This document shows positions 1-64,000 of a DNA stretch of 64,000 bases, piece after piece. The DNA is from Streptomyces nigrescens. Lineage in GTDB: Bacteria; Actinomycetota; Actinomycetes; Streptomycetales; Streptomycetaceae. The notes below the pieces were generated by a model that did not search any database, was not told the origin of the DNA, and saw only the letters and a list, made by a program, of their open reading frames with translations. The stretch's first letter is position 1; every line of letters begins with the position of its first letter. The position numbers and the translations under genes are program-made. The stretch is from assembly GCA_024349765.1 (NCBI GenBank), contig AP026073.1:7750001-7814000 (forward strand), written 5' to 3'.

Positions 1-1381
1 GCTCGTGCGGCGGCTGGACCGGCTGGTGGAGAAGGGCCGGATCACGGCGGCCGAGCGGGACGCCGCGCGCGACCGCCTCTCCCCCGCCACCGCCCTCGCC
101 GAGCTGGCCGACGCCGCGCTGGTCGTCGAGGCGATCCTGGAGGAACTGAAGCCCAAGCAGGAGCTGTTCAGGTCGCTGGAGGACATCGTCGGCGACGACT
201 GCCTGCTGGCCACCAATACGTCCTCGCTGTCCGTGACCGCGGTCGCCGGCGGCCTGCGCCGCCCCGGCCGCTGCGTGGGCCTGCACTTCTTCAACCCCGC
301 GCCGCTGCTCCCGCTGGTCGAGGTGGTCAGCGGCTTCGCCACGGACGAGGCCGCCGCCACCGCGGCGTACGACACCGCCGCGGCCTGGGGGAAGAAGCCG
401 GTCCGCTGCGCCGACACCCCCGGTTTCATCGTCAACCGCATCGCCCGCCCCTTCTACGCCGAGGCCCTGCGCGCCTACGAGGAGCGCGTCGCCGACCCGG
501 CCACCATCGACGCGGTGCTGCGCGACGGCGCCGGCTTCAAGATGGGGCCGTTCGAGCTGACCGACCTCATCGGGCAGGACGTGAACGAGGCGGTCACCCA
601 CTCCGTGTGGCAGTCCTTCTTCCAGGACCCCAAGTTCACCCCCTCGCTGGCGCAGCGCCGCCTGGTGGAGTCCGGGCTGCACGGCCGCAAGGCGGGGCGC
701 GGCTGGTACGACTACTCCGAGGGCGCCCAGCGGCCCGCGCCGCACACCGCGGAGCCCTGCCCGGCCCCGGAGGCCGTCGCCCTGCACGCGCGGCTGCCCG
801 GCCCCGCCGCGGTGCTCCGCGAGCTGATCGAGGAGGCCGGCATCAAGGTCACCCGCGACCGCACGCCGGGCGAGTCGGAGGGCTTCATCCGGCTGCCCGG
901 CGGGGCCTGCCTCGCGCTCACCAACGGCTACCCGGCGACGAGCGTCGTCTACGGCAGGTACATCCGCTTCGATCTCTCGCTCGACTACCGGGCCGCCACC
1001 CGGATCGCGCTGGCCGCCTCGGAGACCTGTTCCGAGGCGGACGTCGCGGAGGCGGTCGGGCTGTTCCAGGCGCTGGGCAAGGAGGTCAGCGTGATCGGCG
1101 ACGTCCCCGGCATGATCGTCGCCCGGACGGTCGCGATGATCATCGACTTCGCCGTGGACGCCGCCGCCCGCGAGGTGGCCACCCCCGAGGACATCGACAC
1201 GGCCATGCGACTGGGCGTGAACTACCCCGGCGGCCCCATGGAGTGGGTCGAACGGCTCGGCGCCCACTGGGTGTGGGACCTGCTGGACTCGATGCACCAC
1301 CAGAATGCCGGGGGACGCTACGTGCCGTCCTGGGCGCTGCGGCGCCGTGCGGACCTCGAGGAACAGGTGCTCTCATCATGA
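1..1381 (+). CDS. 3-hydroxyacyl-CoA dehydrogenase, 5' end cut by window edge
   Basis: NAD-dependent oxidation of 3-hydroxyacyl-CoA to 3-ketoacyl-CoA, in fatty-acid or phenylacetate-type degradation. The frame is open to the first base, so the true start and the N-terminal NAD-binding glycine loop lie upstream; about 458 residues are visible. TNTSSLSV and HFFNPAPLLPLVEVV are the family signatures near the active site, and GFIVNRI opens the C-terminal domain. A second copy of that domain follows (GMIVAR to NYPGGPMEW near the end), as in PaaH/PaaC-type enzymes of about 500-600 residues. Its stop overlaps the ATG of the TetR gene (ATGA), so the two are co-translated. A PaaH role is plausible but no other paa gene is in view. 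Confidence 0.9.
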   Translation, partial: LVRRLDRLVEKGRITAAERDAARDRLSPATALAELADAALVVEAILEELKPKQELFRSLEDIVGDDCLLATNTSSLSVTAVAGGLRRPGRCVGLHFFNPAPLLPLVEVVSGFATDEAAATAAYDTAAAWGKKPVRCADTPGFIVNRIARPFYAEALRAYEERVADPATIDAVLRDGAGFKMGPFELTDLIGQDVNEAVTHSVWQSFFQDPKFTPSLAQRRLVESGLHGRKAGRGWYDYSEGAQRPAPHTAEPCPAPEAVALHARLPGPAAVLRELIEEAGIKVTRDRTPGESEGFIRLPGGACLALTNGYPATSVVYGRYIRFDLSLDYRAATRIALAASETCSEADVAEAVGLFQALGKEVSVIGDVPGMIVARTVAMIIDFAVDAAAREVATPEDIDTAMRLGVNYPGGPMEWVERLGAHWVWDLLDSMHHQNAGGRYVPSWALRRRADLEEQVLSS

Positions 1382-1968
1382 CCATGGCCAAACGCGACAC
1401 CTATACGCCCGATTCGCTGCTCGCCGTCGCCGTCGAGGTGTTCATCGAGCGCGGCTACGACGGCACCTCCATGGAGCACCTCTCCAAGGCGGCCGGCATC
1501 TCCAAGTCCTCGATCTACCACCACGTGCGCAGCAAGGAAGAGCTGCTGCACCGTGCCATAAGCCGGGCCCTGGACGGCCTCTTCGGCGTGCTGGAGGAGC
1601 CGGCGGCCCTCCAGGGGCGGGCGATCGAGCGGCTGGAGCACGTCACCCGCCGGGTGACCGAGGTGCTGATGGACGAACTCCCCTACGTGACGCTGCTGTT
1701 GAGGGTGCGCGGGAACACGGACACCGAACGGTGGGCCATGGAGCGCCGCCGGGAGTTCGACCACGAGGTCTCCGCCCTCCTCAAGCAGGCCGCCGCCGAC
1801 GGCGACCTGCGGGACGACGTGGACGTCCGGCTCGCCACGAGGCTGCTCTTCGGCATGATCAATTCGATCGTCGAGTGGTACCGGCCCGGGCGGGGCGGCA
1901 CGGCGAGCCGCGACGAGGTCGCCGAGGCCGTGGTGCGCACGGCGTTCGCGGGCCTGCGCCGGCCCTGA
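1378..1968 (+). CDS. TetR-family transcriptional regulator
   Basis: A 196-residue repressor-type protein with an N-terminal helix-turn-helix (about residues 15-60; GYDGTSMEHLSKAAGISKSSIYHHVRSKEEL is spread across it) and an all-helical ligand domain with no assigned ligand. The ATG overlaps the stop of the 3-hydroxyacyl-CoA dehydrogenase gene by four bases, so it is translated from the same transcript. The inference is that it senses an acyl-CoA or aromatic-CoA intermediate and controls its own operon; in actinobacteria TetR proteins beside phenylacetate or fatty-acid genes usually do this. An in-frame ATG two codons later is an alternative start. Confidence 0.9.
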   Translation: MTMAKRDTYTPDSLLAVAVEVFIERGYDGTSMEHLSKAAGISKSSIYHHVRSKEELLHRAISRALDGLFGVLEEPAALQGRAIERLEHVTRRVTEVLMDELPYVTLLLRVRGNTDTERWAMERRREFDHEVSALLKQAAADGDLRDDVDVRLATRLLFGMINSIVEWYRPGRGGTASRDEVAEAVVRTAFAGLRRP

Positions 1969-2042
1969 CGGGGTCCTGTGAGGGCCTGACGTCCTGCGGG
2001 GCCCTGACGGGTCCCTGACGGCCGCCCGCGGCGCCGGGCGGC

Positions 2043-2567
2043 TCACTCCCCCTCGGGCCCGAGATCGGTCTCCTCGAAGACCAGCAGGGTGCGGGTGCTG
2101 AGCACCTCCGGTATCGACTGGATACGGGTGAGGACCAGCTCCCGCAGTTCCCGGTTGTCCTTGGTGTGCACCAGCAGCAGCACATCGAAATCGCCGCTGA
2201 CCAGCGCGATGTGGGTGGCGCCCGGCAGGGCGGTGAGCTGCTTGCGCACGGTCCGCCAGGAGTTCTGCACGATCTTCAGCGTGATGTACGCGGAGGCGCC
2301 CTGGCCTGCCCGCTCCTGGTCGACCTGGGCGCTGAAACCGCGGATCACCCCGTCGTCCATCAGCCGGTTGATGCGCGCGTAGGCATTGGCGCGCGAGACG
2401 TGGACCCGCTCGGCCACGGAGCGTATCGAGGCCCTGCCGTCGGTCTGCAGCATGCGCAGGATCGACCGGTCGATGGTGTCCAGCGGGCGTGCGGCCGGGG
2501 TGGCCGGGGCGGGCGGTTCGGGCGACGGTGGCTGACCGTTGTTATTGGCCATCTGTTCGTCCGGCAT
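2043..2567 (-). CDS. bkdR: Lrp/AsnC-family regulator, probable BkdR
   Basis: A 174-residue Lrp/AsnC-type regulator. After a Pro/Ala-rich N-terminus of about 35 residues comes LDTIDRSILRMLQTDGRAS and the AsnC winged helix, then a C-terminal ligand-binding (RAM) domain. The start at 2567 is chosen because GGGGAGG lies about 9 nt upstream; the frame is open further up but has no comparable site. It is divergent from bkdA copy 1 across about 225 bp, the arrangement described for BkdR in Streptomyces, which controls branched-chain keto-acid dehydrogenase genes. The name rests on family plus position; ligand and sign of regulation are not visible here. Confidence 0.85.
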   Translation of the reverse strand: MPDEQMANNNGQPPSPEPPAPATPAARPLDTIDRSILRMLQTDGRASIRSVAERVHVSRANAYARINRLMDDGVIRGFSAQVDQERAGQGASAYITLKIVQNSWRTVRKQLTALPGATHIALVSGDFDVLLLVHTKDNRELRELVLTRIQSIPEVLSTRTLLVFEETDLGPEGE

Positions 2568-2792
2568 ATGGTCCCGCCTCCCCTTTGTGGACGCCCTGTC
2601 TTCATCTGAAGCTGTGGAGAACCGTTTGTCCACAGGCTGAACCCGCCTGTAGCCAAAATGCATCAGCGACCGAACAATCGGTAGGGAAGGGCTCACCCGC
2701 CCCGACCGGTTTCATCCTGCCCATCCGCCGTCCGCCCACCACCCTTCTGCGGCGCCATCGCGCCACCCCTTCGTACCGAGGAGGTGCTCGTC
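2568..2792. promoter_or_regulatory. bkdR-bkdA divergent promoter region with TGTGGA repeats
   Basis: The 225-bp gap between divergent bkdR and bkdA holds the inverted repeat CTGTGGA (2612-2618) / TCCACAG (2629-2635) with a 10-bp spacer. A further TGTGGAC lies at 2586-2592. Lrp-family proteins bind clustered imperfect repeats, so these are candidate BkdR sites. No clear sigma-70 type -35/-10 pair was recognised. Confidence 0.45.
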
Positions 2793-3983
2793 ATGACGGT
2801 CCTAGAGCAGCCCGGCAGCAGCAGGAACAAGAGCAGCCTGGCCGGCCCGCCGCCCGCGTGGCGCCCGCGCGTCGACCCCGCCCCTCTCCTGCCCGACGAG
2901 GAGCCGTACCGCGTCCTCGGTACGGACGCCGCCGCCCGGCTCGAGTCCGGACTGCTGACCCGGCTGTACGCCCAGCTCGTCCGCGGCCGCCGGTACAACG
3001 CCCAGGCCACCGCCCTGACCCGGCAGGGACGATTGGCGGTCTATCCGTCCTCCACCGGCCAGGAGGCCTGCGAGGTCGCCGCCGCGCTGGCGCTGGAGGA
3101 GCGGGACTGGCTCTTCCCCAGCTACCGCGACACCCTGGCCGCCGTGGCCCGCGGCCTCGACCCCGTCCAGGCACTGACCCTGCTGCGCGGCGACTGGCAC
3201 TGCGGCTACGACCCGCACGAACACCGCATCGCCCCCCTGTGCACCCCGCTGGCCACCCAGCTCCCCCATGCCGTGGGCCTGGCGCACGCCGCCCGCCTCA
3301 AGGGCGACGAGGTGGTGGCGCTGGCCATGGTGGGCGACGGCGGCACGAGCGAGGGCGACTTCCACGAGGCGCTGAACTTCGCGGCGCTCTGGCAGGCCCC
3401 GGTCGTCTTCCTGGTGCAGAACAACGGCTTCGCCATCTCCGTGCCGCTCGCCAAGCAGACCGCCGCGCCCTCCCTCGCCCACAAGGCGGTCGGCTACGGC
3501 ATGCCCGGCCGCCTGGTCGACGGCAACGACGCGCCCGCGATGCACGAAGTGCTCGGCGAGGCCGTCCAGCGCGCCCGCCGGGGCGGCGGCCCCACCCTCG
3601 TCGAGGCCGTCACGTACCGCATCGAGGCGCACACCAACGCCGACGACGCCACCCGCTACCGCACCGACGCCGAGGTCGAGACCTGGCGGGCGCACGACCC
3701 GATAGCCCTGCTGGAGCACGAGCTGGCCGGCCGCGGCCTGCTGACCGACGAGTTCGTCGCCACCACCCGGGAGAGCGCCGAGCAGCTGGCCGCCGACCTG
3801 CGGGAGCGGATGCACGCCGACCCGGTGCTGAACCCGATGGACCTGTTCACCCATGTGTTCGCCGAGCAGACCGGCCAACTGCGCGCCCAGGCGGCGCAGT
3901 TGCGCGCCGAGTTGGACGCCGAGGCCGCCGGACACCCCGAGGACGCCGCGGGCACTGCGCCCGCCGAGGAGGCCAGGCCATGA
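2793..3983 (+). CDS. bkdA: Branched-chain 2-oxo acid dehydrogenase E1 alpha (bkd operon copy 1)
   Basis: The thiamine-diphosphate-dependent E1 alpha subunit decarboxylates the keto acids of Leu, Ile and Val and passes the acyl group to the lipoyl arm of E2. The 396-residue product has the ThDP motif GDGGTSEGDF ending in QNN at about residues 180-212, and the phosphorylation-loop-like segment HTNADDATRYR. The ATG at 2793 follows GAGGAGG at 2778-2784; a GTG at 2784 lies inside that site and is unlikely. The C-terminal 40 residues are an Ala/Glu/Arg-rich helical tail. It is first in an operon with bkdB and bkdC; its TGA overlaps the bkdB ATG. Confidence 0.95.
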   Translation: MTVLEQPGSSRNKSSLAGPPPAWRPRVDPAPLLPDEEPYRVLGTDAAARLESGLLTRLYAQLVRGRRYNAQATALTRQGRLAVYPSSTGQEACEVAAALALEERDWLFPSYRDTLAAVARGLDPVQALTLLRGDWHCGYDPHEHRIAPLCTPLATQLPHAVGLAHAARLKGDEVVALAMVGDGGTSEGDFHEALNFAALWQAPVVFLVQNNGFAISVPLAKQTAAPSLAHKAVGYGMPGRLVDGNDAPAMHEVLGEAVQRARRGGGPTLVEAVTYRIEAHTNADDATRYRTDAEVETWRAHDPIALLEHELAGRGLLTDEFVATTRESAEQLAADLRERMHADPVLNPMDLFTHVFAEQTGQLRAQAAQLRAELDAEAAGHPEDAAGTAPAEEARP

Positions 3984-5014
3984 CGACCACCGCTCCGGCC
4001 ACCGCGCGCAAGCCCGCCACCATGGCGCAGGCGCTGACCCGCGCGCTGCGCGACGCCATGGCCGAGGACCCCGCCGTCCATGTGATGGGCGAGGACGTCG
4101 GCGCCCTGGGCGGCGTCTTCCGCATCACCGACGGCCTGGCCAAGGAGTTCGGCGAGGACCGCTGCACGGACACCGCGCTCGCCGAGGCCGGCATCCTGGG
4201 CACCGCCGTCGGCATGGCGATGTACGGGCTGCGGCCGGTGGTCGAGATGCAGTTCGACGCGTTCGCCTACCCGGCGTTCGAGCAGTTGGTCAGCCATGTC
4301 GCCCGGATGCGCAACCGCACCCGCGGCGCGGTCCCGATGCCGCTGACCATCCGCATCCCCTACGGCGGCGGCATCGGCGGCGTCGAGCACCACAGCGACT
4401 CCTCCGAGGCCTACTACCTCGCCACCCCGGGGCTCCATGTCGTCACCCCGGCCACCGTCGAGGACGCCTACGGACTGCTGCGGGCCGCCATCGCCTCCGA
4501 CGACCCGGTCGTCTTCCTGGAGCCCAAGCGGCTGTACTGGTCGAAGGCCGAGTGGTCGCCGGACGCCCCCACCCCGGTCGCGCCCCTGGGCCGGGCCGAG
4601 ATACGCCGCCGCGGCAGCAGCGCCACCCTGATCACCTACGGCCCCTCGCTGCCCGCCTGCATGGAGGCCGCCGAGGCCGGCCGCGCCGAGGGCTGGGACC
4701 TGGAAGTGGTCGATCTGCGCTCCCTGGTGCCGTTCGACGACGAGACGGTCTGCGCGTCCGTACGGCGCACCGGACGGGCCGTGGTCGTCCATGAGGCCGG
4801 CGGATTCGGCGGCCCCGGCGGGGAGATCGCCGCGCGGATCACCGAGCGCTGCTTCCACCACCTGGAGGCGCCGGTGCTGCGGGTGACCGGCTTCGACATC
4901 CCCTACCCGCCGCCCATGCTGGAGCGGCACCACCTCCCGGGCGTCGACCGGATCCTGGACACCGTCGCGCGCCTGCAGTGGGAGTCGGACTGGACCGAAG
5001 GACGTGGTGCGTGA
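3980..5014 (+). CDS. bkdB: Branched-chain 2-oxo acid dehydrogenase E1 beta (copy 1)
   Basis: E1 beta subunit, 344 residues, which completes the ThDP-binding active site with BkdA. The typical transketolase-like pyrimidine-binding start (ALRDAMAEDPAVHVMGEDVGALGG) is followed by GGGIGGVEHHS near residue 130, EPKRLYW in the middle and a transketolase C-terminal domain with VVHEAGGFGGPGGEIAARI. It overlaps bkdA by four bases (ATGA) and its TGA overlaps the ATG of bkdC, so all three products should be made in equal amounts. The second copy at 20601 is of similar length and shares most motifs. Confidence 0.95.
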   Translation: MTTTAPATARKPATMAQALTRALRDAMAEDPAVHVMGEDVGALGGVFRITDGLAKEFGEDRCTDTALAEAGILGTAVGMAMYGLRPVVEMQFDAFAYPAFEQLVSHVARMRNRTRGAVPMPLTIRIPYGGGIGGVEHHSDSSEAYYLATPGLHVVTPATVEDAYGLLRAAIASDDPVVFLEPKRLYWSKAEWSPDAPTPVAPLGRAEIRRRGSSATLITYGPSLPACMEAAEAGRAEGWDLEVVDLRSLVPFDDETVCASVRRTGRAVVVHEAGGFGGPGGEIAARITERCFHHLEAPVLRVTGFDIPYPPPMLERHHLPGVDRILDTVARLQWESDWTEGRGA

Positions 5015-6474
5015 TGGCCGTGGTCCGTGAATTCACCCTGCCCGACCTGGGGGAGGGCCTCACCGAGGCGACGATCGTGCAGTGGCTGGTCGAGGTCGGC
5101 GAGGTCGTCGCCGTCGACCAGCCGGTGGTCGAGGTCGAGACCGCCAAGGCGATGGTCGAGGTGCCGTGCCCGTACGGCGGCGTGGTGACCGCCCGCTACG
5201 GCGACGAAGGCGTCGAAGTCCCGGTCGGCACCCCCCTGGTGACGGTCGCGGTCGGCGCGGTACCGGACGATCTGGCGGAGCGGGCCCCCACGACGGGCGC
5301 CGCCAACGGGACGGCGACCGCCCCGGAGACACCGGCCGCCGACGCGGCGGAGAACGGCTCCGGCAACGTCCTGGTCGGGTACGGCACGAGCGCGGCCGCG
5401 GCCCGGCGGCGCCGGATCCGCCCCGCGGACGGCGCGCGCCCCGAGACGGGCGGCCCGCAGCCCCCGACCGGAGCGGAGCCCGCCACACCGGCCGAGGAGA
5501 CCGCGGCGGACCGCCCGGCCCGCGCCGCGGACGCCGACGGCCGTACGGTGCCCGTCATCTCGCCGCTGGTGCGCCGCATGGCGCGGGAGAACGACCTGGA
5601 CCTGCGGGAGGTGACGGGCACCGGGCCGGACGGCCTGATCCTCCGTACGGACGTCGAGTCCGCGCTCCGCGTCCGCCGCGAGCGCGCGCCGCAGCCGGCC
5701 ACCGCGGCCGTCCCGGCCGAAGGGACGGTCCCCGCGGGCGCGACCGCCGCCCCTGGTGCCGCCCCAGGCGTCGCCCCCACCGCAGGTGAGGAGCGGATCC
5801 CCCTGCGTGGGATGCTCGGCGCGGCCGCCGAGAAGTTCAGCCGCAGCCGCCGCGAGATCCCCGAGGCGACCTGCTGGGTGGACGCGGACGCCACCGAACT
5901 CCTCGCCGTCCGCCGGGCGATGAACGTCCCCGGCGCCCCCAAGGTGTCGCTGCTCGCGCTGCTGGCCCGGATCACCACGGCCGCGCTGGCGCGCTTCCCG
6001 CAGCTCAACGCCACCGTCGACACCCGCACCCAGGAGATCGTCCGGCTGCCCGCGGTCCATCTCGGCTTCGCCGCGCAGACCGACCGCGGCCTGGTCGTGC
6101 CGGTCGTCCGCGACGCCCAGGCCCGTACGGTCGAGGACCTGTCCGCCGAGATGGCGCGGCTCACGGAGACCGCCCGGGCCGGCGGGCTGTCCCTGGCCGA
6201 GCTGACCCACGGCACCTTCACCCTCAACAACTACGGCGTCTTCGGCGTCGACGGCTCCACTCCGATCATCAACCACCCGGAGGCGGCGATGCTCGGCGTC
6301 GGCCGGATAGCCGCCAAACCGTGGGTGCACGACGGCGAGTTGGCGGTCCGGCAGGTCGTCCAGCTGTCCCTCACCTTCGACCACCGGGTGTGCGACGGCG
6401 GTACCGCGGGCGGCTTCCTGCGGTACGTGGCCGACTGCGTCGAGCGGCCCGCGCTGCTGCTGCGGGGCCTGTGA
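5014..6474 (+). CDS. bkdC: Branched-chain 2-oxo acid dehydrogenase E2, lipoyl acyltransferase (copy 1)
   Basis: E2 core of the complex, 486 residues. It transfers the branched acyl group from lipoamide to CoA. Order: lipoyl domain with the lipoylated lysine at K45 in ETAKA, a long Ala/Pro/Thr linker, a peripheral-subunit-binding domain (SPLVRRMARENDLDL), a second linker and the catalytic acyltransferase domain ending in DHRVCDGG, with H457 and D461 as the catalytic pair. The start overlaps the bkdB stop (TGATG); a GTG one codon upstream at 5011 is equally well placed behind AAGGA at 4998-5002. No E3 gene is nearby, so E3 must be shared from elsewhere. A hairpin follows the stop. Confidence 0.95.
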   Translation: MAVVREFTLPDLGEGLTEATIVQWLVEVGEVVAVDQPVVEVETAKAMVEVPCPYGGVVTARYGDEGVEVPVGTPLVTVAVGAVPDDLAERAPTTGAANGTATAPETPAADAAENGSGNVLVGYGTSAAAARRRRIRPADGARPETGGPQPPTGAEPATPAEETAADRPARAADADGRTVPVISPLVRRMARENDLDLREVTGTGPDGLILRTDVESALRVRRERAPQPATAAVPAEGTVPAGATAAPGAAPGVAPTAGEERIPLRGMLGAAAEKFSRSRREIPEATCWVDADATELLAVRRAMNVPGAPKVSLLALLARITTAALARFPQLNATVDTRTQEIVRLPAVHLGFAAQTDRGLVVPVVRDAQARTVEDLSAEMARLTETARAGGLSLAELTHGTFTLNNYGVFGVDGSTPIINHPEAAMLGVGRIAAKPWVHDGELAVRQVVQLSLTFDHRVCDGGTAGGFLRYVADCVERPALLLRGL

Positions 6475-6478
6475 GCCC

Positions 6479-6520
6479 GGCCCCCTCCGGACCCGGCCCC
6501 CGTCGGGCCCGGAGGGGGCC
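6479..6520 (+). terminator. Hairpin after bkdC
   Basis: Perfect 12-bp stem GGCCCCCTCCGG (6479-6490) and CCGGAGGGGGCC (6509-6520) starts five bases after the bkdC stop. There is no T-run, as is usual for Streptomyces terminators. It separates the bkd operon from the molybdenum cofactor genes. Confidence 0.7.
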
Positions 6521-6565
6521 GCACGACACCTGTGTGAGTGCGCCGAGGCCGGCGATACTCAAGGG

Positions 6566-7450
6566 GTGAACGACCACACCGACCACGACGCGATCGTCCT
6601 GGCCGGCGGCGCGGCACGGCGGCTCGGCGGGGCGGACAAGCCCGCCCTGTCCGTCGGCGGCCGCCCGCTCCTGGACCGGGTCCTCGCCGCCTGCCCGGAT
6701 GCGGCCCGCGCCGTCGTCGTCGGCCCCGCGCGCCCGACCGCCCGCGCCGTGCTGCACGCCCGCGAGGACCCGCCCGGCGGGGGCCCGCTCGCCGCGCTGG
6801 ACGCCGGCCTGCGGCACACCACCGCCCCCACGGTGCTCGTCCTCTCCGCGGACCTGCCGTTCCTGACCGCCGCGACGGTACGCGCCCTGCTGACGTCCGC
6901 CGCCGCTCCGGCGGACGGGGCGCTGCTCCAGGACGCCTCGGGCCGGGACCAGCCGCTGGTCGCGGCCTACCGCACCGAGCCGCTGCGCCGCGCGCTGGCC
7001 CGGATCCGTGCCGAGCACGGCACACCGGCCGGCCTGCCGCTGCGCGCCCTGCTGGCCGGCCTGACGCTCGTCCGGGTCCCTGATCCCACCGCCGGCGCCG
7101 CCTTCGACTGCGACACCTGGGAAGACCTCGGCGCGGCACGCGCCCGGATCAGGGAGCATGGACACGTGCTGGACGAATGGATCACCGCAGTCAAGGCCGA
7201 ACTGGGCATCGACCTCGATGTCGACGTGGCGGCGCTACTCGACCTCGCGCGCGACGCGGCGCACGGCGTGGCCCGCCCGGCCGCGCCGCTGACCACCTTC
7301 CTGATCGGATACGCGGCGGGCCAACAGGGCCGGGACGTCAAGGAACTGACCGACCGGGCCACCGCCCTGGCGAACCGCTGGGCCGCGGAGGCCGAGCCGC
7401 CGGCGGGCTCCGGGGACGCCGCGGGCACCGGAACGAAGCCCGCGGAATGA
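6566..7450 (+). CDS. MobA-like molybdenum cofactor guanylyltransferase fused to DUF6457-like domain
   Basis: A 294-residue fusion. Residues 1 to about 195 are a nucleotidyltransferase of the MobA type with the loop LAGGAARRLGGADKP near residue 12 and LSADLPFL in the middle; MobA attaches GMP from GTP to molybdopterin. The last 90 residues (from about VLDEWITAVKAELGID) are a small helical domain typical of DUF6457. The GTG at 6566 has no usable Shine-Dalgarno spacing (AAGGG abuts it), but GATACT at 6554-6559 could be a -10 giving a leaderless mRNA. Its TGA overlaps the moeA ATG. MobA specificity is inferred from motifs and context. Confidence 0.85.
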   Translation: MNDHTDHDAIVLAGGAARRLGGADKPALSVGGRPLLDRVLAACPDAARAVVVGPARPTARAVLHAREDPPGGGPLAALDAGLRHTTAPTVLVLSADLPFLTAATVRALLTSAAAPADGALLQDASGRDQPLVAAYRTEPLRRALARIRAEHGTPAGLPLRALLAGLTLVRVPDPTAGAAFDCDTWEDLGAARARIREHGHVLDEWITAVKAELGIDLDVDVAALLDLARDAAHGVARPAAPLTTFLIGYAAGQQGRDVKELTDRATALANRWAAEAEPPAGSGDAAGTGTKPAE

Positions 7451-9030
7451 CCGACGGCGAGACCGGCGGGGCGCTCGGCGCCGCCCGGGACGACCGGCAC
7501 GGCGACGACCCGTTCGAGGACGCGCTCGCACTGGCCAACCACACCCGCGCAGCGGCCACCGGCCCGGCCCGGCCCCCCGAACCGGGCCACGGCATCCCGT
7601 CCGTGGGCGGCCCGCCCGCGGCGGCCCCCGGTGCACCCACCGCGCGCGGCAGCCACGACCCGGAGACCGCCACCGGCCCGTCCGGACCTTCCGGCGCCGC
7701 GGACGCCGGCCGGTCCCCGGCCTCGGCTCCACACCACCAGCCGCCCGCCACGCCCTGGCAGCGCGCCCGCGAACTCGCCGCGCACGCCGTCCCCGGCCCG
7801 CCCGCGCCGACGGCCACCCCGCTCGCCGAGGCACTCGGCCGGACGCTCGCGGTCCCGCTGACCGCCCTCACCGACCTGCCGTCGTTCGACACCTCGGCCA
7901 TGGACGGCTGGGCGGTCTCCGGCCCCGGCCCCTGGCGCCTCGACCAGCCCGGGGGCGCCGCCGATCCGGGCATCCTCGCAGGTCAGTCCCCTGCCGAGGC
8001 CCTCCAGGACGGCCATGCCCTCGCGATCGCGACCGGCGCGCGCATCCCGTCCGGCGCCACCGCCGTACTGCGCAGCGAGCACGGCGAGGTACGCGAACTG
8101 CCCGGCGGCGGCCGGCAGCTGCACGCGCCCCGGCCCGTACCGCCGGGCCAGGACATCCGCCCGCGCGGCCAGGAGTGCCGCCGCGGCGACCACCTGCTGC
8201 CCGCCGGCGCGCTGGTGACCCCCGCCGTCCTCGGCCTGGCCGCCGCGGCCGGCTACGACGAGCTGACCGCCTACCCCCGGCCGCGGGCCGAAGTGTTCGT
8301 CCTGGGCGACGAGTTGCTGGACCACGGGCTGCCGCAGGCCGGCCGGATCCGGGACGCGCTCGGACCGATGCTCGGCCCCTGGCTGCAGGCCCTCGGGGTG
8401 GCGGCGGCCGCCCCTCGCCACCTCGCCGATGACGCCGACACGCTGTACGCGGCGCTGGCGGAGTCCACCGCCGACGTGGTGATCACCACCGGTGGCACCG
8501 CCGCGGGTCCGGTCGACCATGTGCATCCGACCCTGCACCGCCTCGGCGCCGAGGTGCTGGTGGACGGCGTGGCGGTGCGCCCCGGGCATCCGATGCTGCT
8601 GGCCCGGCTGGCCCCGCGCCGGCACCTCGTCGGCCTGCCCGGCAACCCCCTCGCCGCGGTGTCCGGGCTCTGCACGCTGGCCGAGCCGCTGCTGCGGAGC
8701 CTCGCCGCCCGCCGGCCGCCCGCCCCGTGCCGTACCCCGCTGACCGCGCCGGTGCACGGGCATCCGCACGACACCCGGCTCGTCCCGGTGGCCTACCGCG
8801 ACGACGAGCGCTACGGCCTGACGGCCGAACCGCTGCACTTCCACGGCCCGGCCATGCTGCGCGGGATCGCCGCCGCCGATGCGCTGGCGGTCGTCCCGCC
8901 CGGCGGCGCCCAGCGCGGCACCGAACTCGAACTCCTGGAACTCCCCTGGTCAGCGGGGTGGTCGGCGGGCGGGCCGGCGGACCGGTCCGCCTTCGGGGAC
9001 CCGTTCGGCCCGGCCGGAGGCGCCGCGTGA
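7447..9030 (+). CDS. moeA: MoeA-like molybdopterin molybdenumtransferase
   Basis: Inserts molybdenum into adenylylated molybdopterin. The 527-residue product is longer than the usual 400-430 because the first 100 residues are a Pro/Ala/Gly-rich low-complexity extension. The MoeA core then begins at WQRARELAAHAVP, with FDTSAMDGWAV, the ATGARIPSGATAV segment and the MoCF-binding domain VVITTGGTAAGPVDHV and HLVGLPGNPLAAVSG. It starts in an ATGA overlap with the MobA-like gene and ends overlapping the GTG of the channel gene, so three genes are coupled. The core domains are intact. Confidence 0.92.
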   Translation: MTDGETGGALGAARDDRHGDDPFEDALALANHTRAAATGPARPPEPGHGIPSVGGPPAAAPGAPTARGSHDPETATGPSGPSGAADAGRSPASAPHHQPPATPWQRARELAAHAVPGPPAPTATPLAEALGRTLAVPLTALTDLPSFDTSAMDGWAVSGPGPWRLDQPGGAADPGILAGQSPAEALQDGHALAIATGARIPSGATAVLRSEHGEVRELPGGGRQLHAPRPVPPGQDIRPRGQECRRGDHLLPAGALVTPAVLGLAAAAGYDELTAYPRPRAEVFVLGDELLDHGLPQAGRIRDALGPMLGPWLQALGVAAAAPRHLADDADTLYAALAESTADVVITTGGTAAGPVDHVHPTLHRLGAEVLVDGVAVRPGHPMLLARLAPRRHLVGLPGNPLAAVSGLCTLAEPLLRSLAARRPPAPCRTPLTAPVHGHPHDTRLVPVAYRDDERYGLTAEPLHFHGPAMLRGIAAADALAVVPPGGAQRGTELELLELPWSAGWSAGGPADRSAFGDPFGPAGGAA

Positions 9031-10169
9031 AGCTCCCCTCCGACGACAGCACGGCGCGTGAGGTGCCCGAGGACCGCTCCCACCGCCTGATACTGCCGCG
9101 CCGGGCACCGAAGGCGCCGCTGCGACAGGTCGCCCGCCGGCTGATGATGGCGCTGCTGGTGCTGCTGGCGACGGTCTTCATCGTCTGGATGGACCACGAG
9201 GAGTACCACGACAACGCCGACGGCACGGTCGACCTGCTCGACTGCTTCTACTACGCCACCGTCACGCTCTCCACGACGGGCTACGGCGACATCGTCCCGT
9301 ACGGCGACAGCGCGCGGTTGCTGAACATCCTGCTCATCACGCCGCTCCGTGTGCTCTTCCTGATCATCCTGGTCGGTACGACCCTGGAAGTGCTGACCGA
9401 ACGCACCCGCGAGCAGTGGCAACTCAAACGCTGGAGAAACGCCGTGCGCGACCACACCGTCATCGTCGGCTACGGCACCAAGGGACGGTCCGCCGTGCAG
9501 ACCCTCCGGGCGACCGGCGTCGGCCGCGACCGCATCGTCCTCGTCGACCCCAGCAGCAAGGTGATCGAGGCGGCGGTGGCCGAAGGGTTCGCCGGGGTCG
9601 TCGGCGATGCGACCCGCAGTGACGTGCTGCTGCGCGCCGAGGTCCAGCGCGCCCGGCAGGTCGTCATCGCCACCCAGCGCGACGACACCGCCGTGCTCGT
9701 CTCGTTGACCGCCCGTCAGCTCAACAAGCGGGCGCACATCGTCGCGGCGGTGCGGGAGGAGGAGAACGCCCCGCTGCTGCGGCAGTCCGGCGCCGACGCG
9801 GTGATCACCTCGGCCAGCGCGGCCGGCCGGCTGCTGGGACTCTCCGTGCACAGCCCCAGCGCGGGCATGGTCATCGAGGACCTGATCCAGCAGGGCAGCG
9901 GCCTGGACCTGGTCGAACGCCCGGTGGTGAAGGCCGAGGTGGGCAGGTCCGTGCGGGAGACCGACGACCTGGTCGTGTCCGTGCTGCGCGGCCACCGGCT
10001 GCTCGGCTACGACGATCCGGAGGCCAGCCCGTTGCAGAGCACGGACCGGCTGATCACCATCGTCCGGGCCGCCGTGTCGGAGGAGCCGGACCTGCCCGCC
10101 AAGCAGTCGGCGCGGCCGACCCTCCCGGGCACCACCGTCTCCCCGATGCGCCGGCTGGACGACGAATGA
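9027..10169 (+). CDS. Two-TM potassium channel with TrkA-N/TrkA-C domains
   Basis: A membrane ion channel of 380 residues. Two transmembrane helices (about residues 38-54 and 96-117) flank a pore loop with the K+ selectivity filter TTGYGD at residues 83-88. A Rossmann-type RCK/TrkA-N domain follows (VIVGYGTKGRSAVQTL near residue 150) and then a TrkA-C domain. This is the MthK/Kch layout, in which cytosolic RCK rings gate the pore. The GTG start overlaps the moeA stop and follows GGAGG at 9015-9019. Coupling of a K+ channel to molybdenum cofactor genes has no obvious functional logic. Confidence 0.92.
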   Translation: MKLPSDDSTAREVPEDRSHRLILPRRAPKAPLRQVARRLMMALLVLLATVFIVWMDHEEYHDNADGTVDLLDCFYYATVTLSTTGYGDIVPYGDSARLLNILLITPLRVLFLIILVGTTLEVLTERTREQWQLKRWRNAVRDHTVIVGYGTKGRSAVQTLRATGVGRDRIVLVDPSSKVIEAAVAEGFAGVVGDATRSDVLLRAEVQRARQVVIATQRDDTAVLVSLTARQLNKRAHIVAAVREEENAPLLRQSGADAVITSASAAGRLLGLSVHSPSAGMVIEDLIQQGSGLDLVERPVVKAEVGRSVRETDDLVVSVLRGHRLLGYDDPEASPLQSTDRLITIVRAAVSEEPDLPAKQSARPTLPGTTVSPMRRLDDE

Positions 10170-10273
10170 CGGGCCCTTGACCCAGGTCGGGCCGGGGTGA
10201 TGTGACGACGCGTCCGTGGCCGGCGGCCCCCGTGCCGTCGCTCTGCCTGCGGACGGCGAGTAGCCTCGCGCCC

Positions 10274-11251
10274 ATGCGAGCGATCACTATCCCGGAGCCC
10301 GGTGGCCCCGAAGCACTTGTCTGGACGGATGTGCCCGACCCGCAGCCCGGCGAGGGCGAGGTCCTGATCGAGGTCGCGGCCAGCGCCGTGAACCGCGCCG
10401 ACCTGCTCCAGCGGCAGGGCTTCTACGACCCGCCGCCCGGAGCCTCGCCGTACCCGGGGTTGGAGTGCTCGGGGCGGATCAGCGCGGTCGGCCCGGGTGT
10501 GCACGGCTGGGCCGTCGGCGACGAGGTGTGTGCGCTGCTGGCGGGCGGCGGCTACGCGGAGAAGGTCGTGGTGCCGGCCGGGCAGGTGCTGCCGCTGCCG
10601 CCCGGCCTGGACCTGGTCACGGCCGCCGCGCTGCCCGAGGTGACCTGCACGGTCTGGTCGAACGTCTTCATGATCGCCCACCTGCGGCCCGGCGAGACGC
10701 TGCTGGTCCACGGCGGCGCGAGCGGCATCGGCACGATGGCGATCCAGCTCGCCAAGGCGGTCGGGGCACGGGTCGCGGTCACCGCGGGCGGCCCCGAGAA
10801 GCTGGCCCGCTGCGCGGAGCTCGGTGCGGACATCCTGATCGACTACCGTGAGCAGGACTTCGTCCAGGAGATCCGCAAGGCCACCGACGGCAAGGGCGCG
10901 GACGTCATCCTCGACATCATCGGCGCGAAGTACCTGCAGCGGAACGTGAAGGCGCTGGCGGTCAGCGGCCGACTTGCGATCATCGGGCTGCAGGGCGGGG
11001 TGAAGGCGGAGCTGAACCTCGCCGCGCTGATGGCCAAGCGCGCCGCGATCACCGGAGCCGGGTTGCGTGCCCGCCCGCTCAGCGAGAAGGCGGCCATCGT
11101 CGCCGCCGTACGCGAGCACGTCTGGCCGCTGATCGGCAACGGCCAGGTCCGGGCGATCGTGGACCGTACGCTCCCGATGTCCGAGGCCGCGGAGGCGCAC
11201 CGTGTCGTGGACGCGAGTGTGCACGTCGGCAAGGTCGTGCTGACCGTCTGA
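10274..11251 (+). CDS. NAD(P)H quinone oxidoreductase, PIG3/zeta-crystallin type
   Basis: A zinc-independent medium-chain reductase of 325 residues that reduces quinones with NAD(P)H. The N-terminal GroES-like fold contains ASAVNRADLLQRQGFYDPPP; the Rossmann dinucleotide motif is VHGGASGIGTMAIQLAKAVG near residue 145. Zinc-binding cysteines are absent, as expected for this subfamily. The start has no Shine-Dalgarno sequence but TAGCCT lies at 10261-10266, seven bases before the ATG, which suggests a leaderless transcript. It stands alone. Confidence 0.92.
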   Translation: MRAITIPEPGGPEALVWTDVPDPQPGEGEVLIEVAASAVNRADLLQRQGFYDPPPGASPYPGLECSGRISAVGPGVHGWAVGDEVCALLAGGGYAEKVVVPAGQVLPLPPGLDLVTAAALPEVTCTVWSNVFMIAHLRPGETLLVHGGASGIGTMAIQLAKAVGARVAVTAGGPEKLARCAELGADILIDYREQDFVQEIRKATDGKGADVILDIIGAKYLQRNVKALAVSGRLAIIGLQGGVKAELNLAALMAKRAAITGAGLRARPLSEKAAIVAAVREHVWPLIGNGQVRAIVDRTLPMSEAAEAHRVVDASVHVGKVVLTV

Positions 11252-11390
11252 ACCGGCCGCGCTGCGGCCTTCCGGATCGCCCCTCCCGGGACGTCGGCGG
11301 ATAACCCGGCGGACAGTCCCAAGATGCCGTGCATCTGATCACATGTGACGCTGGGCTGGTCACCCGACGGCTCGGCACGGGAGGGGCACT

Positions 11391-12254
11391 GTGGTCGCTC
11401 CAGGTTTCCGTTCGCGCATTGCCAGCAGTCTGTTGGTCGCCGCCGTCGTCCTGCCCGTTCCGGTGGGAGCCGCCCCCGCGGCGGCCGCGGACCGGCAGGC
11501 CACGCCGGTGGACCGTTCACCGCAGCTCGTCCGGCCGGGCGATTCGCCGGACGACGACGTGCCGGAGGAGCTGCGGCCCGAGATGCTCGGGGCCGATGCC
11601 TTCGCCGCCGAGGACTTCGTGAGCGATCTACCGCAGGTCGACGAGCCGTTCGCGCCGGGCCGGCGCCACGCCGGCCACCCGGGGGCTCCGGCCCGCTTCC
11701 GCGAGTTCCCGGACGGCTTCCCCGGCTTCCCGTACGACATGGCGGGCTATCCGCGCCGGATGCCGCACCACCACCCGGGCCGCTGGCACGGCCGGTGGCA
11801 CCACCACCCGCACCCGTTCGGTCCGGGTTTCCACGGGGACGGCCCCGGCAGCGCGGATTTCGCGGGTCACGGCCACTTCCGGAAGCCCGGGCCGGGCGGT
11901 CCGCCCGACGCCGACCGCGGCCACCCGCTGCCCGGCCGTCGCGATCCTGTGAAGCGGCACGCACCGGCGGAGGCCGCATCCGACGCCGCACCCCCGCACT
12001 CCACGCCGTCGCACCGCGTCAATACGGCGGAACGGCGCAGCCACCGCTCGTACGAAACGCTGCCGCCGCTCCCGTCGCCCACCGTCCCCGAGGACGCGAC
12101 CACGGGCACCGCGGACGGGGACGGGGACACCGCCCGCCCGTACGCCCTGGAGGCCCCGGCGGCCCCGGTCGAGCGGGTGCTGCCGATGGGCGCGGGCCTG
12201 GCGCTGACCGGCCTGGGCCTGGCGTTCCTGGGTCTGCGGCTGCGCCGCCGCTGA
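11391..12254 (+). CDS. Secreted His/Pro/Gly-rich membrane-anchored protein, unknown function
   Basis: No known family recognised. The 287-residue product has a signal peptide (residues 1 to about 33, ending near GAAPAAAADR) and a Pro/Asp-rich region. A conspicuous His-rich stretch at about residues 120-165 (HHHPGRWHGRWHHHPHP) follows. Near the C-terminus is one hydrophobic helix (GAGLALTGLGLAFLGL) followed by RLRRR, which looks like a wall/membrane anchor but has no LPXTG sortase motif. The GTG start follows GGGAGGGG at about 11380. The histidines suggest metal or heme binding at the cell surface; that is inference. Confidence 0.75.
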   Translation: MVAPGFRSRIASSLLVAAVVLPVPVGAAPAAAADRQATPVDRSPQLVRPGDSPDDDVPEELRPEMLGADAFAAEDFVSDLPQVDEPFAPGRRHAGHPGAPARFREFPDGFPGFPYDMAGYPRRMPHHHPGRWHGRWHHHPHPFGPGFHGDGPGSADFAGHGHFRKPGPGGPPDADRGHPLPGRRDPVKRHAPAEAASDAAPPHSTPSHRVNTAERRSHRSYETLPPLPSPTVPEDATTGTADGDGDTARPYALEAPAAPVERVLPMGAGLALTGLGLAFLGLRLRRR

Positions 12255-12276
12255 GGCCGTTGCTTCCGCGTTCCTC

Positions 12277-12407
12277 GTTTCACGTGAAACGAGGAAGCGT
12301 GCAACACCGTTTCACGTGAAACGCTCCCGTTTGTTTCACGTGAAACGGTGGGAGTGGTTGGCGTGGTTTCACGTGAAACGGCGAGAATCCGTGGTTTCAC
12401 GTGAAAC
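12277..12407. other. Cluster of five parS (ParB-binding) sites
   Basis: Five perfect GTTTCACGTGAAAC cores at 12277-12290, 12309-12322, 12333-12346, 12366-12379 and 12394-12407. This 14-bp palindrome is the established Streptomyces parS sequence bound by ParB for chromosome segregation. The first core is extended to a 26-bp palindrome (12271-12296, TTCCTC and GAGGAA arms). Cores two and three are flanked by CACC and GGTG, giving a larger nested hairpin. The cluster fills the gap between the His-rich protein gene and bpa, and the first palindrome could terminate transcription of the former. Confidence 0.93.
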
Positions 12408-12493
12408 ACCGGAGCTCGGGTCCCCCGGAAAGGTGGATCACGTTCTCCTGGGGGCACCACCGTCGAGAAGCCCTCGTACGAGAGAATGGCGGC

Positions 12494-13057
12494 ATGGATA
12501 TGCCGATGAACGAACGGTCGCAGGAGAACCCGCACGTCCTGGTTGTCGGCCCGGACGGCATGGCGCTCGGCAGCGCCGGCTCCGGTGGCGGGGACGACGG
12601 CGAGGAGCCCCGCGAGGTCCCGGTGACGGACATGGTCGAACAGCCTGCGAAGGTCATGCGCATCGGCAGCATGATCAAGCAGCTGCTGGAAGAGGTGAAG
12701 GCGGCTCCTCTCGACGAGGCCAGCCGGGTCCGGCTCAAGGAGATCCACGCCAGCTCGGTGAAGGAGCTGGAGGACGGGCTGGCCCCCGAACTGGTGGAGG
12801 AGCTGGAGCGGCTGTCGCTGCCGTTCACCGATGAGTCGGTGCCGACGGAGGCGGAGCTGCGGATCGCCCAGGCGCAGCTGGTGGGCTGGCTGGAGGGCCT
12901 GTTCCACGGCATTCAGACCGCGCTGTTCGCCCAGCAGATGGCCGCCCGTGCCCAGCTGGAGTCGATGCGCCGTGCCCTGCCGCCCGGTGTCCTGCCCACG
13001 GAGGGCGACGAGGGCAAGCCCGGCCACGGCGGAGCCCGCTCGGGTCCGTACCTCTGA
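12494..13057 (+). CDS. bpa: Bacterial proteasome activator Bpa/PafE
   Basis: ATP-independent ring-shaped activator that opens the 20S proteasome gate in actinobacteria. The 187-residue product contains the highly conserved block VEQPAKVMRIGSMIKQLLEEVKAAPLDEASR and AELRIAQAQLVGWLEGLFHGIQTALFAQQMAARAQL, spread over residues 45-160. It ends in GPYL, an HbYX-like tail as in the GQYL end of the mycobacterial protein, which docks into the proteasome alpha ring. The ATG at 12494 has no Shine-Dalgarno sequence; GAGAAT at 12482-12487 could serve a leaderless start. Other in-frame ATGs follow at codons 3 and 5. Confidence 0.93.
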   Translation: MDMPMNERSQENPHVLVVGPDGMALGSAGSGGGDDGEEPREVPVTDMVEQPAKVMRIGSMIKQLLEEVKAAPLDEASRVRLKEIHASSVKELEDGLAPELVEELERLSLPFTDESVPTEAELRIAQAQLVGWLEGLFHGIQTALFAQQMAARAQLESMRRALPPGVLPTEGDEGKPGHGGARSGPYL

Positions 13058-13069
13058 CCGTATGCACGA

Positions 13070-13100
13070 GGGGCCGGCACGCGGGATGCGTGCCGGCCCC
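13070..13100. terminator. Bidirectional hairpin between bpa and the kinase gene
   Basis: A perfect 13-bp stem GGGGCCGGCACGC (13070-13082) and GCGTGCCGGCCCC (13088-13100) with loop GGGAT, followed by TTCTG. It sits between the convergent stops of bpa (13057) and the kinase (13121), so it can serve both. Confidence 0.85.
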
Positions 13101-13120
13101 TTCTGTATGCGGTGCGACCG

Positions 13121-14779
13121 TCAGCCGCTGCGACCGGTGGAGATGGTCAGCTCGATCGTGGCGTCCTTGGTCGGGTACCACCAGCTGATGGCGGCCGGGG
13201 ACTGATCCGTGACGGTGTTCTTGCCCCAGATCGAGCTGTCCTCTTCCTTGACGATCTTGTACTTCCAGCCGGCCGCCTTGATGCACTCCTTCACCGAGTC
13301 CAGGTTCTTGAACCGGAACGACGGGAAGAGGATCTTGCCCTTGTCGGCGTAGCTCTTGGTCGGGTTGGTGCACTCGGACGTCAGGATCGTCGCCGTCTTG
13401 TCCTCGGGGCGGATGCTCTCGCTGGGCGAAGCCGAGTAGGAGGACGGCGTGACGTCGCCGCCGTTGTCGTCGGAGGAACCGGCGCTCAGGCCGATGCCGA
13501 TGGCTATCGCGGTGACCACGACGACACCGACGATCGCCGAGACCACGATCACCGGGGTGTTGTTCTTCCGCCCGCCGGGCCCACCGGCCGACGGCATCGA
13601 GGCGGTGACCGGCGGCGGGGGCGGGGTGTACGCCGGCGGAGCCTGGTAACCGCCCGCGTTGAACGGCGCCGGGCCGGGAATCGGACCGGGGGCCGGCGTC
13701 GGGTAGGCGTTGTTCGGCGGCGGAGGCGTCTGCGGGCCGAAGCCGGCCGCCTGCGTCGGCTGGTAGGGCTGCTGGACGTTCGGCGGGGCCGGCGTGTGCG
13801 GGTTTCCGGAGGCGGTGGGGAAGACCGCGGAGGACACCGAGGAGCCGCTGGTGCGCGCCCGCGGGCCCTCGCCGATGATCAGCGGGGTGGCGCCGGACTG
13901 CCCCGACCCGGCGATCCGCAGACACTCGTCCCGCATCGCCTCGGCGGTCGGGAACCGTTCGTTGGGGTTCTTCTTCAGCGCCCGGGCCACCAGCGCGTCC
14001 ACGGCCGGCGGCAGCGAGCGGTTGATGCTCGACGGGACCGGCGGCTCTTCCTGGACGTGCGCGTAGGCGATCGCGAGCGGGGAGTCCGCGTCGAACGGCA
14101 GCTGGCCGGTCAGCAGCTCGAAGAGCATGATGCCGACGGAGTACAGGTCGGAGCGGGCGTCCACGCCGCGGCCCAGCGCCTGCTCGGGGGAGAGGTACTG
14201 CGGGGTGCCGACCACCATGCCGGTCTGGGTCATGGACGTCACGCCGGACTGCATGGCACGGGCGATGCCGAAGTCCATGACCTTGACGACGCCGCGCTTG
14301 TTCAGCATGACGTTGCCGGGCTTGATGTCGCGGTGGACCAGGCCCATCTCGTGGCTGACTTCCAGCGCCGCGAGCACATCGGCGGTGATCTTCAGGGCCT
14401 TCTCGGTCGGCATCGCGCCGTGCTGGGCGATGTCGGTGTCGAGGTCGGAGCGCAGCGGCTGGCCCGCGACGTACTCCATGACGATGTACGGCACCATGCC
14501 GCCGTCGAGCTCGTCCTCGCCGGAGTCGAAGACCGAGACGATATTGGTGTGCGTGAGCTTCGCCACTGACTGCGCCTCGCGGCGGAAGCGCTCGCGGAAG
14601 GCCTGCTCGCGACCGAGCTCGGTGTGCAGTGTCTTGATCGCGACGTCGCGGTCGAGCACGGTGTCGTGCGCGAGGTGCACGGATGCCATTCCGCCGGCCC
14701 CGAGAAGATCACGAAGCTGGTAACGTCCTCCGCCGACCGAACGGCCCTCGAATTGGCCCTGAGCGCCGTCCTGGCTCAT
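13121..14779 (-). CDS. Membrane Ser/Thr protein kinase with a single divergent PASTA-like domain
   Basis: Hanks-type kinase of 552 residues. The Gly loop LGAGGMASV is at 27-34, the ATP lysine K49 in VAIK, the catalytic loop HRDIKPGN with D151, DFG at 169-171 and GTPQYLSPEQ after the activation loop. A Pro-rich juxtamembrane stretch (about 310-420) leads to one transmembrane helix near 430-452. The outside part has one domain resembling PASTA (SVKECIKAAGWKYKIV to DQSPAAISWWYP to ELTISTG) with two cysteines and several Trp, unlike the tandem PASTA of PknB. The start at 14779 follows GGGGGAAG; a GTG at 14803 is the alternative. It is divergent from a second kinase gene. Confidence 0.92.
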   Translation of the reverse strand: MSQDGAQGQFEGRSVGGGRYQLRDLLGAGGMASVHLAHDTVLDRDVAIKTLHTELGREQAFRERFRREAQSVAKLTHTNIVSVFDSGEDELDGGMVPYIVMEYVAGQPLRSDLDTDIAQHGAMPTEKALKITADVLAALEVSHEMGLVHRDIKPGNVMLNKRGVVKVMDFGIARAMQSGVTSMTQTGMVVGTPQYLSPEQALGRGVDARSDLYSVGIMLFELLTGQLPFDADSPLAIAYAHVQEEPPVPSSINRSLPPAVDALVARALKKNPNERFPTAEAMRDECLRIAGSGQSGATPLIIGEGPRARTSGSSVSSAVFPTASGNPHTPAPPNVQQPYQPTQAAGFGPQTPPPPNNAYPTPAPGPIPGPAPFNAGGYQAPPAYTPPPPPVTASMPSAGGPGGRKNNTPVIVVSAIVGVVVVTAIAIGIGLSAGSSDDNGGDVTPSSYSASPSESIRPEDKTATILTSECTNPTKSYADKGKILFPSFRFKNLDSVKECIKAAGWKYKIVKEEDSSIWGKNTVTDQSPAAISWWYPTKDATIELTISTGRSG

Positions 14780-15100
14780 CGTTCCGCTTCCCCCTAGGCG
14801 CACGGCGCACTACCCGTACGTTATAGCGATCAAAATCTGGAATTCCGCAGCCAAGTGTGCCCCAGGGCCCGGACACGTCAAGCTGTGTGCCCGTTCCGTG
14901 ACCAGATGTGCAAGATCCGGTCACGGACCTGAGACGTTCGGCACCTCAATCACCGGGGGTGAACTTGCGATGTCAGGCGAACGGCGGGTTTGATGGCCGG
15001 TCCACGACGGACCGGTGGGTGTCGCGGAACCTGTAGCGTGCTCTAGCGAAGACCGATGACCTTACCGCTCTCGGGCGGATCGATTCGACGGCGAGGACCG
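14780..15100. promoter_or_regulatory. Divergent promoter region of the two kinase genes
   Basis: About 320 bp with no gene seen. On the minus strand TATAAC (complement of 14820-14825) is a good -10 about 40 bp before the leftward kinase start. On the plus strand TAGCGT (15034-15039) could be the -10 for the rightward kinase, giving a leader of about 55 nt. The middle is less GC-rich than the flanking genes. Confidence 0.5.
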
Positions 15101-16714
15101 ATGGCACCGACGCAGAGCCCCCAGGGCCCGTCCGATCCTGAGGCCACCGGCTCCCATGTCCCCGAGGCACCGGAGATGTGGGGCAACGGCGGCCTGGTCG
15201 GCGACGGCCGGTACCGGCTCACGCGGCGCCTCGGGCGCGGCGGTATGGCGGAGGTGTTCGCCGCCGAGGACGTGCGCCTCGGCCGGACCGTGGCCGTGAA
15301 GCTGCTGCGTGCCGACCTCGCCGAGGACCCGGTGTCCAAGGCCCGCTTCACCCGCGAGGCACAGTCCGTGGCCGGGCTGAACCACCACGCGGTGGTCGCG
15401 GTCTACGACTCCGGCGAGGACCTGGTCGGCGGCAACACCGTGCCGTACATCGTGATGGAGCTGGTCGAGGGCCACACCATCCGTGATCTGCTGCTGAACG
15501 CCGACGCCCCGCCGCCGGACCAGGCGCTGATCATCGTCTCGGGCGTGCTGGAGGCACTGGCCTACAGTCACCAGCACGGCATCGTGCACCGTGACATCAA
15601 GCCCGCGAACGTGATCATCACGAACAGCGGCGCCGTGAAGGTCATGGACTTCGGCATCGCCCGTGCCCTGCACGGCGCGCAGTCCACCATGACCCAGACC
15701 GGCATGGTCATGGGTACGCCCCAGTACCTCTCCCCGGAGCAGGCGCTCGGCAAGACCGTCGACACCCGTTCCGACCTCTACGCCACCGGCTGCCTGCTCT
15801 ACGAACTCCTCACCCTGCGGCCGCCGTTCACCGGTGAGACCCCGCTCTCGGTCGTCTACCAGCACGTCCAGGACATGCCGGTGCCGGCCTCCGAGGTCGC
15901 CGAGGGTGTGCCGCCGGAGCTGGACGGCCTGGTCATGCGGGCGCTGGCCAAGGACCCCGACGACCGGTTCCAGACCGCCGAGGAGATGCGCGGGCTGGTC
16001 CAGTACTCGCTGCAGATGCTGCAGGAGCAGGGTGGGCACACCGGCACCTGGAACACCGGTCCGGTCGTCATGCACGAGGGCGGTCACACCCCTTCCATGG
16101 GGACCGCCGCGACCACCGCGCTGCCGCATCCGGACGCCGGCCAGACCACGGCGCAGCCGATCCTCACGCACGGGATGCGCGAGGACGACGGCGGCTTCGA
16201 GGGCGGGCCCCGCCCGGCCAGGGGCGGCCGCGGCAAGTTCTTGCTGATCGCGGCGCTCGCGCTGATCGCCATCGCGGTCGGTGTGGCCTTCGCGCTGCAG
16301 AACACCAAGGACCCGGGCCGGAAGCACGAGACGCCCGCCTCGCAGTCGCCGACGCCGAAGAAGCACAAGGAGACGAGCGAGCCGACGACCGAGGAGCCGA
16401 CCACTCCGGAGACCCAGCCGGGCGGCACCGGCGGCGACGGCGGTTCGTACACCCCGCCGCCGACGACGCAGCCGAGCACCCCGGAGACGTCCGCGCCGCC
16501 GACCTCGCAGCCGCCGACGACCGAGGAGCCGACCACCGAGCCGCCCACCGACACCACCGGTGGCACGGCCGACGGTGGCACCGCGGACGGCGGGACGGCC
16601 GACGGTGGCACCGCGGACGGCGGTACGGCCGACGGCGGCTCGACGGCCGGGGCGGACAGCGGGGCGTCCTCGGGCGCGGACAGCGGCACCACGCTGGGCA
16701 CGACCGGCGGCTGA
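15101..16714 (+). CDS. Membrane Ser/Thr protein kinase with Thr/Pro-rich extracellular tail
   Basis: A 537-residue Hanks-type kinase. Key sites: Gly loop LGRGGMAEV at about 44-52, VAVK lysine K67, HRDIKPAN with the catalytic Asp near 168, DFG and GTPQYLSPEQ. One transmembrane helix (LLIAALALIAIAVGVAFAL, about 375-393) is followed by some 140 residues rich in Thr, Pro, Glu and Gly with five consecutive TADGG repeats. There is no PASTA domain. The start at 15101 follows GAGGAC. An upstream in-frame ATG at 15056 is possible; its third codon would be TTA, the rare bldA-dependent leucine codon. A hairpin spans the stop. Confidence 0.92.
   Translation: MAPTQSPQGPSDPEATGSHVPEAPEMWGNGGLVGDGRYRLTRRLGRGGMAEVFAAEDVRLGRTVAVKLLRADLAEDPVSKARFTREAQSVAGLNHHAVVAVYDSGEDLVGGNTVPYIVMELVEGHTIRDLLLNADAPPPDQALIIVSGVLEALAYSHQHGIVHRDIKPANVIITNSGAVKVMDFGIARALHGAQSTMTQTGMVMGTPQYLSPEQALGKTVDTRSDLYATGCLLYELLTLRPPFTGETPLSVVYQHVQDMPVPASEVAEGVPPELDGLVMRALAKDPDDRFQTAEEMRGLVQYSLQMLQEQGGHTGTWNTGPVVMHEGGHTPSMGTAATTALPHPDAGQTTAQPILTHGMREDDGGFEGGPRPARGGRGKFLLIAALALIAIAVGVAFALQNTKDPGRKHETPASQSPTPKKHKETSEPTTEEPTTPETQPGGTGGDGGSYTPPPTTQPSTPETSAPPTSQPPTTEEPTTEPPTDTTGGTADGGTADGGTADGGTADGGTADGGSTAGADSGASSGADSGTTLGTTGG
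16563..16637 (+). repeat. Tandem 30-bp repeat coding for TADGG units
   Basis: About two and a half copies of a 30-bp unit (each ACGGCCGACGGTGGCACCGC plus CGGACGGCGG) inside the extracellular tail of the kinase gene. The protein repeat is TADGG five times. Such repeats vary in number between strains and can collapse in assemblies. Confidence 0.8.
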
Positions 16715-16740
16715 CCCGCCCCACGTGGGTCCGGGTCAGC
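16710..16740. terminator. Hairpin between convergent kinase and phosphotransferase genes
   Basis: Stem GCTGACCCG (16710-16718) and CGGGTCAGC (16732-16740), with CCCACGTGGG forming a second small palindrome in the loop. It overlaps the stop codons of both converging genes (16714 and 16736). Confidence 0.65.
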
Positions 16741-17779
16741 GGGTGAACGCGTCGCGCACCGCGCGGTATTCGCGGGTCCACCACACCGCCAGGGCGGCCG
16801 CCGCCGGGAATTGCGGATCGGTGCGGCGGTCGCCGAGCTGGTAGCGCCAGGTGAGCATCCAGAAGTCGTTCAGCCGCTCCCACCACACCCGGTGGGCGGC
16901 CGCGGCGAGTTCGTCGGCGCCGGCTCCGCAGGCGCTGCGGTAGGCACCGGCGTATGCCGCGACCTTGGCCAGGTCCAGGGTGCCGCAGGGACGTACGAAG
17001 AAGATCGCGGCGGCGCGCACCGCCTCCTCGGCGCGGGGCTGGACGCCCAGCCGGTCCCAGTCGACGATCGCGGTCGGCTCGGTGCCGCGGTAGAGCACGT
17101 TCAGCGGGTGGAAGTCGCCGTGCACCCAGCCGGCGGCGGGTTCCGCGCCGGGGGCGGGGCGCCGGTGCGCCTGCCGCTCCAGGAGGGTCCGGCGCTCCAG
17201 CAGCCGGTGCTCGGCGAGCTCGTCGAAGCTGGTGCGCGGGCGGGCGCAGCGGGCCAGGTCCAGCAGCTCGTCGATGGTCTCGAAGGTCCGCTCGGGGTCG
17301 GCGCCGGCGTCCGCGAAGGGCGGCCGGGGCGGATGCGGTTCGTCCGCCATGACCTGTGCCAGCGCGGTGTGCACGAGCCCGAGCAGGGCGCCGAGCCGGC
17401 GGGACTGCCCGGCGGTCAGCGCGGCCCCGCTCAGGTGCCGCCCCTCGACCCACGGGTGCAGGGCGTAGCAGCGGCCGTCGAGGACGGTGACGGTGCGGCC
17501 GTCGGCGTCGGCGACGGGCGGGGCGACCGGCAGGCCGAGCGCGGCGAGCCGCCGGGTGGCGCGGTGCTGGCGGGTGATCGCGGCCAGGTCGCCGTCGAGG
17601 TGGTGCTTGAGGAAGTAGCGGCCGCGGGTGGTGGCGAGGAAGTAGCCGTGGTTGAGCAGGCCCTCGGCGACGGGTTCGCAGGACAGCGGCGCGCCGGCGC
17701 CGGTGTAGTGGCGGAGCAGGGATCCGAGGGCGTCTTTGTCGGGCGTCGCCGCCGTCCGGACTACAGATGAGCGCAGCAC
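16736..17779 (-). CDS. Phosphotransferase of the aminoglycoside/homoserine kinase-like fold
   Basis: A 347-residue protein of the APH/choline-kinase fold. The catalytic Brenner-type motif is GWVHGDFHPLNVLY near residue 215 and the metal-binding segment is IVDWDRLG about 20 residues later. Substrate unknown: the family includes antibiotic kinases, homoserine kinase-like and maltokinase-like enzymes, and nothing nearby indicates a choice. The start is a GTG with no Shine-Dalgarno sequence. On the minus strand TAACAT (complement of 17787-17792) ends seven bases before it, a good leaderless promoter. Confidence 0.85.
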   Translation of the reverse strand: MLRSSVVRTAATPDKDALGSLLRHYTGAGAPLSCEPVAEGLLNHGYFLATTRGRYFLKHHLDGDLAAITRQHRATRRLAALGLPVAPPVADADGRTVTVLDGRCYALHPWVEGRHLSGAALTAGQSRRLGALLGLVHTALAQVMADEPHPPRPPFADAGADPERTFETIDELLDLARCARPRTSFDELAEHRLLERRTLLERQAHRRPAPGAEPAAGWVHGDFHPLNVLYRGTEPTAIVDWDRLGVQPRAEEAVRAAAIFFVRPCGTLDLAKVAAYAGAYRSACGAGADELAAAAHRVWWERLNDFWMLTWRYQLGDRRTDPQFPAAAALAVWWTREYRAVRDAFTR

Positions 17780-17831
17780 GCGCCAGATGTTAGATCAACT
17801 ACACCTGTGCGGGTGGGGGTATCGGAAAGCC

Positions 17832-18251
17832 TCACGCAGAGTGAGCGAGGCCGAAGGCCGGCACCTCGGTGAGGTGGTGCAGGGTGACGAACTCCGGCTC
17901 CACGCGCAGGAAGACGGGATCGAAGGGCACCCCGTCGGCCAGCCGGGGCGTGCGGCCGAAGTGCTCCCGCGCGGCGGCATCCGGGAGGGTCAGCCGGGCG
18001 GTGCCGGTGAACTGCACGGACCAGGTGTCCGGCGCCCCGCTGCCGACGTTGTCGGCCTCGTACGCGACGACGCTCCCGTCCAGCGCTCCGTGGTAGCCGT
18101 AGCCGCGGTGCAGCCGCAGGATCAGCCGTCCGTCGTCCAGGACGAGGTGCCGGGTGACGGTGGTGAAGGGCAGCGCCCGCCGACTGGCCGAGACCCGCCC
18201 GTAGGGGGTGCGGCCGAGCAGCTCGATGGCACGGTGGTGGTCGGTGGGCAT
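17832..18251 (-). CDS. Pyridoxamine 5'-phosphate oxidase-family (PPOX) protein
   Basis: A 139-residue split-barrel flavin- or F420-binding protein of the PPOX superfamily. The fold is shown by RTPYGRVSASRRALPFTTVTRHLVLDDGRLILRL near the start, followed by YEADN and WSVQFTGTARL. It is shorter than true PdxH (about 210 residues) and lacks its C-terminal dimer part, so it is not the PLP enzyme; a small reductase role is more likely. It lies just downstream of an orphan NarL-type regulator gene on the same strand, similar to dormancy-type regulon neighbourhoods in actinobacteria, but that link is inference. Confidence 0.8.
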   Translation of the reverse strand: MPTDHHRAIELLGRTPYGRVSASRRALPFTTVTRHLVLDDGRLILRLHRGYGYHGALDGSVVAYEADNVGSGAPDTWSVQFTGTARLTLPDAAAREHFGRTPRLADGVPFDPVFLRVEPEFVTLHHLTEVPAFGLAHSA

Positions 18252-18393
18252 GGTCCCACCCTGCCGGTCGGGAGGGCCCGTCAACAGGGTCCAGCAGCCT
18301 GGAACAAACGGGACGATGGTCCTGAATCGCCACGACCCGGGCGGCGGCCGTGGTGGGCGGGGCCCGAAGCGCGGCCGCCCCGTGACCCGTCGG

Positions 18394-19071
18394 TCAGCGG
18401 CGCTCCGCCTGCCGGCGCGCCACATAGGCGGCGGCCTGGGAGCGGCGCTCCATGCCGAGCTTGGAGAGCAGGCTGGAGACGTAGTTCTTGATGGTCTTCT
18501 CGGCGAGGTGGAGCCGTTCCCCGATGGCGCGGTTGGTCAGGCCCTCGCCGATCAGGTCGAGGATCTTGCGCTCCTGCTCGGTCAGGCTCGCCAGCCGGTC
18601 GTCCTCCTTGGTGGCGTTGCCGTCGCGCAGCCGCTCCAGTACGCGGGCGGTGGCCACGGGGTCGAGCAGCGACTTGCCGGCGGCCACGTCGCGTACGGCG
18701 GAGAGCAGTTCGTTCCCCCGGATGGCCTTGAGGACATAACCGGACGCACCGGCCATGATCGCGTCGAAGAGCGCCTCGTCGTCCGCGAACGAGGTGAGCA
18801 TCAGGCACTTGATGTCCGGATTCTGCGAACGGATCTCCCGGCAGACCTCGACCCCGCTGCCGTCCGGCAGCCGGACGTCCAGCACGGCCACGTCGGGACG
18901 CGTCGCAGGGATCCTGACCAGGGCATCTGCGGCGGTGCCGGCCTCGCCGACCACCTCGATGTCCGCCTCGACCGCGAGCATTTCGTGGACGCCGCGGCGG
19001 ACGACTTCATGGTCATCGAGTAGGAATACCGTGATTTTTCCGTCTTCGGGCACGGGCTCAGTCTCACACAT
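18394..19071 (-). CDS. Orphan NarL/FixJ-family response regulator (DevR/DosR-like)
   Basis: A 225-residue two-component regulator. The receiver domain has acidic residues LLDDHEVV, the phospho-acceptor Asp in VAVLDVRLPDGSG near residue 63, and the conserved Lys in GYVLKAIRG. The C-terminal LuxR-type helix-turn-helix carries LTEQERKILDLIGEGLTNRAIGERLHLAEKTIKNYVSSLLSKLG. No sensor kinase is adjacent. The sequence resembles the DevR/OsdR group, and from memory the S. coelicolor bkd locus also has an orphan regulator here. It is divergent from bkd operon copy 2, sharing a 309-bp promoter region that contains a striking inverted repeat. Confidence 0.9.
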   Translation of the reverse strand: MCETEPVPEDGKITVFLLDDHEVVRRGVHEMLAVEADIEVVGEAGTAADALVRIPATRPDVAVLDVRLPDGSGVEVCREIRSQNPDIKCLMLTSFADDEALFDAIMAGASGYVLKAIRGNELLSAVRDVAAGKSLLDPVATARVLERLRDGNATKEDDRLASLTEQERKILDLIGEGLTNRAIGERLHLAEKTIKNYVSSLLSKLGMERRSQAAAYVARRQAERR

Positions 19072-19380
19072 CAAGTCTTCCCGTGCTCCAGGTCACCGAT
19101 ATAACGTGCCGTTGTCCCGGCGGCCTGCAACGCTGTGACCAGGAGTTGTTCCAGCCTTTGCGATTTTACTTGGAAATCCAAGCAAAATCGCAGGTCAGCG
19201 CCGTTTCCACTTCGGCTTTGACAATGGGTAACGTGCAATGAGCAGGCCACTGTCCGGGAGCTTTGTTCCACCCGGATCCGGCCGCGTTCGCACACACCCC
19301 GTGCGCCGTATCGGATACCGGGTGAGCCGCAATACGGCCACCGGCGGACCCCGGGGGCCGGACAGACGGAGGAGCAGCAC
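19072..19380. promoter_or_regulatory. Divergent regulator/bkd promoter region with 32-bp AT-rich inverted repeat
   Basis: The 309-bp gap holds an inverted repeat at 19160-19191: left arm GCGATTTTACTTGGA, centre AA, right arm TCCAAGCAAAATCGC, with one A/C mismatch. It is far richer in A/T than its surroundings. Its size and AT-rich palindromic form suit an Lrp-family operator, so BkdR is the first candidate; the adjacent NarL-type regulator is the second. It lies about 190 bp before bkdA and 90 bp before the regulator start. No other gene seen. Confidence 0.6.
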
Positions 19381-20598
19381 GTGACCGTGGAAGGCACTGC
19401 GCAGCGGAAAAACACCCGCGGCAGCAGCAAGCGCACCACCGCCAAGAAGGCGACGCCTGCCAAGAAGGCGTCCCCGGCCAAGGCCCGTACCAACGGCCGG
19501 CCCGACCAGGCGGAGCAGGATCAGCTCGTACAACTGCTGACCCCGGAAGGGAAGCGGGTCGAGCACCCCGACTACGCCATCGACCTTTCCCCCGAAGAAC
19601 TGCGCGGCCTCTACCGCGACATGGTGCTGACGCGGAAGTTCGACGCCGAGGCGACCACCCTCCAGCGCCAGGGCGAGCTGGGCCTGTGGGCCTCGCTGCT
19701 GGGCCAGGAGGCCGCTCAGATCGGTTCCGGACGCGCGCTGCGCGACGACGACTACGTCTTCCCGACGTACCGCGAGCACGGTGTGGCGTGGTGCCGCGGA
19801 GTCGACCCGACGAATCTGCTGGGCATGTTCCGCGGTGTCAATCACGGCGGCTGGGACCCGAACAGCAACAACTTCCACCTCTACACCATCGTGATCGGTT
19901 CGCAGACGCTGCACGCGACCGGCTATGCGATGGGTGTCCAGAAGGATGGCGCGGATTCCGCGGTCATCGCGTATTTCGGTGACGGTGCCTCCAGCCAGGG
20001 CGATGTCGCGGAATCCTTCACGTTCTCCGCGGTGTACAACGCCCCCGTCGTGTTCTTCTGCCAGAACAATCAGTGGGCCATTTCCGAACCCACCGAGAAG
20101 CAGACCCGGGTGCCGCTCTACCAGCGCGCCCGCGGCTACGGATTCCCCGGCGTACGGGTCGACGGCAACGACGTGCTGGCCTGTCTCGCGGTGACCAAGG
20201 CGGCGCTGGAGCGGGCGCGCACCGGCCAGGGCCCGATGCTGATCGAGGCGTTCACGTACCGGATGGGCGCGCACACCACCTCCGACGACCCGACGCGCTA
20301 CCGCGGGGACGAGGAGCGGGTGGCCTGGGAGGCCAAGGACCCGATCCTGCGGCTGCGGACGTACCTGGAGGCCGAGGGCCTGGTCGACGAGGCGTACCTC
20401 GCGACCATCGACGAGGAGAGCGAGGCCCTGGGCGTGCGGGTCCGCGAGGCCGTCCGCGCCATGCCCGACCCGGACCACATGGCGATCTTCGAGAATGTCT
20501 ATGCCGACGGGCACGCGCTCGTCGATGAGGAGCGCGCGCAGTTCGCCGCGTACCAGGCGTCGTTCGTCGATGCCGATGTCCTGGCGGAGGGGAACTGA
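19381..20598 (+). CDS. bkdA: Branched-chain 2-oxo acid dehydrogenase E1 alpha (bkd operon copy 2)
   Basis: E1 alpha, 405 residues, same reaction as the copy at 2793. The ThDP motif FGDGASSQGD ends in QNN at about residues 198-230, and HTTSDDPTRYR is the phosphorylation-loop-like segment. Its N-terminus differs sharply from copy 1: residues 10-40 are Lys/Ala/Thr-rich (KKATPAKKASPAKA), like a histone-H1-type tail. The GTG start follows GGAGGAG at 19371. The motif versions (ASSQGDVAE and FCQNNQWAISEP) match the more widespread E1 alpha form, so the two operons probably diverged long ago or have different substrate preference. Confidence 0.95.
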   Translation: MTVEGTAQRKNTRGSSKRTTAKKATPAKKASPAKARTNGRPDQAEQDQLVQLLTPEGKRVEHPDYAIDLSPEELRGLYRDMVLTRKFDAEATTLQRQGELGLWASLLGQEAAQIGSGRALRDDDYVFPTYREHGVAWCRGVDPTNLLGMFRGVNHGGWDPNSNNFHLYTIVIGSQTLHATGYAMGVQKDGADSAVIAYFGDGASSQGDVAESFTFSAVYNAPVVFFCQNNQWAISEPTEKQTRVPLYQRARGYGFPGVRVDGNDVLACLAVTKAALERARTGQGPMLIEAFTYRMGAHTTSDDPTRYRGDEERVAWEAKDPILRLRTYLEAEGLVDEAYLATIDEESEALGVRVREAVRAMPDPDHMAIFENVYADGHALVDEERAQFAAYQASFVDADVLAEGN

Positions 20599-20600
20599 CC

Positions 20601-21584
20601 ATGGTCGTCCACGAGAAGATCACCATCGCCAAGGCGATCAACGCTTCGCTCCGGGCCTCCATGGAGGCCGACCCCAAGGTTCTCGTCATGGGCGAGGACG
20701 TCGGCAAGCTCGGCGGCGTCTTCCGGGTCACCGACGGACTGCAGAAGGACTTCGGCGAGGACCGGGTGATCGACACCCCGCTCGCCGAGTCGGGCATCGT
20801 CGGCACCGCGATCGGCCTGGCACTGCGCGGCTACCGCCCGGTCGTCGAGATCCAGTTCGACGGCTTCGTCTTCCCCGCCTACGACCAGATCGTCACCCAG
20901 CTCGCCAAGATGCACGCCCGCGCGCTGGGCAAGGTCAAGGTGCCGGTCGTCATCCGCATCCCGTACGCGGGCGGCATCGGTGCGGTCGAGCACCACTCCG
21001 AGTCCCCCGAGGCGCTGTTCGCGCACGTCGCGGGCCTCAAGATCGTCACTCCCTCGAACTCCTCCGACGCCTACTGGATGCTCCAGCAGGCCATCGCGGG
21101 CGACGACCCGGTCATCTACTTCGAACCCAAGCGGCGCTACCACGACAAGTCGCGGCTGGACACCGAGTCGATCCCGGACCCGCTGCACAAGGCCCGGGTC
21201 ACCCAGAGCGGCTCGGACCTGACACTGGCCGCCTACGGCCCGATGGTGAAGGTCTGCCTGGACGTCGCCAAGGTCGCGGCCGAGGAGGGCAAGTCGGTCG
21301 AGGTCGTCGACCTGCGCTCGCTCTCCCCGATCGACTTCGACACCCTGCAGTCGTCGGTGCAGAAGACCGGGCGCCTGGTCGTCGTCCACGAGGCGCCGGT
21401 GTTCTTCGGCGCGGGCGCGGAGATCGCCGCCCGGATCACCGAACGGTGCTTCTACCACCTGGAGGCCCCGGTCCTGCGCGTCGGCGGCTTCCACTCCCCG
21501 TACCCGCCCTCCCGGCTGGAGGACGAGTACCTTCCGGGACTGGACCGGGTGCTCGACGCCGTCGATCGTGCGCTGGCGTACTGA
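20601..21584 (+). CDS. bkdB: Branched-chain 2-oxo acid dehydrogenase E1 beta (copy 2)
   Basis: E1 beta, 327 residues, two bases after bkdA and preceded by GGAGGGG inside the end of bkdA. It has MGEDVGKLGGVFRVTDGL at the start, AGGIGAVEHHSESPEALF in the middle and the C-terminal domain VVHEAPVFFGAGAEIAARITERCFY. Compared with copy 1 it is about 17 residues shorter, mainly from termini. It is the second gene of a complete bkdABC operon. Confidence 0.95.
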   Translation: MVVHEKITIAKAINASLRASMEADPKVLVMGEDVGKLGGVFRVTDGLQKDFGEDRVIDTPLAESGIVGTAIGLALRGYRPVVEIQFDGFVFPAYDQIVTQLAKMHARALGKVKVPVVIRIPYAGGIGAVEHHSESPEALFAHVAGLKIVTPSNSSDAYWMLQQAIAGDDPVIYFEPKRRYHDKSRLDTESIPDPLHKARVTQSGSDLTLAAYGPMVKVCLDVAKVAAEEGKSVEVVDLRSLSPIDFDTLQSSVQKTGRLVVVHEAPVFFGAGAEIAARITERCFYHLEAPVLRVGGFHSPYPPSRLEDEYLPGLDRVLDAVDRALAY

Positions 21585-21601
21585 GGGTTTGAGGAGAGTT
21601 C

Positions 21602-23089
21602 GTGACCATGACTACAGGCACCGCCAAGGCCCAGCGCTTCCGCGAGTTCAAGATGCCCGACGTGGGCGAGGGGCTCACCGAGGCCGAGATCCTCAAGTGG
21701 TACGTCCAGCCCGGTGACACCGTCACCGACGGCCAGGTCGTGTGTGAGGTCGAAACCGCCAAGGCCGCCGTCGAACTGCCCATTCCCTACACCGGGGTGG
21801 TGCACGAGCTGCGCTTCGGCGAGGGCGTCACCGTCGACGTCGGCACCGCCATCATCGCGGTGGACACCGACCCGGGCGCGGGACCGGCCGAGGCCCCCGC
21901 GACCGGGAGCGCGCCGCAGGAGGCCGCTCCGGCCGAGGAGGACGCCGAGCCGCAGGGCCGCCAGGCGGTACTGGTCGGCTACGGCGCCGCGCCGTCCTCG
22001 ACCAAGCGCCGGGCGCGCAAGCCGCAGGCCGGTGTGCCGTCGCAGCCGGAGCCGGTGAAGGCCGCGCTCCAGGCCGAGCTGAACGGACGGCCCGCGGCGC
22101 AGCCGGCCGCTCCCGTCGCACCGCAGCCGGTCGCAACGGTGACGCCGGACGCCCGGCCCGTGGGCGCCGGGACCGCCGGGCGGCCGCTGGCCAAGCCGCC
22201 GGTGCGCAAGCTCGCCAAGGACCTCGGCATCGACCTGGCGACCGTCTCCCCGACCGGGCCGGACGGCATCATCACCCGCGAGGACGTGCACGCGGCCGCC
22301 GCCCCGGCGGCAGCGCAGGCACCGGCCGCGGAGGCTCCCGCCGCACCGGCCGCCGCTCCCGTGGTGACCGGTGTCGTGGACGCCGCGGCCCGCGAGCGTC
22401 GGGTGCCGGTCAAGGGCGTACGCAAGGCCACCGCGCAGGCGATGGTGGCCAGCGCCTTCACCGCGCCGCACGTCACGGAGTTCATCACCGTCGACGTGAC
22501 CCGCACGATGAAGCTCGTCCAGGAGCTGAAGCAGGACCCGGACATGGCCGGCCTGCGGGTCAACCCGCTGCTGATCGTCGCCAAGGCCCTCCTGGTCGCC
22601 CTCAAGCGGCACCCGGAGGTCAACGCGTCCTGGGACGAGGCGAACCAGGAGATCGTCTACAAGGACTACGTGAACCTCGGCATCGCGGCGGCCACCCCCC
22701 GCGGGCTGATCGTCCCCAACATCAAGGACGCCGGGTCCAAGACGCTCCCCCAACTCGCCGAGGAACTGGGCGATTTGGTCGCCACCGCCCGCGAGGGCAA
22801 GACCTCTCCGGCGGCCATGAGCGGGGGCACCGTCACCATCACCAACGTCGGTGTCTTCGGCGTCGACTCCGGTACGCCGATCCTCAACCCCGGGGAGTCG
22901 GCGATCCTCGCCGTCGGTGCGATCAAGCTCCAGCCCTGGGTGCACAAGGGCAAGGTGAAGGCGCGCCAGGTCACCACCCTCGCGCTGTCCTTCGACCACC
23001 GTCTCATCGATGGTGAGCTGGGCTCCAAGCTGCTCGCGGATATCGCGGCGGTGCTGGAGCGGCCGAAGCGGCTGATCACCTGGGGCTGA
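21602..23089 (+). CDS. bkdC: Branched-chain 2-oxo acid dehydrogenase E2 (copy 2)
   Basis: Lipoyl acyltransferase, 495 residues. Lipoyl domain with K54 in ETAKA, then an Ala/Pro linker, the E1/E3-binding domain (PPVRKLAKDLGIDLATVSPTGPDG), a second Ala-rich linker, and the acyltransferase domain with FDHRLIDG, H466 and D470. The GTG start follows GAGGAGAG at about 21591. It ends the second bkd operon; 34 bp after the stop begins a pair of parS sites with extended palindromes that may also act as the terminator. Confidence 0.95.
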   Translation: MTMTTGTAKAQRFREFKMPDVGEGLTEAEILKWYVQPGDTVTDGQVVCEVETAKAAVELPIPYTGVVHELRFGEGVTVDVGTAIIAVDTDPGAGPAEAPATGSAPQEAAPAEEDAEPQGRQAVLVGYGAAPSSTKRRARKPQAGVPSQPEPVKAALQAELNGRPAAQPAAPVAPQPVATVTPDARPVGAGTAGRPLAKPPVRKLAKDLGIDLATVSPTGPDGIITREDVHAAAAPAAAQAPAAEAPAAPAAAPVVTGVVDAAARERRVPVKGVRKATAQAMVASAFTAPHVTEFITVDVTRTMKLVQELKQDPDMAGLRVNPLLIVAKALLVALKRHPEVNASWDEANQEIVYKDYVNLGIAAATPRGLIVPNIKDAGSKTLPQLAEELGDLVATAREGKTSPAAMSGGTVTITNVGVFGVDSGTPILNPGESAILAVGAIKLQPWVHKGKVKARQVTTLALSFDHRLIDGELGSKLLADIAAVLERPKRLITWG

Positions 23090-23095
23090 CCCGGG

Positions 23096-24097
23096 ATGCG
23101 GGGCCGGTCGGGCCAGGGCGTCGTTTCACGTGAAACGACGCCTGGGGCCGGGGCCGGTGTTTCACGTGAAACACCGGCCCTCGCCCGACCGGCCCGCCCT
23201 CATGCCAGGGGCGCGCCGGGCGCCGTCCCGTCCGGTGCCGTTGACGAGCAGCTGATCGCCCGGCCGGCGCCCGCGCTCCGGCCGTACGTCAGCTCCTACG
23301 CCGCATACCGGCAGGCCGGGGTCCCGCCCGCCCTGCACCGCGGGCTCCCCTCGCCCCGGCTGACGCTGATCTTCACCCTCGACGAACCGCTCACCCTGGC
23401 CGGCCACCCTGACCCCGGCCAGGCTCCCGGCAGCTACGCCACCCTCCTCGGCGGACTGCACACCCGCCCCGCGCTGATCACCCATCAGGGCCGCCAGTCC
23501 GGCATCCAGCTCGCTCTGCACCCGCTGGGCGCCCGGGCGCTGCTGGGCGTGCCGGCCGGTGAGCTGGCCGGTAGGGATCTCCCCGCGGAGGCGGTGCTCG
23601 GGCCCCGGGGCCGGGACGTCGCCGAGCGGCTGCGTGAGGCCGCAGGCTGGCCGGAGCGGTTCGCCCTGCTGGACGCCCATCTGCTGCGGTGGCTGGACCG
23701 GGAGCCGGGTGGTGCGGGGCCCGCCCCGGCGCCCGAGGTCGCCCGCGCCTGGCAGCTCTTGACCGCCTCCCGGGGCGCCGTGCCGGTCGCGGCGCTCGCC
23801 GCCGACATCGGCTGGAGCGCCCGCCATCTGACCGCCCGCTTCCGGCAGGAAACCGGTCTGACGCCCAAGACCGCCGCCCGGGTCATCCGTTTCGACCGTG
23901 CACGACGGCGGCTGGGCGCCGCGGCCCGTACCGGCTCGCCCCCGCTGCTCGCCGAACTGGCCGCCGACTGCGGCTACTTCGACCAGGCGCACCTCGCCCG
24001 GGAGTTCCGCTCGCTGGCCGGCTGTCCACCCAGCCGGTGGCTCGCCGAGGAGTTCCGAAACGTCCAAGCCCCGGCGGACGGCCGCACGGAAGGCTGA
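23096..24097 (+). CDS. AraC-like transcriptional regulator, start uncertain
   Basis: AraC/XylS-type DNA-binding domain at the C-terminus (VAALAADIGWSARHLTARFRQETGLTPKTAARV and LAELAADCGYFDQAHLAREFRSLAG); the N-terminal part (ALRPYVSSYAAYRQAG, GLPSPRLTLIF) is typical of the DUF6597-type sensor. Homologous protein would begin near base 23245. The frame there has no ATG, GTG or TTG. The only such start is the ATG at 23096, which translates both parS sites as VSRET twice within an unlikely Gly/Ala/Pro-rich leader. Either a rare start (CTG at about 23252) is used, or the gene has lost its start. Product as drawn is 333 residues. Confidence 0.7.
   Translation: MRGRSGQGVVSRETTPGAGAGVSRETPALARPARPHARGAPGAVPSGAVDEQLIARPAPALRPYVSSYAAYRQAGVPPALHRGLPSPRLTLIFTLDEPLTLAGHPDPGQAPGSYATLLGGLHTRPALITHQGRQSGIQLALHPLGARALLGVPAGELAGRDLPAEAVLGPRGRDVAERLREAAGWPERFALLDAHLLRWLDREPGGAGPAPAPEVARAWQLLTASRGAVPVAALAADIGWSARHLTARFRQETGLTPKTAARVIRFDRARRRLGAAARTGSPPLLAELAADCGYFDQAHLAREFRSLAGCPPSRWLAEEFRNVQAPADGRTEG
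23123..23172. other. Pair of parS sites with extended palindromes
   Basis: Perfect GTTTCACGTGAAAC cores at 23123-23136 and 23159-23172. The second is the centre of a perfect 30-bp palindrome (23151-23180, arms GGGCCGGT and ACCGGCCC). The first is flanked by near-symmetric CAGGGCGTC and GACGCCTG. They lie just after bkdC and, if the only available start is used, inside the 5' end of the next reading frame. Confidence 0.9.
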
Positions 24098-24148
24098 GGG
24101 CGGCGGCTCACCCGGGGCCGCCGTACCGACCGAGGAGGAACGGCGCTC

Positions 24149-24604
24149 ATGCCGAAGTCCACATCCGATGCCACCACGTCCCCGCAGGATTCCGCGTCGG
24201 TGCCCGCGCCACAGGTGTGGCCGGTGCTCCGGGCCCGGGACGCCCGCGCCCTGATCCGGTTCCTGACCGAGGCGTTCGGCTTTGAAGCCACCGCGGTCCA
24301 CGGCGACGGCAAACGGGTCGAGCACGCCGAGCTCTGCTGGCCCGAGGGCGGCGGCATCATGCTCGGTTCCGTCCAAGAGGCGGACGACGACCCCTGCGGG
24401 CTGCGGCCGGGGGCCTCCGGCGCCTATGTGGTCACCGGCCGGCCCGACGCGCTGTGTGCCCGCGCCCGGGCCGCCGGTGCGGAGATCACCGATGAATTGG
24501 CCGACACCGACTACGGCTCACGGGGCTTCAGCGCCCGCGACCCCGAGGGCAACCGCTGGTCCTTCGGCACCTACCGCGGCGGGCCGCACCCGGTTCGGTC
24601 GTAG
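24149..24604 (+). CDS. VOC-superfamily (glyoxalase/bleomycin-resistance-like) protein
   Basis: A 151-residue vicinal-oxygen-chelate fold protein. VWPVLRARDARALIRFLTEAFGF opens the first beta-alpha-beta-beta-beta unit and GFSARDPEGNRWSFGTY closes the second. The start follows GAGGAGG at good spacing. It is the typical short single-domain form seen in many actinobacteria, for which substrates are mostly unknown; resistance is not implied. Confidence 0.85.
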   Translation: MPKSTSDATTSPQDSASVPAPQVWPVLRARDARALIRFLTEAFGFEATAVHGDGKRVEHAELCWPEGGGIMLGSVQEADDDPCGLRPGASGAYVVTGRPDALCARARAAGAEITDELADTDYGSRGFSARDPEGNRWSFGTYRGGPHPVRS

Positions 24605-24610
24605 GGCCGG

Positions 24611-24787
24611 TCAGCCGCGGATGAGCTCCACGGCGCGGCTGAAGTGCGCCACCGGCCCGGTCGGGCCGGACTCATCGGCGTGTGCCGCGCCGCGGGTCAG
24701 CGCGACCCCCGCCCACAGACCGGCGACGATCAATGCCAGTACGACGGTGTTCCGCGCACGACGGCCGGCGTTCGTCCTGGACTGCAT
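24611..24787 (-). CDS. Small single-pass membrane protein, unknown
   Basis: A 58-residue protein with a basic start (MQSRTNAGRRARN) and one hydrophobic helix (TVVLALIVAGLWAGVALT, about 14-32), then a hydrophilic tail ending in VELIRG. The start at 24787 is strongly supported by AAGGGGAG about six bases upstream. An ATG further up at 24835 is not needed. No family recognised. It lies tail to tail with the VOC gene, six bases apart. Confidence 0.65.
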   Translation of the reverse strand: MQSRTNAGRRARNTVVLALIVAGLWAGVALTRGAAHADESGPTGPVAHFSRAVELIRG

Positions 24788-24984
24788 GGTCAACTCCCCT
24801 TGAATTCCGGAGCCTCCCCGGCTCCATGCCTCCATTCACCCACGGAATCCGGGCCGCTCCATACGCGCCAGGTACGGACTCGGGTCAGACCTGAGGTGGA
24901 CCCGCCGTCCGCCTGTGGTCCCCCTTGTGACAGGGGCCGGGAAAGGGTTTGCCGTCGCCGGACGGGCCGCTTACGGTCGGCGGA

Positions 24985-25824
24985 ATGAGCAGCGACGTGA
25001 TCATCCGCCGGTACCGGGACGCTGACCAGGACGTTGTCGTGGATCTCTGGTCACGGGCCGTGCGCCGGGCGCATCCGTTCATCGAGGAGGAGGGCGGGGG
25101 CGAGCGCGCGCGGATCCTCCGCGAGGTGTATCTCGTCCGGGCCGAGAACTGGGTCGCCGAACGGGCGGGCACCGTCATCGGGCTGCTCGGCCTGCTCCCC
25201 GGCGGTGAGATCGGCGGGCTGTTCGTCGCGCCGGAGGCCCAAGGGGACGGCGTCGGGCGGCAGTTGGTGGAGCACGCGGCGGCGCGGTACGGCGCGCTGA
25301 CCCTGGAGGTCTTCGAGGGCAATGCCCGCGCCCGCCGCTTCGGTGCGCACCTGGGCTTCACCGAGCGGGGGCGGCGGATGGACGAGGAGACCGGCCATCC
25401 GCTGCTCGTGCTGGAGCGGGCGGCTCCGCTGAAGTCGGTGAGCTGGCTGCATGTGCGGGAGGGCCGGCTGCTGAGCGTCCGCACGCGCGGCAAGGACACG
25501 TTCTACCTCCCCGGCGGGAAGTACGAGCCCGGGGAGTCCGCCCGTGAGGCGCTGTCGCGGGAGCTGTCCGAGGAGCTCGGCCTGGACGTCCCCGCCGGGA
25601 CCCTGACGGAGGCGTTCGTCATCCATGACGTCGCGCACGGCCAGAACGGCCGTCGGCTGCACATGACCTGCTTCACCGGTGGGCCGCAGGACATCGTGCC
25701 GGTGCCGGGCCGGGAGATCGCCGAGTACGCCTGGTTCGACCGCCGGGAGGCCCGCGAGCGCTGTGCTCCCGCCCACTCCCAGGTCGTGGACCGTCTGGTG
25801 GCCCAGGGGCGAATGCCGGGCTGA
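24985..25824 (+). CDS. GNAT acetyltransferase fused to Nudix hydrolase
   Basis: A 279-residue fusion. Residues 1 to about 145 are a GNAT N-acetyltransferase with the acetyl-CoA segment APEAQGDGVGRQLVEHA and FEGNARARRFGAHLGF. Residues 148-279 are a Nudix domain with a complete Nudix box: GKYEPGE, then SAREALS, then RELSEELGL, matching GX5EX7REUXEEXGU. The first half should acetylate an amine and the second hydrolyse a nucleoside-diphosphate-linked compound. The ATG has no Shine-Dalgarno sequence; TACGGT at 24972-24977 is a possible -10 for a leaderless start. Substrates unknown. Confidence 0.88.
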   Translation: MSSDVIIRRYRDADQDVVVDLWSRAVRRAHPFIEEEGGGERARILREVYLVRAENWVAERAGTVIGLLGLLPGGEIGGLFVAPEAQGDGVGRQLVEHAAARYGALTLEVFEGNARARRFGAHLGFTERGRRMDEETGHPLLVLERAAPLKSVSWLHVREGRLLSVRTRGKDTFYLPGGKYEPGESAREALSRELSEELGLDVPAGTLTEAFVIHDVAHGQNGRRLHMTCFTGGPQDIVPVPGREIAEYAWFDRREARERCAPAHSQVVDRLVAQGRMPG

Positions 25825-25916
25825 CGTACGGCGCGCGTGCCGCACCGTCATCGTCCGCACCCACCGGTCGTCCACCCCCACCGGTCGTCCGCATCGCGGA
25901 ATCACGTTTCGGACGC

Positions 25917-25929
25917 ATACCTGTTGTAT
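25917..25929. promoter_or_regulatory. Candidate GntR operator and leaderless promoter
   Basis: Small inverted repeat ATAC-CTGTT-GTAT just before TATCCT (25931-25936), which is a -10 six bases upstream of the GntR ATG. A regulator bound here would block the promoter, so autoregulation is likely. Confidence 0.4.
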
Positions 25930-25942
25930 CTATCCTGTGCGC

Positions 25943-26626
25943 ATGCCCTCAGCGTCCACGCCCACCGCGCCCGCCAGAGAATCCGCCGCCAAACAACCGC
26001 CCGCCGCCGAGCGGGTCTATGCGCACGTCAAGGACGCCGTCCTGCAGCGCCACTACGAGGGCGGCATGCTGCTCACCGAAGGCGAGCTGGCCGACGCGGT
26101 GGGCGTGTCCCGGACGCCCGTGCGCGAGGCGCTGCTGCGCCTGGAGGTCGAGGGGCTGATCAAGCTCTACCCGAAGAAGGGCGCCATGGTGCTGCCGGTC
26201 TCCGCACAGGAGATCGCCGACGTGGTCGAGACCCGGCTGCTGGTGGAGAAGCACGCCGCCGCCAAGGCGGTGCCCGCGAGCGAGCCGTTGCTCACCGAGC
26301 TGACCGAACTGCTGGACACCATGCGCGAGCAGGCGTCGTCCGGTGACCTGGCCGCCGTGTCCGTCACCGACCGGGCCTTCCACGCCGCCATCGTGCGCAG
26401 CGCCGGAAACCAGATCCTGGACCGGCTCTACGAGCAGCTGCGCGACCGCCAGCTGCGGATGGGCGTCGCGGTGATGCACGCCCACCCCGACCGGATCGCC
26501 AAGAACATCGCCGAGCACGCCGAGATCCTCGACGCGCTGCGGGCCGGTGACGCGGAGGCCGCGACCGACGTCGTGCACCGGCACGTCAGCTGGGTCCGCA
26601 ACCTCGCCCAGGGAGAGGTGCGATGA
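25943..26626 (+). CDS. GntR-family regulator, FadR (FCD) subfamily
   Basis: A 227-residue regulator: winged helix (AERVYAHVKDAVLQRHYEGG to VSRTPVREALLRLEVEGLIKLYPKKGAMV) and an FCD ligand domain with the metal-binding His set (FHAAIVRSAGN, later HAEILDALR and HRHVSW). The ATG is probably a leaderless start behind TATCCT. Its stop overlaps the ATG of an MFS transporter gene, so it most likely controls import or export of that transporter's substrate, perhaps a carboxylic acid as FCD proteins commonly sense. Confidence 0.9.
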   Translation: MPSASTPTAPARESAAKQPPAAERVYAHVKDAVLQRHYEGGMLLTEGELADAVGVSRTPVREALLRLEVEGLIKLYPKKGAMVLPVSAQEIADVVETRLLVEKHAAAKAVPASEPLLTELTELLDTMREQASSGDLAAVSVTDRAFHAAIVRSAGNQILDRLYEQLRDRQLRMGVAVMHAHPDRIAKNIAEHAEILDALRAGDAEAATDVVHRHVSWVRNLAQGEVR

Positions 26627-28023
26627 GCGGTGACACCGGCGGACCGGACGGCTCCATAGATGGCGGCTCCGGGTCGGGACCGGGCGCCGTGGGCGGCGGT
26701 TCCGCCCGCTCCGGCATAGGCGGCGGCGCCCGGCTGCTGCCCTTCGACCCGCCCGGCGGCCCCCGGGCGATGGCGGTCTGGGGCATCGGCGTCGCCGTCT
26801 ACTTCGTCGCGATCACCTACCGCACGAGCCTGGGCGTGGCCGGGCTGGACGCCGCCGAACGCTTCCACATCAACGCCTCGGCGCTGTCGACCTTCTCCAT
26901 CCTCCAGTTGCTGGTGTACGCGGGGATGCAGATCCCGGTCGGCCTGCTGGTCGACCGGCTCGGCGCCAAGAAGGTGCTGACCCTCGGCGTCGTCCTCTAC
27001 ACCCTCGGCCAGTTCGGCTTCGCGCTGTCCGCCTCGTACCCCATGGCGCTCGGCTCGCGCGCGCTGCTGGGCTGCGGGGACGCGATGACCTTCATCAGCG
27101 TGCTGCGGCTGGGTTCGCGCTGGTTCCCGGCCCGGCGCGGCCCGATGATCGCCCAGATCGCCGCACTGGTCGGAATGGCCGGCAACCTGGTCTCCACCCT
27201 CGTCCTCGCCCGCTTCCTGCACACCTTCGGCTGGACCCCGACCTTCGCCGCCAGCGCGGCCGGCGGCATCGTCGTGCTGATCGTGCTGCTGGCCTTCCTC
27301 AAGGACCACCCCGAGGGCTTCGAGCCGCCGCCGGCCGCGGCCGGGCACACCGGCGCCGGGTTCGTGCGGCGGCAGATCGCGGACGCCTGGCGAGAGCCCG
27401 GCACCCGGCTGGGCATGTGGGTGCACTTCACCACCCAGTTCCCGGCCATGGTGTTCTTGCTGCTGTGGGGCCTGCCGTTCCTCGTCGAGGCGCAGGGCCT
27501 GTCCCGCGGCACCGCCGGTGAACTGCTCACCCTGGTGGTGCTCTCCAACATGGCCGTGGGGCTGGTCTACGGCCAGATCATCGCCCGCCATCACGCCGCC
27601 CGCATGCCGCTGGCGCTGGGCACGGTCGGCGCCACCGCGCTGCTCTGGGCGAGCGTGCTGAGCTGGCCGGCCGACCATGCGCCCATGGGGCTGCTGATCG
27701 CGCTCTGCGCGGTGCTGGGCGCCTGCGGCCCGGCGTCGATGATCGGCTTCGACTTCGCCCGGCCCGCCAATCCGCCCGAGCGTCAGGGCACCGCCTCCGG
27801 CATCGTCAACATGGGCGGCTTCACCGCGTCGATGACGACCCTGCTCGCGATCGGCGTCCTGCTGGACGCGACCGGCGACAACTACCGGATCGCCTTCGCC
27901 TCGGTCTTCGTCCTCGAAGCGGTCGGTGTCTCCCAGATCCTGCGACTGCGCCGCCGGGCCGCCCGCCGCGAGCGCGAGCGGCTGGTCGTCAGCCGCGTCG
28001 AGGCGGTGCACGTTCCGGCCTGA
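26623..28023 (+). CDS. Major facilitator superfamily transporter
   Basis: A 466-residue MFS permease with about 12 hydrophobic helices between residues 50 and 445. It starts with a 45-residue Gly/Ser-rich cytosolic tail. GLLVDRLGAKKVL is the loop 2-3 MFS signature. The ATG overlaps the GntR stop (ATGA) with GGGAGAGG upstream. Two parS sites follow within 10-45 bp of the stop. Substrate cannot be told from sequence; coupling to an FCD regulator suggests a small organic acid. Confidence 0.9.
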   Translation: MSGDTGGPDGSIDGGSGSGPGAVGGGSARSGIGGGARLLPFDPPGGPRAMAVWGIGVAVYFVAITYRTSLGVAGLDAAERFHINASALSTFSILQLLVYAGMQIPVGLLVDRLGAKKVLTLGVVLYTLGQFGFALSASYPMALGSRALLGCGDAMTFISVLRLGSRWFPARRGPMIAQIAALVGMAGNLVSTLVLARFLHTFGWTPTFAASAAGGIVVLIVLLAFLKDHPEGFEPPPAAAGHTGAGFVRRQIADAWREPGTRLGMWVHFTTQFPAMVFLLLWGLPFLVEAQGLSRGTAGELLTLVVLSNMAVGLVYGQIIARHHAARMPLALGTVGATALLWASVLSWPADHAPMGLLIALCAVLGACGPASMIGFDFARPANPPERQGTASGIVNMGGFTASMTTLLAIGVLLDATGDNYRIAFASVFVLEAVGVSQILRLRRRAARRERERLVVSRVEAVHVPA

Positions 28024-28031
28024 GCGGCGCT

Positions 28032-28068
28032 GTTTCACGTGAAACGGCGCGGAAGTTTCACGTGAAAC
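28032..28068. other. Pair of parS sites
   Basis: Perfect GTTTCACGTGAAAC cores at 28032-28045 and 28055-28068, separated by nine bases, between the converging MFS and mycothiol-type genes. As inverted copies they can also pair as a 14-bp hairpin. Confidence 0.92.
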
Positions 28069-28109
28069 GGGGGCCGGCCGACGCGTCGTGGTCCGCCGGC
28101 CCGACTTCG

Positions 28110-28934
28110 CTACGGCGTGACCGCGAAGTTGTCCAGGATCGCCTCGGCCAGCTCCTGGTCACCATCGATCTTGATCTGCTCGGCGACCGCCGCCGGGCGG
28201 ACCCGGCCGCAGGCCAGCTGGTGGAAGGTGTCCCAGTCCAGGGCGAGCGTCACCGTCGGGCCGAGCGAGACGCTGCCGTCGATGGTGGCATTGCCCTCGT
28301 TGTCGATCCGGACCGTACGCAGGAACTCGAGCGGACCGCTGACGTCGAAGACCACCACCGAACCGGCGGGTGCCTGGGCCCTCTTGGAGACGATGCCGGG
28401 CAGCACCTTGACCAGCAGATCGCGGGTCATCTGCGCGCCGGGGGAGTCGAGATTGCCGGGCTTGCCGAGCGCCCGGCGCAGGTCCTGCTCATGCGCCCAG
28501 ACGTCGAACGCCCGCTGCTGGAGCACGAATTCCAGCGTCCGGTCCTCGTCGAGCGGGCTGCGCACCACCGCGTCGGGCTGGCGGGACTCGTTGCGCAGCT
28601 GCCGGGAACGGCGGATGACGGTGTATTCGAGTTCGCTGAGCATTTCCGGCGCGGTGTGGTGCCGGCGGACGTCGACCTGCACCTCCATGCGGCGCGCCGA
28701 CTCGCTGCGGACGTGGTAGAGGTCGCGCGGCAGCGTGTGGATCGGCCGCGGATCGCCCAGCATTTCGCATTCCAGGCCGATGATGTGGGAGACCACATCG
28801 CGAACTGACCATCCTGGCAGGCACGTCGCCCGGTTCCACTCGCCTTCGACGAGCGGCGTCACCAGCTCGGTTATCGCTTCTATGGAGTGCGTCCAGGCAT
28901 CGATGGAGGACTGAAGGCTGGGATGGACGGTCAC
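28110..28934 (-). CDS. Maleylpyruvate isomerase/DinB-like mycothiol-dependent-type enzyme
   Basis: A 274-residue protein of the MDMPI/DinB fold, whose actinobacterial members use mycothiol or related thiols as cofactor. The N-terminal four-helix bundle has the metal-binding histidines in VRDVVSHIIGLE and FDVWAHEQDLRRAL; the C-terminal half is a small domain seen in this family, ending in an SCP2-like segment (TFHQLACGRVRPA). The GTG start follows GAGGGG. It is one of many paralogues in Streptomyces genomes, with unknown individual substrates. Confidence 0.85.
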   Translation of the reverse strand: MTVHPSLQSSIDAWTHSIEAITELVTPLVEGEWNRATCLPGWSVRDVVSHIIGLECEMLGDPRPIHTLPRDLYHVRSESARRMEVQVDVRRHHTAPEMLSELEYTVIRRSRQLRNESRQPDAVVRSPLDEDRTLEFVLQQRAFDVWAHEQDLRRALGKPGNLDSPGAQMTRDLLVKVLPGIVSKRAQAPAGSVVVFDVSGPLEFLRTVRIDNEGNATIDGSVSLGPTVTLALDWDTFHQLACGRVRPAAVAEQIKIDGDQELAEAILDNFAVTP

Positions 28935-29087
28935 GGGACCCCTCGGACGGTTCGTACGCGGGCTGCTGTCTGTGCAGTTAAGTTACCGCTGCGCACGGGC
29001 ACCCCGGCAGTGCTTTCGGGGGACCATCGTAGGACGATGTCCCGCGACCGCAGCGGGTTCCGGCGCGGCGTTCCGGGCGCCCGCCGC

Positions 29088-29618
29088 TCAGCCCACGCCG
29101 CGCTCCCGCTCGGCCAGCCGGATCACACACACCGCGACGGCGATCAGCAGCGCCGGATCCGCGTCGTCCCGTACGACCTTGACCGCATACGTGTCGCGCA
29201 CGGTCAGCCAGCGCCGCGAGATGTCGGCGAGCAGTTCGCCCTCGTACTCGACGGCGAACTCCCGGTCCAGGATCTTGCCGCTGACGTCCAGCACGGTGCC
29301 GTCCGCCAGCTCCACGCGGTAGTGGTTGCGCAGCAACGAGAGCCGCTTGCGGCGGATGGTGGCCAGCGGCTCGTCGTCCCGCTCGATCGTCATCGTGTCG
29401 CGCAGGGCCAGCATCTTCTTCCGGATGGTGATCAGTACCCGGCCTTCGGTGTCCTTCAGCTCGAAGGTCTCCCGCAGCCGGAGCGCCTTGCCGTCCACGA
29501 GGAAGGCATGGCGGCCGTGCTCGTCGTCGATCCAGTAGTCGTCGCCGATCCCGAAGATCCGGTCGCGGACGAGGAAGGTGCCGGAGTGCGGCGGCTGCGC
29601 CGCGGGTGAGGGCTGCAT
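29088..29618 (-). CDS. LURP-one-related (DUF567/Tubby-like) protein
   Basis: A 176-residue protein of the LURP-one fold, a 12-stranded beta barrel related to Tubby and scramblase C-terminal domains. The repeated strand pattern RDRIFGIGDDYWIDDEHGRHAFLVDGKALRLRETFEL then DGTVLDVSGKILDREFAVE then WLTVRDTYAVKV is clear. A lipid-binding role is suspected for the family but not shown. It is divergent from the thioredoxin-NHL gene, about 64 bp apart. Confidence 0.82.
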   Translation of the reverse strand: MQPSPAAQPPHSGTFLVRDRIFGIGDDYWIDDEHGRHAFLVDGKALRLRETFELKDTEGRVLITIRKKMLALRDTMTIERDDEPLATIRRKRLSLLRNHYRVELADGTVLDVSGKILDREFAVEYEGELLADISRRWLTVRDTYAVKVVRDDADPALLIAVAVCVIRLAERERGVG

Positions 29619-29682
29619 GGCTGACCTGTTCCCCGACGCCCCTGCGGAATGCGCACGCACCTGAGTGACGTTGAATGTCCAC

Positions 29683-31485
29683 ATGGCTTCACGTGCGCGC
29701 GTCCGGGCCCCCGAGCTGATCGGCAAGGGCGGCTGGCTGAACACCGGCAACAAGGATCTGACCCTTTCTGACCTGCGAGGACGCATCGTCGTCCTGGATT
29801 TCTGGACGTTCTGCTGTGTGAACTGCCTGCACGTCCTGGACGAGCTGCGGGAGCTGGAGGAGAAGCACCGCGACACGGTCGTGATCATCGGTGTGCACTC
29901 CCCTAAGTTCGTGCACGAGGCCGAGCACCAGGCCGTCGTGGACGCCGTCGAGCGGTACGGCGTCGAGCACCCGGTCCTCGACGACCCCGAGCTCACCACG
30001 TGGAAGCAGTACGCGGTCCGGGCCTGGCCGACGCTGGTGGTGATCGACCCCGAGGGGTACGTCGTCGCCCAGCACGCCGGCGAGGGCCATGCGCACGCCA
30101 TCGCCACGCTCGTCGAGGAGCTGGAGGCGGAGCACGAGGCGAAGGGCACCCTGCGGCGCGGGGACGGCCCGTACGTACCGCCGGAGCCGGTCGCCACCGA
30201 CCTGCGCTTCCCCGGCAAGGCGGTCCGGCTGCCCGGCGGCAGCTTCCTGGTCTCCGACACCACCCGCCACCAGCTCGTCGAGCTCGCCGCGGACGGCGAG
30301 CAGGTGCTGCGCCGGATCGGCAGCGGTGAGCGCGGTCTGACCCCGGACACCTTCAACGAACCGCAGGGCCTGGCCCTGCTGCCCGACGGCAAGGTCGCCG
30401 TCGCGGACACCGTCAACCACGCCCTGCGCGTCTTCGACCCCGTCGGCGGCACGCTGGAGACGGTGGCCGGGACCGGCAAGCAGTGGTGGCAGGGCTCCCC
30501 GACGTCCGGACCGGCGCGCGAGGTGGCGCTCTCCTCGCCGTGGGACATCGCCTGGTGGCAGGACCGGCTGTGGATCGCGATGGCCGGTGTGCACCAGCTG
30601 TGGACGTACGACCCGGCCACCGGCACGGTCGAGGTGGCCGCCGGCACGACGAACGAGGGCCTGGTGGACGGCCCCGCCGCCGAGGCCTGGTTCGCCCAGC
30701 CGTCCGGGCTCGCCGCCGCCGGCGACCGGCTGTGGATCGCGGACTCGGAGACCAGCGCGGTCCGCTGGGTCGAGCCCGCGGAGGACGGATACGTCATCCG
30801 TACGGCCGTCGGCACCGGTCTCTTCGACTTCGGCCACCGCGACGGTGCCGCGGACCAGGCGCTGCTCCAGCACCCGTTGGGCGTCACCGCGCTGCCCGAC
30901 GGATCGGTCGCGATCGCCGACACCTACAACCACGCGCTGCGCCGCTACGACCCGGCGAGCGGTGAGGTGACGACGCTGGCGACGGACCTGCGCGAGCCGT
31001 CCGCCGCGGTACTCGTCGATGACGACATCGTGGTCGTCGAGTCCGCGCGGCACCGGCTGACCCGGCTGCGGCTGCCCGAGGAGGCGGTCCGGGTGGAGGC
31101 GGTGGCGCACCGCACCCAGCGCGCGGCCACCGAGGTGGCGCCGGGCGCGCTCCGGCTCGATGTGGTCTTCCAGGCCCCGGCGGGCCAGAAGCTCGACACC
31201 CGCTACGGCCCGTCGACCCGGCTGCTGGTCAGCGCGACCCCGCCGGAGCTGCTCGCCGACGGTGCGGGCGCCGGCACCGACCTCAGCCGGGAACTGGTGC
31301 TCGCGGACGGCGTGACCGAAGGCGTGCTGCACGTCTCGGCGATGGCCGCGTCCTGCGACGACGCCCCCGACATCGAGTACCCCGCCTGCCACGTCCACCA
31401 GCAGGACTGGGGCGTTCCGGTGACCGTCACCGAGGACGGCGTGGCCCGGCTCGGGCTGGTGCTGGCGGGGCTGGACGCCGCATAG
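29683..31485 (+). CDS. Thioredoxin-like protein with NHL-repeat propeller (NHLRC2-like)
   Basis: A 600-residue soluble protein. Residues 1 to about 150 are a thioredoxin/TlpA-like fold with FWTFCCVNC (CxxC at CVNC) and WPTLVVIDPEG. From about 165 to 480 come NHL/SMP-type beta-propeller blades (FNEPQGLALLPDGKVAVADTVNHALRVFD and PLGVTALPDGSVAIADTYNHALRRYD); a beta-rich C-terminal domain follows. This is the layout of NHLRC2. There is no signal peptide, so it acts in the cytosol. The ATG lacks a Shine-Dalgarno sequence; TTGAAT at 29671-29676 could be a leaderless -10. Confidence 0.9.
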   Translation: MASRARVRAPELIGKGGWLNTGNKDLTLSDLRGRIVVLDFWTFCCVNCLHVLDELRELEEKHRDTVVIIGVHSPKFVHEAEHQAVVDAVERYGVEHPVLDDPELTTWKQYAVRAWPTLVVIDPEGYVVAQHAGEGHAHAIATLVEELEAEHEAKGTLRRGDGPYVPPEPVATDLRFPGKAVRLPGGSFLVSDTTRHQLVELAADGEQVLRRIGSGERGLTPDTFNEPQGLALLPDGKVAVADTVNHALRVFDPVGGTLETVAGTGKQWWQGSPTSGPAREVALSSPWDIAWWQDRLWIAMAGVHQLWTYDPATGTVEVAAGTTNEGLVDGPAAEAWFAQPSGLAAAGDRLWIADSETSAVRWVEPAEDGYVIRTAVGTGLFDFGHRDGAADQALLQHPLGVTALPDGSVAIADTYNHALRRYDPASGEVTTLATDLREPSAAVLVDDDIVVVESARHRLTRLRLPEEAVRVEAVAHRTQRAATEVAPGALRLDVVFQAPAGQKLDTRYGPSTRLLVSATPPELLADGAGAGTDLSRELVLADGVTEGVLHVSAMAASCDDAPDIEYPACHVHQQDWGVPVTVTEDGVARLGLVLAGLDAA

Positions 31486-31493
31486 CCACCGGC

Positions 31494-31520
31494 GCCCGGG
31501 CCCGTTGACGGGGCCCGGGC
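31494..31520. terminator. Hairpin between thioredoxin-NHL and DUF4232 genes
   Basis: Perfect 10-bp stem GCCCGGGCCC (31494-31503) and GGGCCCGGGC (31511-31520), loop GTTGACG. It lies between converging stops at 31485 and 31556. Confidence 0.8.
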
Positions 31521-31555
31521 CAAGCAAGTGCGGCCGCGGCGGTGGTGGTGCCGGG

Positions 31556-32209
31556 TCAGTCCCCGACGCCGGCCATCACTTCGGCCCCGTGGACGCTGCG
31601 CGACCAGTTGGTGACCTTGCTCTGGCCGACGGAGATGTGCAGCCGCTTCTCCGCGAAGTTCAGGGTGACCGGCCCGCGGGTGGTGGAATCCGCGGAGGAA
31701 CCCATGAAGTCGATGGTCACCGACTTCTGCTCGGTGCCCTTGCTGGCCGGCGTGTTGGTCGGGATGACCGCGTACGCGTAGCCCTTGGCGGGCACGTCGA
31801 CGGTCGGGCCGCCCAGGACACCGGGGTCGCCCGTCCTCAGCGGCAGCGGCGCCTTGGCGTTGTTGAAGCGCAGCTGCGGGCCGTTGTACAGCCGGCAGGT
31901 GTTGCTGGTGGTGTTCTTGAACTTCACCGTGACATGGCTTTTCGGGCCGGTCTGCTGGGAGAACGTGACCCGGTAGGTGCTGGGCCAGCAGCCCGTCACC
32001 CGGCGCGACGCCGCCCCGGCTCCCGCGCCCGCCGCGGCCGCACCACCGCCGATGATCTTGCGCTTCTTGCTCTTGGAGGACGAGGAGGAGGTCTTCTTCG
32101 ACTTCTTCGAGGAGTGGCTGTTGCAGCCGGTCAGCGCGAGCGAACCGGCCAGCCCGAGGGCCAGCGCGGCGTACGCGGCGGAGCGGCGGCGGGAGCGGGG
32201 TGCGGTCAT
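31556..32209 (-). CDS. DUF4232 lipoprotein
   Basis: A 217-residue lipoprotein. The signal peptide ends in the lipobox LALTGC with C29 lipidated. A Ser/Lys-rich spacer (KKSKKTSSSSSKSKKRK) and a Gly/Ala stretch lead to a beta-sandwich DUF4232 domain (about 75-217) with CWPSTYRV, TSNTCRLYNGPQLRF and VTNWSRSV. Function unknown; it should sit on the outer face of the membrane. The gene is at the end of a leftward group that also holds a second DUF4232 lipoprotein (34674-35480). Confidence 0.85.
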   Translation of the reverse strand: MTAPRSRRRSAAYAALALGLAGSLALTGCNSHSSKKSKKTSSSSSKSKKRKIIGGGAAAAGAGAGAASRRVTGCWPSTYRVTFSQQTGPKSHVTVKFKNTTSNTCRLYNGPQLRFNNAKAPLPLRTGDPGVLGGPTVDVPAKGYAYAVIPTNTPASKGTEQKSVTIDFMGSSADSTTRGPVTLNFAEKRLHISVGQSKVTNWSRSVHGAEVMAGVGD

Positions 32210-32379
32210 GGGTGGAGTCCCCCAGTGGGTCGCTACGGTCAGCGAGGTGTGTCTGTCATGGCACGGCCACGATATCGATTGCGGTTCGATCTTCCAGGGT
32301 GGCATCGCGGCGGCTCCGGCCGGAGCGTCATTGCCGCAGGTCAGCGACAGCGGCGGAGTCGCGGTTCGGAGGAGCAGGG

Positions 32380-33267
32380 TCAGGATCCTTCCGGACAGGT
32401 CGGCAATGTGGTGTTTTCGAGCTGTTCCGGGCGGATGCGAATCCCCGGAGCCCACATCCGAGTGCCGTCCTGATCGACCCGGAACCAGATGCTGCTGTGC
32501 CCGCCCATCTCGTCGGTGACCGTCACACCGTCGGCGATCCGGCACACCGCGTGCAGCACGTCGCCGTGCCAGACGTGCGCCACGACGTTGGCGCGCCGGT
32601 AGACCTGGTAGGGGTCACGGGCCAGGCCGAGCGCACAGTTCTCGGTGCGGGGGTGCTGGCAGGCGCGTTCGACGTTGTTGACGGTGATCCGGGCGGATCC
32701 GGTGCCCTTCGCCGAGGTCTCCGATCCCTGCACTCCGCCTGCACCCGCGCTGTCGTGCGGGGGGCCGTTCGACGCCCGGTCCTGGCCGGTCAGCGCCGGA
32801 ATGGCCACCGCGGCACCGGCCAGCACCGCGGCCGTCCCGAGCGCGGCGAGCACCAGCGGCAGCCGACGCCGTCCCCGCGCCCCCTGCTCCGTCTCCTGGT
32901 CCGGCGGCTCGTCCGTCCCGCCCACTTCCCGTGCGGTCTCGGGGCCCGAGTCTGCTGCCTCCTGGGCCCGGTGCAGTAGATCGACGAGCGCGGGCAGCCG
33001 GTCCTCGCCGGTGAAGGAGAGCTTGCACCACTGGACCAGCAGCCGTTCATCGGGCAGCCCCTGGCCCCGCAGATAGCGAGAGAGGGACGAGCGGCTGGCC
33101 GGTAACCGGCCCTCCAACTCCTTGAGGCTGTAGCCGAGTTCGCCGTGTATACGGCGCAGGGCGGTGACGAAGTCACGGGCAGGGCCGGAGAGTTCGTCGG
33201 GAAGGGGGGCCAGTGGCTTACGTCGGGGATGAGTGGCGTCGTTCTGATTGCCAGGCACATCCCGCAT
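32380..33267 (-). CDS. Membrane-tethered XRE-family helix-turn-helix protein
   Basis: A 295-residue one-component protein. The XRE-type helix-turn-helix is at about residues 30-80 (ELGYSLKELEGRLPASRSSLSRYLRGQGLPDE). A single transmembrane helix follows (LPLVLAALGTAAVLAGAAVAIPAL, about 134-157). The outside domain of about 135 residues has four cysteines (in ACQHPRTENCALG, AVCRI and LPTCPEG). This is a DNA-binding head joined to an external sensor, like RodZ in outline but without its later domains. The ATG at 33267 has no clear ribosome site. It lies between a DUF4232 lipoprotein and an NlpC/P60 hydrolase gene. Confidence 0.82.
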   Translation of the reverse strand: MRDVPGNQNDATHPRRKPLAPLPDELSGPARDFVTALRRIHGELGYSLKELEGRLPASRSSLSRYLRGQGLPDERLLVQWCKLSFTGEDRLPALVDLLHRAQEAADSGPETAREVGGTDEPPDQETEQGARGRRRLPLVLAALGTAAVLAGAAVAIPALTGQDRASNGPPHDSAGAGGVQGSETSAKGTGSARITVNNVERACQHPRTENCALGLARDPYQVYRRANVVAHVWHGDVLHAVCRIADGVTVTDEMGGHSSIWFRVDQDGTRMWAPGIRIRPEQLENTTLPTCPEGS

Positions 33268-33292
33268 TCCAGCACAGCGGACATGCGCATGC

Positions 33293-33331
33293 GAGGGGCA
33301 CTTCCGCTCCCCTGTGACGGAAGTGCCCCTC
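33293..33331 (-). terminator. Hairpin upstream of the XRE gene
   Basis: Perfect 14-bp stem GAGGGGCACTTCCG (33293-33306) and CGGAAGTGCCCCTC (33318-33331), loop 11 nt. It lies 26 bp before the XRE start and about 125 bp beyond the NlpC/P60 stop on the same strand, so it probably terminates that gene, or acts as a leader hairpin of the XRE mRNA. Confidence 0.7.
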
Positions 33332-33369
33332 GTTACACGATCCGGATCGGACCCGGACCAGCTGGTGAC

Positions 33370-33431
33370 GTTTCACGTGAAACGGACCGCGCGTCAGCGC
33401 CTCGCCCCCACCTCGCCGTTTCACGTGAAAC
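33370..33431. other. Pair of parS sites
   Basis: Perfect GTTTCACGTGAAAC cores at 33370-33383 and 33418-33431, between the NlpC/P60 stop (33456) and the XRE gene. Confidence 0.92.
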
Positions 33432-33455
33432 AGCGGCGCGAGAGCGAACGGCGCG

Positions 33456-34379
33456 TCAGTCGCCGAACTTCACCGGACGGTACGGCGTGAACTCGGCGTC
33501 CCCGCCCGGCAGGCCGTAGGTCAGCGTCCGGTGGTCGGTGCCGTAGCCACCGCGCTGCTCATAGGCCGTGTACGAGGAGTGTGCGTCGTTGTTCCACTTC
33601 TCGAAGATCACCACGTGCCGGTTGTTGTTGTCCCCGGACGCATCGATGAGCAGATCACCGGGCTTGAGTTCGCCCAGCGAAATCGGTCGGGTGATACCGC
33701 GGTCGGTGGCCAGGCCCACGGTGTTGGTGCCCGGCGTCGGCAGCCCGAGCGCCATGGACGCATAGCCCGAGCAGTCCTGGCGGTAGCCGTCCTTCCAGAC
33801 CTTGGCCTGGCTGTACGGGACCTGCGCGCCATTGTTGGCGGTGAGCCAGGTGGCGGCCCGGTTCAGCACCTCCTGGCGGGAGCCGCCGGGCTGGGGCCGG
33901 CCGCCACCGCCGTGGACCGGTACGCCCGGCAGCCGGTCCTGCGGGATGTCCACCGCGACCACCGTGAGGAAGCCGGTGACCGGGCCGGTGACGTGGGCCA
34001 TGTACGTCGAGCAGGCGCTGCCCTCGCACACCTGGTGTCCGGTGTCGACCTGGTAGTCGGCGGTGATCCGGTCCTGGCCCGCGGCGGTCCTGTTGATCAT
34101 GCCGACGGCGGGGGAGTTGGTGTCGGGGTCGGCATGCACCACCCATCGCGTCCCCCAGGTGGGAAAGTCCGAGGCGGCCGCCGCCTGCCGGCCGTCGGCG
34201 GCCGTGGCCTGCCGTATGTCCGCGCCCGCCGCCTGCCGTACGCCGGTGGCGGTTGCCGGGCCGGGATCGCTGCCGTGGGCCGGCCCCGCGAATCCCGCGA
34301 CGCCGATTCCCGCGGCGACCACCGCGGGCAGCGCCTTCCGCAGCACGGTCCGGCGACCGCTGTGCGTGTGCTCCTCCAT
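33456..34379 (-). CDS. Secreted NlpC/P60-like cell-wall hydrolase, probable Tat substrate
   Basis: A 307-residue exported protein. The signal peptide has a twin-arginine pattern, GRRTVLRKALPAVVAAGIGVAGFAGPAHG, suggesting export folded through Tat. The C-terminal half matches NlpC/P60-type Cys/His peptidases: QDCSGYASMAL with the catalytic Cys near residue 215, then GDLLID and NRHVVIFEKW with the His. The middle domain (WGTRWVVHADPDTNSPAVGMINR) has no recognised family. Likely substrate is peptidoglycan stem peptide. The start at 34379 follows GGAGGGG. A short Ala/Gln repeat (RQAAGADIRQATAADGRQAAA) follows the signal peptide. Confidence 0.8.
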   Translation of the reverse strand: MEEHTHSGRRTVLRKALPAVVAAGIGVAGFAGPAHGSDPGPATATGVRQAAGADIRQATAADGRQAAAASDFPTWGTRWVVHADPDTNSPAVGMINRTAAGQDRITADYQVDTGHQVCEGSACSTYMAHVTGPVTGFLTVVAVDIPQDRLPGVPVHGGGGRPQPGGSRQEVLNRAATWLTANNGAQVPYSQAKVWKDGYRQDCSGYASMALGLPTPGTNTVGLATDRGITRPISLGELKPGDLLIDASGDNNNRHVVIFEKWNNDAHSSYTAYEQRGGYGTDHRTLTYGLPGGDAEFTPYRPVKFGD

Positions 34380-34612
34380 ACCGATTCCCCTCCGTGGACG
34401 GCCGGTCGGCCGGATGGCCGGCGGCCGGTCGGTGAGCCGCCGGGTGGTCCCGCCGCGGCGCCGGAGAACATCGTGGGACGAGGGAAGGGGGCCGGCCCGC
34501 GGCTCTGTGTCCCTTGGGACATCGCCGCCGCGTGCACGGCGTGGACCTGCGGAGACGTCCGCCGCATGGGACATCACGGGCCCCTGCGTGAGACATGTCG
34601 GGACAGCCGGCA

Positions 34613-34640
34613 GGGCGCCCGCTGGGGGATGCGGGCGCCC
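34613..34640 (-). terminator. Hairpin after second DUF4232 gene
   Basis: Perfect 10-bp stem GGGCGCCCGC (34613-34622) and GCGGGCGCCC (34631-34640), just beyond the leftward stop at 34674. The rest of the 294-bp gap down to the hydrolase start holds no gene I can support. Confidence 0.75.
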
Positions 34641-34673
34641 TGGTTCATGGGGAGTCGGCGGTGGCGCGGTGCC

Positions 34674-35480
34674 TCACCAGGCAGCGGCGTCGCCTGCGTC
34701 CGACTGCCAGTTGGTCACCCACGCGCTGTCGTCGACGTACACCGCGCCGCCCGGCAGCGCCACCTTCGCCGAGCCGCCGACGCTGCCCTTGCCGTCGCGG
34801 CCCGGCAGGCTGACGTACAGCGCGGTCCGCCTGCCGCCGTTGCGGCCGGAGCCGTCCGCCGCGGAGGTCAGCACACCGGCGTAGCCCGACTCGCCGGGCG
34901 CGAGGGTGACCACCGCCTGCGGCCTGCTCTCCGGCAGGTCGGCGAGCGGCGACTGCGCGTTGTCGAAGCGCAGTTTGGGAGCGAAGTAGAGGTCGCAGGT
35001 GGCGCCGGAGGTGTTGGTGGCCACCAGCAGCAGGTGGTTGACCGGCCGTTGCAGCGGCTTGGCGACGATCCGGATCGCCGCGGCGTCACAGGCGGAGTGC
35101 CGTACGTCCGGGGTGCGCCGGCCGTGCCCGGCGGTCCCGCCGGCAGGACGGGCGTCGGTGCCGCCGTCCGCGCCGGGTACGTCGCGCCGTGCGGAGGCCT
35201 GCTGCGCCGCACCGCCGTCGGGCCGGGCACCGCTCCCCGCCTCGCCGGACTCCCTCACCGGCAGCTTGCGGGGCGCACGGGACGCCGAGTCCTCGGCGCC
35301 CTGCGCCGCGGGGTGGAACGGCTTGGCCTCGCTGGTCTGCAGCGGGTTGTCCTGACCGCCGCAGGCGGTGAGGCCGAGGGCGGCCACCGCGGTCAGACCG
35401 GCGGCGGCGATCCGCAGTGTGCCCCGCCGGGCGGCACGGGCGGTGCGAGGGCTGCTGGTGCGGTCCGGACGCTGCGGCAT
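34674..35480 (-). CDS. DUF4232 lipoprotein, second copy
   Basis: A 268-residue lipoprotein with lipobox LGLTAC, C40. A long Pro/Ala/Gly/Asp-rich spacer (about 42-135) precedes a DUF4232 domain (HSACDAAAIRIVAKPL, SGATCDLYFAPKLRFDNAQ, AWVTNWQ). It shares the spaced CDLY/CRLY and VTNW marks with the shorter copy at 31556-32209, so they are paralogues. The ATG at 35480 follows GGGGGAG. It is downstream of the SARP-type regulator gene on the same strand but about 130 bp apart. Confidence 0.85.
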   Translation of the reverse strand: MPQRPDRTSSPRTARAARRGTLRIAAAGLTAVAALGLTACGGQDNPLQTSEAKPFHPAAQGAEDSASRAPRKLPVRESGEAGSGARPDGGAAQQASARRDVPGADGGTDARPAGGTAGHGRRTPDVRHSACDAAAIRIVAKPLQRPVNHLLLVATNTSGATCDLYFAPKLRFDNAQSPLADLPESRPQAVVTLAPGESGYAGVLTSAADGSGRNGGRRTALYVSLPGRDGKGSVGGSAKVALPGGAVYVDDSAWVTNWQSDAGDAAAW

Positions 35481-35613
35481 TGCGGTCTCCCCCGGTTCGG
35501 TCGGTCGATGCCCTCAGGTTGCCGCCCGCCGCTGCCGCGCCACTAACGCCCGCCTAACGTCCGTACCCGCCGACGTCCTTGGCGCCGTACGTCCCTCCCT
35601 GCCGCCCCCGCCG

Positions 35614-37578
35614 CTACGCGCCGCTCCCCCCGCCCTCGCCGCGCTCGTCCCGGGCGAACAGCTGGGTCAGCGTGCTGATCGTGTAGACATCGGTGGCCTC
35701 CTCGTCCACCAGATGCATTTCGGCGAGCCGGTCCAGGCCGTCCTGGGTGCGCTCCGGGTCGTAGCCGGCCAGCGCCGCCGCCACCGCCGCGTTGAGGTGC
35801 CCGTCCGCGCTGGTCGCCAGCGCCGACAGCAGCCGGGCGTCGTCCGCGGAGAGCCGGGCGACGGACATCCGCAGCGCCGCCGCGATCCCGGTGTCCTCCG
35901 CCGACAGCAGCGCCAGCCGCCGCTGTTCGTCGCGCAGTGCGGCCGCGAGCCGGGCCAGCCGCCAGCGCGGCCGGGCGGTCAGCTGGGCGGCCGCGGCCCG
36001 CAGCGCCAGCGGCAGCCCGTCGCACAGGTCGACCAGTTCGCGCGCGGCGGCCGGGTCCTCGGCCACCCGCTCCGGCCCGAGCATGGCGCCGAGCAGCGCC
36101 GCACCCTCCTCGTGGCCGAGTGCCTGGAGGCCCACCGGCCGGGCGCAGTCGGTGGCGACCAGGCCGTCGAGCCGGCTGCGGCTGGTGACGACCGTGGCGC
36201 AGTGCGGCCCGCCGGGGAGCAGCGGCCGTACCTGGGCCGAACTGCGGGCGTTGTCGAGGACGACCAGCAGCCGGCGCTCGGCGACCAGCGAACGGAACAG
36301 CGCGGAGGCGGCCTGCGCCGAGCCGGGGACCTGCTCCTGGGGAGTGCCGAGCGCGAGCAGGAAGTCGCGCAGGATCTCGGCCGGCGCCGCCTCGTCGCCC
36401 TCGCCGAAGCCGCGGAGGTCGGCGAAGAGCTGGCCGTCGGGGAAGGCGTCGGCGTGCAGATGCGCCCACTGCACGGCGCAGGCGGTCTTGCCGACGCCGA
36501 CCGGTCCGGCGACCACCGCGAGCGGACTCTCGCCCGTGGTGCGGTCCATCAAGGCGTCGGTCAGTGCGGCGAGTTGGGGCTCCCGGCCCAGGAAGCGGGC
36601 GGGTGGCCGGGGCAGCAGCCGCGGCGCGGCACCGGTCCGCTCGGCCCCGGCCCCCGTACCGCCCGATACGGGGCCGAAGTCCGGAGCGGCGGCAAGCCCA
36701 CCCTCGGGTCCCGGGCCGTCGGACTCCGACCCCGCCGTGCTCCCGTGCACGGGTGCCCGGCCCCCGCTCGTGGAAGGAGCCGCCTCCCGGCCCCCGCCCG
36801 TCGCCGGCTTCGTCGCGCCCCCGCGCCCGCTGCCCGCCGCCTCGGCGCGCAGGATCTCCTCGTACGCGCCGCGCAGCCGCTCGCCGGGGTCGACGCCCAG
36901 TTCCTCGTTGAGCAGCCGACGGGTGCGGTGGAACCACTCCAGCGCGTCGGACTGCCGCCCGGTGCGGAACAGCGCCCGCATCAGCCCGGCGATCAGTCCT
37001 TCCCGCAACGGGTGGTTGGCGGCCGCGGAGTAGAGGATCGCCACCGCCTGGTCGTGCTCGCCGAGTGCGCCGTGCGCCCGGCCCAGCGCTTCCACGGCCG
37101 CCAGCCGGCGCTCCTCCAGCGCATGCGCGGCGGCCGCGAACGGCGGGCTGGTGACCGTGCCGGTCAGCGCCGGACCGCGCCACAGGCCCAGCGCCTCACG
37201 CAGCAGCGCCACCGCGTCGGCCGGCGCGGCCTCGGGACGGGCCAGTGTCACCAGTTCGCTGAACCGGTGGGCGTCGATCAGCTCCTCCGGCAGCCGCAGC
37301 AGATAGGCGGAGCCGTGTGTGGCCAGCTCGATGCCGTACGCATCGGCGCCGCCCTCGGCGAGCGTGGCGCGCAGCCGGGAGACGTGCCCCTGGACGACCG
37401 TGCGCGCATGCTCGGGCGGCTCGTCCTCCCACAGGGAGTCGATCAACTGCTCCAGCGGAACGGTGGTGTTGGGCTGCAGCAACAGCAGCGCCAGCACACT
37501 GCGCCGTTTTGCGGGGCCGAGCGGCAGCTCCCGGGAGCCGGCCGTCACGGCGATCGGGCCGAGCAGCGAGAAATCCAA
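35614..37578 (-). CDS. SARP/AfsR-like transcriptional regulator with NB-ARC ATPase domain
   Basis: A 654-residue regulator. Order: OmpR-type winged helix (MDFSLLGPIAVTAGSRELPLG to LIDSLWEDEPPEHARTVVQGHVSRLR, 1-95), bacterial transcriptional activation domain (about 100-245), Gly/Pro/Thr-rich linker (250-330), NB-ARC with Walker A GPVGVGKTA near 365 and LLVVLDNARSS, and a winged-helix end. AfsR has the same start but adds TPR repeats, absent here. The start is a TTG behind TGGAGGG, one base after the TGA of the aminopeptidase gene, so translation is coupled. There is no antibiotic cluster nearby; the target is unknown. Confidence 0.9.
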   Translation of the reverse strand: MDFSLLGPIAVTAGSRELPLGPAKRRSVLALLLLQPNTTVPLEQLIDSLWEDEPPEHARTVVQGHVSRLRATLAEGGADAYGIELATHGSAYLLRLPEELIDAHRFSELVTLARPEAAPADAVALLREALGLWRGPALTGTVTSPPFAAAAHALEERRLAAVEALGRAHGALGEHDQAVAILYSAAANHPLREGLIAGLMRALFRTGRQSDALEWFHRTRRLLNEELGVDPGERLRGAYEEILRAEAAGSGRGGATKPATGGGREAAPSTSGGRAPVHGSTAGSESDGPGPEGGLAAAPDFGPVSGGTGAGAERTGAAPRLLPRPPARFLGREPQLAALTDALMDRTTGESPLAVVAGPVGVGKTACAVQWAHLHADAFPDGQLFADLRGFGEGDEAAPAEILRDFLLALGTPQEQVPGSAQAASALFRSLVAERRLLVVLDNARSSAQVRPLLPGGPHCATVVTSRSRLDGLVATDCARPVGLQALGHEEGAALLGAMLGPERVAEDPAAARELVDLCDGLPLALRAAAAQLTARPRWRLARLAAALRDEQRRLALLSAEDTGIAAALRMSVARLSADDARLLSALATSADGHLNAAVAAALAGYDPERTQDGLDRLAEMHLVDEEATDVYTISTLTQLFARDERGEGGGSGA

Positions 37579-37579
37579 C

Positions 37580-38875
37580 TCAGCCCTCCAGGAAGGCCGT
37601 CAGGGCGTTCGCGAGCAGGTAGGGGTCCTCGGCGCCGCACAGTTCGCGGGCCGAGTGCATGGACAGGATCGCCACGCCGATGTCGACGGTAGCGATGCCG
37701 TGCCGGGCCGCGGTGATCGGCCCGATGGTGGTCCCGCACGGCATCGAGTTGTTGGAGACGAAGCTCTGCCACGGCACGTCGGCGCGCTCGCAGGCCGCCG
37801 CGAAGACGGCCCGCCCGCTGCCGTCCGTGGCGTAGCGCTGGTTGACGTTCACCTTGAGGATCGGCCCGCCGTTGGGCATCGGCTGGTGCCCCGGCTCGTG
37901 CCGTTCGCTGTAGTTGGGGTGGACCGCGTGCCCGGTGTCGGACGACAGGCAGATGGTGCCGGCGAAGGCCCGCGCCCGGTCCTCGTACGAGCCGCCGCGG
38001 GCGAACACCGAACGCTCCAGGACCGTGCCGAGCAGCGGTCCGTCGGCGCCGGTGTCGGACTGGCTGCCGTTCTCCTCGTGGTCGAAGGCGGCCAGCACCG
38101 GGATGCTGGTCAGCGCGGAGCCCCGGGCGGCGGCCGCGGTGAGCGCGGCCGTACCGGCGTGCACGGACAGCAGGTTGTCCATCCGCGGCCCGGCGACCAG
38201 TTCGCGGTCGCGGCCCAGATAGGCCGGTGGCTCGATGCTGTGCACCATCAGGTCCCAGCCCTTGATGTCCCCGGCCGGGACGCCGGTCTCCTCGGCGACG
38301 AAGGCGATCAGATCGCCCTCGGCCACCTCGCCCAGGCCCCAGATGGGCGTCATGTGCCGCTGCTTGTCGAGCTTGAGGCCATCGGCGTTGACCGAGCGGT
38401 CGAGGTGCACGGCGAGCTGCGGCACCCGCAGCAGCGCCCGGTCGACGTGGACGAGCCGGTGGGTCCCGTCGGCGAGCGTCACCCGGCCGCTCAGCCCGAG
38501 GTCGCGGTCGAGCCAGGTGTTGAGGAGGGTGCCGCCGTAGATCTCCACGGCGACCTGCCGCCAGCCGCGGGCGCCGGTGTCCGGAATCGGTTTCACCCGC
38601 AGATTGGGAGAGTCGGTGTGAGCCCCGACAATTCGGTACGGAGTCGCCGCGCTCGCGCCCTCGGGGACGTACCAGGCGATGATCGCGCCGCCGCGCAGCA
38701 CATACCGTCCGCCGCTCTCGCCGTCCCAGGCGTCGGTCTCCGCGACCTGCCGGAAACCCGCCTTTTCCAGCCGCTCCGCCGCATTGGCGACCGCGTGGTA
38801 CGGCGACGGACTGGCGGCGAGGAAGGACATCAGGTCGTCGGTGTGGCCGCGATCGAAGCGGGCGGAGTTGGTCAT
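37580..38875 (-). CDS. M18-family aspartyl aminopeptidase
   Basis: Cytosolic metallopeptidase removing N-terminal acidic residues, 431 residues. Metal and catalytic motifs are in place: GAHTDSPNLRVKP near residue 80, RMDNLLS, FDHEENGSQSD, SSDTGHAVHPNY and the C-terminal MPCGTTIGP and IGVAILSMHSARE. The start at 38875 has no Shine-Dalgarno sequence; on the minus strand TATGCT (complement of 38882-38887) lies six bases upstream, a leaderless promoter. It is the first gene of an operon with the SARP-type regulator. Confidence 0.92.
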   Translation of the reverse strand: MTNSARFDRGHTDDLMSFLAASPSPYHAVANAAERLEKAGFRQVAETDAWDGESGGRYVLRGGAIIAWYVPEGASAATPYRIVGAHTDSPNLRVKPIPDTGARGWRQVAVEIYGGTLLNTWLDRDLGLSGRVTLADGTHRLVHVDRALLRVPQLAVHLDRSVNADGLKLDKQRHMTPIWGLGEVAEGDLIAFVAEETGVPAGDIKGWDLMVHSIEPPAYLGRDRELVAGPRMDNLLSVHAGTAALTAAAARGSALTSIPVLAAFDHEENGSQSDTGADGPLLGTVLERSVFARGGSYEDRARAFAGTICLSSDTGHAVHPNYSERHEPGHQPMPNGGPILKVNVNQRYATDGSGRAVFAAACERADVPWQSFVSNNSMPCGTTIGPITAARHGIATVDIGVAILSMHSARELCGAEDPYLLANALTAFLEG

Positions 38876-39188
38876 GGATTCAGCATAAGGAGCCGGGCCC
38901 CGCATTCCCCGTGCGCGTGCGGAGTGACTCCGCTCCCTTCCGGCCACGATTTCTGCATTCCAGAAGGAGAACCCCACTGGAACGAACGATTCCGGTCTGG
39001 CGGACGGGCGGGCCGGGCCGGTACGTGACGAAGCCCGCCTCCCCGGGGGAAGGGAGGCGGGCCACGTCAGTCTGGACGGCTTCCATGAGAGACCTCTAAG
39101 AACTCTGGGAAGAGGTCCTCAGGAAGGCCGCGCGCCCGGGCAGCGGACCCTGCCCCGGAACGCGGCCCCGCCGCTCCCGATCCGTTCC
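38876..39188. other. 313-bp gap with hairpin between acyl-CoA dehydrogenase and aminopeptidase genes
   Basis: Holds a perfect hairpin, GCCCGCCTCCC (39033-39043) and GGGAGGCGGGC (39052-39062), probably ending the leftward acyl-CoA dehydrogenase transcript. A leftward 68-codon frame (39086 to 38880, beginning MEAVQTDVARLPSPGE) has AGAGG before its ATG but reads through the hairpin and overlaps the aminopeptidase promoter, so it is doubtful. The aminopeptidase -10 is at the left end. Confidence 0.45.
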
Positions 39189-41015
39189 TTAGAACGCGGC
39201 CTCGTCGAGCTCCATCAGCGACTGGTCGACCGACTCGGCCAGGCCGCGCTCGACGGAGACGCCCGGCAGGATGTTGTGCGCGAAGAACTTCGCCGCGGCG
39301 ATCTTGCCGGTGTAGAACGGCTTGTCCTTCGCCGAGGCGCCGGCCAGCTTCTCCGCGGCCACCGCCGCGCCCTTGAGGAGGAGGTAGCCGACGACGACGT
39401 CACCGGAGGCCATCAGCAGGCGGGTGGTGTTGAGGCCGACCTTGTAGATGGACTTGACGTCCTGCTCGGTCGCGGCGAGGTCGGTCAGCATGGCGCCGAC
39501 GATCGCCTCCAGGTCGGCGGCGGCCTTGGCCAGCTCGCCGCGGGCCTGCGCCAGCTCCTCGCCACCGGTGTTGTCGGCGAGGAACTTCTTGATCTCCTCG
39601 GACAGCACGGTCAGCGCCTGGCCCTGGTCCCGGACGATCTTCCGGAAGAAGAAGTCCTGGCCCTGGATCGCGGTGGTGCCCTCGTAGAGGGTGTCGATCT
39701 TGGCGTCGCGGATGTACTGCTCGATCGGGTACTCCTGGAGGTACCCGGAGCCACCGAAGGTCTGCAGCGACTGCGCCAGCTGCTCGTAGGACTTCTCCGA
39801 GCCGTAGCCCTTGACGATCGGCAGCAGCAGGTCGTTGAGGCGGTTGGCGGCGCTGGCGTCCTCGCCCGCGGCCTCCTTGGCGATGATCTCGTCCTGGACC
39901 GTGGCGGTGTAGAGCACCAGGGCGCGCATGCCCTCGGCGTACGCCTTCTGCGTCATCAGCGAGCGGCGCACGTCGGGGTGGTGGGTGATGGTGACGCGCG
40001 GCGCGGCCTTGTCGGTGAAGGCCGCCAGGTCGGGACCCTGCACGCGCTCCTTGGCGTACTCCAGGGCGTTGAGGTAGCCGGTGGAGAGCGTGGCGATGGC
40101 CTTCGTGCCGACCATCATCCGCGCGAACTCGATGATCTTGAACATCTGGCGGATGCCGTCGTGCTTCTCACCGAGCAGCCAGCCCTTGGCGGGGTGGTTG
40201 GCGCCGAACGTCATCTCGCAGGTGTTGGAGGCCTTCAGGCCCATCTTGTGCTCGACGTTCGTGGCGTAGACGCCGTTGCGCTCGCCCAGCTCGCCGGTCT
40301 CCCAGTCGAAGTCGTACTTCGGCACGATGAACAGCGACAGGCCCTTGGTGCCCGGGCCGTGGCCCTCGGGGCGGGCGAGGACGAAGTGCACGATGTTCTC
40401 GGACATGTCGTGCTCACCGGAGGTGATGAAGCGCTTGACGCCCTCGATGTGCCAGGAGCCGTCCTCCTGCTGGGTGGCCTTGGTGCGGCCGGCGCCGACG
40501 TCCGAACCGGCGTCCGGCTCGGTCAGCACCATCGTGGAGCCCCACTGCTTCTCGACCATCAGCTGGGCAATGCGGTGCTGCTCCTCGGTGCCCTCGTCGT
40601 GCAGGACGCCGGCGAAGGCGGGGCCGGAGGCATACATCCAGACGGCCGGGTTGGCGCCCAGGATGGTCTCGGCGAAGCCCCACAGCAGGGAGCGCGGCGC
40701 GGTGGTGCCGCCGATCTCCTCCGGGATGCCCAGCCGCCACCACTCGGCGTCCATGTACGCCTGGTAGCTCTTCTTGAACGTGTCGGGGATCGGCGCGGTG
40801 TTGGTGTCCGGGTCGAAGACCGGGGGGTTGCGGTCCGTGTCGGCGAACGACTCGGCGAGCTCGTTCTCCGACAGCCGGGCTATCTCGGACAGCACGCTCT
40901 TGGCGGTGTCGACATCCATCTCCGCGAAGGGTCCGGTGCCGTACACGCTGTCACGGCCCAGCACCTCGAAGAGGTTGAACTCGATGTCGCGGAGATTCGA
41001 CTTGTAGTGGCCCAT
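39189..41015 (-). CDS. FadE5-type acyl-CoA dehydrogenase
   Basis: FAD-dependent first step of fatty-acid beta-oxidation. At 608 residues it belongs to the long FadE5-like group, recognisable by the start [20 protein letters not shown] and by [10 protein letters not shown]. Central motifs: [39 protein letters not shown] and the C-terminal [11 protein letters not shown] and [14 protein letters not shown]; a C-terminal helical extension follows. The start follows ACGGAG. Two abutting palindromes lie upstream. A pirin gene lies some 800 bp away; work on S. ambofaciens, as I recall, showed a pirin binding such a dehydrogenase. Confidence 0.93.
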
Positions 41016-41086
41016 GGGTACGGCTCCGTAAGGGTTCGGGAGAGGACCCCAAGGCTGGGACCTCAGACGCAATACCGGCTAGTAGC

Positions 41087-41109
41087 TAGCATGATGCTAC
41101 CCGCGGGTA
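41087..41109. promoter_or_regulatory. Two overlapping palindromes upstream of the acyl-CoA dehydrogenase gene
   Basis: TAGCAT-G-ATGCTA (41087-41099) overlaps TACCCGCGGGTA (41098-41109); both are perfect. They lie 72-94 bp before the dehydrogenase start, between a possible -35 TTGATT and the -10 region on the minus strand. They are good candidates for a TetR-type operator controlling beta-oxidation. Confidence 0.55.
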
Positions 41110-41183
41110 ATAAGAATCAACCCCTTCCGCCCATCTGTGACGAGCGTCCCCCGGTGCCGCGCCGACTCAGTAGGCTGAGGCGC

Positions 41184-41657
41184 ATGTACGGCTACGACCA
41201 GAACGCGGGTGCCGGGCAGCAGTACGGCGCGCCTCCGCCACCGCCGCAGCAGTCGGCCCCCGGGGGCTACGGCGAACAGCCGCTCTACCCCGAGCCGTCC
41301 CCGCCCTCGCTCGCCGACGCGGTGCGTGCCTTCACCACCGGCTCGATGTCGGCCGAGGACTTCCAGGGCATCTTCTCGACGTCCAAGGTGTACTGCCCGC
41401 GCGGTGACAACCCCGGTTTCCTGGCGCTGCACAACACCCAGCAGCCGGTGATCCCGATGTTCACCTCGCTCAAGGAGCTGCGGCGGTACGCGGGCAAGGA
41501 GTCCAAGTACTTCGTGATCACCGGCGCCGAGGTGCTCGACCTGCTGCCGACCGGCTACGGCTTCGTCCTCGACATGGAGGGCGACCACCGGATGGTCTTC
41601 GACGCCAAGGCCGTGGAGCAGATGGTCGACTTCGCGATGCGGCGGATGTACGGCTGA
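41184..41657 (+). CDS. SseB-like family protein
   Basis: A 157-residue protein. After a Gln/Pro/Gly-rich start (about 1-40) comes an SseB-type N-terminal domain (SLADAVRAFTTGSMSAEDFQGIF, VIPMFTSLKELRRYAG, YFVITGAEVLDLLPTGYGFVLD). In Streptomyces such proteins are of unknown function; the enterobacterial SseB role does not transfer. TAGGCT at 41171-41176 seven bases before the ATG, without a ribosome site, suggests a leaderless transcript. Confidence 0.8.
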   Translation: MYGYDQNAGAGQQYGAPPPPPQQSAPGGYGEQPLYPEPSPPSLADAVRAFTTGSMSAEDFQGIFSTSKVYCPRGDNPGFLALHNTQQPVIPMFTSLKELRRYAGKESKYFVITGAEVLDLLPTGYGFVLDMEGDHRMVFDAKAVEQMVDFAMRRMYG

Positions 41658-41820
41658 GCGCCCCGCGGCGACCGCCCCGGCTTCCTGAACGGCCGGCCGA
41701 CATGCTCGGCCGGCCGTCTTCTTTGCTCCTGTGACCTGCGAAAACGCGGGCGGGAATGCCGCATGCCTTGCAGGTTGTTCAGCATTCAACTAAGTTTGGT
41801 GAGCGACCGAGGAGGCCGTC

Positions 41821-42774
41821 ATGCCCGCTGTGACCGTAGAGAACCCGCTGACCCTGCCCCGTGTGGCGGCACCCGCCGCGGCGCAGGCCCGTCCCGTGCT
41901 GGGCGTCGCCACCGCGCCGAGCGGATTCGAAGGCGAAGGCTTCCCGGTGCGCCGGGCCTTCGCCGGCATCGACTACAAGCACCTCGACCCGTTCATCATG
42001 ATGGATCAGATGGGCGAGGTGGAGTACGCGCCCGGAGAGCCCAAGGGCACGCCCTGGCACCCGCACCGCGGCTTCGAGACCGTCACGTACCTGATCGACG
42101 GCACGTTCGTGCACCGTGACTCGCACGGCGGCGGTGGGGTCATCAACGGCGGTGACACGCAGTGGATGACGGCGGGCTCCGGTCTGCTGCACATCGAGGC
42201 GCCGCCGGAGTCGCTGGTCATGTCCGGCGGTCTCTTCCACGGCCTCCAGCTGTGGGTCAACCTGCCGAAGAGCGACAAGATGATGGCCCCCCGCTACCAG
42301 GACATCGGCGGCGGCCAGGTCAAGCTGCTGACCTCCGCCGACGGCGGGGCGCTGCTGCGCCTGATCGCCGGTGACATCGACGGCCACCACGGGCCGGGCG
42401 TCACGCACACGCCGATCACGATGATGCATGTGACGGTGAATCCCGGTGCCGAGCTGACCCTCCCCTGGCGCAAGGATTTCAACGCCCTCGCCTACGCCCT
42501 GGCCGGGCGCGGCACCGCCGGTGCGGACGGGCGCCCGTTCCGCATGGGCCAGGCGGTGGTGTTCGGAGCCGGCGACTCGCTCACGATCCGGGCGGACGAG
42601 ACCCAGGAGTCACGCAGCCCGAACTTCGAGGTGGTGCTGCTGGGCGGGCTGCCGATCCGCGAGCCGATGATGCACTACGGCCCGTTCGTGATGAACACCC
42701 ACGCCGAACTGGCCCAGGCCTTCGAGGACTTCCAGGCCGGCCGGCTCGGCACGATCCCCGCCGGGGAGCACTGA
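41821..42774 (+). CDS. Pirin-family protein
   Basis: A 317-residue bicupin. The N-terminal cupin has the pirin iron ligands in HPHRGFETVTYLIDG and the glutamate in HIEAPPES; GLQLWVNLP follows, and the C-terminal cupin is present. Pirins act as redox-sensing regulators or quercetinases. The start follows GAGGAGG. The promoter region contains the AT-rich stretch GTTGTTCAGCATTCAAC and palindrome AACTAAGTT. Position near an acyl-CoA dehydrogenase gene fits a role in tuning beta-oxidation, which is inferred. A long hairpin of two parS sites follows. Confidence 0.93.
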   Translation: MPAVTVENPLTLPRVAAPAAAQARPVLGVATAPSGFEGEGFPVRRAFAGIDYKHLDPFIMMDQMGEVEYAPGEPKGTPWHPHRGFETVTYLIDGTFVHRDSHGGGGVINGGDTQWMTAGSGLLHIEAPPESLVMSGGLFHGLQLWVNLPKSDKMMAPRYQDIGGGQVKLLTSADGGALLRLIAGDIDGHHGPGVTHTPITMMHVTVNPGAELTLPWRKDFNALAYALAGRGTAGADGRPFRMGQAVVFGAGDSLTIRADETQESRSPNFEVVLLGGLPIREPMMHYGPFVMNTHAELAQAFEDFQAGRLGTIPAGEH

Positions 42775-42797
42775 CCCGGCGTCGGACGTCGTGACGA

Positions 42798-42846
42798 GAG
42801 GCGGTGTTTCACGTGAAACGAGGTGTTTCACGTGAAACACCGCCTC
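42798..42846. other. Pair of parS sites forming a 22-bp perfect hairpin
   Basis: parS cores at 42806-42819 and 42825-42838 are extended by GAGGCGGT on the left and ACCGCCTC on the right. Arms 42798-42819 and 42825-42846 are exact reverse complements over 22 bp with a five-base loop GAGGT. It starts 23 bp after the pirin stop, so it is also a strong candidate terminator. Confidence 0.92.
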
Positions 42847-42898
42847 CGGCGCGTTCCCCCGCCCGTTTCCGGACCGTGCGCCATGGTGGACTGTCCGG

Positions 42899-44056
42899 GT
42901 GCGAAACGATTCGGATCATGACCGGAGCGGCCCCGGCCCCGAACGGCCGCTGACGGAGAAGCCGTTGCTGCCGGTCGAGGCCCGCCGTGCCGCGGCCTGG
43001 TGCGTGGTGGCGCTGCTGATCGCGGCCGTGCTGGCCGTCGGCGTATGGCTGTGCGTCTTCCTGAGCGCGGCGGTCACGCCCGTGCTGCTGGCGCTGCTCG
43101 GCAGTGCGCTGCTCGGGCCGCTCTACCGGCGGCTGGTGGCGATGCGGCTCAACCGCTCGCTGGCGGCCGGGCTGACCTGCGCCGTCCTGCTGGTGGTGGT
43201 CGGCGGCGCCGGATACGTCGTCGTCAGTGCGCTGGTGGACACCGGGGACCAGATCATCGCCTCGCTCAAGGAGGCCGGCCAGGGCCTCTCCAAGAACTTC
43301 GGCGTGGCCGGTGCGTCACTCGACGACCTGGCCTCCAACGCCAAGAGCCTGGTCGCCAGGTTCGGCGGTGAGGCGGCGTCCGGGCTGCTGGCCGGGGTCA
43401 GCGTCGTCGGCCAGTTCATCGCCGCCGCGGTCCTCGCCCTGCTGCTGACGTTCTTCTTCCTCCGCGACGCGGACAAGGCCGTCCGCGCGCTGCACGACTG
43501 GGCGCCCGGCAATTCGGGTCCCCAGCTCGAACGGATGGCCCGCCGCGGTTTCCAGGCCATACAGGGCTTCATGCGCGGCACCACCTTCATCGCGCTGATC
43601 GACGCCCTCTGCATCACCGTCGGCCTGCTGATCCTCAAGGTGCCGGGCGCCCCGGGCCTGGGCGCACTGGTCTTCGTCGGCGCGTACATCCCCTACCTCG
43701 GCGCCTTCATCTCCGGCGCGGTGGCGATCCTGGTCGCCTTCGCCGACCGGGGCTTCGTGATCGCGCTGTGGACGCTCGGCGTCGTCCTCGCCGTCCAGGT
43801 GCTGGAGGGCCACGTCCTGCAGCCGATGATCCAGAGCCGTACGGTCCAGATGCACCCGGCGACGGTGATGCTGGCGATCACGGCCGGCGCGAGCGTGGCC
43901 GGCATCCTCGGCATGCTGCTGTCCGTCCCCCTGACCGCGGCGGTCTCCGGCGTCCTGCACGAGCTGCGCAAGCACTACGCGGCGGATTCGGACTCCGCCT
44001 CGGGCTCCTCCAGCCCCGGTGACACCGGGCCCAGCGCGTCCCCCGCGTCCTCGTAG
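42899..44056 (+). CDS. AI-2E-family (TqsA/PerM-like) membrane transporter
   Basis: A 385-residue permease of the UPF0118/AI-2E family with about seven or eight hydrophobic helices. The typical elements are a paired helix start, a soluble region at about 120-165, and the conserved end VGAYIPYLGAFISGAVAILVAF and VLEGHVLQPMIQSRTVQMHP. Substrates vary; some act as Na+/H+ or other antiporters rather than AI-2 exporters. The GTG at 42899 lacks a ribosome site. Its last 82 bases overlap the end of the converging phosphatase gene. Confidence 0.88.
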   Translation: MRNDSDHDRSGPGPERPLTEKPLLPVEARRAAAWCVVALLIAAVLAVGVWLCVFLSAAVTPVLLALLGSALLGPLYRRLVAMRLNRSLAAGLTCAVLLVVVGGAGYVVVSALVDTGDQIIASLKEAGQGLSKNFGVAGASLDDLASNAKSLVARFGGEAASGLLAGVSVVGQFIAAAVLALLLTFFFLRDADKAVRALHDWAPGNSGPQLERMARRGFQAIQGFMRGTTFIALIDALCITVGLLILKVPGAPGLGALVFVGAYIPYLGAFISGAVAILVAFADRGFVIALWTLGVVLAVQVLEGHVLQPMIQSRTVQMHPATVMLAITAGASVAGILGMLLSVPLTAAVSGVLHELRKHYAADSDSASGSSSPGDTGPSASPASS

Positions 44057-46149
44057 AGCTCGAACCACGTCGACTTGCCGTCCCCGCGCGGATCCACGCC
44101 CCACGCCCCGGCCAGCAGCTCCAGCAGCACCAACCCCCGTCCCGAGGAGGCCAGTTCGCCCGGGCTGCGGCGGTGCGGCAGCTCGTCGCTGCTGTCGGAG
44201 ACGTCGACCCGGACCCGGCGGGCGCCCCGCTCCCCGGAGATCTCGGCGACCAGCAGCGCGTCCCCGTCGGTGTGCAGCAGGACGTTGGTGACCATTTCGG
44301 AGACCATCAGCACCGCCGAGTCGACCTGGTCCGGGTCGGCCCAGTCGTGCAGCACCTCGCGGACCTGCCGGCGCGCCTCGGCTATCCGGTGCGGTTCGGC
44401 CTGGGCCACGGAGAGCGCGGTGCGCCGTACGGGCTGCTGCGCCAGCAGTCCCCCGGTGCCGACACCGCAGCTGCCGCCCTCACGGCACAGCAGCAGAAGG
44501 GCGATGTCGTCCTCGCGGCGGTCCACCAGCGGCCCGGTGGTGTGGTGTGAGGGCGGCCCGTGCACGGCCTGGACCAGGGCGTCGGCGAGCCGTTCCAGAT
44601 CCCCGTCGTCGGCGCCGACCTCGTGCGATTCGAGGATGGCGCGCAGTCGCGACCATCCGGTCTCCAGGTCGTGCCCGCCGGTCTCGATCAGCCCGTCGGT
44701 GCAGACCATCATCGTCTCGCCGGGCTCCAGGACGAGCCGGGTGATGGGGTAGTCGGTGTCCGGGACGATGCCCAGCGGCAGCCCGCCCGCGGTCGGCCGG
44801 ATCAGCATCGTCCCGTCGCACAGCCGGATCGCCGGGTCGGGGTGGCCGGCCCGGGCGATGTCCAGCAGCCCGGTCGACGGGTCCACCTCGATGTACAGAC
44901 AGGTGGCGAACCGCTGGTCCTCGCCGTTGCCGCGGAACTCCGTCGCATTGATCCCGGCCAGGAACCGCGACGCCCGCGAGAGCACCGCGTCCGGGTGGTG
45001 CCCCTCGGACGCATAGGCCCGCAGCGCGATCCGCAGCTGCCCCATCAGGCCCGCGGCCCGTACGTCATGGCCCTGCACGTCCCCGATGACCAGCGCGATC
45101 CGGCCCGACGGCAGCGGGATCATGTCGTACCAGTCGCCGCCCACCTCCAGGCCGCCGCCGGTCGGGACGTAGCGCGCCGCGACCGTCATCCCCGGGATGT
45201 CCGGCTGCACCGTCGGCCGCATGCTGCGCTGCAGCCCCAGCGCCAGCTCCTGCTGCTCCTCCTGCATCCCGGCCCGGGCCAGTGCCTGCGCCAGCATCCG
45301 GGCGACGGTGGTCAGCACCGAGCGCTCGTCGGGGGTGAAGGCGACCGGCTCGGCGAACCCCGCCATCCAGGCACCGATCGTCCGACCCGCGTTGACCAGC
45401 GGCAGGAACGCCCAGGACGTCCGGCCGAAGCGGGCGGCCAGCGGCCAGGTGGCCGGGTAGCGGCCGCGGTACTCCTCGGGCGTGGGCAGATAGATGGCCC
45501 GGCCGGTGCGGATCACCTCCGCGGCCGGGTACTCCGTCTCCAGCGGCATGTCGAGGAAGGGCTGCTCGTCGCCGGGCCGGTGTCCGTGGTGGCCGATGAC
45601 CGACACCCGGTCGCCCTCGATCCCGAAGACCGCGAGGCCGTCCGGCATGAAACCGGGCATCGACAGCCCGGCCGCCACCCGCAGCACCTCGGCGGTGGAC
45701 CGGGCCTCGGCCAGCGCCCGCCCCGCGTCCAGCAGGAACGCCTCGCGCGAGCGGCGCCAGTCGCCGGTGATCGGGGTGTGTGCGGCGGAGGTGCCGGGCA
45801 GCGGCTCGGGCACTTCCTGGAGGGTGCCGACCAGCTCGAAGTCACCGTCGACCATGCGGGGCCGGGAGCGGGTGCGGACCAGCCGCAGCACCCGCCCCTG
45901 CTCGTCGACGACCCGCAGCCGGGCCTCGGCCAGCGTCTCCTCGGCGACCGCGAGCTGCACGATGCCGTTGATCTCGGCGAAGTCGACGGGATGAAAACGG
46001 GAACGCACCGCCGCCTCGGTCAGCTCCACCGGCTCGGCCGGCAATCCGAGGAGCCGGGCCGCCTCGGCGTCGAGGCTCACCCGTCCCGTGGCGTTGTCCC
46101 AGTGCCAGAGGCCGGTCGCGATGGCAGCCAGGAGGTCCTTGGTGCGCAT
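43975..46149 (-). CDS. PP2C/SpoIIE phosphatase with PAS, GAF and anti-sigma-type ATPase domains
   Basis: A 724-residue regulator of the partner-switching type. Order: PAS (about 5-115), GAF (140-295), PP2C/SpoIIE phosphatase (315-520, with VGGDWYDMIPL and VIGDVQGHD metal motifs) and a HATPase_c domain like RsbW/SpoIIAB (580-700, with SEMVTNVLLHT and SSGRGLVLLELL). It should dephosphorylate an anti-anti-sigma factor and also bind or phosphorylate it, answering a signal read by PAS and GAF. Streptomyces genomes hold many. The start follows GTGAGG. Its end overlaps the AI-2E gene. Confidence 0.92.
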   Translation of the reverse strand: MRTKDLLAAIATGLWHWDNATGRVSLDAEAARLLGLPAEPVELTEAAVRSRFHPVDFAEINGIVQLAVAEETLAEARLRVVDEQGRVLRLVRTRSRPRMVDGDFELVGTLQEVPEPLPGTSAAHTPITGDWRRSREAFLLDAGRALAEARSTAEVLRVAAGLSMPGFMPDGLAVFGIEGDRVSVIGHHGHRPGDEQPFLDMPLETEYPAAEVIRTGRAIYLPTPEEYRGRYPATWPLAARFGRTSWAFLPLVNAGRTIGAWMAGFAEPVAFTPDERSVLTTVARMLAQALARAGMQEEQQELALGLQRSMRPTVQPDIPGMTVAARYVPTGGGLEVGGDWYDMIPLPSGRIALVIGDVQGHDVRAAGLMGQLRIALRAYASEGHHPDAVLSRASRFLAGINATEFRGNGEDQRFATCLYIEVDPSTGLLDIARAGHPDPAIRLCDGTMLIRPTAGGLPLGIVPDTDYPITRLVLEPGETMMVCTDGLIETGGHDLETGWSRLRAILESHEVGADDGDLERLADALVQAVHGPPSHHTTGPLVDRREDDIALLLLCREGGSCGVGTGGLLAQQPVRRTALSVAQAEPHRIAEARRQVREVLHDWADPDQVDSAVLMVSEMVTNVLLHTDGDALLVAEISGERGARRVRVDVSDSSDELPHRRSPGELASSGRGLVLLELLAGAWGVDPRGDGKSTWFELYEDAGDALGPVSPGLEEPEAESESAA

Positions 46150-46459
46150 TGCCTCACTTTAGGTGCGTTTGCCGGAGGTCGACCAGAGAACGGATGTGAC
46201 CCTCGTCCCAGTCACCCGCTCCCGGTGCACCCCGGTGAGCGCGCCGGAATCGTGCCGGGAACCCGCCGGGAATCGGCTGATGCGTATATGTCAACGAAGT
46301 GCCGGGGGTCGGGGCGGTAACCTGGAGCGGTTATGTCAATCCTGGGGTGGCCTTTCGGGTGATCCACGGGGAGAGCGGCCGGGCGTCCGCACCGGATCCC
46401 GACCCCGCCCCCCTCCCGACAACTCCTCACCTCGACACTCGCGACGACTTGGATGAGCG
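46150..46459. promoter_or_regulatory. 310-bp divergent region before aspS
   Basis: No gene supported. TATGTCAA occurs twice (46287-46294 and 46332-46339), each within an ATGTCA-starting mini frame of 9-10 codons. TAACCT at 46318-46323 and TTATGT at 46331-46336 are possible -10 boxes, giving an aspS leader of 110-130 nt. No T-box features were seen. Confidence 0.4.
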
Positions 46460-48223
46460 ATGCACCGGTACCGGTCCCATAACTGCGGCGAGCTCCGAGC
46501 CGCGGACGTCGACACCGACGTCCGCCTCAGCGGCTGGCTGCACAATCGACGTGACCTGGGCGGCATCCTCTTCATCGATCTGCGCGACCACTACGGTCTC
46601 GTCCAGCTCGTGGCCCGCCCCGGCACCCCCGGCGCCGAGGCGCTGGACAAGCTGACGAAGGAGACGGTCGTCCGCGTCGACGGCAAGGTCGTCTCGCGCG
46701 GCGCCGAGAACGTCAACCCGGAGCTGCCCACCGGCGAGATCGAGATCGAGGTCACCGAGGTCGAGGTCCTGGGCGCGGCCCAGCAGATCCCGTTCACGAT
46801 CAACACGGACGACGGCGTCAACGAGGAGAAGCGCCTGGAGTACCGCTTCCTCGACCTTCGCCGCGAGCGGATGCACCGCAACATCATGCTGCGCTCGGCG
46901 GTCATCGCGTCCATCCGCCAGAAGATGACCGCCCTCGGCTTCAACGAGATGGCGACGCCGATCCTCAGCGCCACCTCCCCGGAGGGCGCCCGCGACTTCG
47001 TCGTGCCGTCCCGCCTGCACCCGGGCAAGTTCTACGCGCTGCCGCAGGCCCCGCAGCAGTTCAAGCAGCTGCTGATGATCTCGGGCTTCGACCGGTACTT
47101 CCAGATCGCCCCGTGCTTCCGCGACGAGGACGCCCGCGCCGACCGCTCGCCGGGCGAGTTCTACCAGCTCGACATCGAGATGTCCTTCGTCGAGCAGGAG
47201 GACGTCTTCCAGCCGGTCGAGAAGCTGATGACCGAGCTGTTCGAGGAGTTCGGCGGCGGCCGCCACGTCACCTCGCCGTTCCTGCGCATCCCGTTCCGCG
47301 AGGCGATGCTGAAGTACGGCTCCGACAAGCCGGACCTGCGCGCCCAGCTGGAACTCGTCGACATCACCGACGTCTTCGAGGGCTCGGAGTTCAAGGCGTT
47401 CGCGGGCAAGCACGTCCGTGCGCTGCCGGTGCCGGCCGTGCAGGACCAGCCGCGCAAGTTCTTCGACCAGCTCGGCGACTACGCGGTCCAGCAGGGCGCC
47501 AAGGGCCTGGCCTGGGTGCGCGTCGGCGAGGACGGCTCGCTGTCCGGCCCGATCGCCAAGTTCCTCACCGAGGAGAACGTCAAGGTCCTCACCGAGCGCC
47601 TCGGCCTGGAGGCCGGCCACGCGGTCTTCTTCGGCGCGGGCGAGTTCGACGAGGTCTCGAAGATCATGGGCGCGGTCCGCGTCGAGGCCGCCAAGCGCGC
47701 CGGCCACTTCGAGGAGAACGTCTTCCGCTTCTGCTGGATCGTCGACTTCCCGATGTACGAGCGGGACGAGGAGACCGGCAAGATCGACTTCTCCCACAAC
47801 CCCTTCTCGATGCCCCAGGGCGGCATGAAGGACCTGGAGGAGAAGGACCCGCTGGACATCCTGGGCTGGCAGTACGACATCGTCTGCAACGGCGTCGAGC
47901 TGTCCTCCGGCGCGATCCGGAACCACGAGCCGGACATCATGATCAAGGCCTTCGAGATCGCCGGCTACGACCGTGAGACCGTCGAGGAGAAGTTCGCGGG
48001 CATGCTCCGCGCCTTCCGCTTCGGCGCCCCGCCGCACGGCGGTATCGCCCCGGGCGTCGACCGCATCGTCATGCTGCTCGCGGACGAGCCGAACATCCGC
48101 GAGACCATCGCGTTCCCGCTGAACGGCAACGCGCAGGACCTGATGATGGGCGCGCCCACCGAGCTGGAAGAGGCCCGGCTCAAGGAGCTCAGCCTCAACA
48201 TCCGCAAGCCGCAGGTGAAGTAG
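46460..48223 (+). CDS. aspS: Aspartyl-tRNA synthetase
   Basis: Class II synthetase charging tRNA-Asp, 587 residues, the usual bacterial length. The N-terminal OB-fold anticodon domain has [26 protein letters not shown]; motif 2 region is [24 protein letters not shown]; the bacterial GAD insertion lies at about 290-410; motif 3 is [13 protein letters not shown] near 535. The ATG at 46460 gives the standard MHRYRSH start of actinobacterial AspRS. A 17-bp perfect hairpin containing a parS site follows the stop. Confidence 0.97.
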
Positions 48224-48264
48224 CCACCACCGGCAGGGGCCGGGGCCGGCTCCCGCCGGGCCGC

Positions 48265-48310
48265 AGGGGCGGTGTTTCACGTCGTTCGTTTCACGTGAAA
48301 CACCGCCCCT
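48265..48310. other. Single parS site plus half site inside a 17-bp hairpin after aspS
   Basis: A full parS core at 48288-48301 and a broken one, GTTTCACGT then CGTTC, at 48274. Arms AGGGGCGGTGTTTCACG (48265-48281) and CGTGAAACACCGCCCCT (48294-48310) pair perfectly around a 12-base loop. It sits 42 bp past the aspS stop and likely terminates it. Confidence 0.88.
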
Positions 48311-48418
48311 CGCCATGTCGCGGCCCGGTGCCCCGGCCGTGCACCGCGCGCGGCGCCCTGTGCTCCAACCGCACCACACATGTGGCCGGGCGCACGCCAC
48401 CCCCGCAGGGTGGTGCCC

Positions 48419-50167
48419 ATGCAGCAAGCCAGCCTCCTCCCCGGCCCGACCGGACTGGGCCCGCGGGTCCACCCGACGCGCCCCGCACCGGGCAGCGATC
48501 TGCGGTGGCTGATCACCGTCGCCGCCGTCTTCACCGCCGGGCAGCTCTACTTCGCCGTCGCCACCCCCGGCCTGGGATGGGACGAGACGGTCTACGTCAG
48601 CCAGGTCGACCCGCACACCCCGGCCGCGTACTTCAGCGCACCGCGCGCCCGCGGCGTCACCCTCCTCCTCGCCCCGGTCGTCGCCTTCACGACCTCGGCC
48701 CCCGCGCTGCACTGCTACCTCGCGCTGCTCTCCGGCGCCGGGCTCCTGCTCACCCTCTGCATCTGGCGGCGCCTGCTGCCGCCCCCCGTCCCCGCGCTCG
48801 GCGGCGCGCTGTTCGCCGGCCTGTGGGTCACCCTCTTCTACGGCCCGCAGGCCATGCCCAACCTGTGGGTCGGCTACGCCGCGCTCACCGCCACCGGCTG
48901 CTTCCTCCTCGCGGTGCGCCAGCCGCCCGTACAGCTGGCTCCGGCGGCCGGCCGGGGCGCGGCCACCGGCCTCGCCGCCGCGGTGGCACTGGTCGCGCTG
49001 ATGCGCCCCACCGACGCGGTGTGGCTGGCCGTTCCGCTCTTCCTGGCCGGGCTCGTCGTACCGGCCTGGCGCCGGTCCACCGTCCTGCTCGCCCTCCCGG
49101 CCGGGCTCGCCCTCGGCTGCGCCGAGTGGATCATCGAGGCGTACGTCTCCTACGGCGGCTTCCCGGCCCGGCTGCGGCAGGCCGCGGAGATCCAGGGCGG
49201 CCTCGGCTGGCACCCGTCCTTCGCCGACCACGCCCGGGCGCTCCAGGGCAAGACCCTGTGCCGCCCCTGTCACCTGGCCTGGGACCATCCGGTGGCGGCG
49301 GCATGGTGGTGCGCGCTCCCGCTCGCCGTGGCCGGCGCGGTCCGGTCCGCGGTCCGCGCCCGCGAACCAGGCGGCGCGCTGCACCGCTACGGACCGGTGT
49401 GGCCGCCCGGCCACGGACCGCACTCCGGCCGGCGCGACGGCCTCTGGCTCGACCCCGTACGGCTGGGCAGCCTCGTCCTGGACCCGGCCCGCGCCGACCG
49501 CCTCGGCACGGGCGGGGTGGGGCAGCGGGACGGGCAGACCTGGCCGACCCTCCGCCTCCACGACCCCGACGGCTCGCTGCACCGCTACGGCGCGGCACCC
49601 GTCGTGCTCCCGTCCCTGATCGGCCTCTGCCTCGCCGCCCCCTACCTCCTGGCGGTCGACTACGCCGCCCCGCGCTTCCTGCTGCCCGCGTACGCGCTGC
49701 TGATGATGCCCGCCGCCTGGTTCCTGTGCCGGCTGGTCCGCCTCCCACGCCGGCGGCACGCCCTGGCGGTGGTCCTCCTGGCCGTCGCGCTGCTGGGACA
49801 CGAGGCGGTCCAGCTGGCGATCCTGCACAAGATGCAGCGCGGAACGGTACGCGCCCAGAACGACATCGGCCGGATCGTCCGCACCCTGCGCACCGCCGGT
49901 CTGCGGCCGCCGTGCGCCGTCAGCGGCGAGGAGGCGGTCCGGGTCGCCTACCAGGCCGGCTGCGCGTCCCGCCAGCCCGCCGGCCACGACGCCAGCATCA
50001 CGCCCACCGCCCTGACCCGGCTCGGCACCCGCCGCCCCGCCGCCGTCCTGCTCGCGGCCGGCCACCGGCCCCCGCACTACGCCCGCGGCTGGCGCAAGGC
50101 CCCCCTCCCCCCGACCCCCGGCCTGAAGCCGCTGACCGCCTACGTCTCACCGGGCACAAAGCCATAA
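48419..50167 (+). CDS. Multipass membrane protein, GT-C glycosyltransferase-like
   Basis: A 582-residue integral membrane protein with some ten hydrophobic segments. The first external loop after helix 1 has GWDETVYVSQVD, an acidic pair placed like the Asp/Glu catalytic motif of GT-C mannosyl and arabinosyl transferases. The C-terminal 90 residues are soluble and Ala/Arg-rich. Between about 300 and 400 is a hydrophilic insert with two copies of LHRYG. It may add sugars from polyprenyl phosphates, but no close family was recognised. The ATG at 48419 follows AGGGTGG; an ATG at 48380 is the alternative. Confidence 0.7.
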   Translation: MQQASLLPGPTGLGPRVHPTRPAPGSDLRWLITVAAVFTAGQLYFAVATPGLGWDETVYVSQVDPHTPAAYFSAPRARGVTLLLAPVVAFTTSAPALHCYLALLSGAGLLLTLCIWRRLLPPPVPALGGALFAGLWVTLFYGPQAMPNLWVGYAALTATGCFLLAVRQPPVQLAPAAGRGAATGLAAAVALVALMRPTDAVWLAVPLFLAGLVVPAWRRSTVLLALPAGLALGCAEWIIEAYVSYGGFPARLRQAAEIQGGLGWHPSFADHARALQGKTLCRPCHLAWDHPVAAAWWCALPLAVAGAVRSAVRAREPGGALHRYGPVWPPGHGPHSGRRDGLWLDPVRLGSLVLDPARADRLGTGGVGQRDGQTWPTLRLHDPDGSLHRYGAAPVVLPSLIGLCLAAPYLLAVDYAAPRFLLPAYALLMMPAAWFLCRLVRLPRRRHALAVVLLAVALLGHEAVQLAILHKMQRGTVRAQNDIGRIVRTLRTAGLRPPCAVSGEEAVRVAYQAGCASRQPAGHDASITPTALTRLGTRRPAAVLLAAGHRPPHYARGWRKAPLPPTPGLKPLTAYVSPGTKP

Positions 50168-50194
50168 GGCCCCCACGGCCGCCGGCCCCCCATA

Positions 50195-50242
50195 CACGTG
50201 CGCCCGTCCCACCCCCTCGGGGGCGGAACGGGCGCACACGTG
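50195..50242. terminator. Hairpin between GT-C-like gene and metG
   Basis: CACGTG and TGCGCCCGT (to 50207) pair with ACGGGCGCA (50228-50236) and CACGTG, with a small bulge; CCCCCTCGGGGG forms a second hairpin in the loop. It lies between converging stops. Confidence 0.7.
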
Positions 50243-50276
50243 GCAGGACCGGCCGGCCGTCCGGCGTTGCGGAGGA

Positions 50277-51992
50277 TTACCCCTCCGCACCACCGAAGCG
50301 CTCCCGGTACGAGTCCAGGTCCTCCTCGGTGATCTTCGCGAAGAGCACCGGCGGCACCGTGAACGGCGTCCCCGCGGGCACCGCCGCCAGCGCCTTCGCC
50401 TCGTCCTGCGAGACCCACACGGCAGTGTCGTCCGCCAGCGCGAACGCACTCCGCATCGCCTTCGCCGACGCCGGGATGAACGGCTCGGAGACCACCGCGT
50501 ACAGGTGGATCAGGTTCATCGCGGTGCGCAGCGTCAGCGCCGCCGCGTCCTTGTCGGTCTTGATCTCCAGCCAGGGGGCCTTCTCCTCCAGGTAGGAGTT
50601 GCCCGCGCTCCACAGGGCGCGCAGCGAGGCCGACGCCTTGCGGAACTGCAGCGCCTCCATGTGGCCCTCGTACTCCGCCAGCAGCCCGGCGATCTCCTCG
50701 CCCAGCTTCTGCTCCGCGGCACCTGCCTCGGCACCCGCCGGGACCTCGTCGCCGAACCGCTTGCGGGAGAACGACAGCACCCGGTTGACGAAGTTGCCGA
50801 GCGTGTCCGCGAGGTCCTTGTTCACCGACGACGAGAACAGCTCCCAGGTGAAGGAGGTGTCGTCCGACTCCGGCGCGTGGGCCATCAGGAAGTAGCGCCA
50901 GTAGTCGGCCGGCAGCAGCTCCAGCGCCGCGTCCGTGAAGACGCCCCGGCGCTGCGAGGTGGAGAACTTCCCGCCGTAGTAGTTCAGCCAGTTGAAGGCC
51001 TTGAGGAAGTCGACCTTCTTCCACGGCTCGCGGGTCCCCAGCTGCGTCGCCGGGAACATCACGCTGTGGAACGGCACGTTGTCCTTGGCCATGAATTCCG
51101 TGTAGCGGACGTCCTCGGCCTCGTACCACCACGACTTCCAGTCGCGGTTCTCCGGGTCGGCGTCCGACCACTCCTTCGTCGCGCCGATGTACTCGATCGG
51201 TGCGTCGAACCAGACGTAGAAGACCTTGCCCTCGGCCGCCAGCTCCGGCCACACGTCCGCCGGGACCGGCACGCCCCAGTCCAGGTCACGGGTGATCGCC
51301 CGGTCCTGCAGGCCCTCGGTCAGCCACTTGTGCGCGATCGACGACGCGAGGGTCGGCCACTCCTTGCTGCCGTTGCCCTCCAGCCAGCCCTCGACCTCGT
51401 GCTGCAGCTTCGACTGGAGCAGGAACAGGTGCTTGGTCTCCCGCACCTCCAGGTCACCGCTGCCGCTGATCGCCGACCGGGCGTCGATCAGGTCGGTCGG
51501 GTCCAGCACCCGGGTGCAGTTCTCGCACTGGTCGCCGCGCGCCTTGTCGTAGCCGCAGTGCGGACAGGTGCCGACGATGTAGCGGTCGGGCAGGAAGCGC
51601 TCGTCGGCGTTCGAGTACACCTGCCGGATGGCCCGCTCCTCGATGAAGCCGTTCTCGTGCAGCTTCCGCGCGAAGTGCTGCGTGAGCTCGACGTTCTCCG
51701 GCGAGGAGCTCCGCCCGAAGTAGTCGAACCGCAGCCCGAAGCCCTCGTAGATCGCCTTCTGCTTCTCGTGCTGCTCGCCGCAGAACGCGTCGACCGACTG
51801 CCCGGCCTCCTTCGCCGCCAGCTCGGCCGGCGTCCCGTGCTCGTCCGTCGCACAGATGTAGAGCACGTCCTGCCCCCGCTGCCGCAGGTACCGGGCGTAC
51901 ACGTCGGCCGGGAGCATGGACCCCACCATGTTGCCCAGGTGCTTGATCCCGTTGATGTACGGAAGGGCGCTGGTGATGAGGTGTCGAGCCAT
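50277..51992 (-). CDS. metG: Methionyl-tRNA synthetase
   Basis: Class I synthetase charging initiator and elongator tRNA-Met, 571 residues. The HIGH region reads [16 protein letters not shown]; a zinc-knuckle pair CPHCGYD and CENC follows near residues 143-160. The KMSKS loop is KFSTSQ, a variant common in this MetG branch. The C-terminal helical anticodon domain carries TLGNFVNRV. The C-terminal tRNA-binding EMAP-like domain found in E. coli is absent. The start follows GGGAG. Confidence 0.96.
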
Positions 51993-52248
51993 TGCCGGCT
52001 GCTCCCAAGTCGCTACGGTGAGTGAGGATTTGCTTTACGGAACGTCAATATCGTACTGGACGGGGCGGGGGTGCCCGCGCGGCTGTTTTGCAGTGCGGAC
52101 AGTGCCCGCGGCGGCTGATCACCGCGCGCAGCACCACTTGATCTTCCGGGGCCGTCGGAGCAATGCGGCCGTCGGAGCAATGCCAAGCGGCCGCGGCCGG
52201 GCCGTGGGGCCCGGCCGCGGCCGGTGGGGGTCGAGTGGAGGGGAGGCG

Positions 52249-53847
52249 TCAGCTGTCCTTGAGGACCTTGGCGGTGCGGGCCTCGGTGAGCCACTCGGGG
52301 AACTCGACCATGAGCTGCTGGTAGAGCTCGTCGTGGGAGAGGCTGCGGGGGTCGCGGCCGGCGTGGAAGAAGCCGGCGTTGTCGACCGCGCGCTTCTCCG
52401 GAACGGTCAGGTCGTCGAGCTTGCGCAGGAAGTCGAAGCCCTTGGCCTCCGGGTCGCCGAAGCCGATGAACTGCCAGAAGATGGGCAGCTTCGCCGCTTC
52501 GCAGAGTGCCTTTTCGGCGGCCGGCTTGGAGGTCGGGGCGCCGTCGGTCTGGAAGATGACGAAGGCCGGGGCGGTGCTGCCGGACTTCTTGTAGTGGTCG
52601 ACGACGGCATTGACGGCCCAGTGGTAGTTCGTGCGCCCCATGTGGCCGAGGCCGGCGTGCAGTTCCTCGATGCGGCCCTCGTAATGCGTGAGGTCCAGAT
52701 CGGCGGTGCCGTCGACGTCGGTGGAGAAGAAGACGACGGGCACGGTGGCCTCGTCGTCGAAGTGCGCGGAGAGGGCGAGGGCCTGCTCGGCGAGGTTCTG
52801 GACCGTGCCGTCCTTGTAGTAGTTGCGCATCGAGCCGGAGCGGTCGAGGACCAGGTAGACGACGGCGCGCTGGGTGGTGAGGCCGTGCTTCTCCAGGGTG
52901 GCGCCGGCGGCGGCGTGGAGGGGGAGGAGGCCGGCGGGGACCTTCCCCTTCGGGGCGGGCGTGGCCTCGGCGTTCGTCGTGGCCGCTGGCTCCGGGGTGG
53001 CCTCGGCCTCCGGCGCCGCTTCGGCCTCCGGCTCCGGTGCGGTTTCGGCCTTCGGCGCGTCCTCCGCCTTCGGGGCCGTTTCGGCCTCCGTCGCGGTCTC
53101 GGCCTCGGGCTCGGCTACCGGGGTCTCGGCTGCCGGCTCCGGCGTCGCGTCCTGCACCGGCTCCGGCGTCGCGTCCTGCACCGGCTCCGGCGCCGTGTCC
53201 TGCTCCTGCACCGGCTCCTGCACCGGCTCCGCCTCGGCCTTGGCCTCGGCCTCCGGCTCGGTCTCGGCCTGCTCGTCGGCCTGCGGCTCGGCCGCCACGG
53301 GTTCGGCGTCCGTCTGGGCCGCCGGTTCGGCGTCCGCCTGGGCCGTCGGTTCGGCGATCGCCTCCGCCTCAGGGGTGGCCTGCGGTTCGGGGGCGGTGGA
53401 CGGCTCCGGCTTGGTGACCGGGGCCGGGTTGTCGAAGGCCTGGCTCACGAGGTCGGAGGCGGCGGTCTCGGAGGCGGCGGTGTCGGCCTCGGGGGCGTGG
53501 GCCTCGGCCTTGTCGTCGTCCTTGGCCTCGGGCTCTTCCGCGTTCTCCCGTACGGGCGGCTCCGCGCGGTCCACCGGGGAGCCCTGGGCGGGCAGGGTGG
53601 CGGTCGTCGGGGTCGGCTCGGGGGCCGGGTGCTCGGCGGGGGCCGTGCGGGCGGCCGGGACTTCGGCCTCGGCGGGCTTGTCGGACGGCTTCGGGGACTT
53701 GGGGGACGCGGCCGGGGTGGACTCCTCGCGGGCCTCGGGGATGGTCGCGGACTCCGGGGTGCCGGCGCTGTTCTGTGCCGCGCCGGTTTCTTCACGGGTC
53801 GCCTTGGAGCGACCGAAAGCGTTGCGCAGCAGACTCCGAATGCCCAT
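52249..53847 (-). CDS. VWA-domain protein with long Ala/Glu/Pro-rich N-terminal region
   Basis: A 532-residue cytosolic protein. The C-terminal 220 residues are a von Willebrand A/TerF-type domain with the MIDAS motif DRSGSM near residue 333 and [21 protein letters not shown] and FGDPEAKGF. Residues 20-310 are low complexity, dominated by Ala, Glu, Pro and Thr, with repeats such as EPVQDATP twice and KAETAPE variants, and should be disordered. Tellurium-resistance-type TerF proteins share the VWA form but lack the tail. The start at 53847 follows AGAGAGG. A 21-bp palindrome lies about 41 bp upstream. Confidence 0.85.
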
Positions 53848-54374
53848 CGGCGAACCTCTCTTGCGTGTGGTGGGTGCGGTGCGGCGTATGTCCGTGAAGC
53901 ACGGACATGTCCCTGACCAGGACGGATACGTAAGCGTAGCGGCCGGGAGCGGCCTCATCGTGGGACCCTGCGGCTCGTGTGGTGGGCCATCCGTGGGCTA
54001 TCCGGGGGCCATCCAGGGCGAACCGGTCGCGGGTCGGGTTTCGGCGGGGGCCGGCGTGACGTCGCTGTGGCACGGCGCCGGGATATCACATCCGTGAAGA
54101 CAGGACGTGGGGACGGAGCGTGGAGGCCGTGAGGGACGGGGAGTTGGTCTGGACCTGTGCGGGTGTGAGGGCTTTCTGAGGGTCCTTCGGAGTGCTCGCA
54201 CATCACGCCGCGGAAACGATGTGGCAAGAGGGAAGTAAGAACTGAGTCGTTCAGGTATCCGATGCGCAGGTGTGCCCGTCTTCTCCGGTGACCATTGTCC
54301 GGAGCCGCCCGTTGTGCCTTAGGCGGCCGTAAGAAGGCAAGAACCCTTCCGAGGGTGACGGGAGATGTGGGCGC
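53848..54374. promoter_or_regulatory. 527-bp divergent region with 21-bp palindrome
   Basis: No gene supported. ATGTCCGTG-AAG-CACGGACAT (53888-53908) is a perfect inverted repeat 41 bp before the VWA gene start, an operator or 5'-leader hairpin. Towards the esterase gene the strand has CCTTA (54317) and TAAGA (54330) around GGCGGCCG, a weak hairpin. The middle is ordinary GC-rich DNA. Confidence 0.5.
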
Positions 54375-55688
54375 ATGGGGCTGACCAGTCAGTCGCTCGA
54401 ATACACGGTGATCGTGCTGGCGGTTGCCTGCGTGGCCGCCACGGTGTGGCTGTGGCCCCGGCTGTCGCGGCGCGGGATCGGACCCGTCCTGGGCAGGTTG
54501 GGCGCCATCGTGGTCACCCAGGTGTCCATCGTGTGCGCGCTCGCGCTCGCCGTGAACACGAACTTCGAGTTCTACGGCAACTGGGACGAGTTGCTGGGCA
54601 ACAACGAGAAGGCGCCGCCGGTGGCCGTGAGCCAGGGCGGCGGGCAGTACGCGTCGGTCGGGAACATGAAGGCCGGGCTGATCCAGCCGGCCGGTCCCCA
54701 GGGGCTCGACCGGGTGACCGGTCTGCCCAAGGGGCCCGCCAACAAGGTCGGCAAGATGGAGTCCGTGCGGATCATCGGGCGCCGTACGCGGGCCATCAAC
54801 CCCGGATTCGTCTACCTGCCGCCGCAGTACTTCCAGCAGCAGTACCGCCGGCAGCGGTTCCCCGTCATGGTCGTGATCAGCGGCTACCCGGGCGGGATCA
54901 TGAACCTCGCGCAGCATCTGCAGGTGCCGCAGAACGCCGGCCGGCTGATCGCGCAGGGACGGATGCAGCCGACCGTGATCGTGATGGTCCGGCCGACGAT
55001 CGCGCCGCCGCGCGACACCGAGTGCGTGGACGTGCCGGGCGGGCCGCAGGCGGAGACGTTCTTCACCAAGGACCTGCCGGACGCGATGAAGTCGACGTAC
55101 CGGGTGGGTCATGACCCCAGCGCCTGGGGCGCGTTCGGGTACTCGTCGGGTGGCACCTGCTCGCTGCAGCTGGCGATGCGCAACCCGAAGGTGTACACCT
55201 CGGCGGTCTCGCTCTCGGGCGACTACGCGATCAAGGACGACCTGACCACCGGCAGCCTCTTCGGCGCCGGCCCGGCGGGTGCCCAGCGCGAGCGCGAGCA
55301 CGATCTGCTGTGGCGGCTGAAGCACCTGCCCGCGCCGCAGGTCTCCACGCTGGTCGCCAGCAGCCGTAAGGGCGAGGCCGATTACGGCGCCACCATGCAG
55401 TTCATCCACGCGGTCAAGGCGCCGATGACGGTGGACTCGATCATCCTGCCGCAGGGCAGCCACCAGTTCACGACCTGGCGGCGCGAGGTCGTGCCGGCCC
55501 TGGAGTGGCAGAGCCAGCAGCTGACGTTCCCGCAGGACACCGTGCCGCTGCCGGCGCAGCGCAAGCCGGGTGCGAAGGTCGGCCAGGGCGGCGCCCCGGC
55601 GAAGCCGACCGGGCCGGCCAAGGCCCCGGCCGGGACCACCGATGACAAGGGTCGCCGGCGGGTGGAGGCCGAGCGGCCGCAGGGCTGA
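54375..55688 (+). CDS. Membrane-anchored esterase-family alpha/beta hydrolase
   Basis: A 437-residue protein. Two hydrophobic helices at about 9-27 and 41-59 tether it. The rest is an esterase-D/antigen-85-like hydrolase facing outside: nucleophile motif GYSSGG near residue 257, GDYA and a histidine in GSHQFTTW. The C-terminal 60 residues are Lys/Pro/Ala-rich. Antigen 85 enzymes transfer mycolates, which Streptomyces lacks, so a different ester is expected. The ATG is preceded by GGGAGAT at wide spacing. Confidence 0.85.
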   Translation: MGLTSQSLEYTVIVLAVACVAATVWLWPRLSRRGIGPVLGRLGAIVVTQVSIVCALALAVNTNFEFYGNWDELLGNNEKAPPVAVSQGGGQYASVGNMKAGLIQPAGPQGLDRVTGLPKGPANKVGKMESVRIIGRRTRAINPGFVYLPPQYFQQQYRRQRFPVMVVISGYPGGIMNLAQHLQVPQNAGRLIAQGRMQPTVIVMVRPTIAPPRDTECVDVPGGPQAETFFTKDLPDAMKSTYRVGHDPSAWGAFGYSSGGTCSLQLAMRNPKVYTSAVSLSGDYAIKDDLTTGSLFGAGPAGAQREREHDLLWRLKHLPAPQVSTLVASSRKGEADYGATMQFIHAVKAPMTVDSIILPQGSHQFTTWRREVVPALEWQSQQLTFPQDTVPLPAQRKPGAKVGQGGAPAKPTGPAKAPAGTTDDKGRRRVEAERPQG

Positions 55689-55810
55689 GCGAGCCCGAAA
55701 CCGCAGAGGAACAACGGTAGTCGTAGCCGTGAGCCCGGTCCCGGGAAGGGGCCGGGCTCGCGGCGTTCCCGGACCTGCCGGCGTCCCCGCGGCGGTACCG
55801 GCCTCGGCCG

Positions 55811-56671
55811 CTACGGGCGGTACACCATCCCCGGCTGCGGCTTCGCCGGGGAGAGCAGCTGGGAGACCGTGACGATCGTGTAGCCGCGCTTCTTCAGTTC
55901 CTTGAGGATGCCCGGGACGGCCGGGACCGTGCCCGGGTAGATGTCGTGCAGCAGGATGATGCCGTCGCGTTCGGTCTGTTCCAGCACCCGCTTGGAGATC
56001 AGCGCCGAGTCGTTGGTCTCGTAGTCCTTGGCGGTCACGCTCCACAGGACCTGGGCCAGCCCGAGTTCCTTGCTGACCTCGGAGACCGTTTCGTCGGTGC
56101 GGCCCTGCGGCGGACGCATCAGCGTGGGCGTCTTTCCGGTGATCTTGCGGACCGCGTCCTGGACGCGGGACAGCTCGCGCTTGGCCTCGGCGGGCTGGAT
56201 CTCGGTGAGGATCTGGTGCGACCAGGTGTGGTTGGCCAGTTCGTGGCCCTCGGCGTCGATCCGCCGCACCTCGGCGGGGCGCTTCGCGATGTGGTTCTTG
56301 CCGAGCATGAAGAAGGTGGCGTGCGCCTTCTGCTTCTTCAGGATGTCCAGCAGGCGGTCGGTGTTCTCGCTGGGGCCCGCGTCGAAGGTGAGCGCGACGC
56401 ACTTGGCCTTGCGGCAGTCGACGTCCTGGCCGCCGCCCGCCTGACCCCCTCCCTTCCCGTTCTTCGCCCCGGCCGCGCTGCCCGTCGCGTCGGCGCGGGC
56501 GTCGGCCGGTGCGGTCACGTCGTACGAGGCGCAGCCGCTGACGGCGACGGCGAGGAAAGCGGCCGTCAGCAGCCCGGCTATGGAGGTCCGGGCGCGAACC
56601 CCGGGGCACGATCGGACGCGTCCGCCGCGACACTCCGACCCCGGCGGGGTGGACTCGTACCGTGACCGCAC
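55811..56671 (-). CDS. Polysaccharide deacetylase (NodB-type) lipoprotein
   Basis: A 286-residue exported deacetylase. A lipobox AVSGC puts C47 at the membrane. NodB motifs follow: ALTFDAGPSENT with the catalytic Asp, HTWSH metal histidines, RPPQGRTDE, and DGIILLHDIYPGT near the end. It probably removes acetyl groups from cell-wall glycans or peptidoglycan. No ATG or GTG is available between the signal peptide and the GTG at 56671, so that start is used; it gives a long 29-residue leader and overlaps the opposite-strand permease gene by 10 bp. Confidence 0.88.
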   Translation of the reverse strand: MRSRYESTPPGSECRGGRVRSCPGVRARTSIAGLLTAAFLAVAVSGCASYDVTAPADARADATGSAAGAKNGKGGGQAGGGQDVDCRKAKCVALTFDAGPSENTDRLLDILKKQKAHATFFMLGKNHIAKRPAEVRRIDAEGHELANHTWSHQILTEIQPAEAKRELSRVQDAVRKITGKTPTLMRPPQGRTDETVSEVSKELGLAQVLWSVTAKDYETNDSALISKRVLEQTERDGIILLHDIYPGTVPAVPGILKELKKRGYTIVTVSQLLSPAKPQPGMVYRP

Positions 56672-57429
56672 CGCCGCCGGACGACTGTCTGGCCCGTAAC
56701 GAGTGGATCTGCGGCGACTACCTGTCCACGCGCCGGCAGATCCTGCTCGACGCGGTCCTCCAGCACCTCCAGTTGACCGTCGTCTCGGTGGCGCTCGGGC
56801 TGCTGGTCGCGGTGCCCCTGGCGCTGCTGGCCCGGCGATGGCGGTGGACGGTCGGGCCGGTCCTCGGTGTGACCACGGTCCTCTACACGATCCCGTCGCT
56901 GGCGATGTTCTCGCTGCTGCTGCCGGTCTACGGGCTCTCCGCCACGCTCGTCGTGGTCGGGCTGGCGCTGTACTCGCTCACCCTGCTCGTACGGAACCTC
57001 CTGGCCGGGCTGAACGGCGTACCCGCCGAGGCCAGGGACGCCGCCCGCGGCATGGGCTACGGCCCGCTGCGCCAACTGCTCACCGTCGAACTGCCGCTGG
57101 CCGTGCCCGCCGCGATGGCCGGACTGCGGATCGCGACGGTCTCGGCGGTGGCGCTCACCACCGTCGGCGCGATCGTCGGCTACGGCGGGCTCGGCAACCT
57201 CATCTACGCGGGGATGAACTCCTTCTTCAAGGCACAGGTGCTCACCGCGTCCGTGCTGTGCGTCCTGATCGCGATCGTCTTCGACCTGCTACTGCTCGGC
57301 GCGGAACGGCTGCTCACGCCCTGGCGGCGGGCGGGCCGTACGGCGCGGGGGCGGCGGTCGCGGTGGCGGGGGCGCGCCGCCGCCGGGCGCACGCAGCCGG
57401 TCGCGGCGGCGTCGGGACGACGGACGTGA
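56662..57429 (+). CDS. Osmoprotectant-type ABC transporter permease
   Basis: Inner-membrane subunit, 255 residues with about six helices, of the glycine betaine/choline (OpuC/ProW-like) family. ARDAARGMGYGPLRQLLTVELPLAVP is the EAA loop that contacts the ATPase; TIPSLAMFSLLLP and GYGGLG match the family. Its C-terminal 40 residues are Arg-rich. The GTG start overlaps the divergent deacetylase start by 10 bp. It overlaps the next permease gene by four bases (GTGA). Confidence 0.9.
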   Translation: MTAPPPDDCLARNEWICGDYLSTRRQILLDAVLQHLQLTVVSVALGLLVAVPLALLARRWRWTVGPVLGVTTVLYTIPSLAMFSLLLPVYGLSATLVVVGLALYSLTLLVRNLLAGLNGVPAEARDAARGMGYGPLRQLLTVELPLAVPAAMAGLRIATVSAVALTTVGAIVGYGGLGNLIYAGMNSFFKAQVLTASVLCVLIAIVFDLLLLGAERLLTPWRRAGRTARGRRSRWRGRAAAGRTQPVAAASGRRT

Positions 57430-58103
57430 ACACCCTCGCCGCGGTCTGGGACTGGCTGACCACCGGCGCCAACTGGTCGGGGGAGAACGGTGTCTGGCAC
57501 CGGCTCCTCCAGCACCTCGTCCTCACCGTCTCCTGCCTGGTCATCAGCGCGCTGATCGCGCTGCCCGTCGCGCTGACCCTCGGTCACCTCGGGCGCGGCG
57601 GGGCGCTGGCCGTCAATCTCGCCAACGTCGGCCGCGCCGTCCCGACCTTCGCCGTGCTGGTCCTGCTGCTGCTCACCCCCGTCGGCCGGCACGGGCAGTG
57701 GCCGACGGTCATCGCGCTGGTCCTGTTCGCCGTTCCGCCGCTGCTGACCAATGCGTACGTCGGGATGCGTGACGTGGACCGGGACGTGGTGCGGGCCGCG
57801 CGGGGCATGGGGATGACCGGGATGCAGCTGGTGTGGCGGGTCGAGGTGCCGCTCGCCTTCCCGCTCGTCCTGACCGGTGTGCGGATCGCCGCGGTCCAGC
57901 TCGTCGCGACCGCCACGCTCGCCGCGCTGGTGGGCGGCGGTGGGCTCGGCCGGATCATCACCGCGGGGTTCAGCCTCGCCAGCACCCCGCAGGTGGTCGC
58001 CGGTGCGGTGCTGGTCGCGGTGTTCGCCCTGCTGATGGAGGCCGGGTTCGAGCTGGTCGAACGGTATGCGCCGGGCGGCTGGGCGCGGGGGCGGGGCCGG
58101 TGA
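57426..58103 (+). CDS. Osmoprotectant-type ABC transporter permease, second
   Basis: Second inner-membrane subunit, 225 residues and about six helices. The EAA loop is DVDRDVVRAARGMGMTGMQLVWRVEVPLAFPLVLTG in pieces, with RAVPTFAVLVLLLL and VGGGGLGRIITAG as family marks. The GTG overlaps the end of the first permease gene and the TGA overlaps the GTG of the binding-protein gene, so the three are one translational unit. Confidence 0.92.
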   Translation: MNTLAAVWDWLTTGANWSGENGVWHRLLQHLVLTVSCLVISALIALPVALTLGHLGRGGALAVNLANVGRAVPTFAVLVLLLLTPVGRHGQWPTVIALVLFAVPPLLTNAYVGMRDVDRDVVRAARGMGMTGMQLVWRVEVPLAFPLVLTGVRIAAVQLVATATLAALVGGGGLGRIITAGFSLASTPQVVAGAVLVAVFALLMEAGFELVERYAPGGWARGRGR

Positions 58104-59062
58104 GGGCCGGGGCGGCCGCCGCCCTGATGGCGCTGGGCGTGGTCGCGCTGCCGGTGCTCGCCGGCTGCGCCACCGGCCCCTCCCTGGAGACCCGTTCCCG
58201 GATCACCGCCTCGCCGGGGGACAGCCGCGATCTGGCGATCGGCTCGGCCGGCTTCACCGAGAGCGAGCTGCTCGCCCAGATGTACGCCGCACTGCTCGAC
58301 CACGCCGGGTACCGCACCCACGTCCTCACCGTCGGCAACCGTGAGCTGTACGAACCGGCGCTGGAGGCCGGGCAGATCGACGTCGTGCCCGAGTACGCGG
58401 CCACCTTCGCGGACTGGCTGAACGCCAAGGCGCACGGCTCCAAGGCGCCCCCGGTGGCCTCACCCGACCTCGGGGTGACGCTGCGCGCACTGCGCCGGCT
58501 GGCCGGGCCCCGCGGGCTGACCGTGCTCCCGCCCGGCCGGGCCGTGGACCAGAACGCCTTCGCAGTGAGCGCCGCGTACGCCCGCAAGCACCACCTCAAG
58601 ACGCTCGGCGACCTGGGCCGCGCCAAACTGCCGGTGCGCCTCGCGGCGGGCGAGGAATGCGTACAACGACCCTTCTGCGCCCCGGGGTTGCGGAAGGCGT
58701 ACGGGATCAACGTCACCGTCATCGACCCCAAGGGCGTCGGCACCACCCCCGCCAAGCAGGCCGTGCAGAACGGGCAGGACCAGATGGTGCTGACCACCAG
58801 CACCGACGCGACCCTGGACCAGTTCGGGCTGGTGCTGCTCACCGACGACAAGAAGCTGCAGAACGCCGATTACGTGCTGCCCGTCGTCAACCGGTCCCGC
58901 GCGGGCAGCGCCCGGCCGGCCGCCGCGCTCAACCGCCTCAACAAGGTCCTGACCACGACTGACCTGGCCCATCTCAACGAGCAGGTGGACAGCTGGCGAC
59001 GGTTGCCGGCGGATGTGGCGCGTCACTACCTGCAGGAGAAGGGGCTGCTGCCGAAGGGCTGA
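58100..59062 (+). CDS. Osmoprotectant ABC transporter substrate-binding lipoprotein
   Basis: A 320-residue ProX/OpuCC-type binding protein. Lipobox VLAGC puts C23 at the membrane. Typical segments: IGSAGFTESELLAQMYAALLDHAGY and GQIDVVPEYAATFADWLN, which shape the quaternary-amine pocket, and a second lobe. Ligand is likely glycine betaine, choline or carnitine. It is coupled to the permease genes. The ATPase gene is not in the operon but faces it on the other strand 100 bp away. Confidence 0.92.
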   Translation: MRAGAAAALMALGVVALPVLAGCATGPSLETRSRITASPGDSRDLAIGSAGFTESELLAQMYAALLDHAGYRTHVLTVGNRELYEPALEAGQIDVVPEYAATFADWLNAKAHGSKAPPVASPDLGVTLRALRRLAGPRGLTVLPPGRAVDQNAFAVSAAYARKHHLKTLGDLGRAKLPVRLAAGEECVQRPFCAPGLRKAYGINVTVIDPKGVGTTPAKQAVQNGQDQMVLTTSTDATLDQFGLVLLTDDKKLQNADYVLPVVNRSRAGSARPAAALNRLNKVLTTTDLAHLNEQVDSWRRLPADVARHYLQEKGLLPKG

Positions 59063-59082
59063 GCGGGCGGCGACGGCTGGGT

Positions 59083-59134
59083 GTTTCACGTGAAACCGGC
59101 ACCCTCTTCGCGACCGCGCCGTTTCACGTGAAAC
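59083..59134. other. Pair of parS sites between converging ABC genes
   Basis: Perfect GTTTCACGTGAAAC cores at 59083-59096 and 59121-59134. CGGCTG on the left (then GGT) and AGCCG on the right extend the pair into a longer imperfect hairpin between converging stops 59062 and 59164, suited to terminate both. Confidence 0.92.
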
Positions 59135-59163
59135 AGCCGGCCGTGCCTGCTCGTGACCGTGCC

Positions 59164-60321
59164 TCACTCCGTCGGTACCGAGTCCACCCTCGCCCGGTCC
59201 CGCGGCACCCCCCGCTCGTCCGAGTCGATGGTGCGGCGCAGCGCCTCGTGCAACTTGGTCGGGGTGAGGACGCCGAGGAAGCGGTGGCCGTCCAGGACCG
59301 CGATCCAGCCGGCGTCGTGCTTGAGCATCTCGCTGAACGCGGCCTTCAACGTGCCGGTGAACGGCACCCACGCCTCCATCCGGCGGGCGTGCCCGGCGAC
59401 CGTGCCCGCGGCGCCGGCCAGTTCCTCGGTGCCCACCCAGCCGTGCAGTTCGCCGTCCTCGTCCAGCACCACCGCCCACCGGGCGCCCTCGGCCCGTAGT
59501 CTCCGCGCCGCCTCGGACGCCGGTTCACCGAGGCGGGCGAACGGCGGGCGTTCGAGGTCACCGCGGTCGATCCCGGTGACCGACAGCTGCTTCAACGCCC
59601 GGTCGGTGCCGACGAATTCGGCGACGTAGGGGGTGGCGGGGGCGCCGAGGACGCTGGCGGGGGTGTCGTACTGCTCGATCCGGCCGGCCCCGTAGACCGC
59701 GATCCGGTCGCCGAGCCGGATGGCCTCCTCGATGTCGTGGGTGACCAGCAGCACCGTCTTGTGCATGGCGGCCTGCAACCGCAGGAACTCCTTCTGGAGG
59801 CGCTCGCGGACGACCGGATCGACCGCGCCGAACGGCTCGTCCATCAGCAGTACGGGCGGATCGGCGGCGAGGGCCCGGGCGACCCCGACGCGCTGGCGCT
59901 GGCCGCCGGAGAGCTGGTCGGGGTAGCGCGGGCCGTGGACGTCCGGGTCCAGGCCCACCAGGTCCAGGAGTTCGGCGGCCCGGGCCCGCGCCTTGGCCCG
60001 CTTCCAGCCGGTAAGGAAGGGCACGGTGGCGGTGTTGTCGAGGACGGTCCGGTGCGGGAAGAGGCCGGTCTGCTGGATGACGTAGCCGATCCGGCGGCGC
60101 AACTGGACGGGGTCGACGCCGGCGATGTCCGCGCCGTCGACGAAGATCCGGCCGCGGGTGGGGTCGATGAGCCGGTTGACCATCATCATGGTCGTCGTCT
60201 TGCCGCAGCCGGACGGCCCGACGAGGGTCACCAGCTCGCCCTCCTCGACCTCGAAGGACAGGTCGTCCACGGCGGTGGTGCCGTCGGGATACTGCTTGGT
60301 GACGGACTCGAACCGGATCAT
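59164..60321 (-). CDS. Osmoprotectant ABC transporter ATP-binding protein with CBS domains
   Basis: ATPase of the ProV/OpuCA type, 385 residues. Walker A GPSGCGKTT near 38, signature LSGGQRQRV, Walker B VLLMDEPFGAVD and the switch LVTHD. The C-terminal 130 residues are two CBS motifs (LRAEGARWAVVLDEDGELHGWVG and AAFSEMLKHDAGWIAVLDGHRFLGVLT), which in OpuA-like systems sense ionic strength or nucleotide. On the minus strand TTCAAT (complement of 60328-60333) lies six bases before the ATG; leaderless start likely. It completes the transporter encoded opposite it. Confidence 0.92.
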   Translation of the reverse strand: MIRFESVTKQYPDGTTAVDDLSFEVEEGELVTLVGPSGCGKTTTMMMVNRLIDPTRGRIFVDGADIAGVDPVQLRRRIGYVIQQTGLFPHRTVLDNTATVPFLTGWKRAKARARAAELLDLVGLDPDVHGPRYPDQLSGGQRQRVGVARALAADPPVLLMDEPFGAVDPVVRERLQKEFLRLQAAMHKTVLLVTHDIEEAIRLGDRIAVYGAGRIEQYDTPASVLGAPATPYVAEFVGTDRALKQLSVTGIDRGDLERPPFARLGEPASEAARRLRAEGARWAVVLDEDGELHGWVGTEELAGAAGTVAGHARRMEAWVPFTGTLKAAFSEMLKHDAGWIAVLDGHRFLGVLTPTKLHEALRRTIDSDERGVPRDRARVDSVPTE

Positions 60322-60407
60322 TGGCCCATTGAATCCCGCTGCTCGCGCCCCTTCGCGTCCTGCGGGCAATCGGGTCACGGGGGCGATCGGGTCCGGCCGC
60401 GGCAGCC

Positions 60408-61085
60408 TCACCGGCCGCCGCCCGGCCGGTCGCACAGCCGGTAGCCGGCGCCCGGCACGGTCTCGATCACCGGTGGGTCGCCGAGCTTGGCGCGCAGCGT
60501 GCCGAGCGTGACCCGGACCGCGTTGGCGCGGTAGCTGATGTGCTCCTCCCACACCTCCTCGATCAGATCGTCGCCGCTGACCACCGCGCCCTGGGCGCGC
60601 AGGAGAACCTCCAGCACCCCGAACTCCGTGTGGGACAGCGGCAGCGGCCGGCCGTCGCGCAGCGCGAGCCGGCGGGCGGTGTCCACGGCGACACCGGCCC
60701 GCTCGATGACCTGCGGCAGCGCGGGCCGGGTGCGCCGGCCCAGGGCCAGCACCCGGGCGAGCAACTCCTCGTACGCGAAGGGCTTGGTGAGGTAGTCGTC
60801 GGCGCCCGGGCCCGGCCCCGCCACCCGGTCGTGGACGGTGCCGGACGCGGTGAGCATCAGCACCCGGGTCAGCAGGCCCTGTTCCACGACGTGCCGGCAG
60901 ACGTCGTCACCGTGCAGTCCGGTCAGCTCGCGGTCCAGGACGAGCACGTCGTACGCGCCGAGCCGCATCTTGGCCAGCGCCGCCCGGCCGTCGTGGGCGA
61001 TGTCCGCGGCGATCGCGTCGCGGCGCAGGCCGGCAGCGATCGTCTCCGCGAGGAATTCCTCGTCCTCCACCACCAGTACGCGCAT
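60408..61085 (-). CDS. Orphan OmpR/PhoB-family response regulator
   Basis: A 225-residue regulator. Receiver: acidic pocket VVEDEEFLAE, phospho-acceptor Asp in DVLVLDREL near 51, conserved Lys in DDYLTKPF. The C-terminal winged helix has PLSHTEFGVLEVLLRAQGAVVSGDDLIEEVWEEH and RANAVRVTLGTLRAKLGDPPVIETVPGAGYRL. No histidine kinase lies beside it. The ATG lacks a ribosome site; TACACA (complement of 61093-61098) ends seven bases upstream on the minus strand. Confidence 0.92.
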   Translation of the reverse strand: MRVLVVEDEEFLAETIAAGLRRDAIAADIAHDGRAALAKMRLGAYDVLVLDRELTGLHGDDVCRHVVEQGLLTRVLMLTASGTVHDRVAGPGPGADDYLTKPFAYEELLARVLALGRRTRPALPQVIERAGVAVDTARRLALRDGRPLPLSHTEFGVLEVLLRAQGAVVSGDDLIEEVWEEHISYRANAVRVTLGTLRAKLGDPPVIETVPGAGYRLCDRPGGGR

Positions 61086-61439
61086 GGCGTCATGTGTACC
61101 CGAGGGGCACCTTCTCGCAAGGTGAACGGCTTTCGCCGCAACGCCGCGCACCAGGGAATTCACCGCGCTGGAGCCGGTCGGGGGAGCCGGTCGGGGCGGC
61201 GTACGGCGACGCGGCGGGCCGGAGCGCGACGAGCGCGTCCGGTACCCGGCGGCGGCCGACGGGAGGGGCGGCGCGGCGGCCCCCGGCCGGCGGCATGCTG
61301 CGGCCCGGCTGGCGGCATGGCCCGGGGGCCGTACGAGTTGCTTCCGCCGCACCGCCTCTCCTCCTGCCGCGTCCGGCCGCACCGGCGTGCTTACGATCCC
61401 CTTCGGCCACCGGTCGGAAGGGTGGAAGGGAGCGCCACG
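61086..61439. other. 354-bp divergent gap, no gene seen
   Basis: Between the OmpR-type regulator and the oxidoreductase gene. It contains two adjacent copies of GGAGCCGGTCGGGG (61170-61183 and 61183-61196) and the leaderless -10 of the regulator at its left edge. Otherwise it is GC-rich and no conserved frame was found. Confidence 0.4.
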
Positions 61440-62381
61440 ATGAGAGCCGTAGCAGTCAGCGCATTCGGTGAACAGCCGCGCCTCATGGATCTGCCGCAGC
61501 CCGAACCAGGGCCGGGCGAGGTCCTGGTGCGGCTGTCCGCCGCCGGACTCAACCCCATCGACTGGAAGATCGCCGACGGCATGTTCGGCGACGCCGTTCC
61601 GGTGGCCTTCCCCCTGGTGCTGGGCACGGACGGGGCGGGCGAGGTGCTGGCGATCGGCACCGGTGTCCGGCGGTTCACCGTCGGCGACGCGGTGTTCGGC
61701 CAGTTCCAGCGGCCGGAGCGGGGCGGCGGATCGTACTGCGAACTGGCCCTCGCCGACGAGGACCGCATCGCGCACGCCGCCCGCAGCGTCACCTACGCGA
61801 CCTCCGCGGCGCTGCCGACGGCCGGCATGACCGCGTACAACCTGGTCGAGGAGACCCGGATCAGCGAGGGCAAGCGGGTGCTGATCGTCGGTGCGACCGG
61901 CGGCGTCGGCACCTTCGCCACCCAGCTGGCGGCCGGCCGCGGCGCGGAGGTGATCGCCACCGCCCGCCCGGCCAAGGCCGAGCTGATGCGTACGCTGGGC
62001 GCCGCGGAGACCGTCGACCACACCGCGGGCCCGGTCGCCGACCAGGTCCTCGCGGCCCATCCGGACGGCGTGGACGTGCTGATCGACATGACCGGCGGCC
62101 CCGCCGAGTTCGCCGAGCTGACCCGGACCGTACGCGACGGGGGCACCGCCGTCTCGCTGATCGGCTCGGCGGACGCGGACGAGCTCACCGAACAGAACCT
62201 GCGCGGCTTCAACTTCGTCAACCGCCCCTCGCCGCAGCTCCTGGAGATCCTGGCCGGGCAGGTCGACGCGGGCCGGCTGACGGTCCTCGTCGGCCGCGAG
62301 GTCCCCCTCGAAGAGGCCCCCGAAGCCCTGGAGGCCAGCCGCACCGGCCGTGCCCAGGGCAAGACCGTCCTGACCGTCTGA
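61440..62381 (+). CDS. NADP-dependent oxidoreductase, zinc-free MDR family
   Basis: A 313-residue medium-chain reductase related to quinone oxidoreductases. The GroES-like start has LSAAGLNPIDWKIADG, and the Rossmann motif VGATGGVGTFATQLAAGRG is near residue 150; zinc ligands are absent. The ATG follows GGAAGGGAG. Substrate unknown; reduction of quinones or activated alkenes is typical. A second MDR protein, at 10274, is only distantly similar. Confidence 0.9.
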   Translation: MRAVAVSAFGEQPRLMDLPQPEPGPGEVLVRLSAAGLNPIDWKIADGMFGDAVPVAFPLVLGTDGAGEVLAIGTGVRRFTVGDAVFGQFQRPERGGGSYCELALADEDRIAHAARSVTYATSAALPTAGMTAYNLVEETRISEGKRVLIVGATGGVGTFATQLAAGRGAEVIATARPAKAELMRTLGAAETVDHTAGPVADQVLAAHPDGVDVLIDMTGGPAEFAELTRTVRDGGTAVSLIGSADADELTEQNLRGFNFVNRPSPQLLEILAGQVDAGRLTVLVGREVPLEEAPEALEASRTGRAQGKTVLTV

Positions 62382-62397
62382 GCGACCCGGCCGGGCG

Positions 62398-63375
62398 TCA
62401 GCTCCGCTTCCGCCAGGCCCGGACCGCCGGCGGCCCCGCCGCGGCCAGCACCGCGGTGAGCGTCCCCGCGCCCACCAGCAGCCAGACCCCGGTACGCAGC
62501 GGCCCGGTGAGCGCATCGGCGTACGCCCCGGCGGCGGGCCGGGGCACCATCGCGGGCAGCGCCGCCAGCGTGCGGCCGCGCACCAGCGCCAGCGCCACGG
62601 CCAGCAGGGCGGCGGCCGCCGCGCAGCCCGTACCGGCACAGACCAGTGCCCGCCGGCGCCGCCGCACCAGCAGCAGCCCGCCGCCCAGACACAGCGCGGC
62701 GGCCGGCGGCAGCAGCAGCGCCCCCCTGCGGACGACCTCGTAACCGGCCCGGATCCGCGGGACGTCGGGGGCCTTGAGCAGCACGATCTCCACCCCGGAC
62801 CGCGGCACCCGGCGGAGCAGGTCCAGCCCCATGCCGTTGTGCGCCACCTGACGGCGGACCCGTTCCACGACGGGGGTCAGATCGAGTGTGACCGGAGCGC
62901 GGGGATCGGCGGGCGCGGCGAGGCTGCCGTCCAGCGTCCGGTGCGCGGATCGGTGGACGCCCTTCCACATGTCCGGGAAGCCGCGCCCGGTGACCACCTG
63001 CCGCACCTGCTTGGCCACGAACTCCCGGATGCCGCGGGTGAAATGGCGGCGCACCGCGGGCCGCCGGGCGGGACTGACGGCCTTCAGCAGCCCGTCGATC
63101 CGGACGTGCGCCATCACCCCGTCCGTCACGTCGTCGACCACGGCCTGCTGCACGGCGGCATTCCCGGCCAGCGGCGCCACCGCCGCCACATAGCCGTCCG
63201 TCTCGGTCAGCTGGGACCGCGCCCAGGTGGCGGCCAGGCTCAGCGGCAGCAGCAGTGCCCCCACGACCAGCAGCACCCCGCCGGCCAGCGCGCGCCCCGG
63301 CCACCGCGGTCCGCCCGGCGGCCCGTCCCCCTCCGTCACCCGCCCGCCCAGGCGTACGGGTGCGCTCGCTGGCAT
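62398..63375 (-). CDS. Hypothetical membrane protein
   Basis: A 325-residue protein with four hydrophobic helices: one near 28-50 after a basic start, then a soluble external part of about 170 residues (TETDGYVAAVAPLAGNAAVQQAVVDDV onwards), then three helices in the last 120 residues. This layout and the phrase YVAAVAPLA before paired V-rich helices are common in uncharacterised Streptomyces membrane proteins. No function is offered. The ATG at 63375 follows AAAGGACAGGA. Confidence 0.75.
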   Translation of the reverse strand: MPASAPVRLGGRVTEGDGPPGGPRWPGRALAGGVLLVVGALLLPLSLAATWARSQLTETDGYVAAVAPLAGNAAVQQAVVDDVTDGVMAHVRIDGLLKAVSPARRPAVRRHFTRGIREFVAKQVRQVVTGRGFPDMWKGVHRSAHRTLDGSLAAPADPRAPVTLDLTPVVERVRRQVAHNGMGLDLLRRVPRSGVEIVLLKAPDVPRIRAGYEVVRRGALLLPPAAALCLGGGLLLVRRRRRALVCAGTGCAAAAALLAVALALVRGRTLAALPAMVPRPAAGAYADALTGPLRTGVWLLVGAGTLTAVLAAAGPPAVRAWRKRS

Positions 63376-63471
63376 CGCGTCCTGTCCTTTCCTGCACGGC
63401 GATCACGGCGACCACCTTCCAGGCAAGGGGGAACGCCCGGCGCCCGCGACCGGGACCGGTGCCAATGGGTG

Positions 63472-63493
63472 AGCCCGGCCGTGTGGCCCGGCT
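63472..63493 (-). terminator. Hairpin after the last leftward gene
   Basis: AGCCCGGCC (63472-63480) pairs with GGCCCGGCT (63485-63493) with one C/C mismatch and loop GTGT, just beyond the stop at 63507. Confidence 0.55.
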
Positions 63494-63506
63494 GCCGGCG
63501 GTGGCC

Positions 63507-64000
63507 TCAGCCCGCGGCGCCCGGGCCGGCCGCCCGCCGGCGGCGCACCGCCCGCACCGCCCCCGGCCCGAGCAGCGCCGCGGCCGCGGCGGCCGTCGCC
63601 CACCACGCCCAGCCACCGCCGCCGGTCTCCTCGGCCCGGGACTCCGGCAGGTCGTCCACATCGCCCGAGCAGGCCACCGGCGCGTAGGAATCGCCCAGGT
63701 ACACACAGGCGGTGGCGGCGGCCCGCAGGGTCCCGGGCGCGGCCGTGGCGGCGCCGCCGGGACGGTCACCGAGCACGGCCTCGGCGGTGAACACCTGGAT
63801 GTCGCGCGCCGGAAGGTCGGCGCGCCAGGTGACCTTCCGCTCCCCCGTCCCGCGCCCCTCGACGACGCCGTCGGACGCGGTCACGGAGGTCGTGGTCGCG
63901 GGCATCCGCTGCTCGACCCGGACCCCGTGGACGTCATCGGCGCCCAGGTTGTGCACGGTCACGCGGTAGTCGAGCCGCCGCCCCGCCTCGGCGTCGTCGG
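63507..64000 (-). CDS. Hypothetical cell-surface protein, N-terminus beyond window
   Basis: The leftward frame is open to the window end, so the start is missing; about 164 residues are seen. GRRLDYRVTVHNLGADDVHGVRVEQRMPA looks like a DUF11/CARDB-type extracellular beta domain. A Cys pair (AAATACVYLGDSYAPVACSGD), a short linker and one helix (WAWWATAAAAAALLGPGAV) with a basic tail follow. It should be an exported protein anchored at its C-terminus. A GTG at 63962 is internal and is not the likely start. Confidence 0.7.
   Translation of the reverse strand, partial: DDAEAGRRLDYRVTVHNLGADDVHGVRVEQRMPATTTSVTASDGVVEGRGTGERKVTWRADLPARDIQVFTAEAVLGDRPGGAATAAPGTLRAAATACVYLGDSYAPVACSGDVDDLPESRAEETGGGGWAWWATAAAAAALLGPGAVRAVRRRRAAGPGAAG

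Follow-up and report, generated by a model that had tools for sequence, protein, structure and literature searches.

parS sites of Streptomyces nigrescens and its relatives are often the centre of longer palindromes that resemble terminator-type hairpins

A motif search of the window, by which we mean the whole 64-kb stretch of the S. nigrescens chromosome analysed here, retrieved 16 exact copies of GTTTCACGTGAAAC at seven loci. Those of the first locus start at 12277, 12309, 12333, 12366 and 12394, and those of the other six at 23123 and 23159, 28032 and 28055, 33370 and 33418, 42806 and 42825, 48288, and 59083 and 59121. No exact copy occurred in 100 dinucleotide-shuffled windows, and a search of the window with one or two mismatches allowed added no further copy. 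The original prediction had given sixteen sites in groups of 5, 2, 2, 2, 2, 1 and 2, with pair spacings of 19–48 bp start to start, and the exact search recovered all of them at those spacings; absent from its list was a parS half-site, GTTTCACGT. The features of the window are as follows.

12277–12407, no strand: array of five parS sites, the first in a predicted hairpin at about 12259–12305
23096–24097, + strand: AraC-type ORF, whose sole upstream in-frame ATG would make both parS sites of the next two lines coding
23114–23146, + strand: hairpin with parS 23123–23136 at its apex, 33 nt past the stop codon of an E2 acyltransferase gene (21602–23089)
23151–23180, + strand: second hairpin, with 8-bp perfect arms and parS 23159–23172 at its apex
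28032–28068, no strand: parS pair between convergent MFS (26623–28023, +) and MDMPI-type (28110–28796, −) genes
31494–31520, + strand: GC hairpin without parS after gene 29818–31485, read by eye
33370–33431, no strand: parS pair, the copies 72 and 24 nt past the end of a − strand ORF (33456–34379)
42798–42846, + strand: two parS sites (42806, 42825) in one 22-bp stem, 31 nt past the stop codon of a pirin gene (41821–42774)
48265–48310, + strand: hairpin around the half parS (48274–48282) and a full parS (48288–48301), with 9-bp arms aggggcggt/accgcccct
59083–59134, no strand: parS pair between convergent OpuAC (58100–59062, +) and ABC ATPase (59164–60321, −) genes

On sequence grounds we identify the GTTTCACGTGAAAC sites as the parS of the Streptomyces chromosome in the lydicus/noursei group, as had been predicted: they match the 14-bp consensus exactly, they cluster at dnaA, and a ParB gene (domains ParB_N, HTH_ParB and ParB_C, with a ParA-like frame upstream) lies 5.5 kb from dnaA. 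Many parS sites near oriC are a known feature of Streptomyces. The whole genome holds 46 exact sites, of which 44 lie between −81 and +115 kb relative to dnaA and the other two at +254 kb. This genome-wide search for the 14-mer, which the original prediction had proposed, thus excludes a uniform spread and bears out both that the window is oriC-proximal and that, with 16 of the 46 sites, it makes up a large part of the centromere. When sites within 300 kb are counted, the parAB side has 24 and the dnaN side 20, as compared to 17:4, 11:3, 12:2 and 13:2 in four genomes with fewer sites. The count of 46 was a record among 61 genomes, a standing lost among 393, where it is the fifth highest (69, 62, 50, 47, 46).

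The sites had also been described as lying only between genes, and this stands for 14 of the 16. Gene ends for the window and for the pooled genomes come from our own gene-calling script, which leaves 16/16 window sites outside called genes. However, the start it sets for the AraC-type gene, GTG 23594, loses conserved sequence: a relative in S. sioyaensis (L172) aligns from residue 21, and the only in-frame starts up to that point are ATG 23096, GTG 23549 and GTG 23594. Because the called start drops this sequence, and the ORF is open through both 23123 and 23159 (each of which translates as VSRET), we regard that pair as uncertain. A search of the E2–AraC stretch against plasmids gave no match. 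Beyond the window, one parS lies within the parB frame (again as VSRET, behind the conserved N-terminus) and one within the frame of parA, before its Walker motif; intergenic placement is therefore no genome-wide rule.

What is new here, and was missed by the original prediction, is that a longer palindrome is often centred exactly on parS. A parS-centred hairpin is clear at three of the seven window loci and probable at a fourth; folding z-scores for the window were computed with parS held fixed. At the first locus, parS 12277 lies 22 nt past the stop codon of a + strand ORF without Pfam match that ends at 12254, and its hairpin has 6-bp perfect arms with a bulged continuation and is statistically weak (z = −0.67); a bacterial proteasome activator gene (12494–13057) follows the array. 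The two hairpins behind the E2 gene give z = −2.8 over 23090–23190, and at the 23114–23146 spot complementary arms enclose parS, or a decayed version of its core, in ten further genomes of the group. Behind pirin, 8-bp arms gaggcggt/accgcctc enclose both sites (z = −2.6). A gene for a GAD-domain class II (D/K/N) tRNA synthetase (46460–48223) precedes the 48265–48310 hairpin, and z = −5.3 for 48224–48330, a stretch that includes one further GC hairpin. Copies 59083 and 59121 pair mutually within imperfect outer arms (z = −2.4 on the + strand, −1.2 on the − strand). The copies at 28032 and 28055 can also pair mutually, with almost no arm contributed by their flanks (z = −0.5, −0.4), and the pair 33370/33418 has no convincing arms (z = −0.2); parS self-pairing apart, neither of these two pairs forms a terminator-like hairpin. 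Arm covariation at the window loci was read by eye. At the 31494–31520 spot, where the window has a GC hairpin without parS, both S. natalensis (L175) and S. chattanoogensis (L170) have one with parS at its apex.

Across pooled genomes, 34 of 315 parS sites have at least 6 complementary bases on each side, as compared to ∼1.7 with flanks swapped; with one mismatch allowed, 40 of 281 are armed (swap 6.2, maximum 13 over 200), 30 of them 17–45 nt past a stop codon. Of 115 pairs, 8 have outer arms of at least 8 bp (0.9 expected by swap). RNA folding with parS fixed gives median z-scores of −4.2 (n = 34) and −5.5 (n = 62). Arms go with gene ends: 38/41 sites with arms of at least 5 bp, versus 146/229 with at most 1 bp, lie within 100 nt behind a gene end, and arms of at least 6 bp are found in 29/155 cases where a 3′ end is no more than 60 nt away, versus 5/137 of the other sites (p = 4e-5, a value that, like our other p-values, ignores the non-independence of orthologous sites) and 0/10 in divergent spacers. 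Clusters as a whole favour convergent spacers (46/127, in 16.1% of intergenic bases) over divergent ones (9/127, in 29.7%). The composite is common and not universal, since 250 of the 315 sites have a perfect arm of just 0–1 bp and three of the seven window loci have z-scores of −0.7, −0.5 and −0.2. At 18 loci listed under other genera, none of 35 parS sites has arms of at least 4 bp, the core being identical. By eye, several orthologous spots without parS carry plain hairpins, and some have no obvious one.

The region downstream of pcnB was searched in 121 genomes and read in 70, of which 69 have parS there. In two-site genomes, arms of at least 6 bp flank the first parS in 30/57 (swap mean 3.2, maximum 9 of 1000) and the second in 39/59 (swap mean 5.7, maximum 12), and these arms covary between species, with up to four Watson–Crick types per column.

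Taking together these palindromes, their position, the arm covariation and the plain hairpins at several orthologous spots, we consider it quite probable that in Streptomyces and some neighbouring genera of the family parS is often embedded in terminator-type hairpins. GC-rich complementary arms would enclose a single parS, or two together, as a composite element, mostly ∼12–50 nt past the stop codon, where relatives lacking parS often appear to have a plain terminator-like hairpin; the transcript of the upstream gene would fold with the parS palindrome as its apex or inner stem. We infer that transcription stops at the hairpin and that ParB loads onto the same 14 bp in duplex form. The self-complementary core would fit the centre of a terminator stem with pairing kept, so that 3′ intergenic DNA could gain or retain parS. 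Such placement would keep parS off promoters, where bound ParB can repress, as reported for Pseudomonas; the composite may also keep read-through transcription in check where ParB covers the chromosome. With somewhat less assurance, we favour the broader view that the Streptomycetaceae centromere is partly built into the termination system, each composite both loading ParB and ending transcription, and that parS sites of the lydicus/noursei group grew in number on the usually parS-poor dnaN side partly by addition to terminator apexes.

A plain cluster, in which sites serve ParB loading only, are excluded from coding and promoter DNA, and have incidental palindromic flanks, would account for the intergenic and 3′ bias, the dnaA clustering and the armless majority. 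Yet it leaves unexplained perfect parS-centred arms some 20-fold more frequent than in the swap control, arms that covary at one locus across species, and arms that enclose two copies, and we consider it improbable. Transcription might instead be irrelevant, the long palindromes acting in DNA as an extended operator or cruciform that aids ParB loading or marks the segrosome. The armed sites do place a stable GC-rich hairpin shortly past the stop codon, as a terminator would, and the U-tracts behind them are weak: T per 8 nt past the 3′ arm is 2.85 in convergent and 1.61 in co-directional settings versus 1.17 expected, and behind pcnB it is 1.18 for first hairpins (no excess) and 2.15 for second ones. 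A test of G–U versus A–C mismatches by strand also runs contrary to an RNA hairpin read from pcnB, with 10 A–C and one G–U in first hairpins; second hairpins have eight G–U and four A–C, mismatches being few overall. Both observations would suit a DNA-level role, which nonetheless does not fit arms that change in sequence while staying complementary, that concentrate near gene ends and avoid divergent spacers, and that are missing at those 18 loci outside the genus despite the same core; we judge this reading slightly less probable still. Least likely by some way is a purely mutational origin, with template switching during replication lengthening the palindrome at parS without selection. Arms are indeed often perfect and fast-varying, but switching would be expected at parS of every species and context, whereas arms concentrate behind stop codons, and in Streptomyces and some others of the family.

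The original prediction had suggested that pair spacing tunes ParB spreading, and this is unsupported, because the periodicity vanishes once orthologous pairs are collapsed: a helical-phasing signal in 111 pooled pairs is gone at 53 collapsed spacing values (p(max) 0.22), and p(max) is 0.93 when a further 23 spacings, from other genomes, are included. In some pairs, spacing goes with the hairpin arms. One arm, GGGGCGGT/ACCGCCCC, recurs in 17 distinct contexts enclosing parS, as compared to one short-loop hairpin without parS; this recurrence could reflect copying of whole elements, and part of the arm is the base adjacent to parS.

If parS is embedded in terminator-type hairpins, this would give a reason why dozens of sites leave Streptomyces gene expression undisturbed, and would link the loading of ParB with the ends of genes. 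Terminator predictors may be picking up the very sequences that parS surveys report, and the natural sets of sites with or without arms, and with one or two parS, suit tests of transcription against ParB sliding or SMC loading. In the open-access literature we found no report of a link between parS and terminators in Streptomyces.

Published accounts describe in S. coelicolor 23 parS sites in the chromosome centre and another close to one end, in S. venezuelae 16 with ChIP-seq (both PMC4852455), and, across 20 closed Streptomyces genomes, a mean of 22.8 (range 11–65) with ∼80% on one side of oriC (PMC8743542). The system described here shares with the ParABS of S. coelicolor and S. venezuelae the same kind of 14-bp core, many oriC-proximal copies and a ParB gene beside dnaA; it differs from the published sets in its 46 exact sites, split 24:20 across the parAB and dnaN sides, and from the published descriptions in that some sites are embedded in hairpins. 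In the S. clavuligerus Term-seq account, 353 of 535 highly structured 3′ ends are without a U-rich tract (PMC8269248). The composites resemble such GC-rich, U-poor Streptomyces terminators in having a strong stem-loop shortly past the stop codon, and differ from them in carrying at the apex a fixed palindrome that binds protein and recurs tens of times near oriC, and in that termination is here deduced. Bidirectional terminators sit between convergent genes, and here too symmetric hairpins lie between convergent genes; unlike such terminators, pcnB is often trailed by two hairpins, each with its own parS.

A new feature is that part of the parS sites (the 14-bp ParB docking site, GTTTCACGTGAAAC) form the exact midpoint of perfect palindromes that extend beyond them. 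Sites were pooled from the source genome, from ten stretches in nine relatives and from 80 named loci; counting sites with identical 20-bp flanks once leaves 315, of which 34 carry arms of 6 or more complementary bases per side, compared to ∼1.7 in a control that exchanged right flanks between sites, and merging arms with at most 2 differences in 8 positions reduces the 34 to 15. With one mismatch allowed, 40 of 281 oriented intergenic sites are armed, compared to 6.2 when swapped (maximum 13, 200 swaps), and 30 of these lie 17–45 nt past a stop codon. A sample that we did not pick ourselves (the first listed site and its neighbours at 29 genus loci) has arms of at least 6 in 4 of 35 distinct sites. 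The composite is not universal, as 250 of the 315 sites have an arm of only 0–1 bp.

Armed sites are concentrated near gene ends. Of 155 sites no more than 60 nt from a 3′ end, 29 have arms of at least 6, against 5 among the remaining 137 (p = 4e-5); the 10 sites in divergent spacers have none. A gene end is no farther than 100 nt away (median 32 nt) for 38 of the 41 pooled sites with arms of at least 5, and 24 are in convergent spacers; the same distance limit takes in 146 of the 229 intergenic sites with arms of 0–1. Eight of 115 close pairs have outer arms of at least 8 bp enclosing both copies, with 0.9 expected. The suggestion that pair spacings tune ParB spreading found no backing, since no helical phasing of close pairs is left when each set of orthologous pairs counts once. 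The arm GGGGCGGT/ACCGCCCC surrounds parS in 17 distinct contexts in the pooled loci, and forms one short-loop hairpin without parS; from this recurrence, whole arm–parS elements may have been copied.

The strongest locus for armed parS is a convergent spacer outside the window:

7674970–7676448, minus strand: pcnB, with the convergent spacer behind it holding five parS in the source genome

Of 121 genus genomes searched, we read this stretch in a non-random 70 (the 30 best matches and 40 lower in the list), and 69 have parS within 160 nt behind pcnB; in the exception, G104, which does have parS in its genome listing, the stop-codon search overran. Where a genome has exactly two sites, the first is flanked by arms of 6 bp or more in 30 of 57 cases (mean after swapping 3.2, highest of 1000 swaps 9; another five first sites were too near the stop to score), and the second in 39 of 59 distinct cases (mean after swapping 5.7, highest 12). 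Arm column 2 of the second sites is paired in 47 of 59, with all four Watson–Crick types represented, compared to a shuffled mean of 17.6 and maximum of 27. Two hairpins, each of 7 bp or more, stand behind pcnB in nineteen genomes. Over ∼58-nt stretches, median folding energy is −29.1 kcal/mol in one set (n = 34) and −35.7 kcal/mol in the other (n = 62), with z below −2 in 22 of 34 and 51 of 62, respectively.

Three window loci have such structures in the source genome:

Behind the E2 acyltransferase gene (stop at 23089): two hairpins, each with a parS apex
42798–42846, pirin locus: two parS in one 22-bp stem
48288 locus: a half-parS and a parS, enclosed by 9-bp arms

At the E2 spot, Streptomyces piniterrae, S. 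sioyaensis and S. natalensis have a single parS within long arms, with an extra parS right behind in S. natalensis; S. noursei and four relatives have two parS 9 nt apart with common arms around both; the relative G088 has two only 1 nt apart, enclosed by arms; and S. chattanoogensis has a hairpin with a decayed core, GTTTTACGTGAAAC, and an intact parS behind. The arms are partly common among these genomes (GGGGCGGT). Several other Streptomyces (e.g. G240, G091, L233 and L244) have by eye a plain GC hairpin there, and loci L217 and L231 have parS immediately ahead of a plain hairpin. At the pirin spot, G302, G171, G088, L181 and L191 have one parS as apex with arms of 11–16 bp, followed by further parS in G302 and G171. 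Behind gene 29818–31485, hairpins are plain by eye in the source genome, S. lydicus, L168 and L172 (S. sioyaensis), and have a parS apex in S. chattanoogensis (17-bp arms) and S. natalensis (13 bp); some other relatives have by eye neither parS nor plain hairpin there. With parS kept fixed and flanks shuffled, folding z-scores are −2.8 (23090–23190), −2.6 (42775–42860), −5.3 (48224–48330, a stretch that also contains another GC hairpin), −2.4 on the plus and −1.2 on the minus strand (59063–59163), and −0.7, −0.5 and −0.2 at 12255, 28024 and 33350. When parS is shuffled too, z is −3.2 to −6.5 in six stretches tested, to which parS self-pairing contributes. The E2 gene belongs to the second of two similar-looking 2-oxoacid dehydrogenase operons ∼13 kb apart (2793–6474 and 19381–23089; N-termini compared by eye), of which Pfam confirmed only the second operon's E2.

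All sixteen parS copies of the original prediction are present, where chance would give none, and the window has no further near-copies with up to two mismatches. Their placement only between genes is less certain, as translation of an AraC-type protein may run through the pair at 23123/23159 and include it in the N-terminus. All seven loci have a site 8–64 nt from the 3′ end of a gene. The open reading frame of the AraC-type protein (23096–24097) would include two translated parS, and its L172 copy (from ∼4720) seems internally deleted. By our own gene caller, divergent spacers (29.7% of intergenic bases) contain 9 of the 127 parS clusters from 11 stretches of ten genomes, co-directional spacers (54.2%) contain 72 and convergent spacers (16.1%) contain 46; binomial significance is overstated because many clusters are orthologous. 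In the co-directional spacers, 29 clusters have the stop of the upstream gene no more than 50 nt away, and 6 are as close to the start of the downstream gene.

The window covers positions 7750001–7814000 of contig C1 in the source genome (9.33 Mb, two contigs), which has 46 exact copies, 44 at 7.613–7.809 Mb and two at 7.947 Mb; allowing two mismatches adds ten (56 total; reversed control, 2). The window's sites lie 69–115 kb from dnaA (∼7.694 Mb), on the dnaN side. A ParB gene with N-terminal, HTH and C-terminal ParB domains is at 7.687–7.688 Mb, with a ParA-like frame upstream. Outside the window, parS at 7688253 (parB frame) and 7689377 (parA frame) both translate to VSRET; a third near 7689663 in the parA frame is read otherwise (FHVK) and is perhaps ahead of the start codon. 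The outlying pair (7947296–7947347) is 254 kb from dnaA in a convergent spacer, by our gene caller. A second ParB-family gene (1131712–1132206, 414-aa open frame) perhaps belongs to an integrated element. The origin is usually central in Streptomyces chromosomes; here 0.56 Mb separate dnaA from an end of the 8.25-Mb contig, perhaps owing to assembly or the order of contigs.

Scanning the 29818–31485 protein against named genomes (the tool may omit the source genome's own record) kept 80 Streptomyces loci. S. lydicus and S. piniterrae match best, both at 94%, followed by S. sioyaensis (93%); S. noursei, S. chattanoogensis and S. natalensis reach 91–92%, placing the window in the lydicus/noursei group. 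At least one parS is near this gene in 18 of the 80 loci (up to 10 kb each side, some shorter), including all ten top-ranked. Every one of the 393 genus genomes that we examined, all with a completeness of 95% or more, has the exact 14-mer, at 5 to 69 copies, the source genome ranking fifth. Among 24 genomes picked partly for high parS counts, seven with ParB 86–97% like the source have 35–69 copies, and the next, G036 (85%), has 16; G048 and G064, close in PcnB (91 and 94%), have 16 and 27, so parS expansion is non-uniform within the group. In the regions counted around oriC, parAB-side to dnaN-side counts are 24:20 in the source, 19:10 in G088 and 25:16 in G302; four genomes with fewer parS have 17:4, 11:3, 12:2 and 13:2. 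The more even distribution looks like a trait of the lydicus/noursei group. Abundance of oriC-proximal parS was already known: 20 closed genomes surveyed in PMC8743542 average 22.8 copies (range 11–65), ∼80% on one oriC side.

Outside the genus, we checked the pcnB spot in 20 genomes from 14 other genera of the family. G507, G510 and G516 have parS with perfect 11-bp arms, and G509 with 5 bp; by eye, G512 has two parS enclosed by outer arms and G521 a decayed core and a parS enclosed by arms; G513, G515 and G517 have parS without such arms. The exact core is absent there from eleven of the 20. Two of the eleven belong to genus g67: L364 (G561) has a variant core, GTTCCACGTGGAAC, once flanked by complementary arms, and L350 (G508) has one-mismatch variants behind pcnB. 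Judging from these sequences, genus g67 may use an altered, still palindromic parS. Class-wide, 107 genomes outside the genus have 0–10 copies. A class search gave 55 distinct sites in 30 loci; arms of at least 4 bp occur at none of the 35 sites in 18 loci listed outside the genus, and one of the remaining 20, of unlisted origin, has an arm of 6 (L341).

Arm complementarity is maintained while much arm sequence varies, and is centred on parS at terminator-typical spots. The simplest account would be a dual element, in which an RNA hairpin would stop transcription and its apex would be the DNA-level ParB site; we infer termination, and any insulation. Against it, the U-tract signal is weak and a strand test failed to favour RNA on the pcnB side. 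In a Term-seq study of S. clavuligerus, structured 3′ ends are set apart at −23 kcal/mol over 40 nt at 30°C, and 353 of 535 are U-poor (PMC8269248); these figures serve as orientation for the pcnB values, with lengths and temperatures that differ. ParB on parS upstream of genes can reportedly repress them in Pseudomonas (PMC7022226), and the scarcity of parS in divergent spacers fits this.
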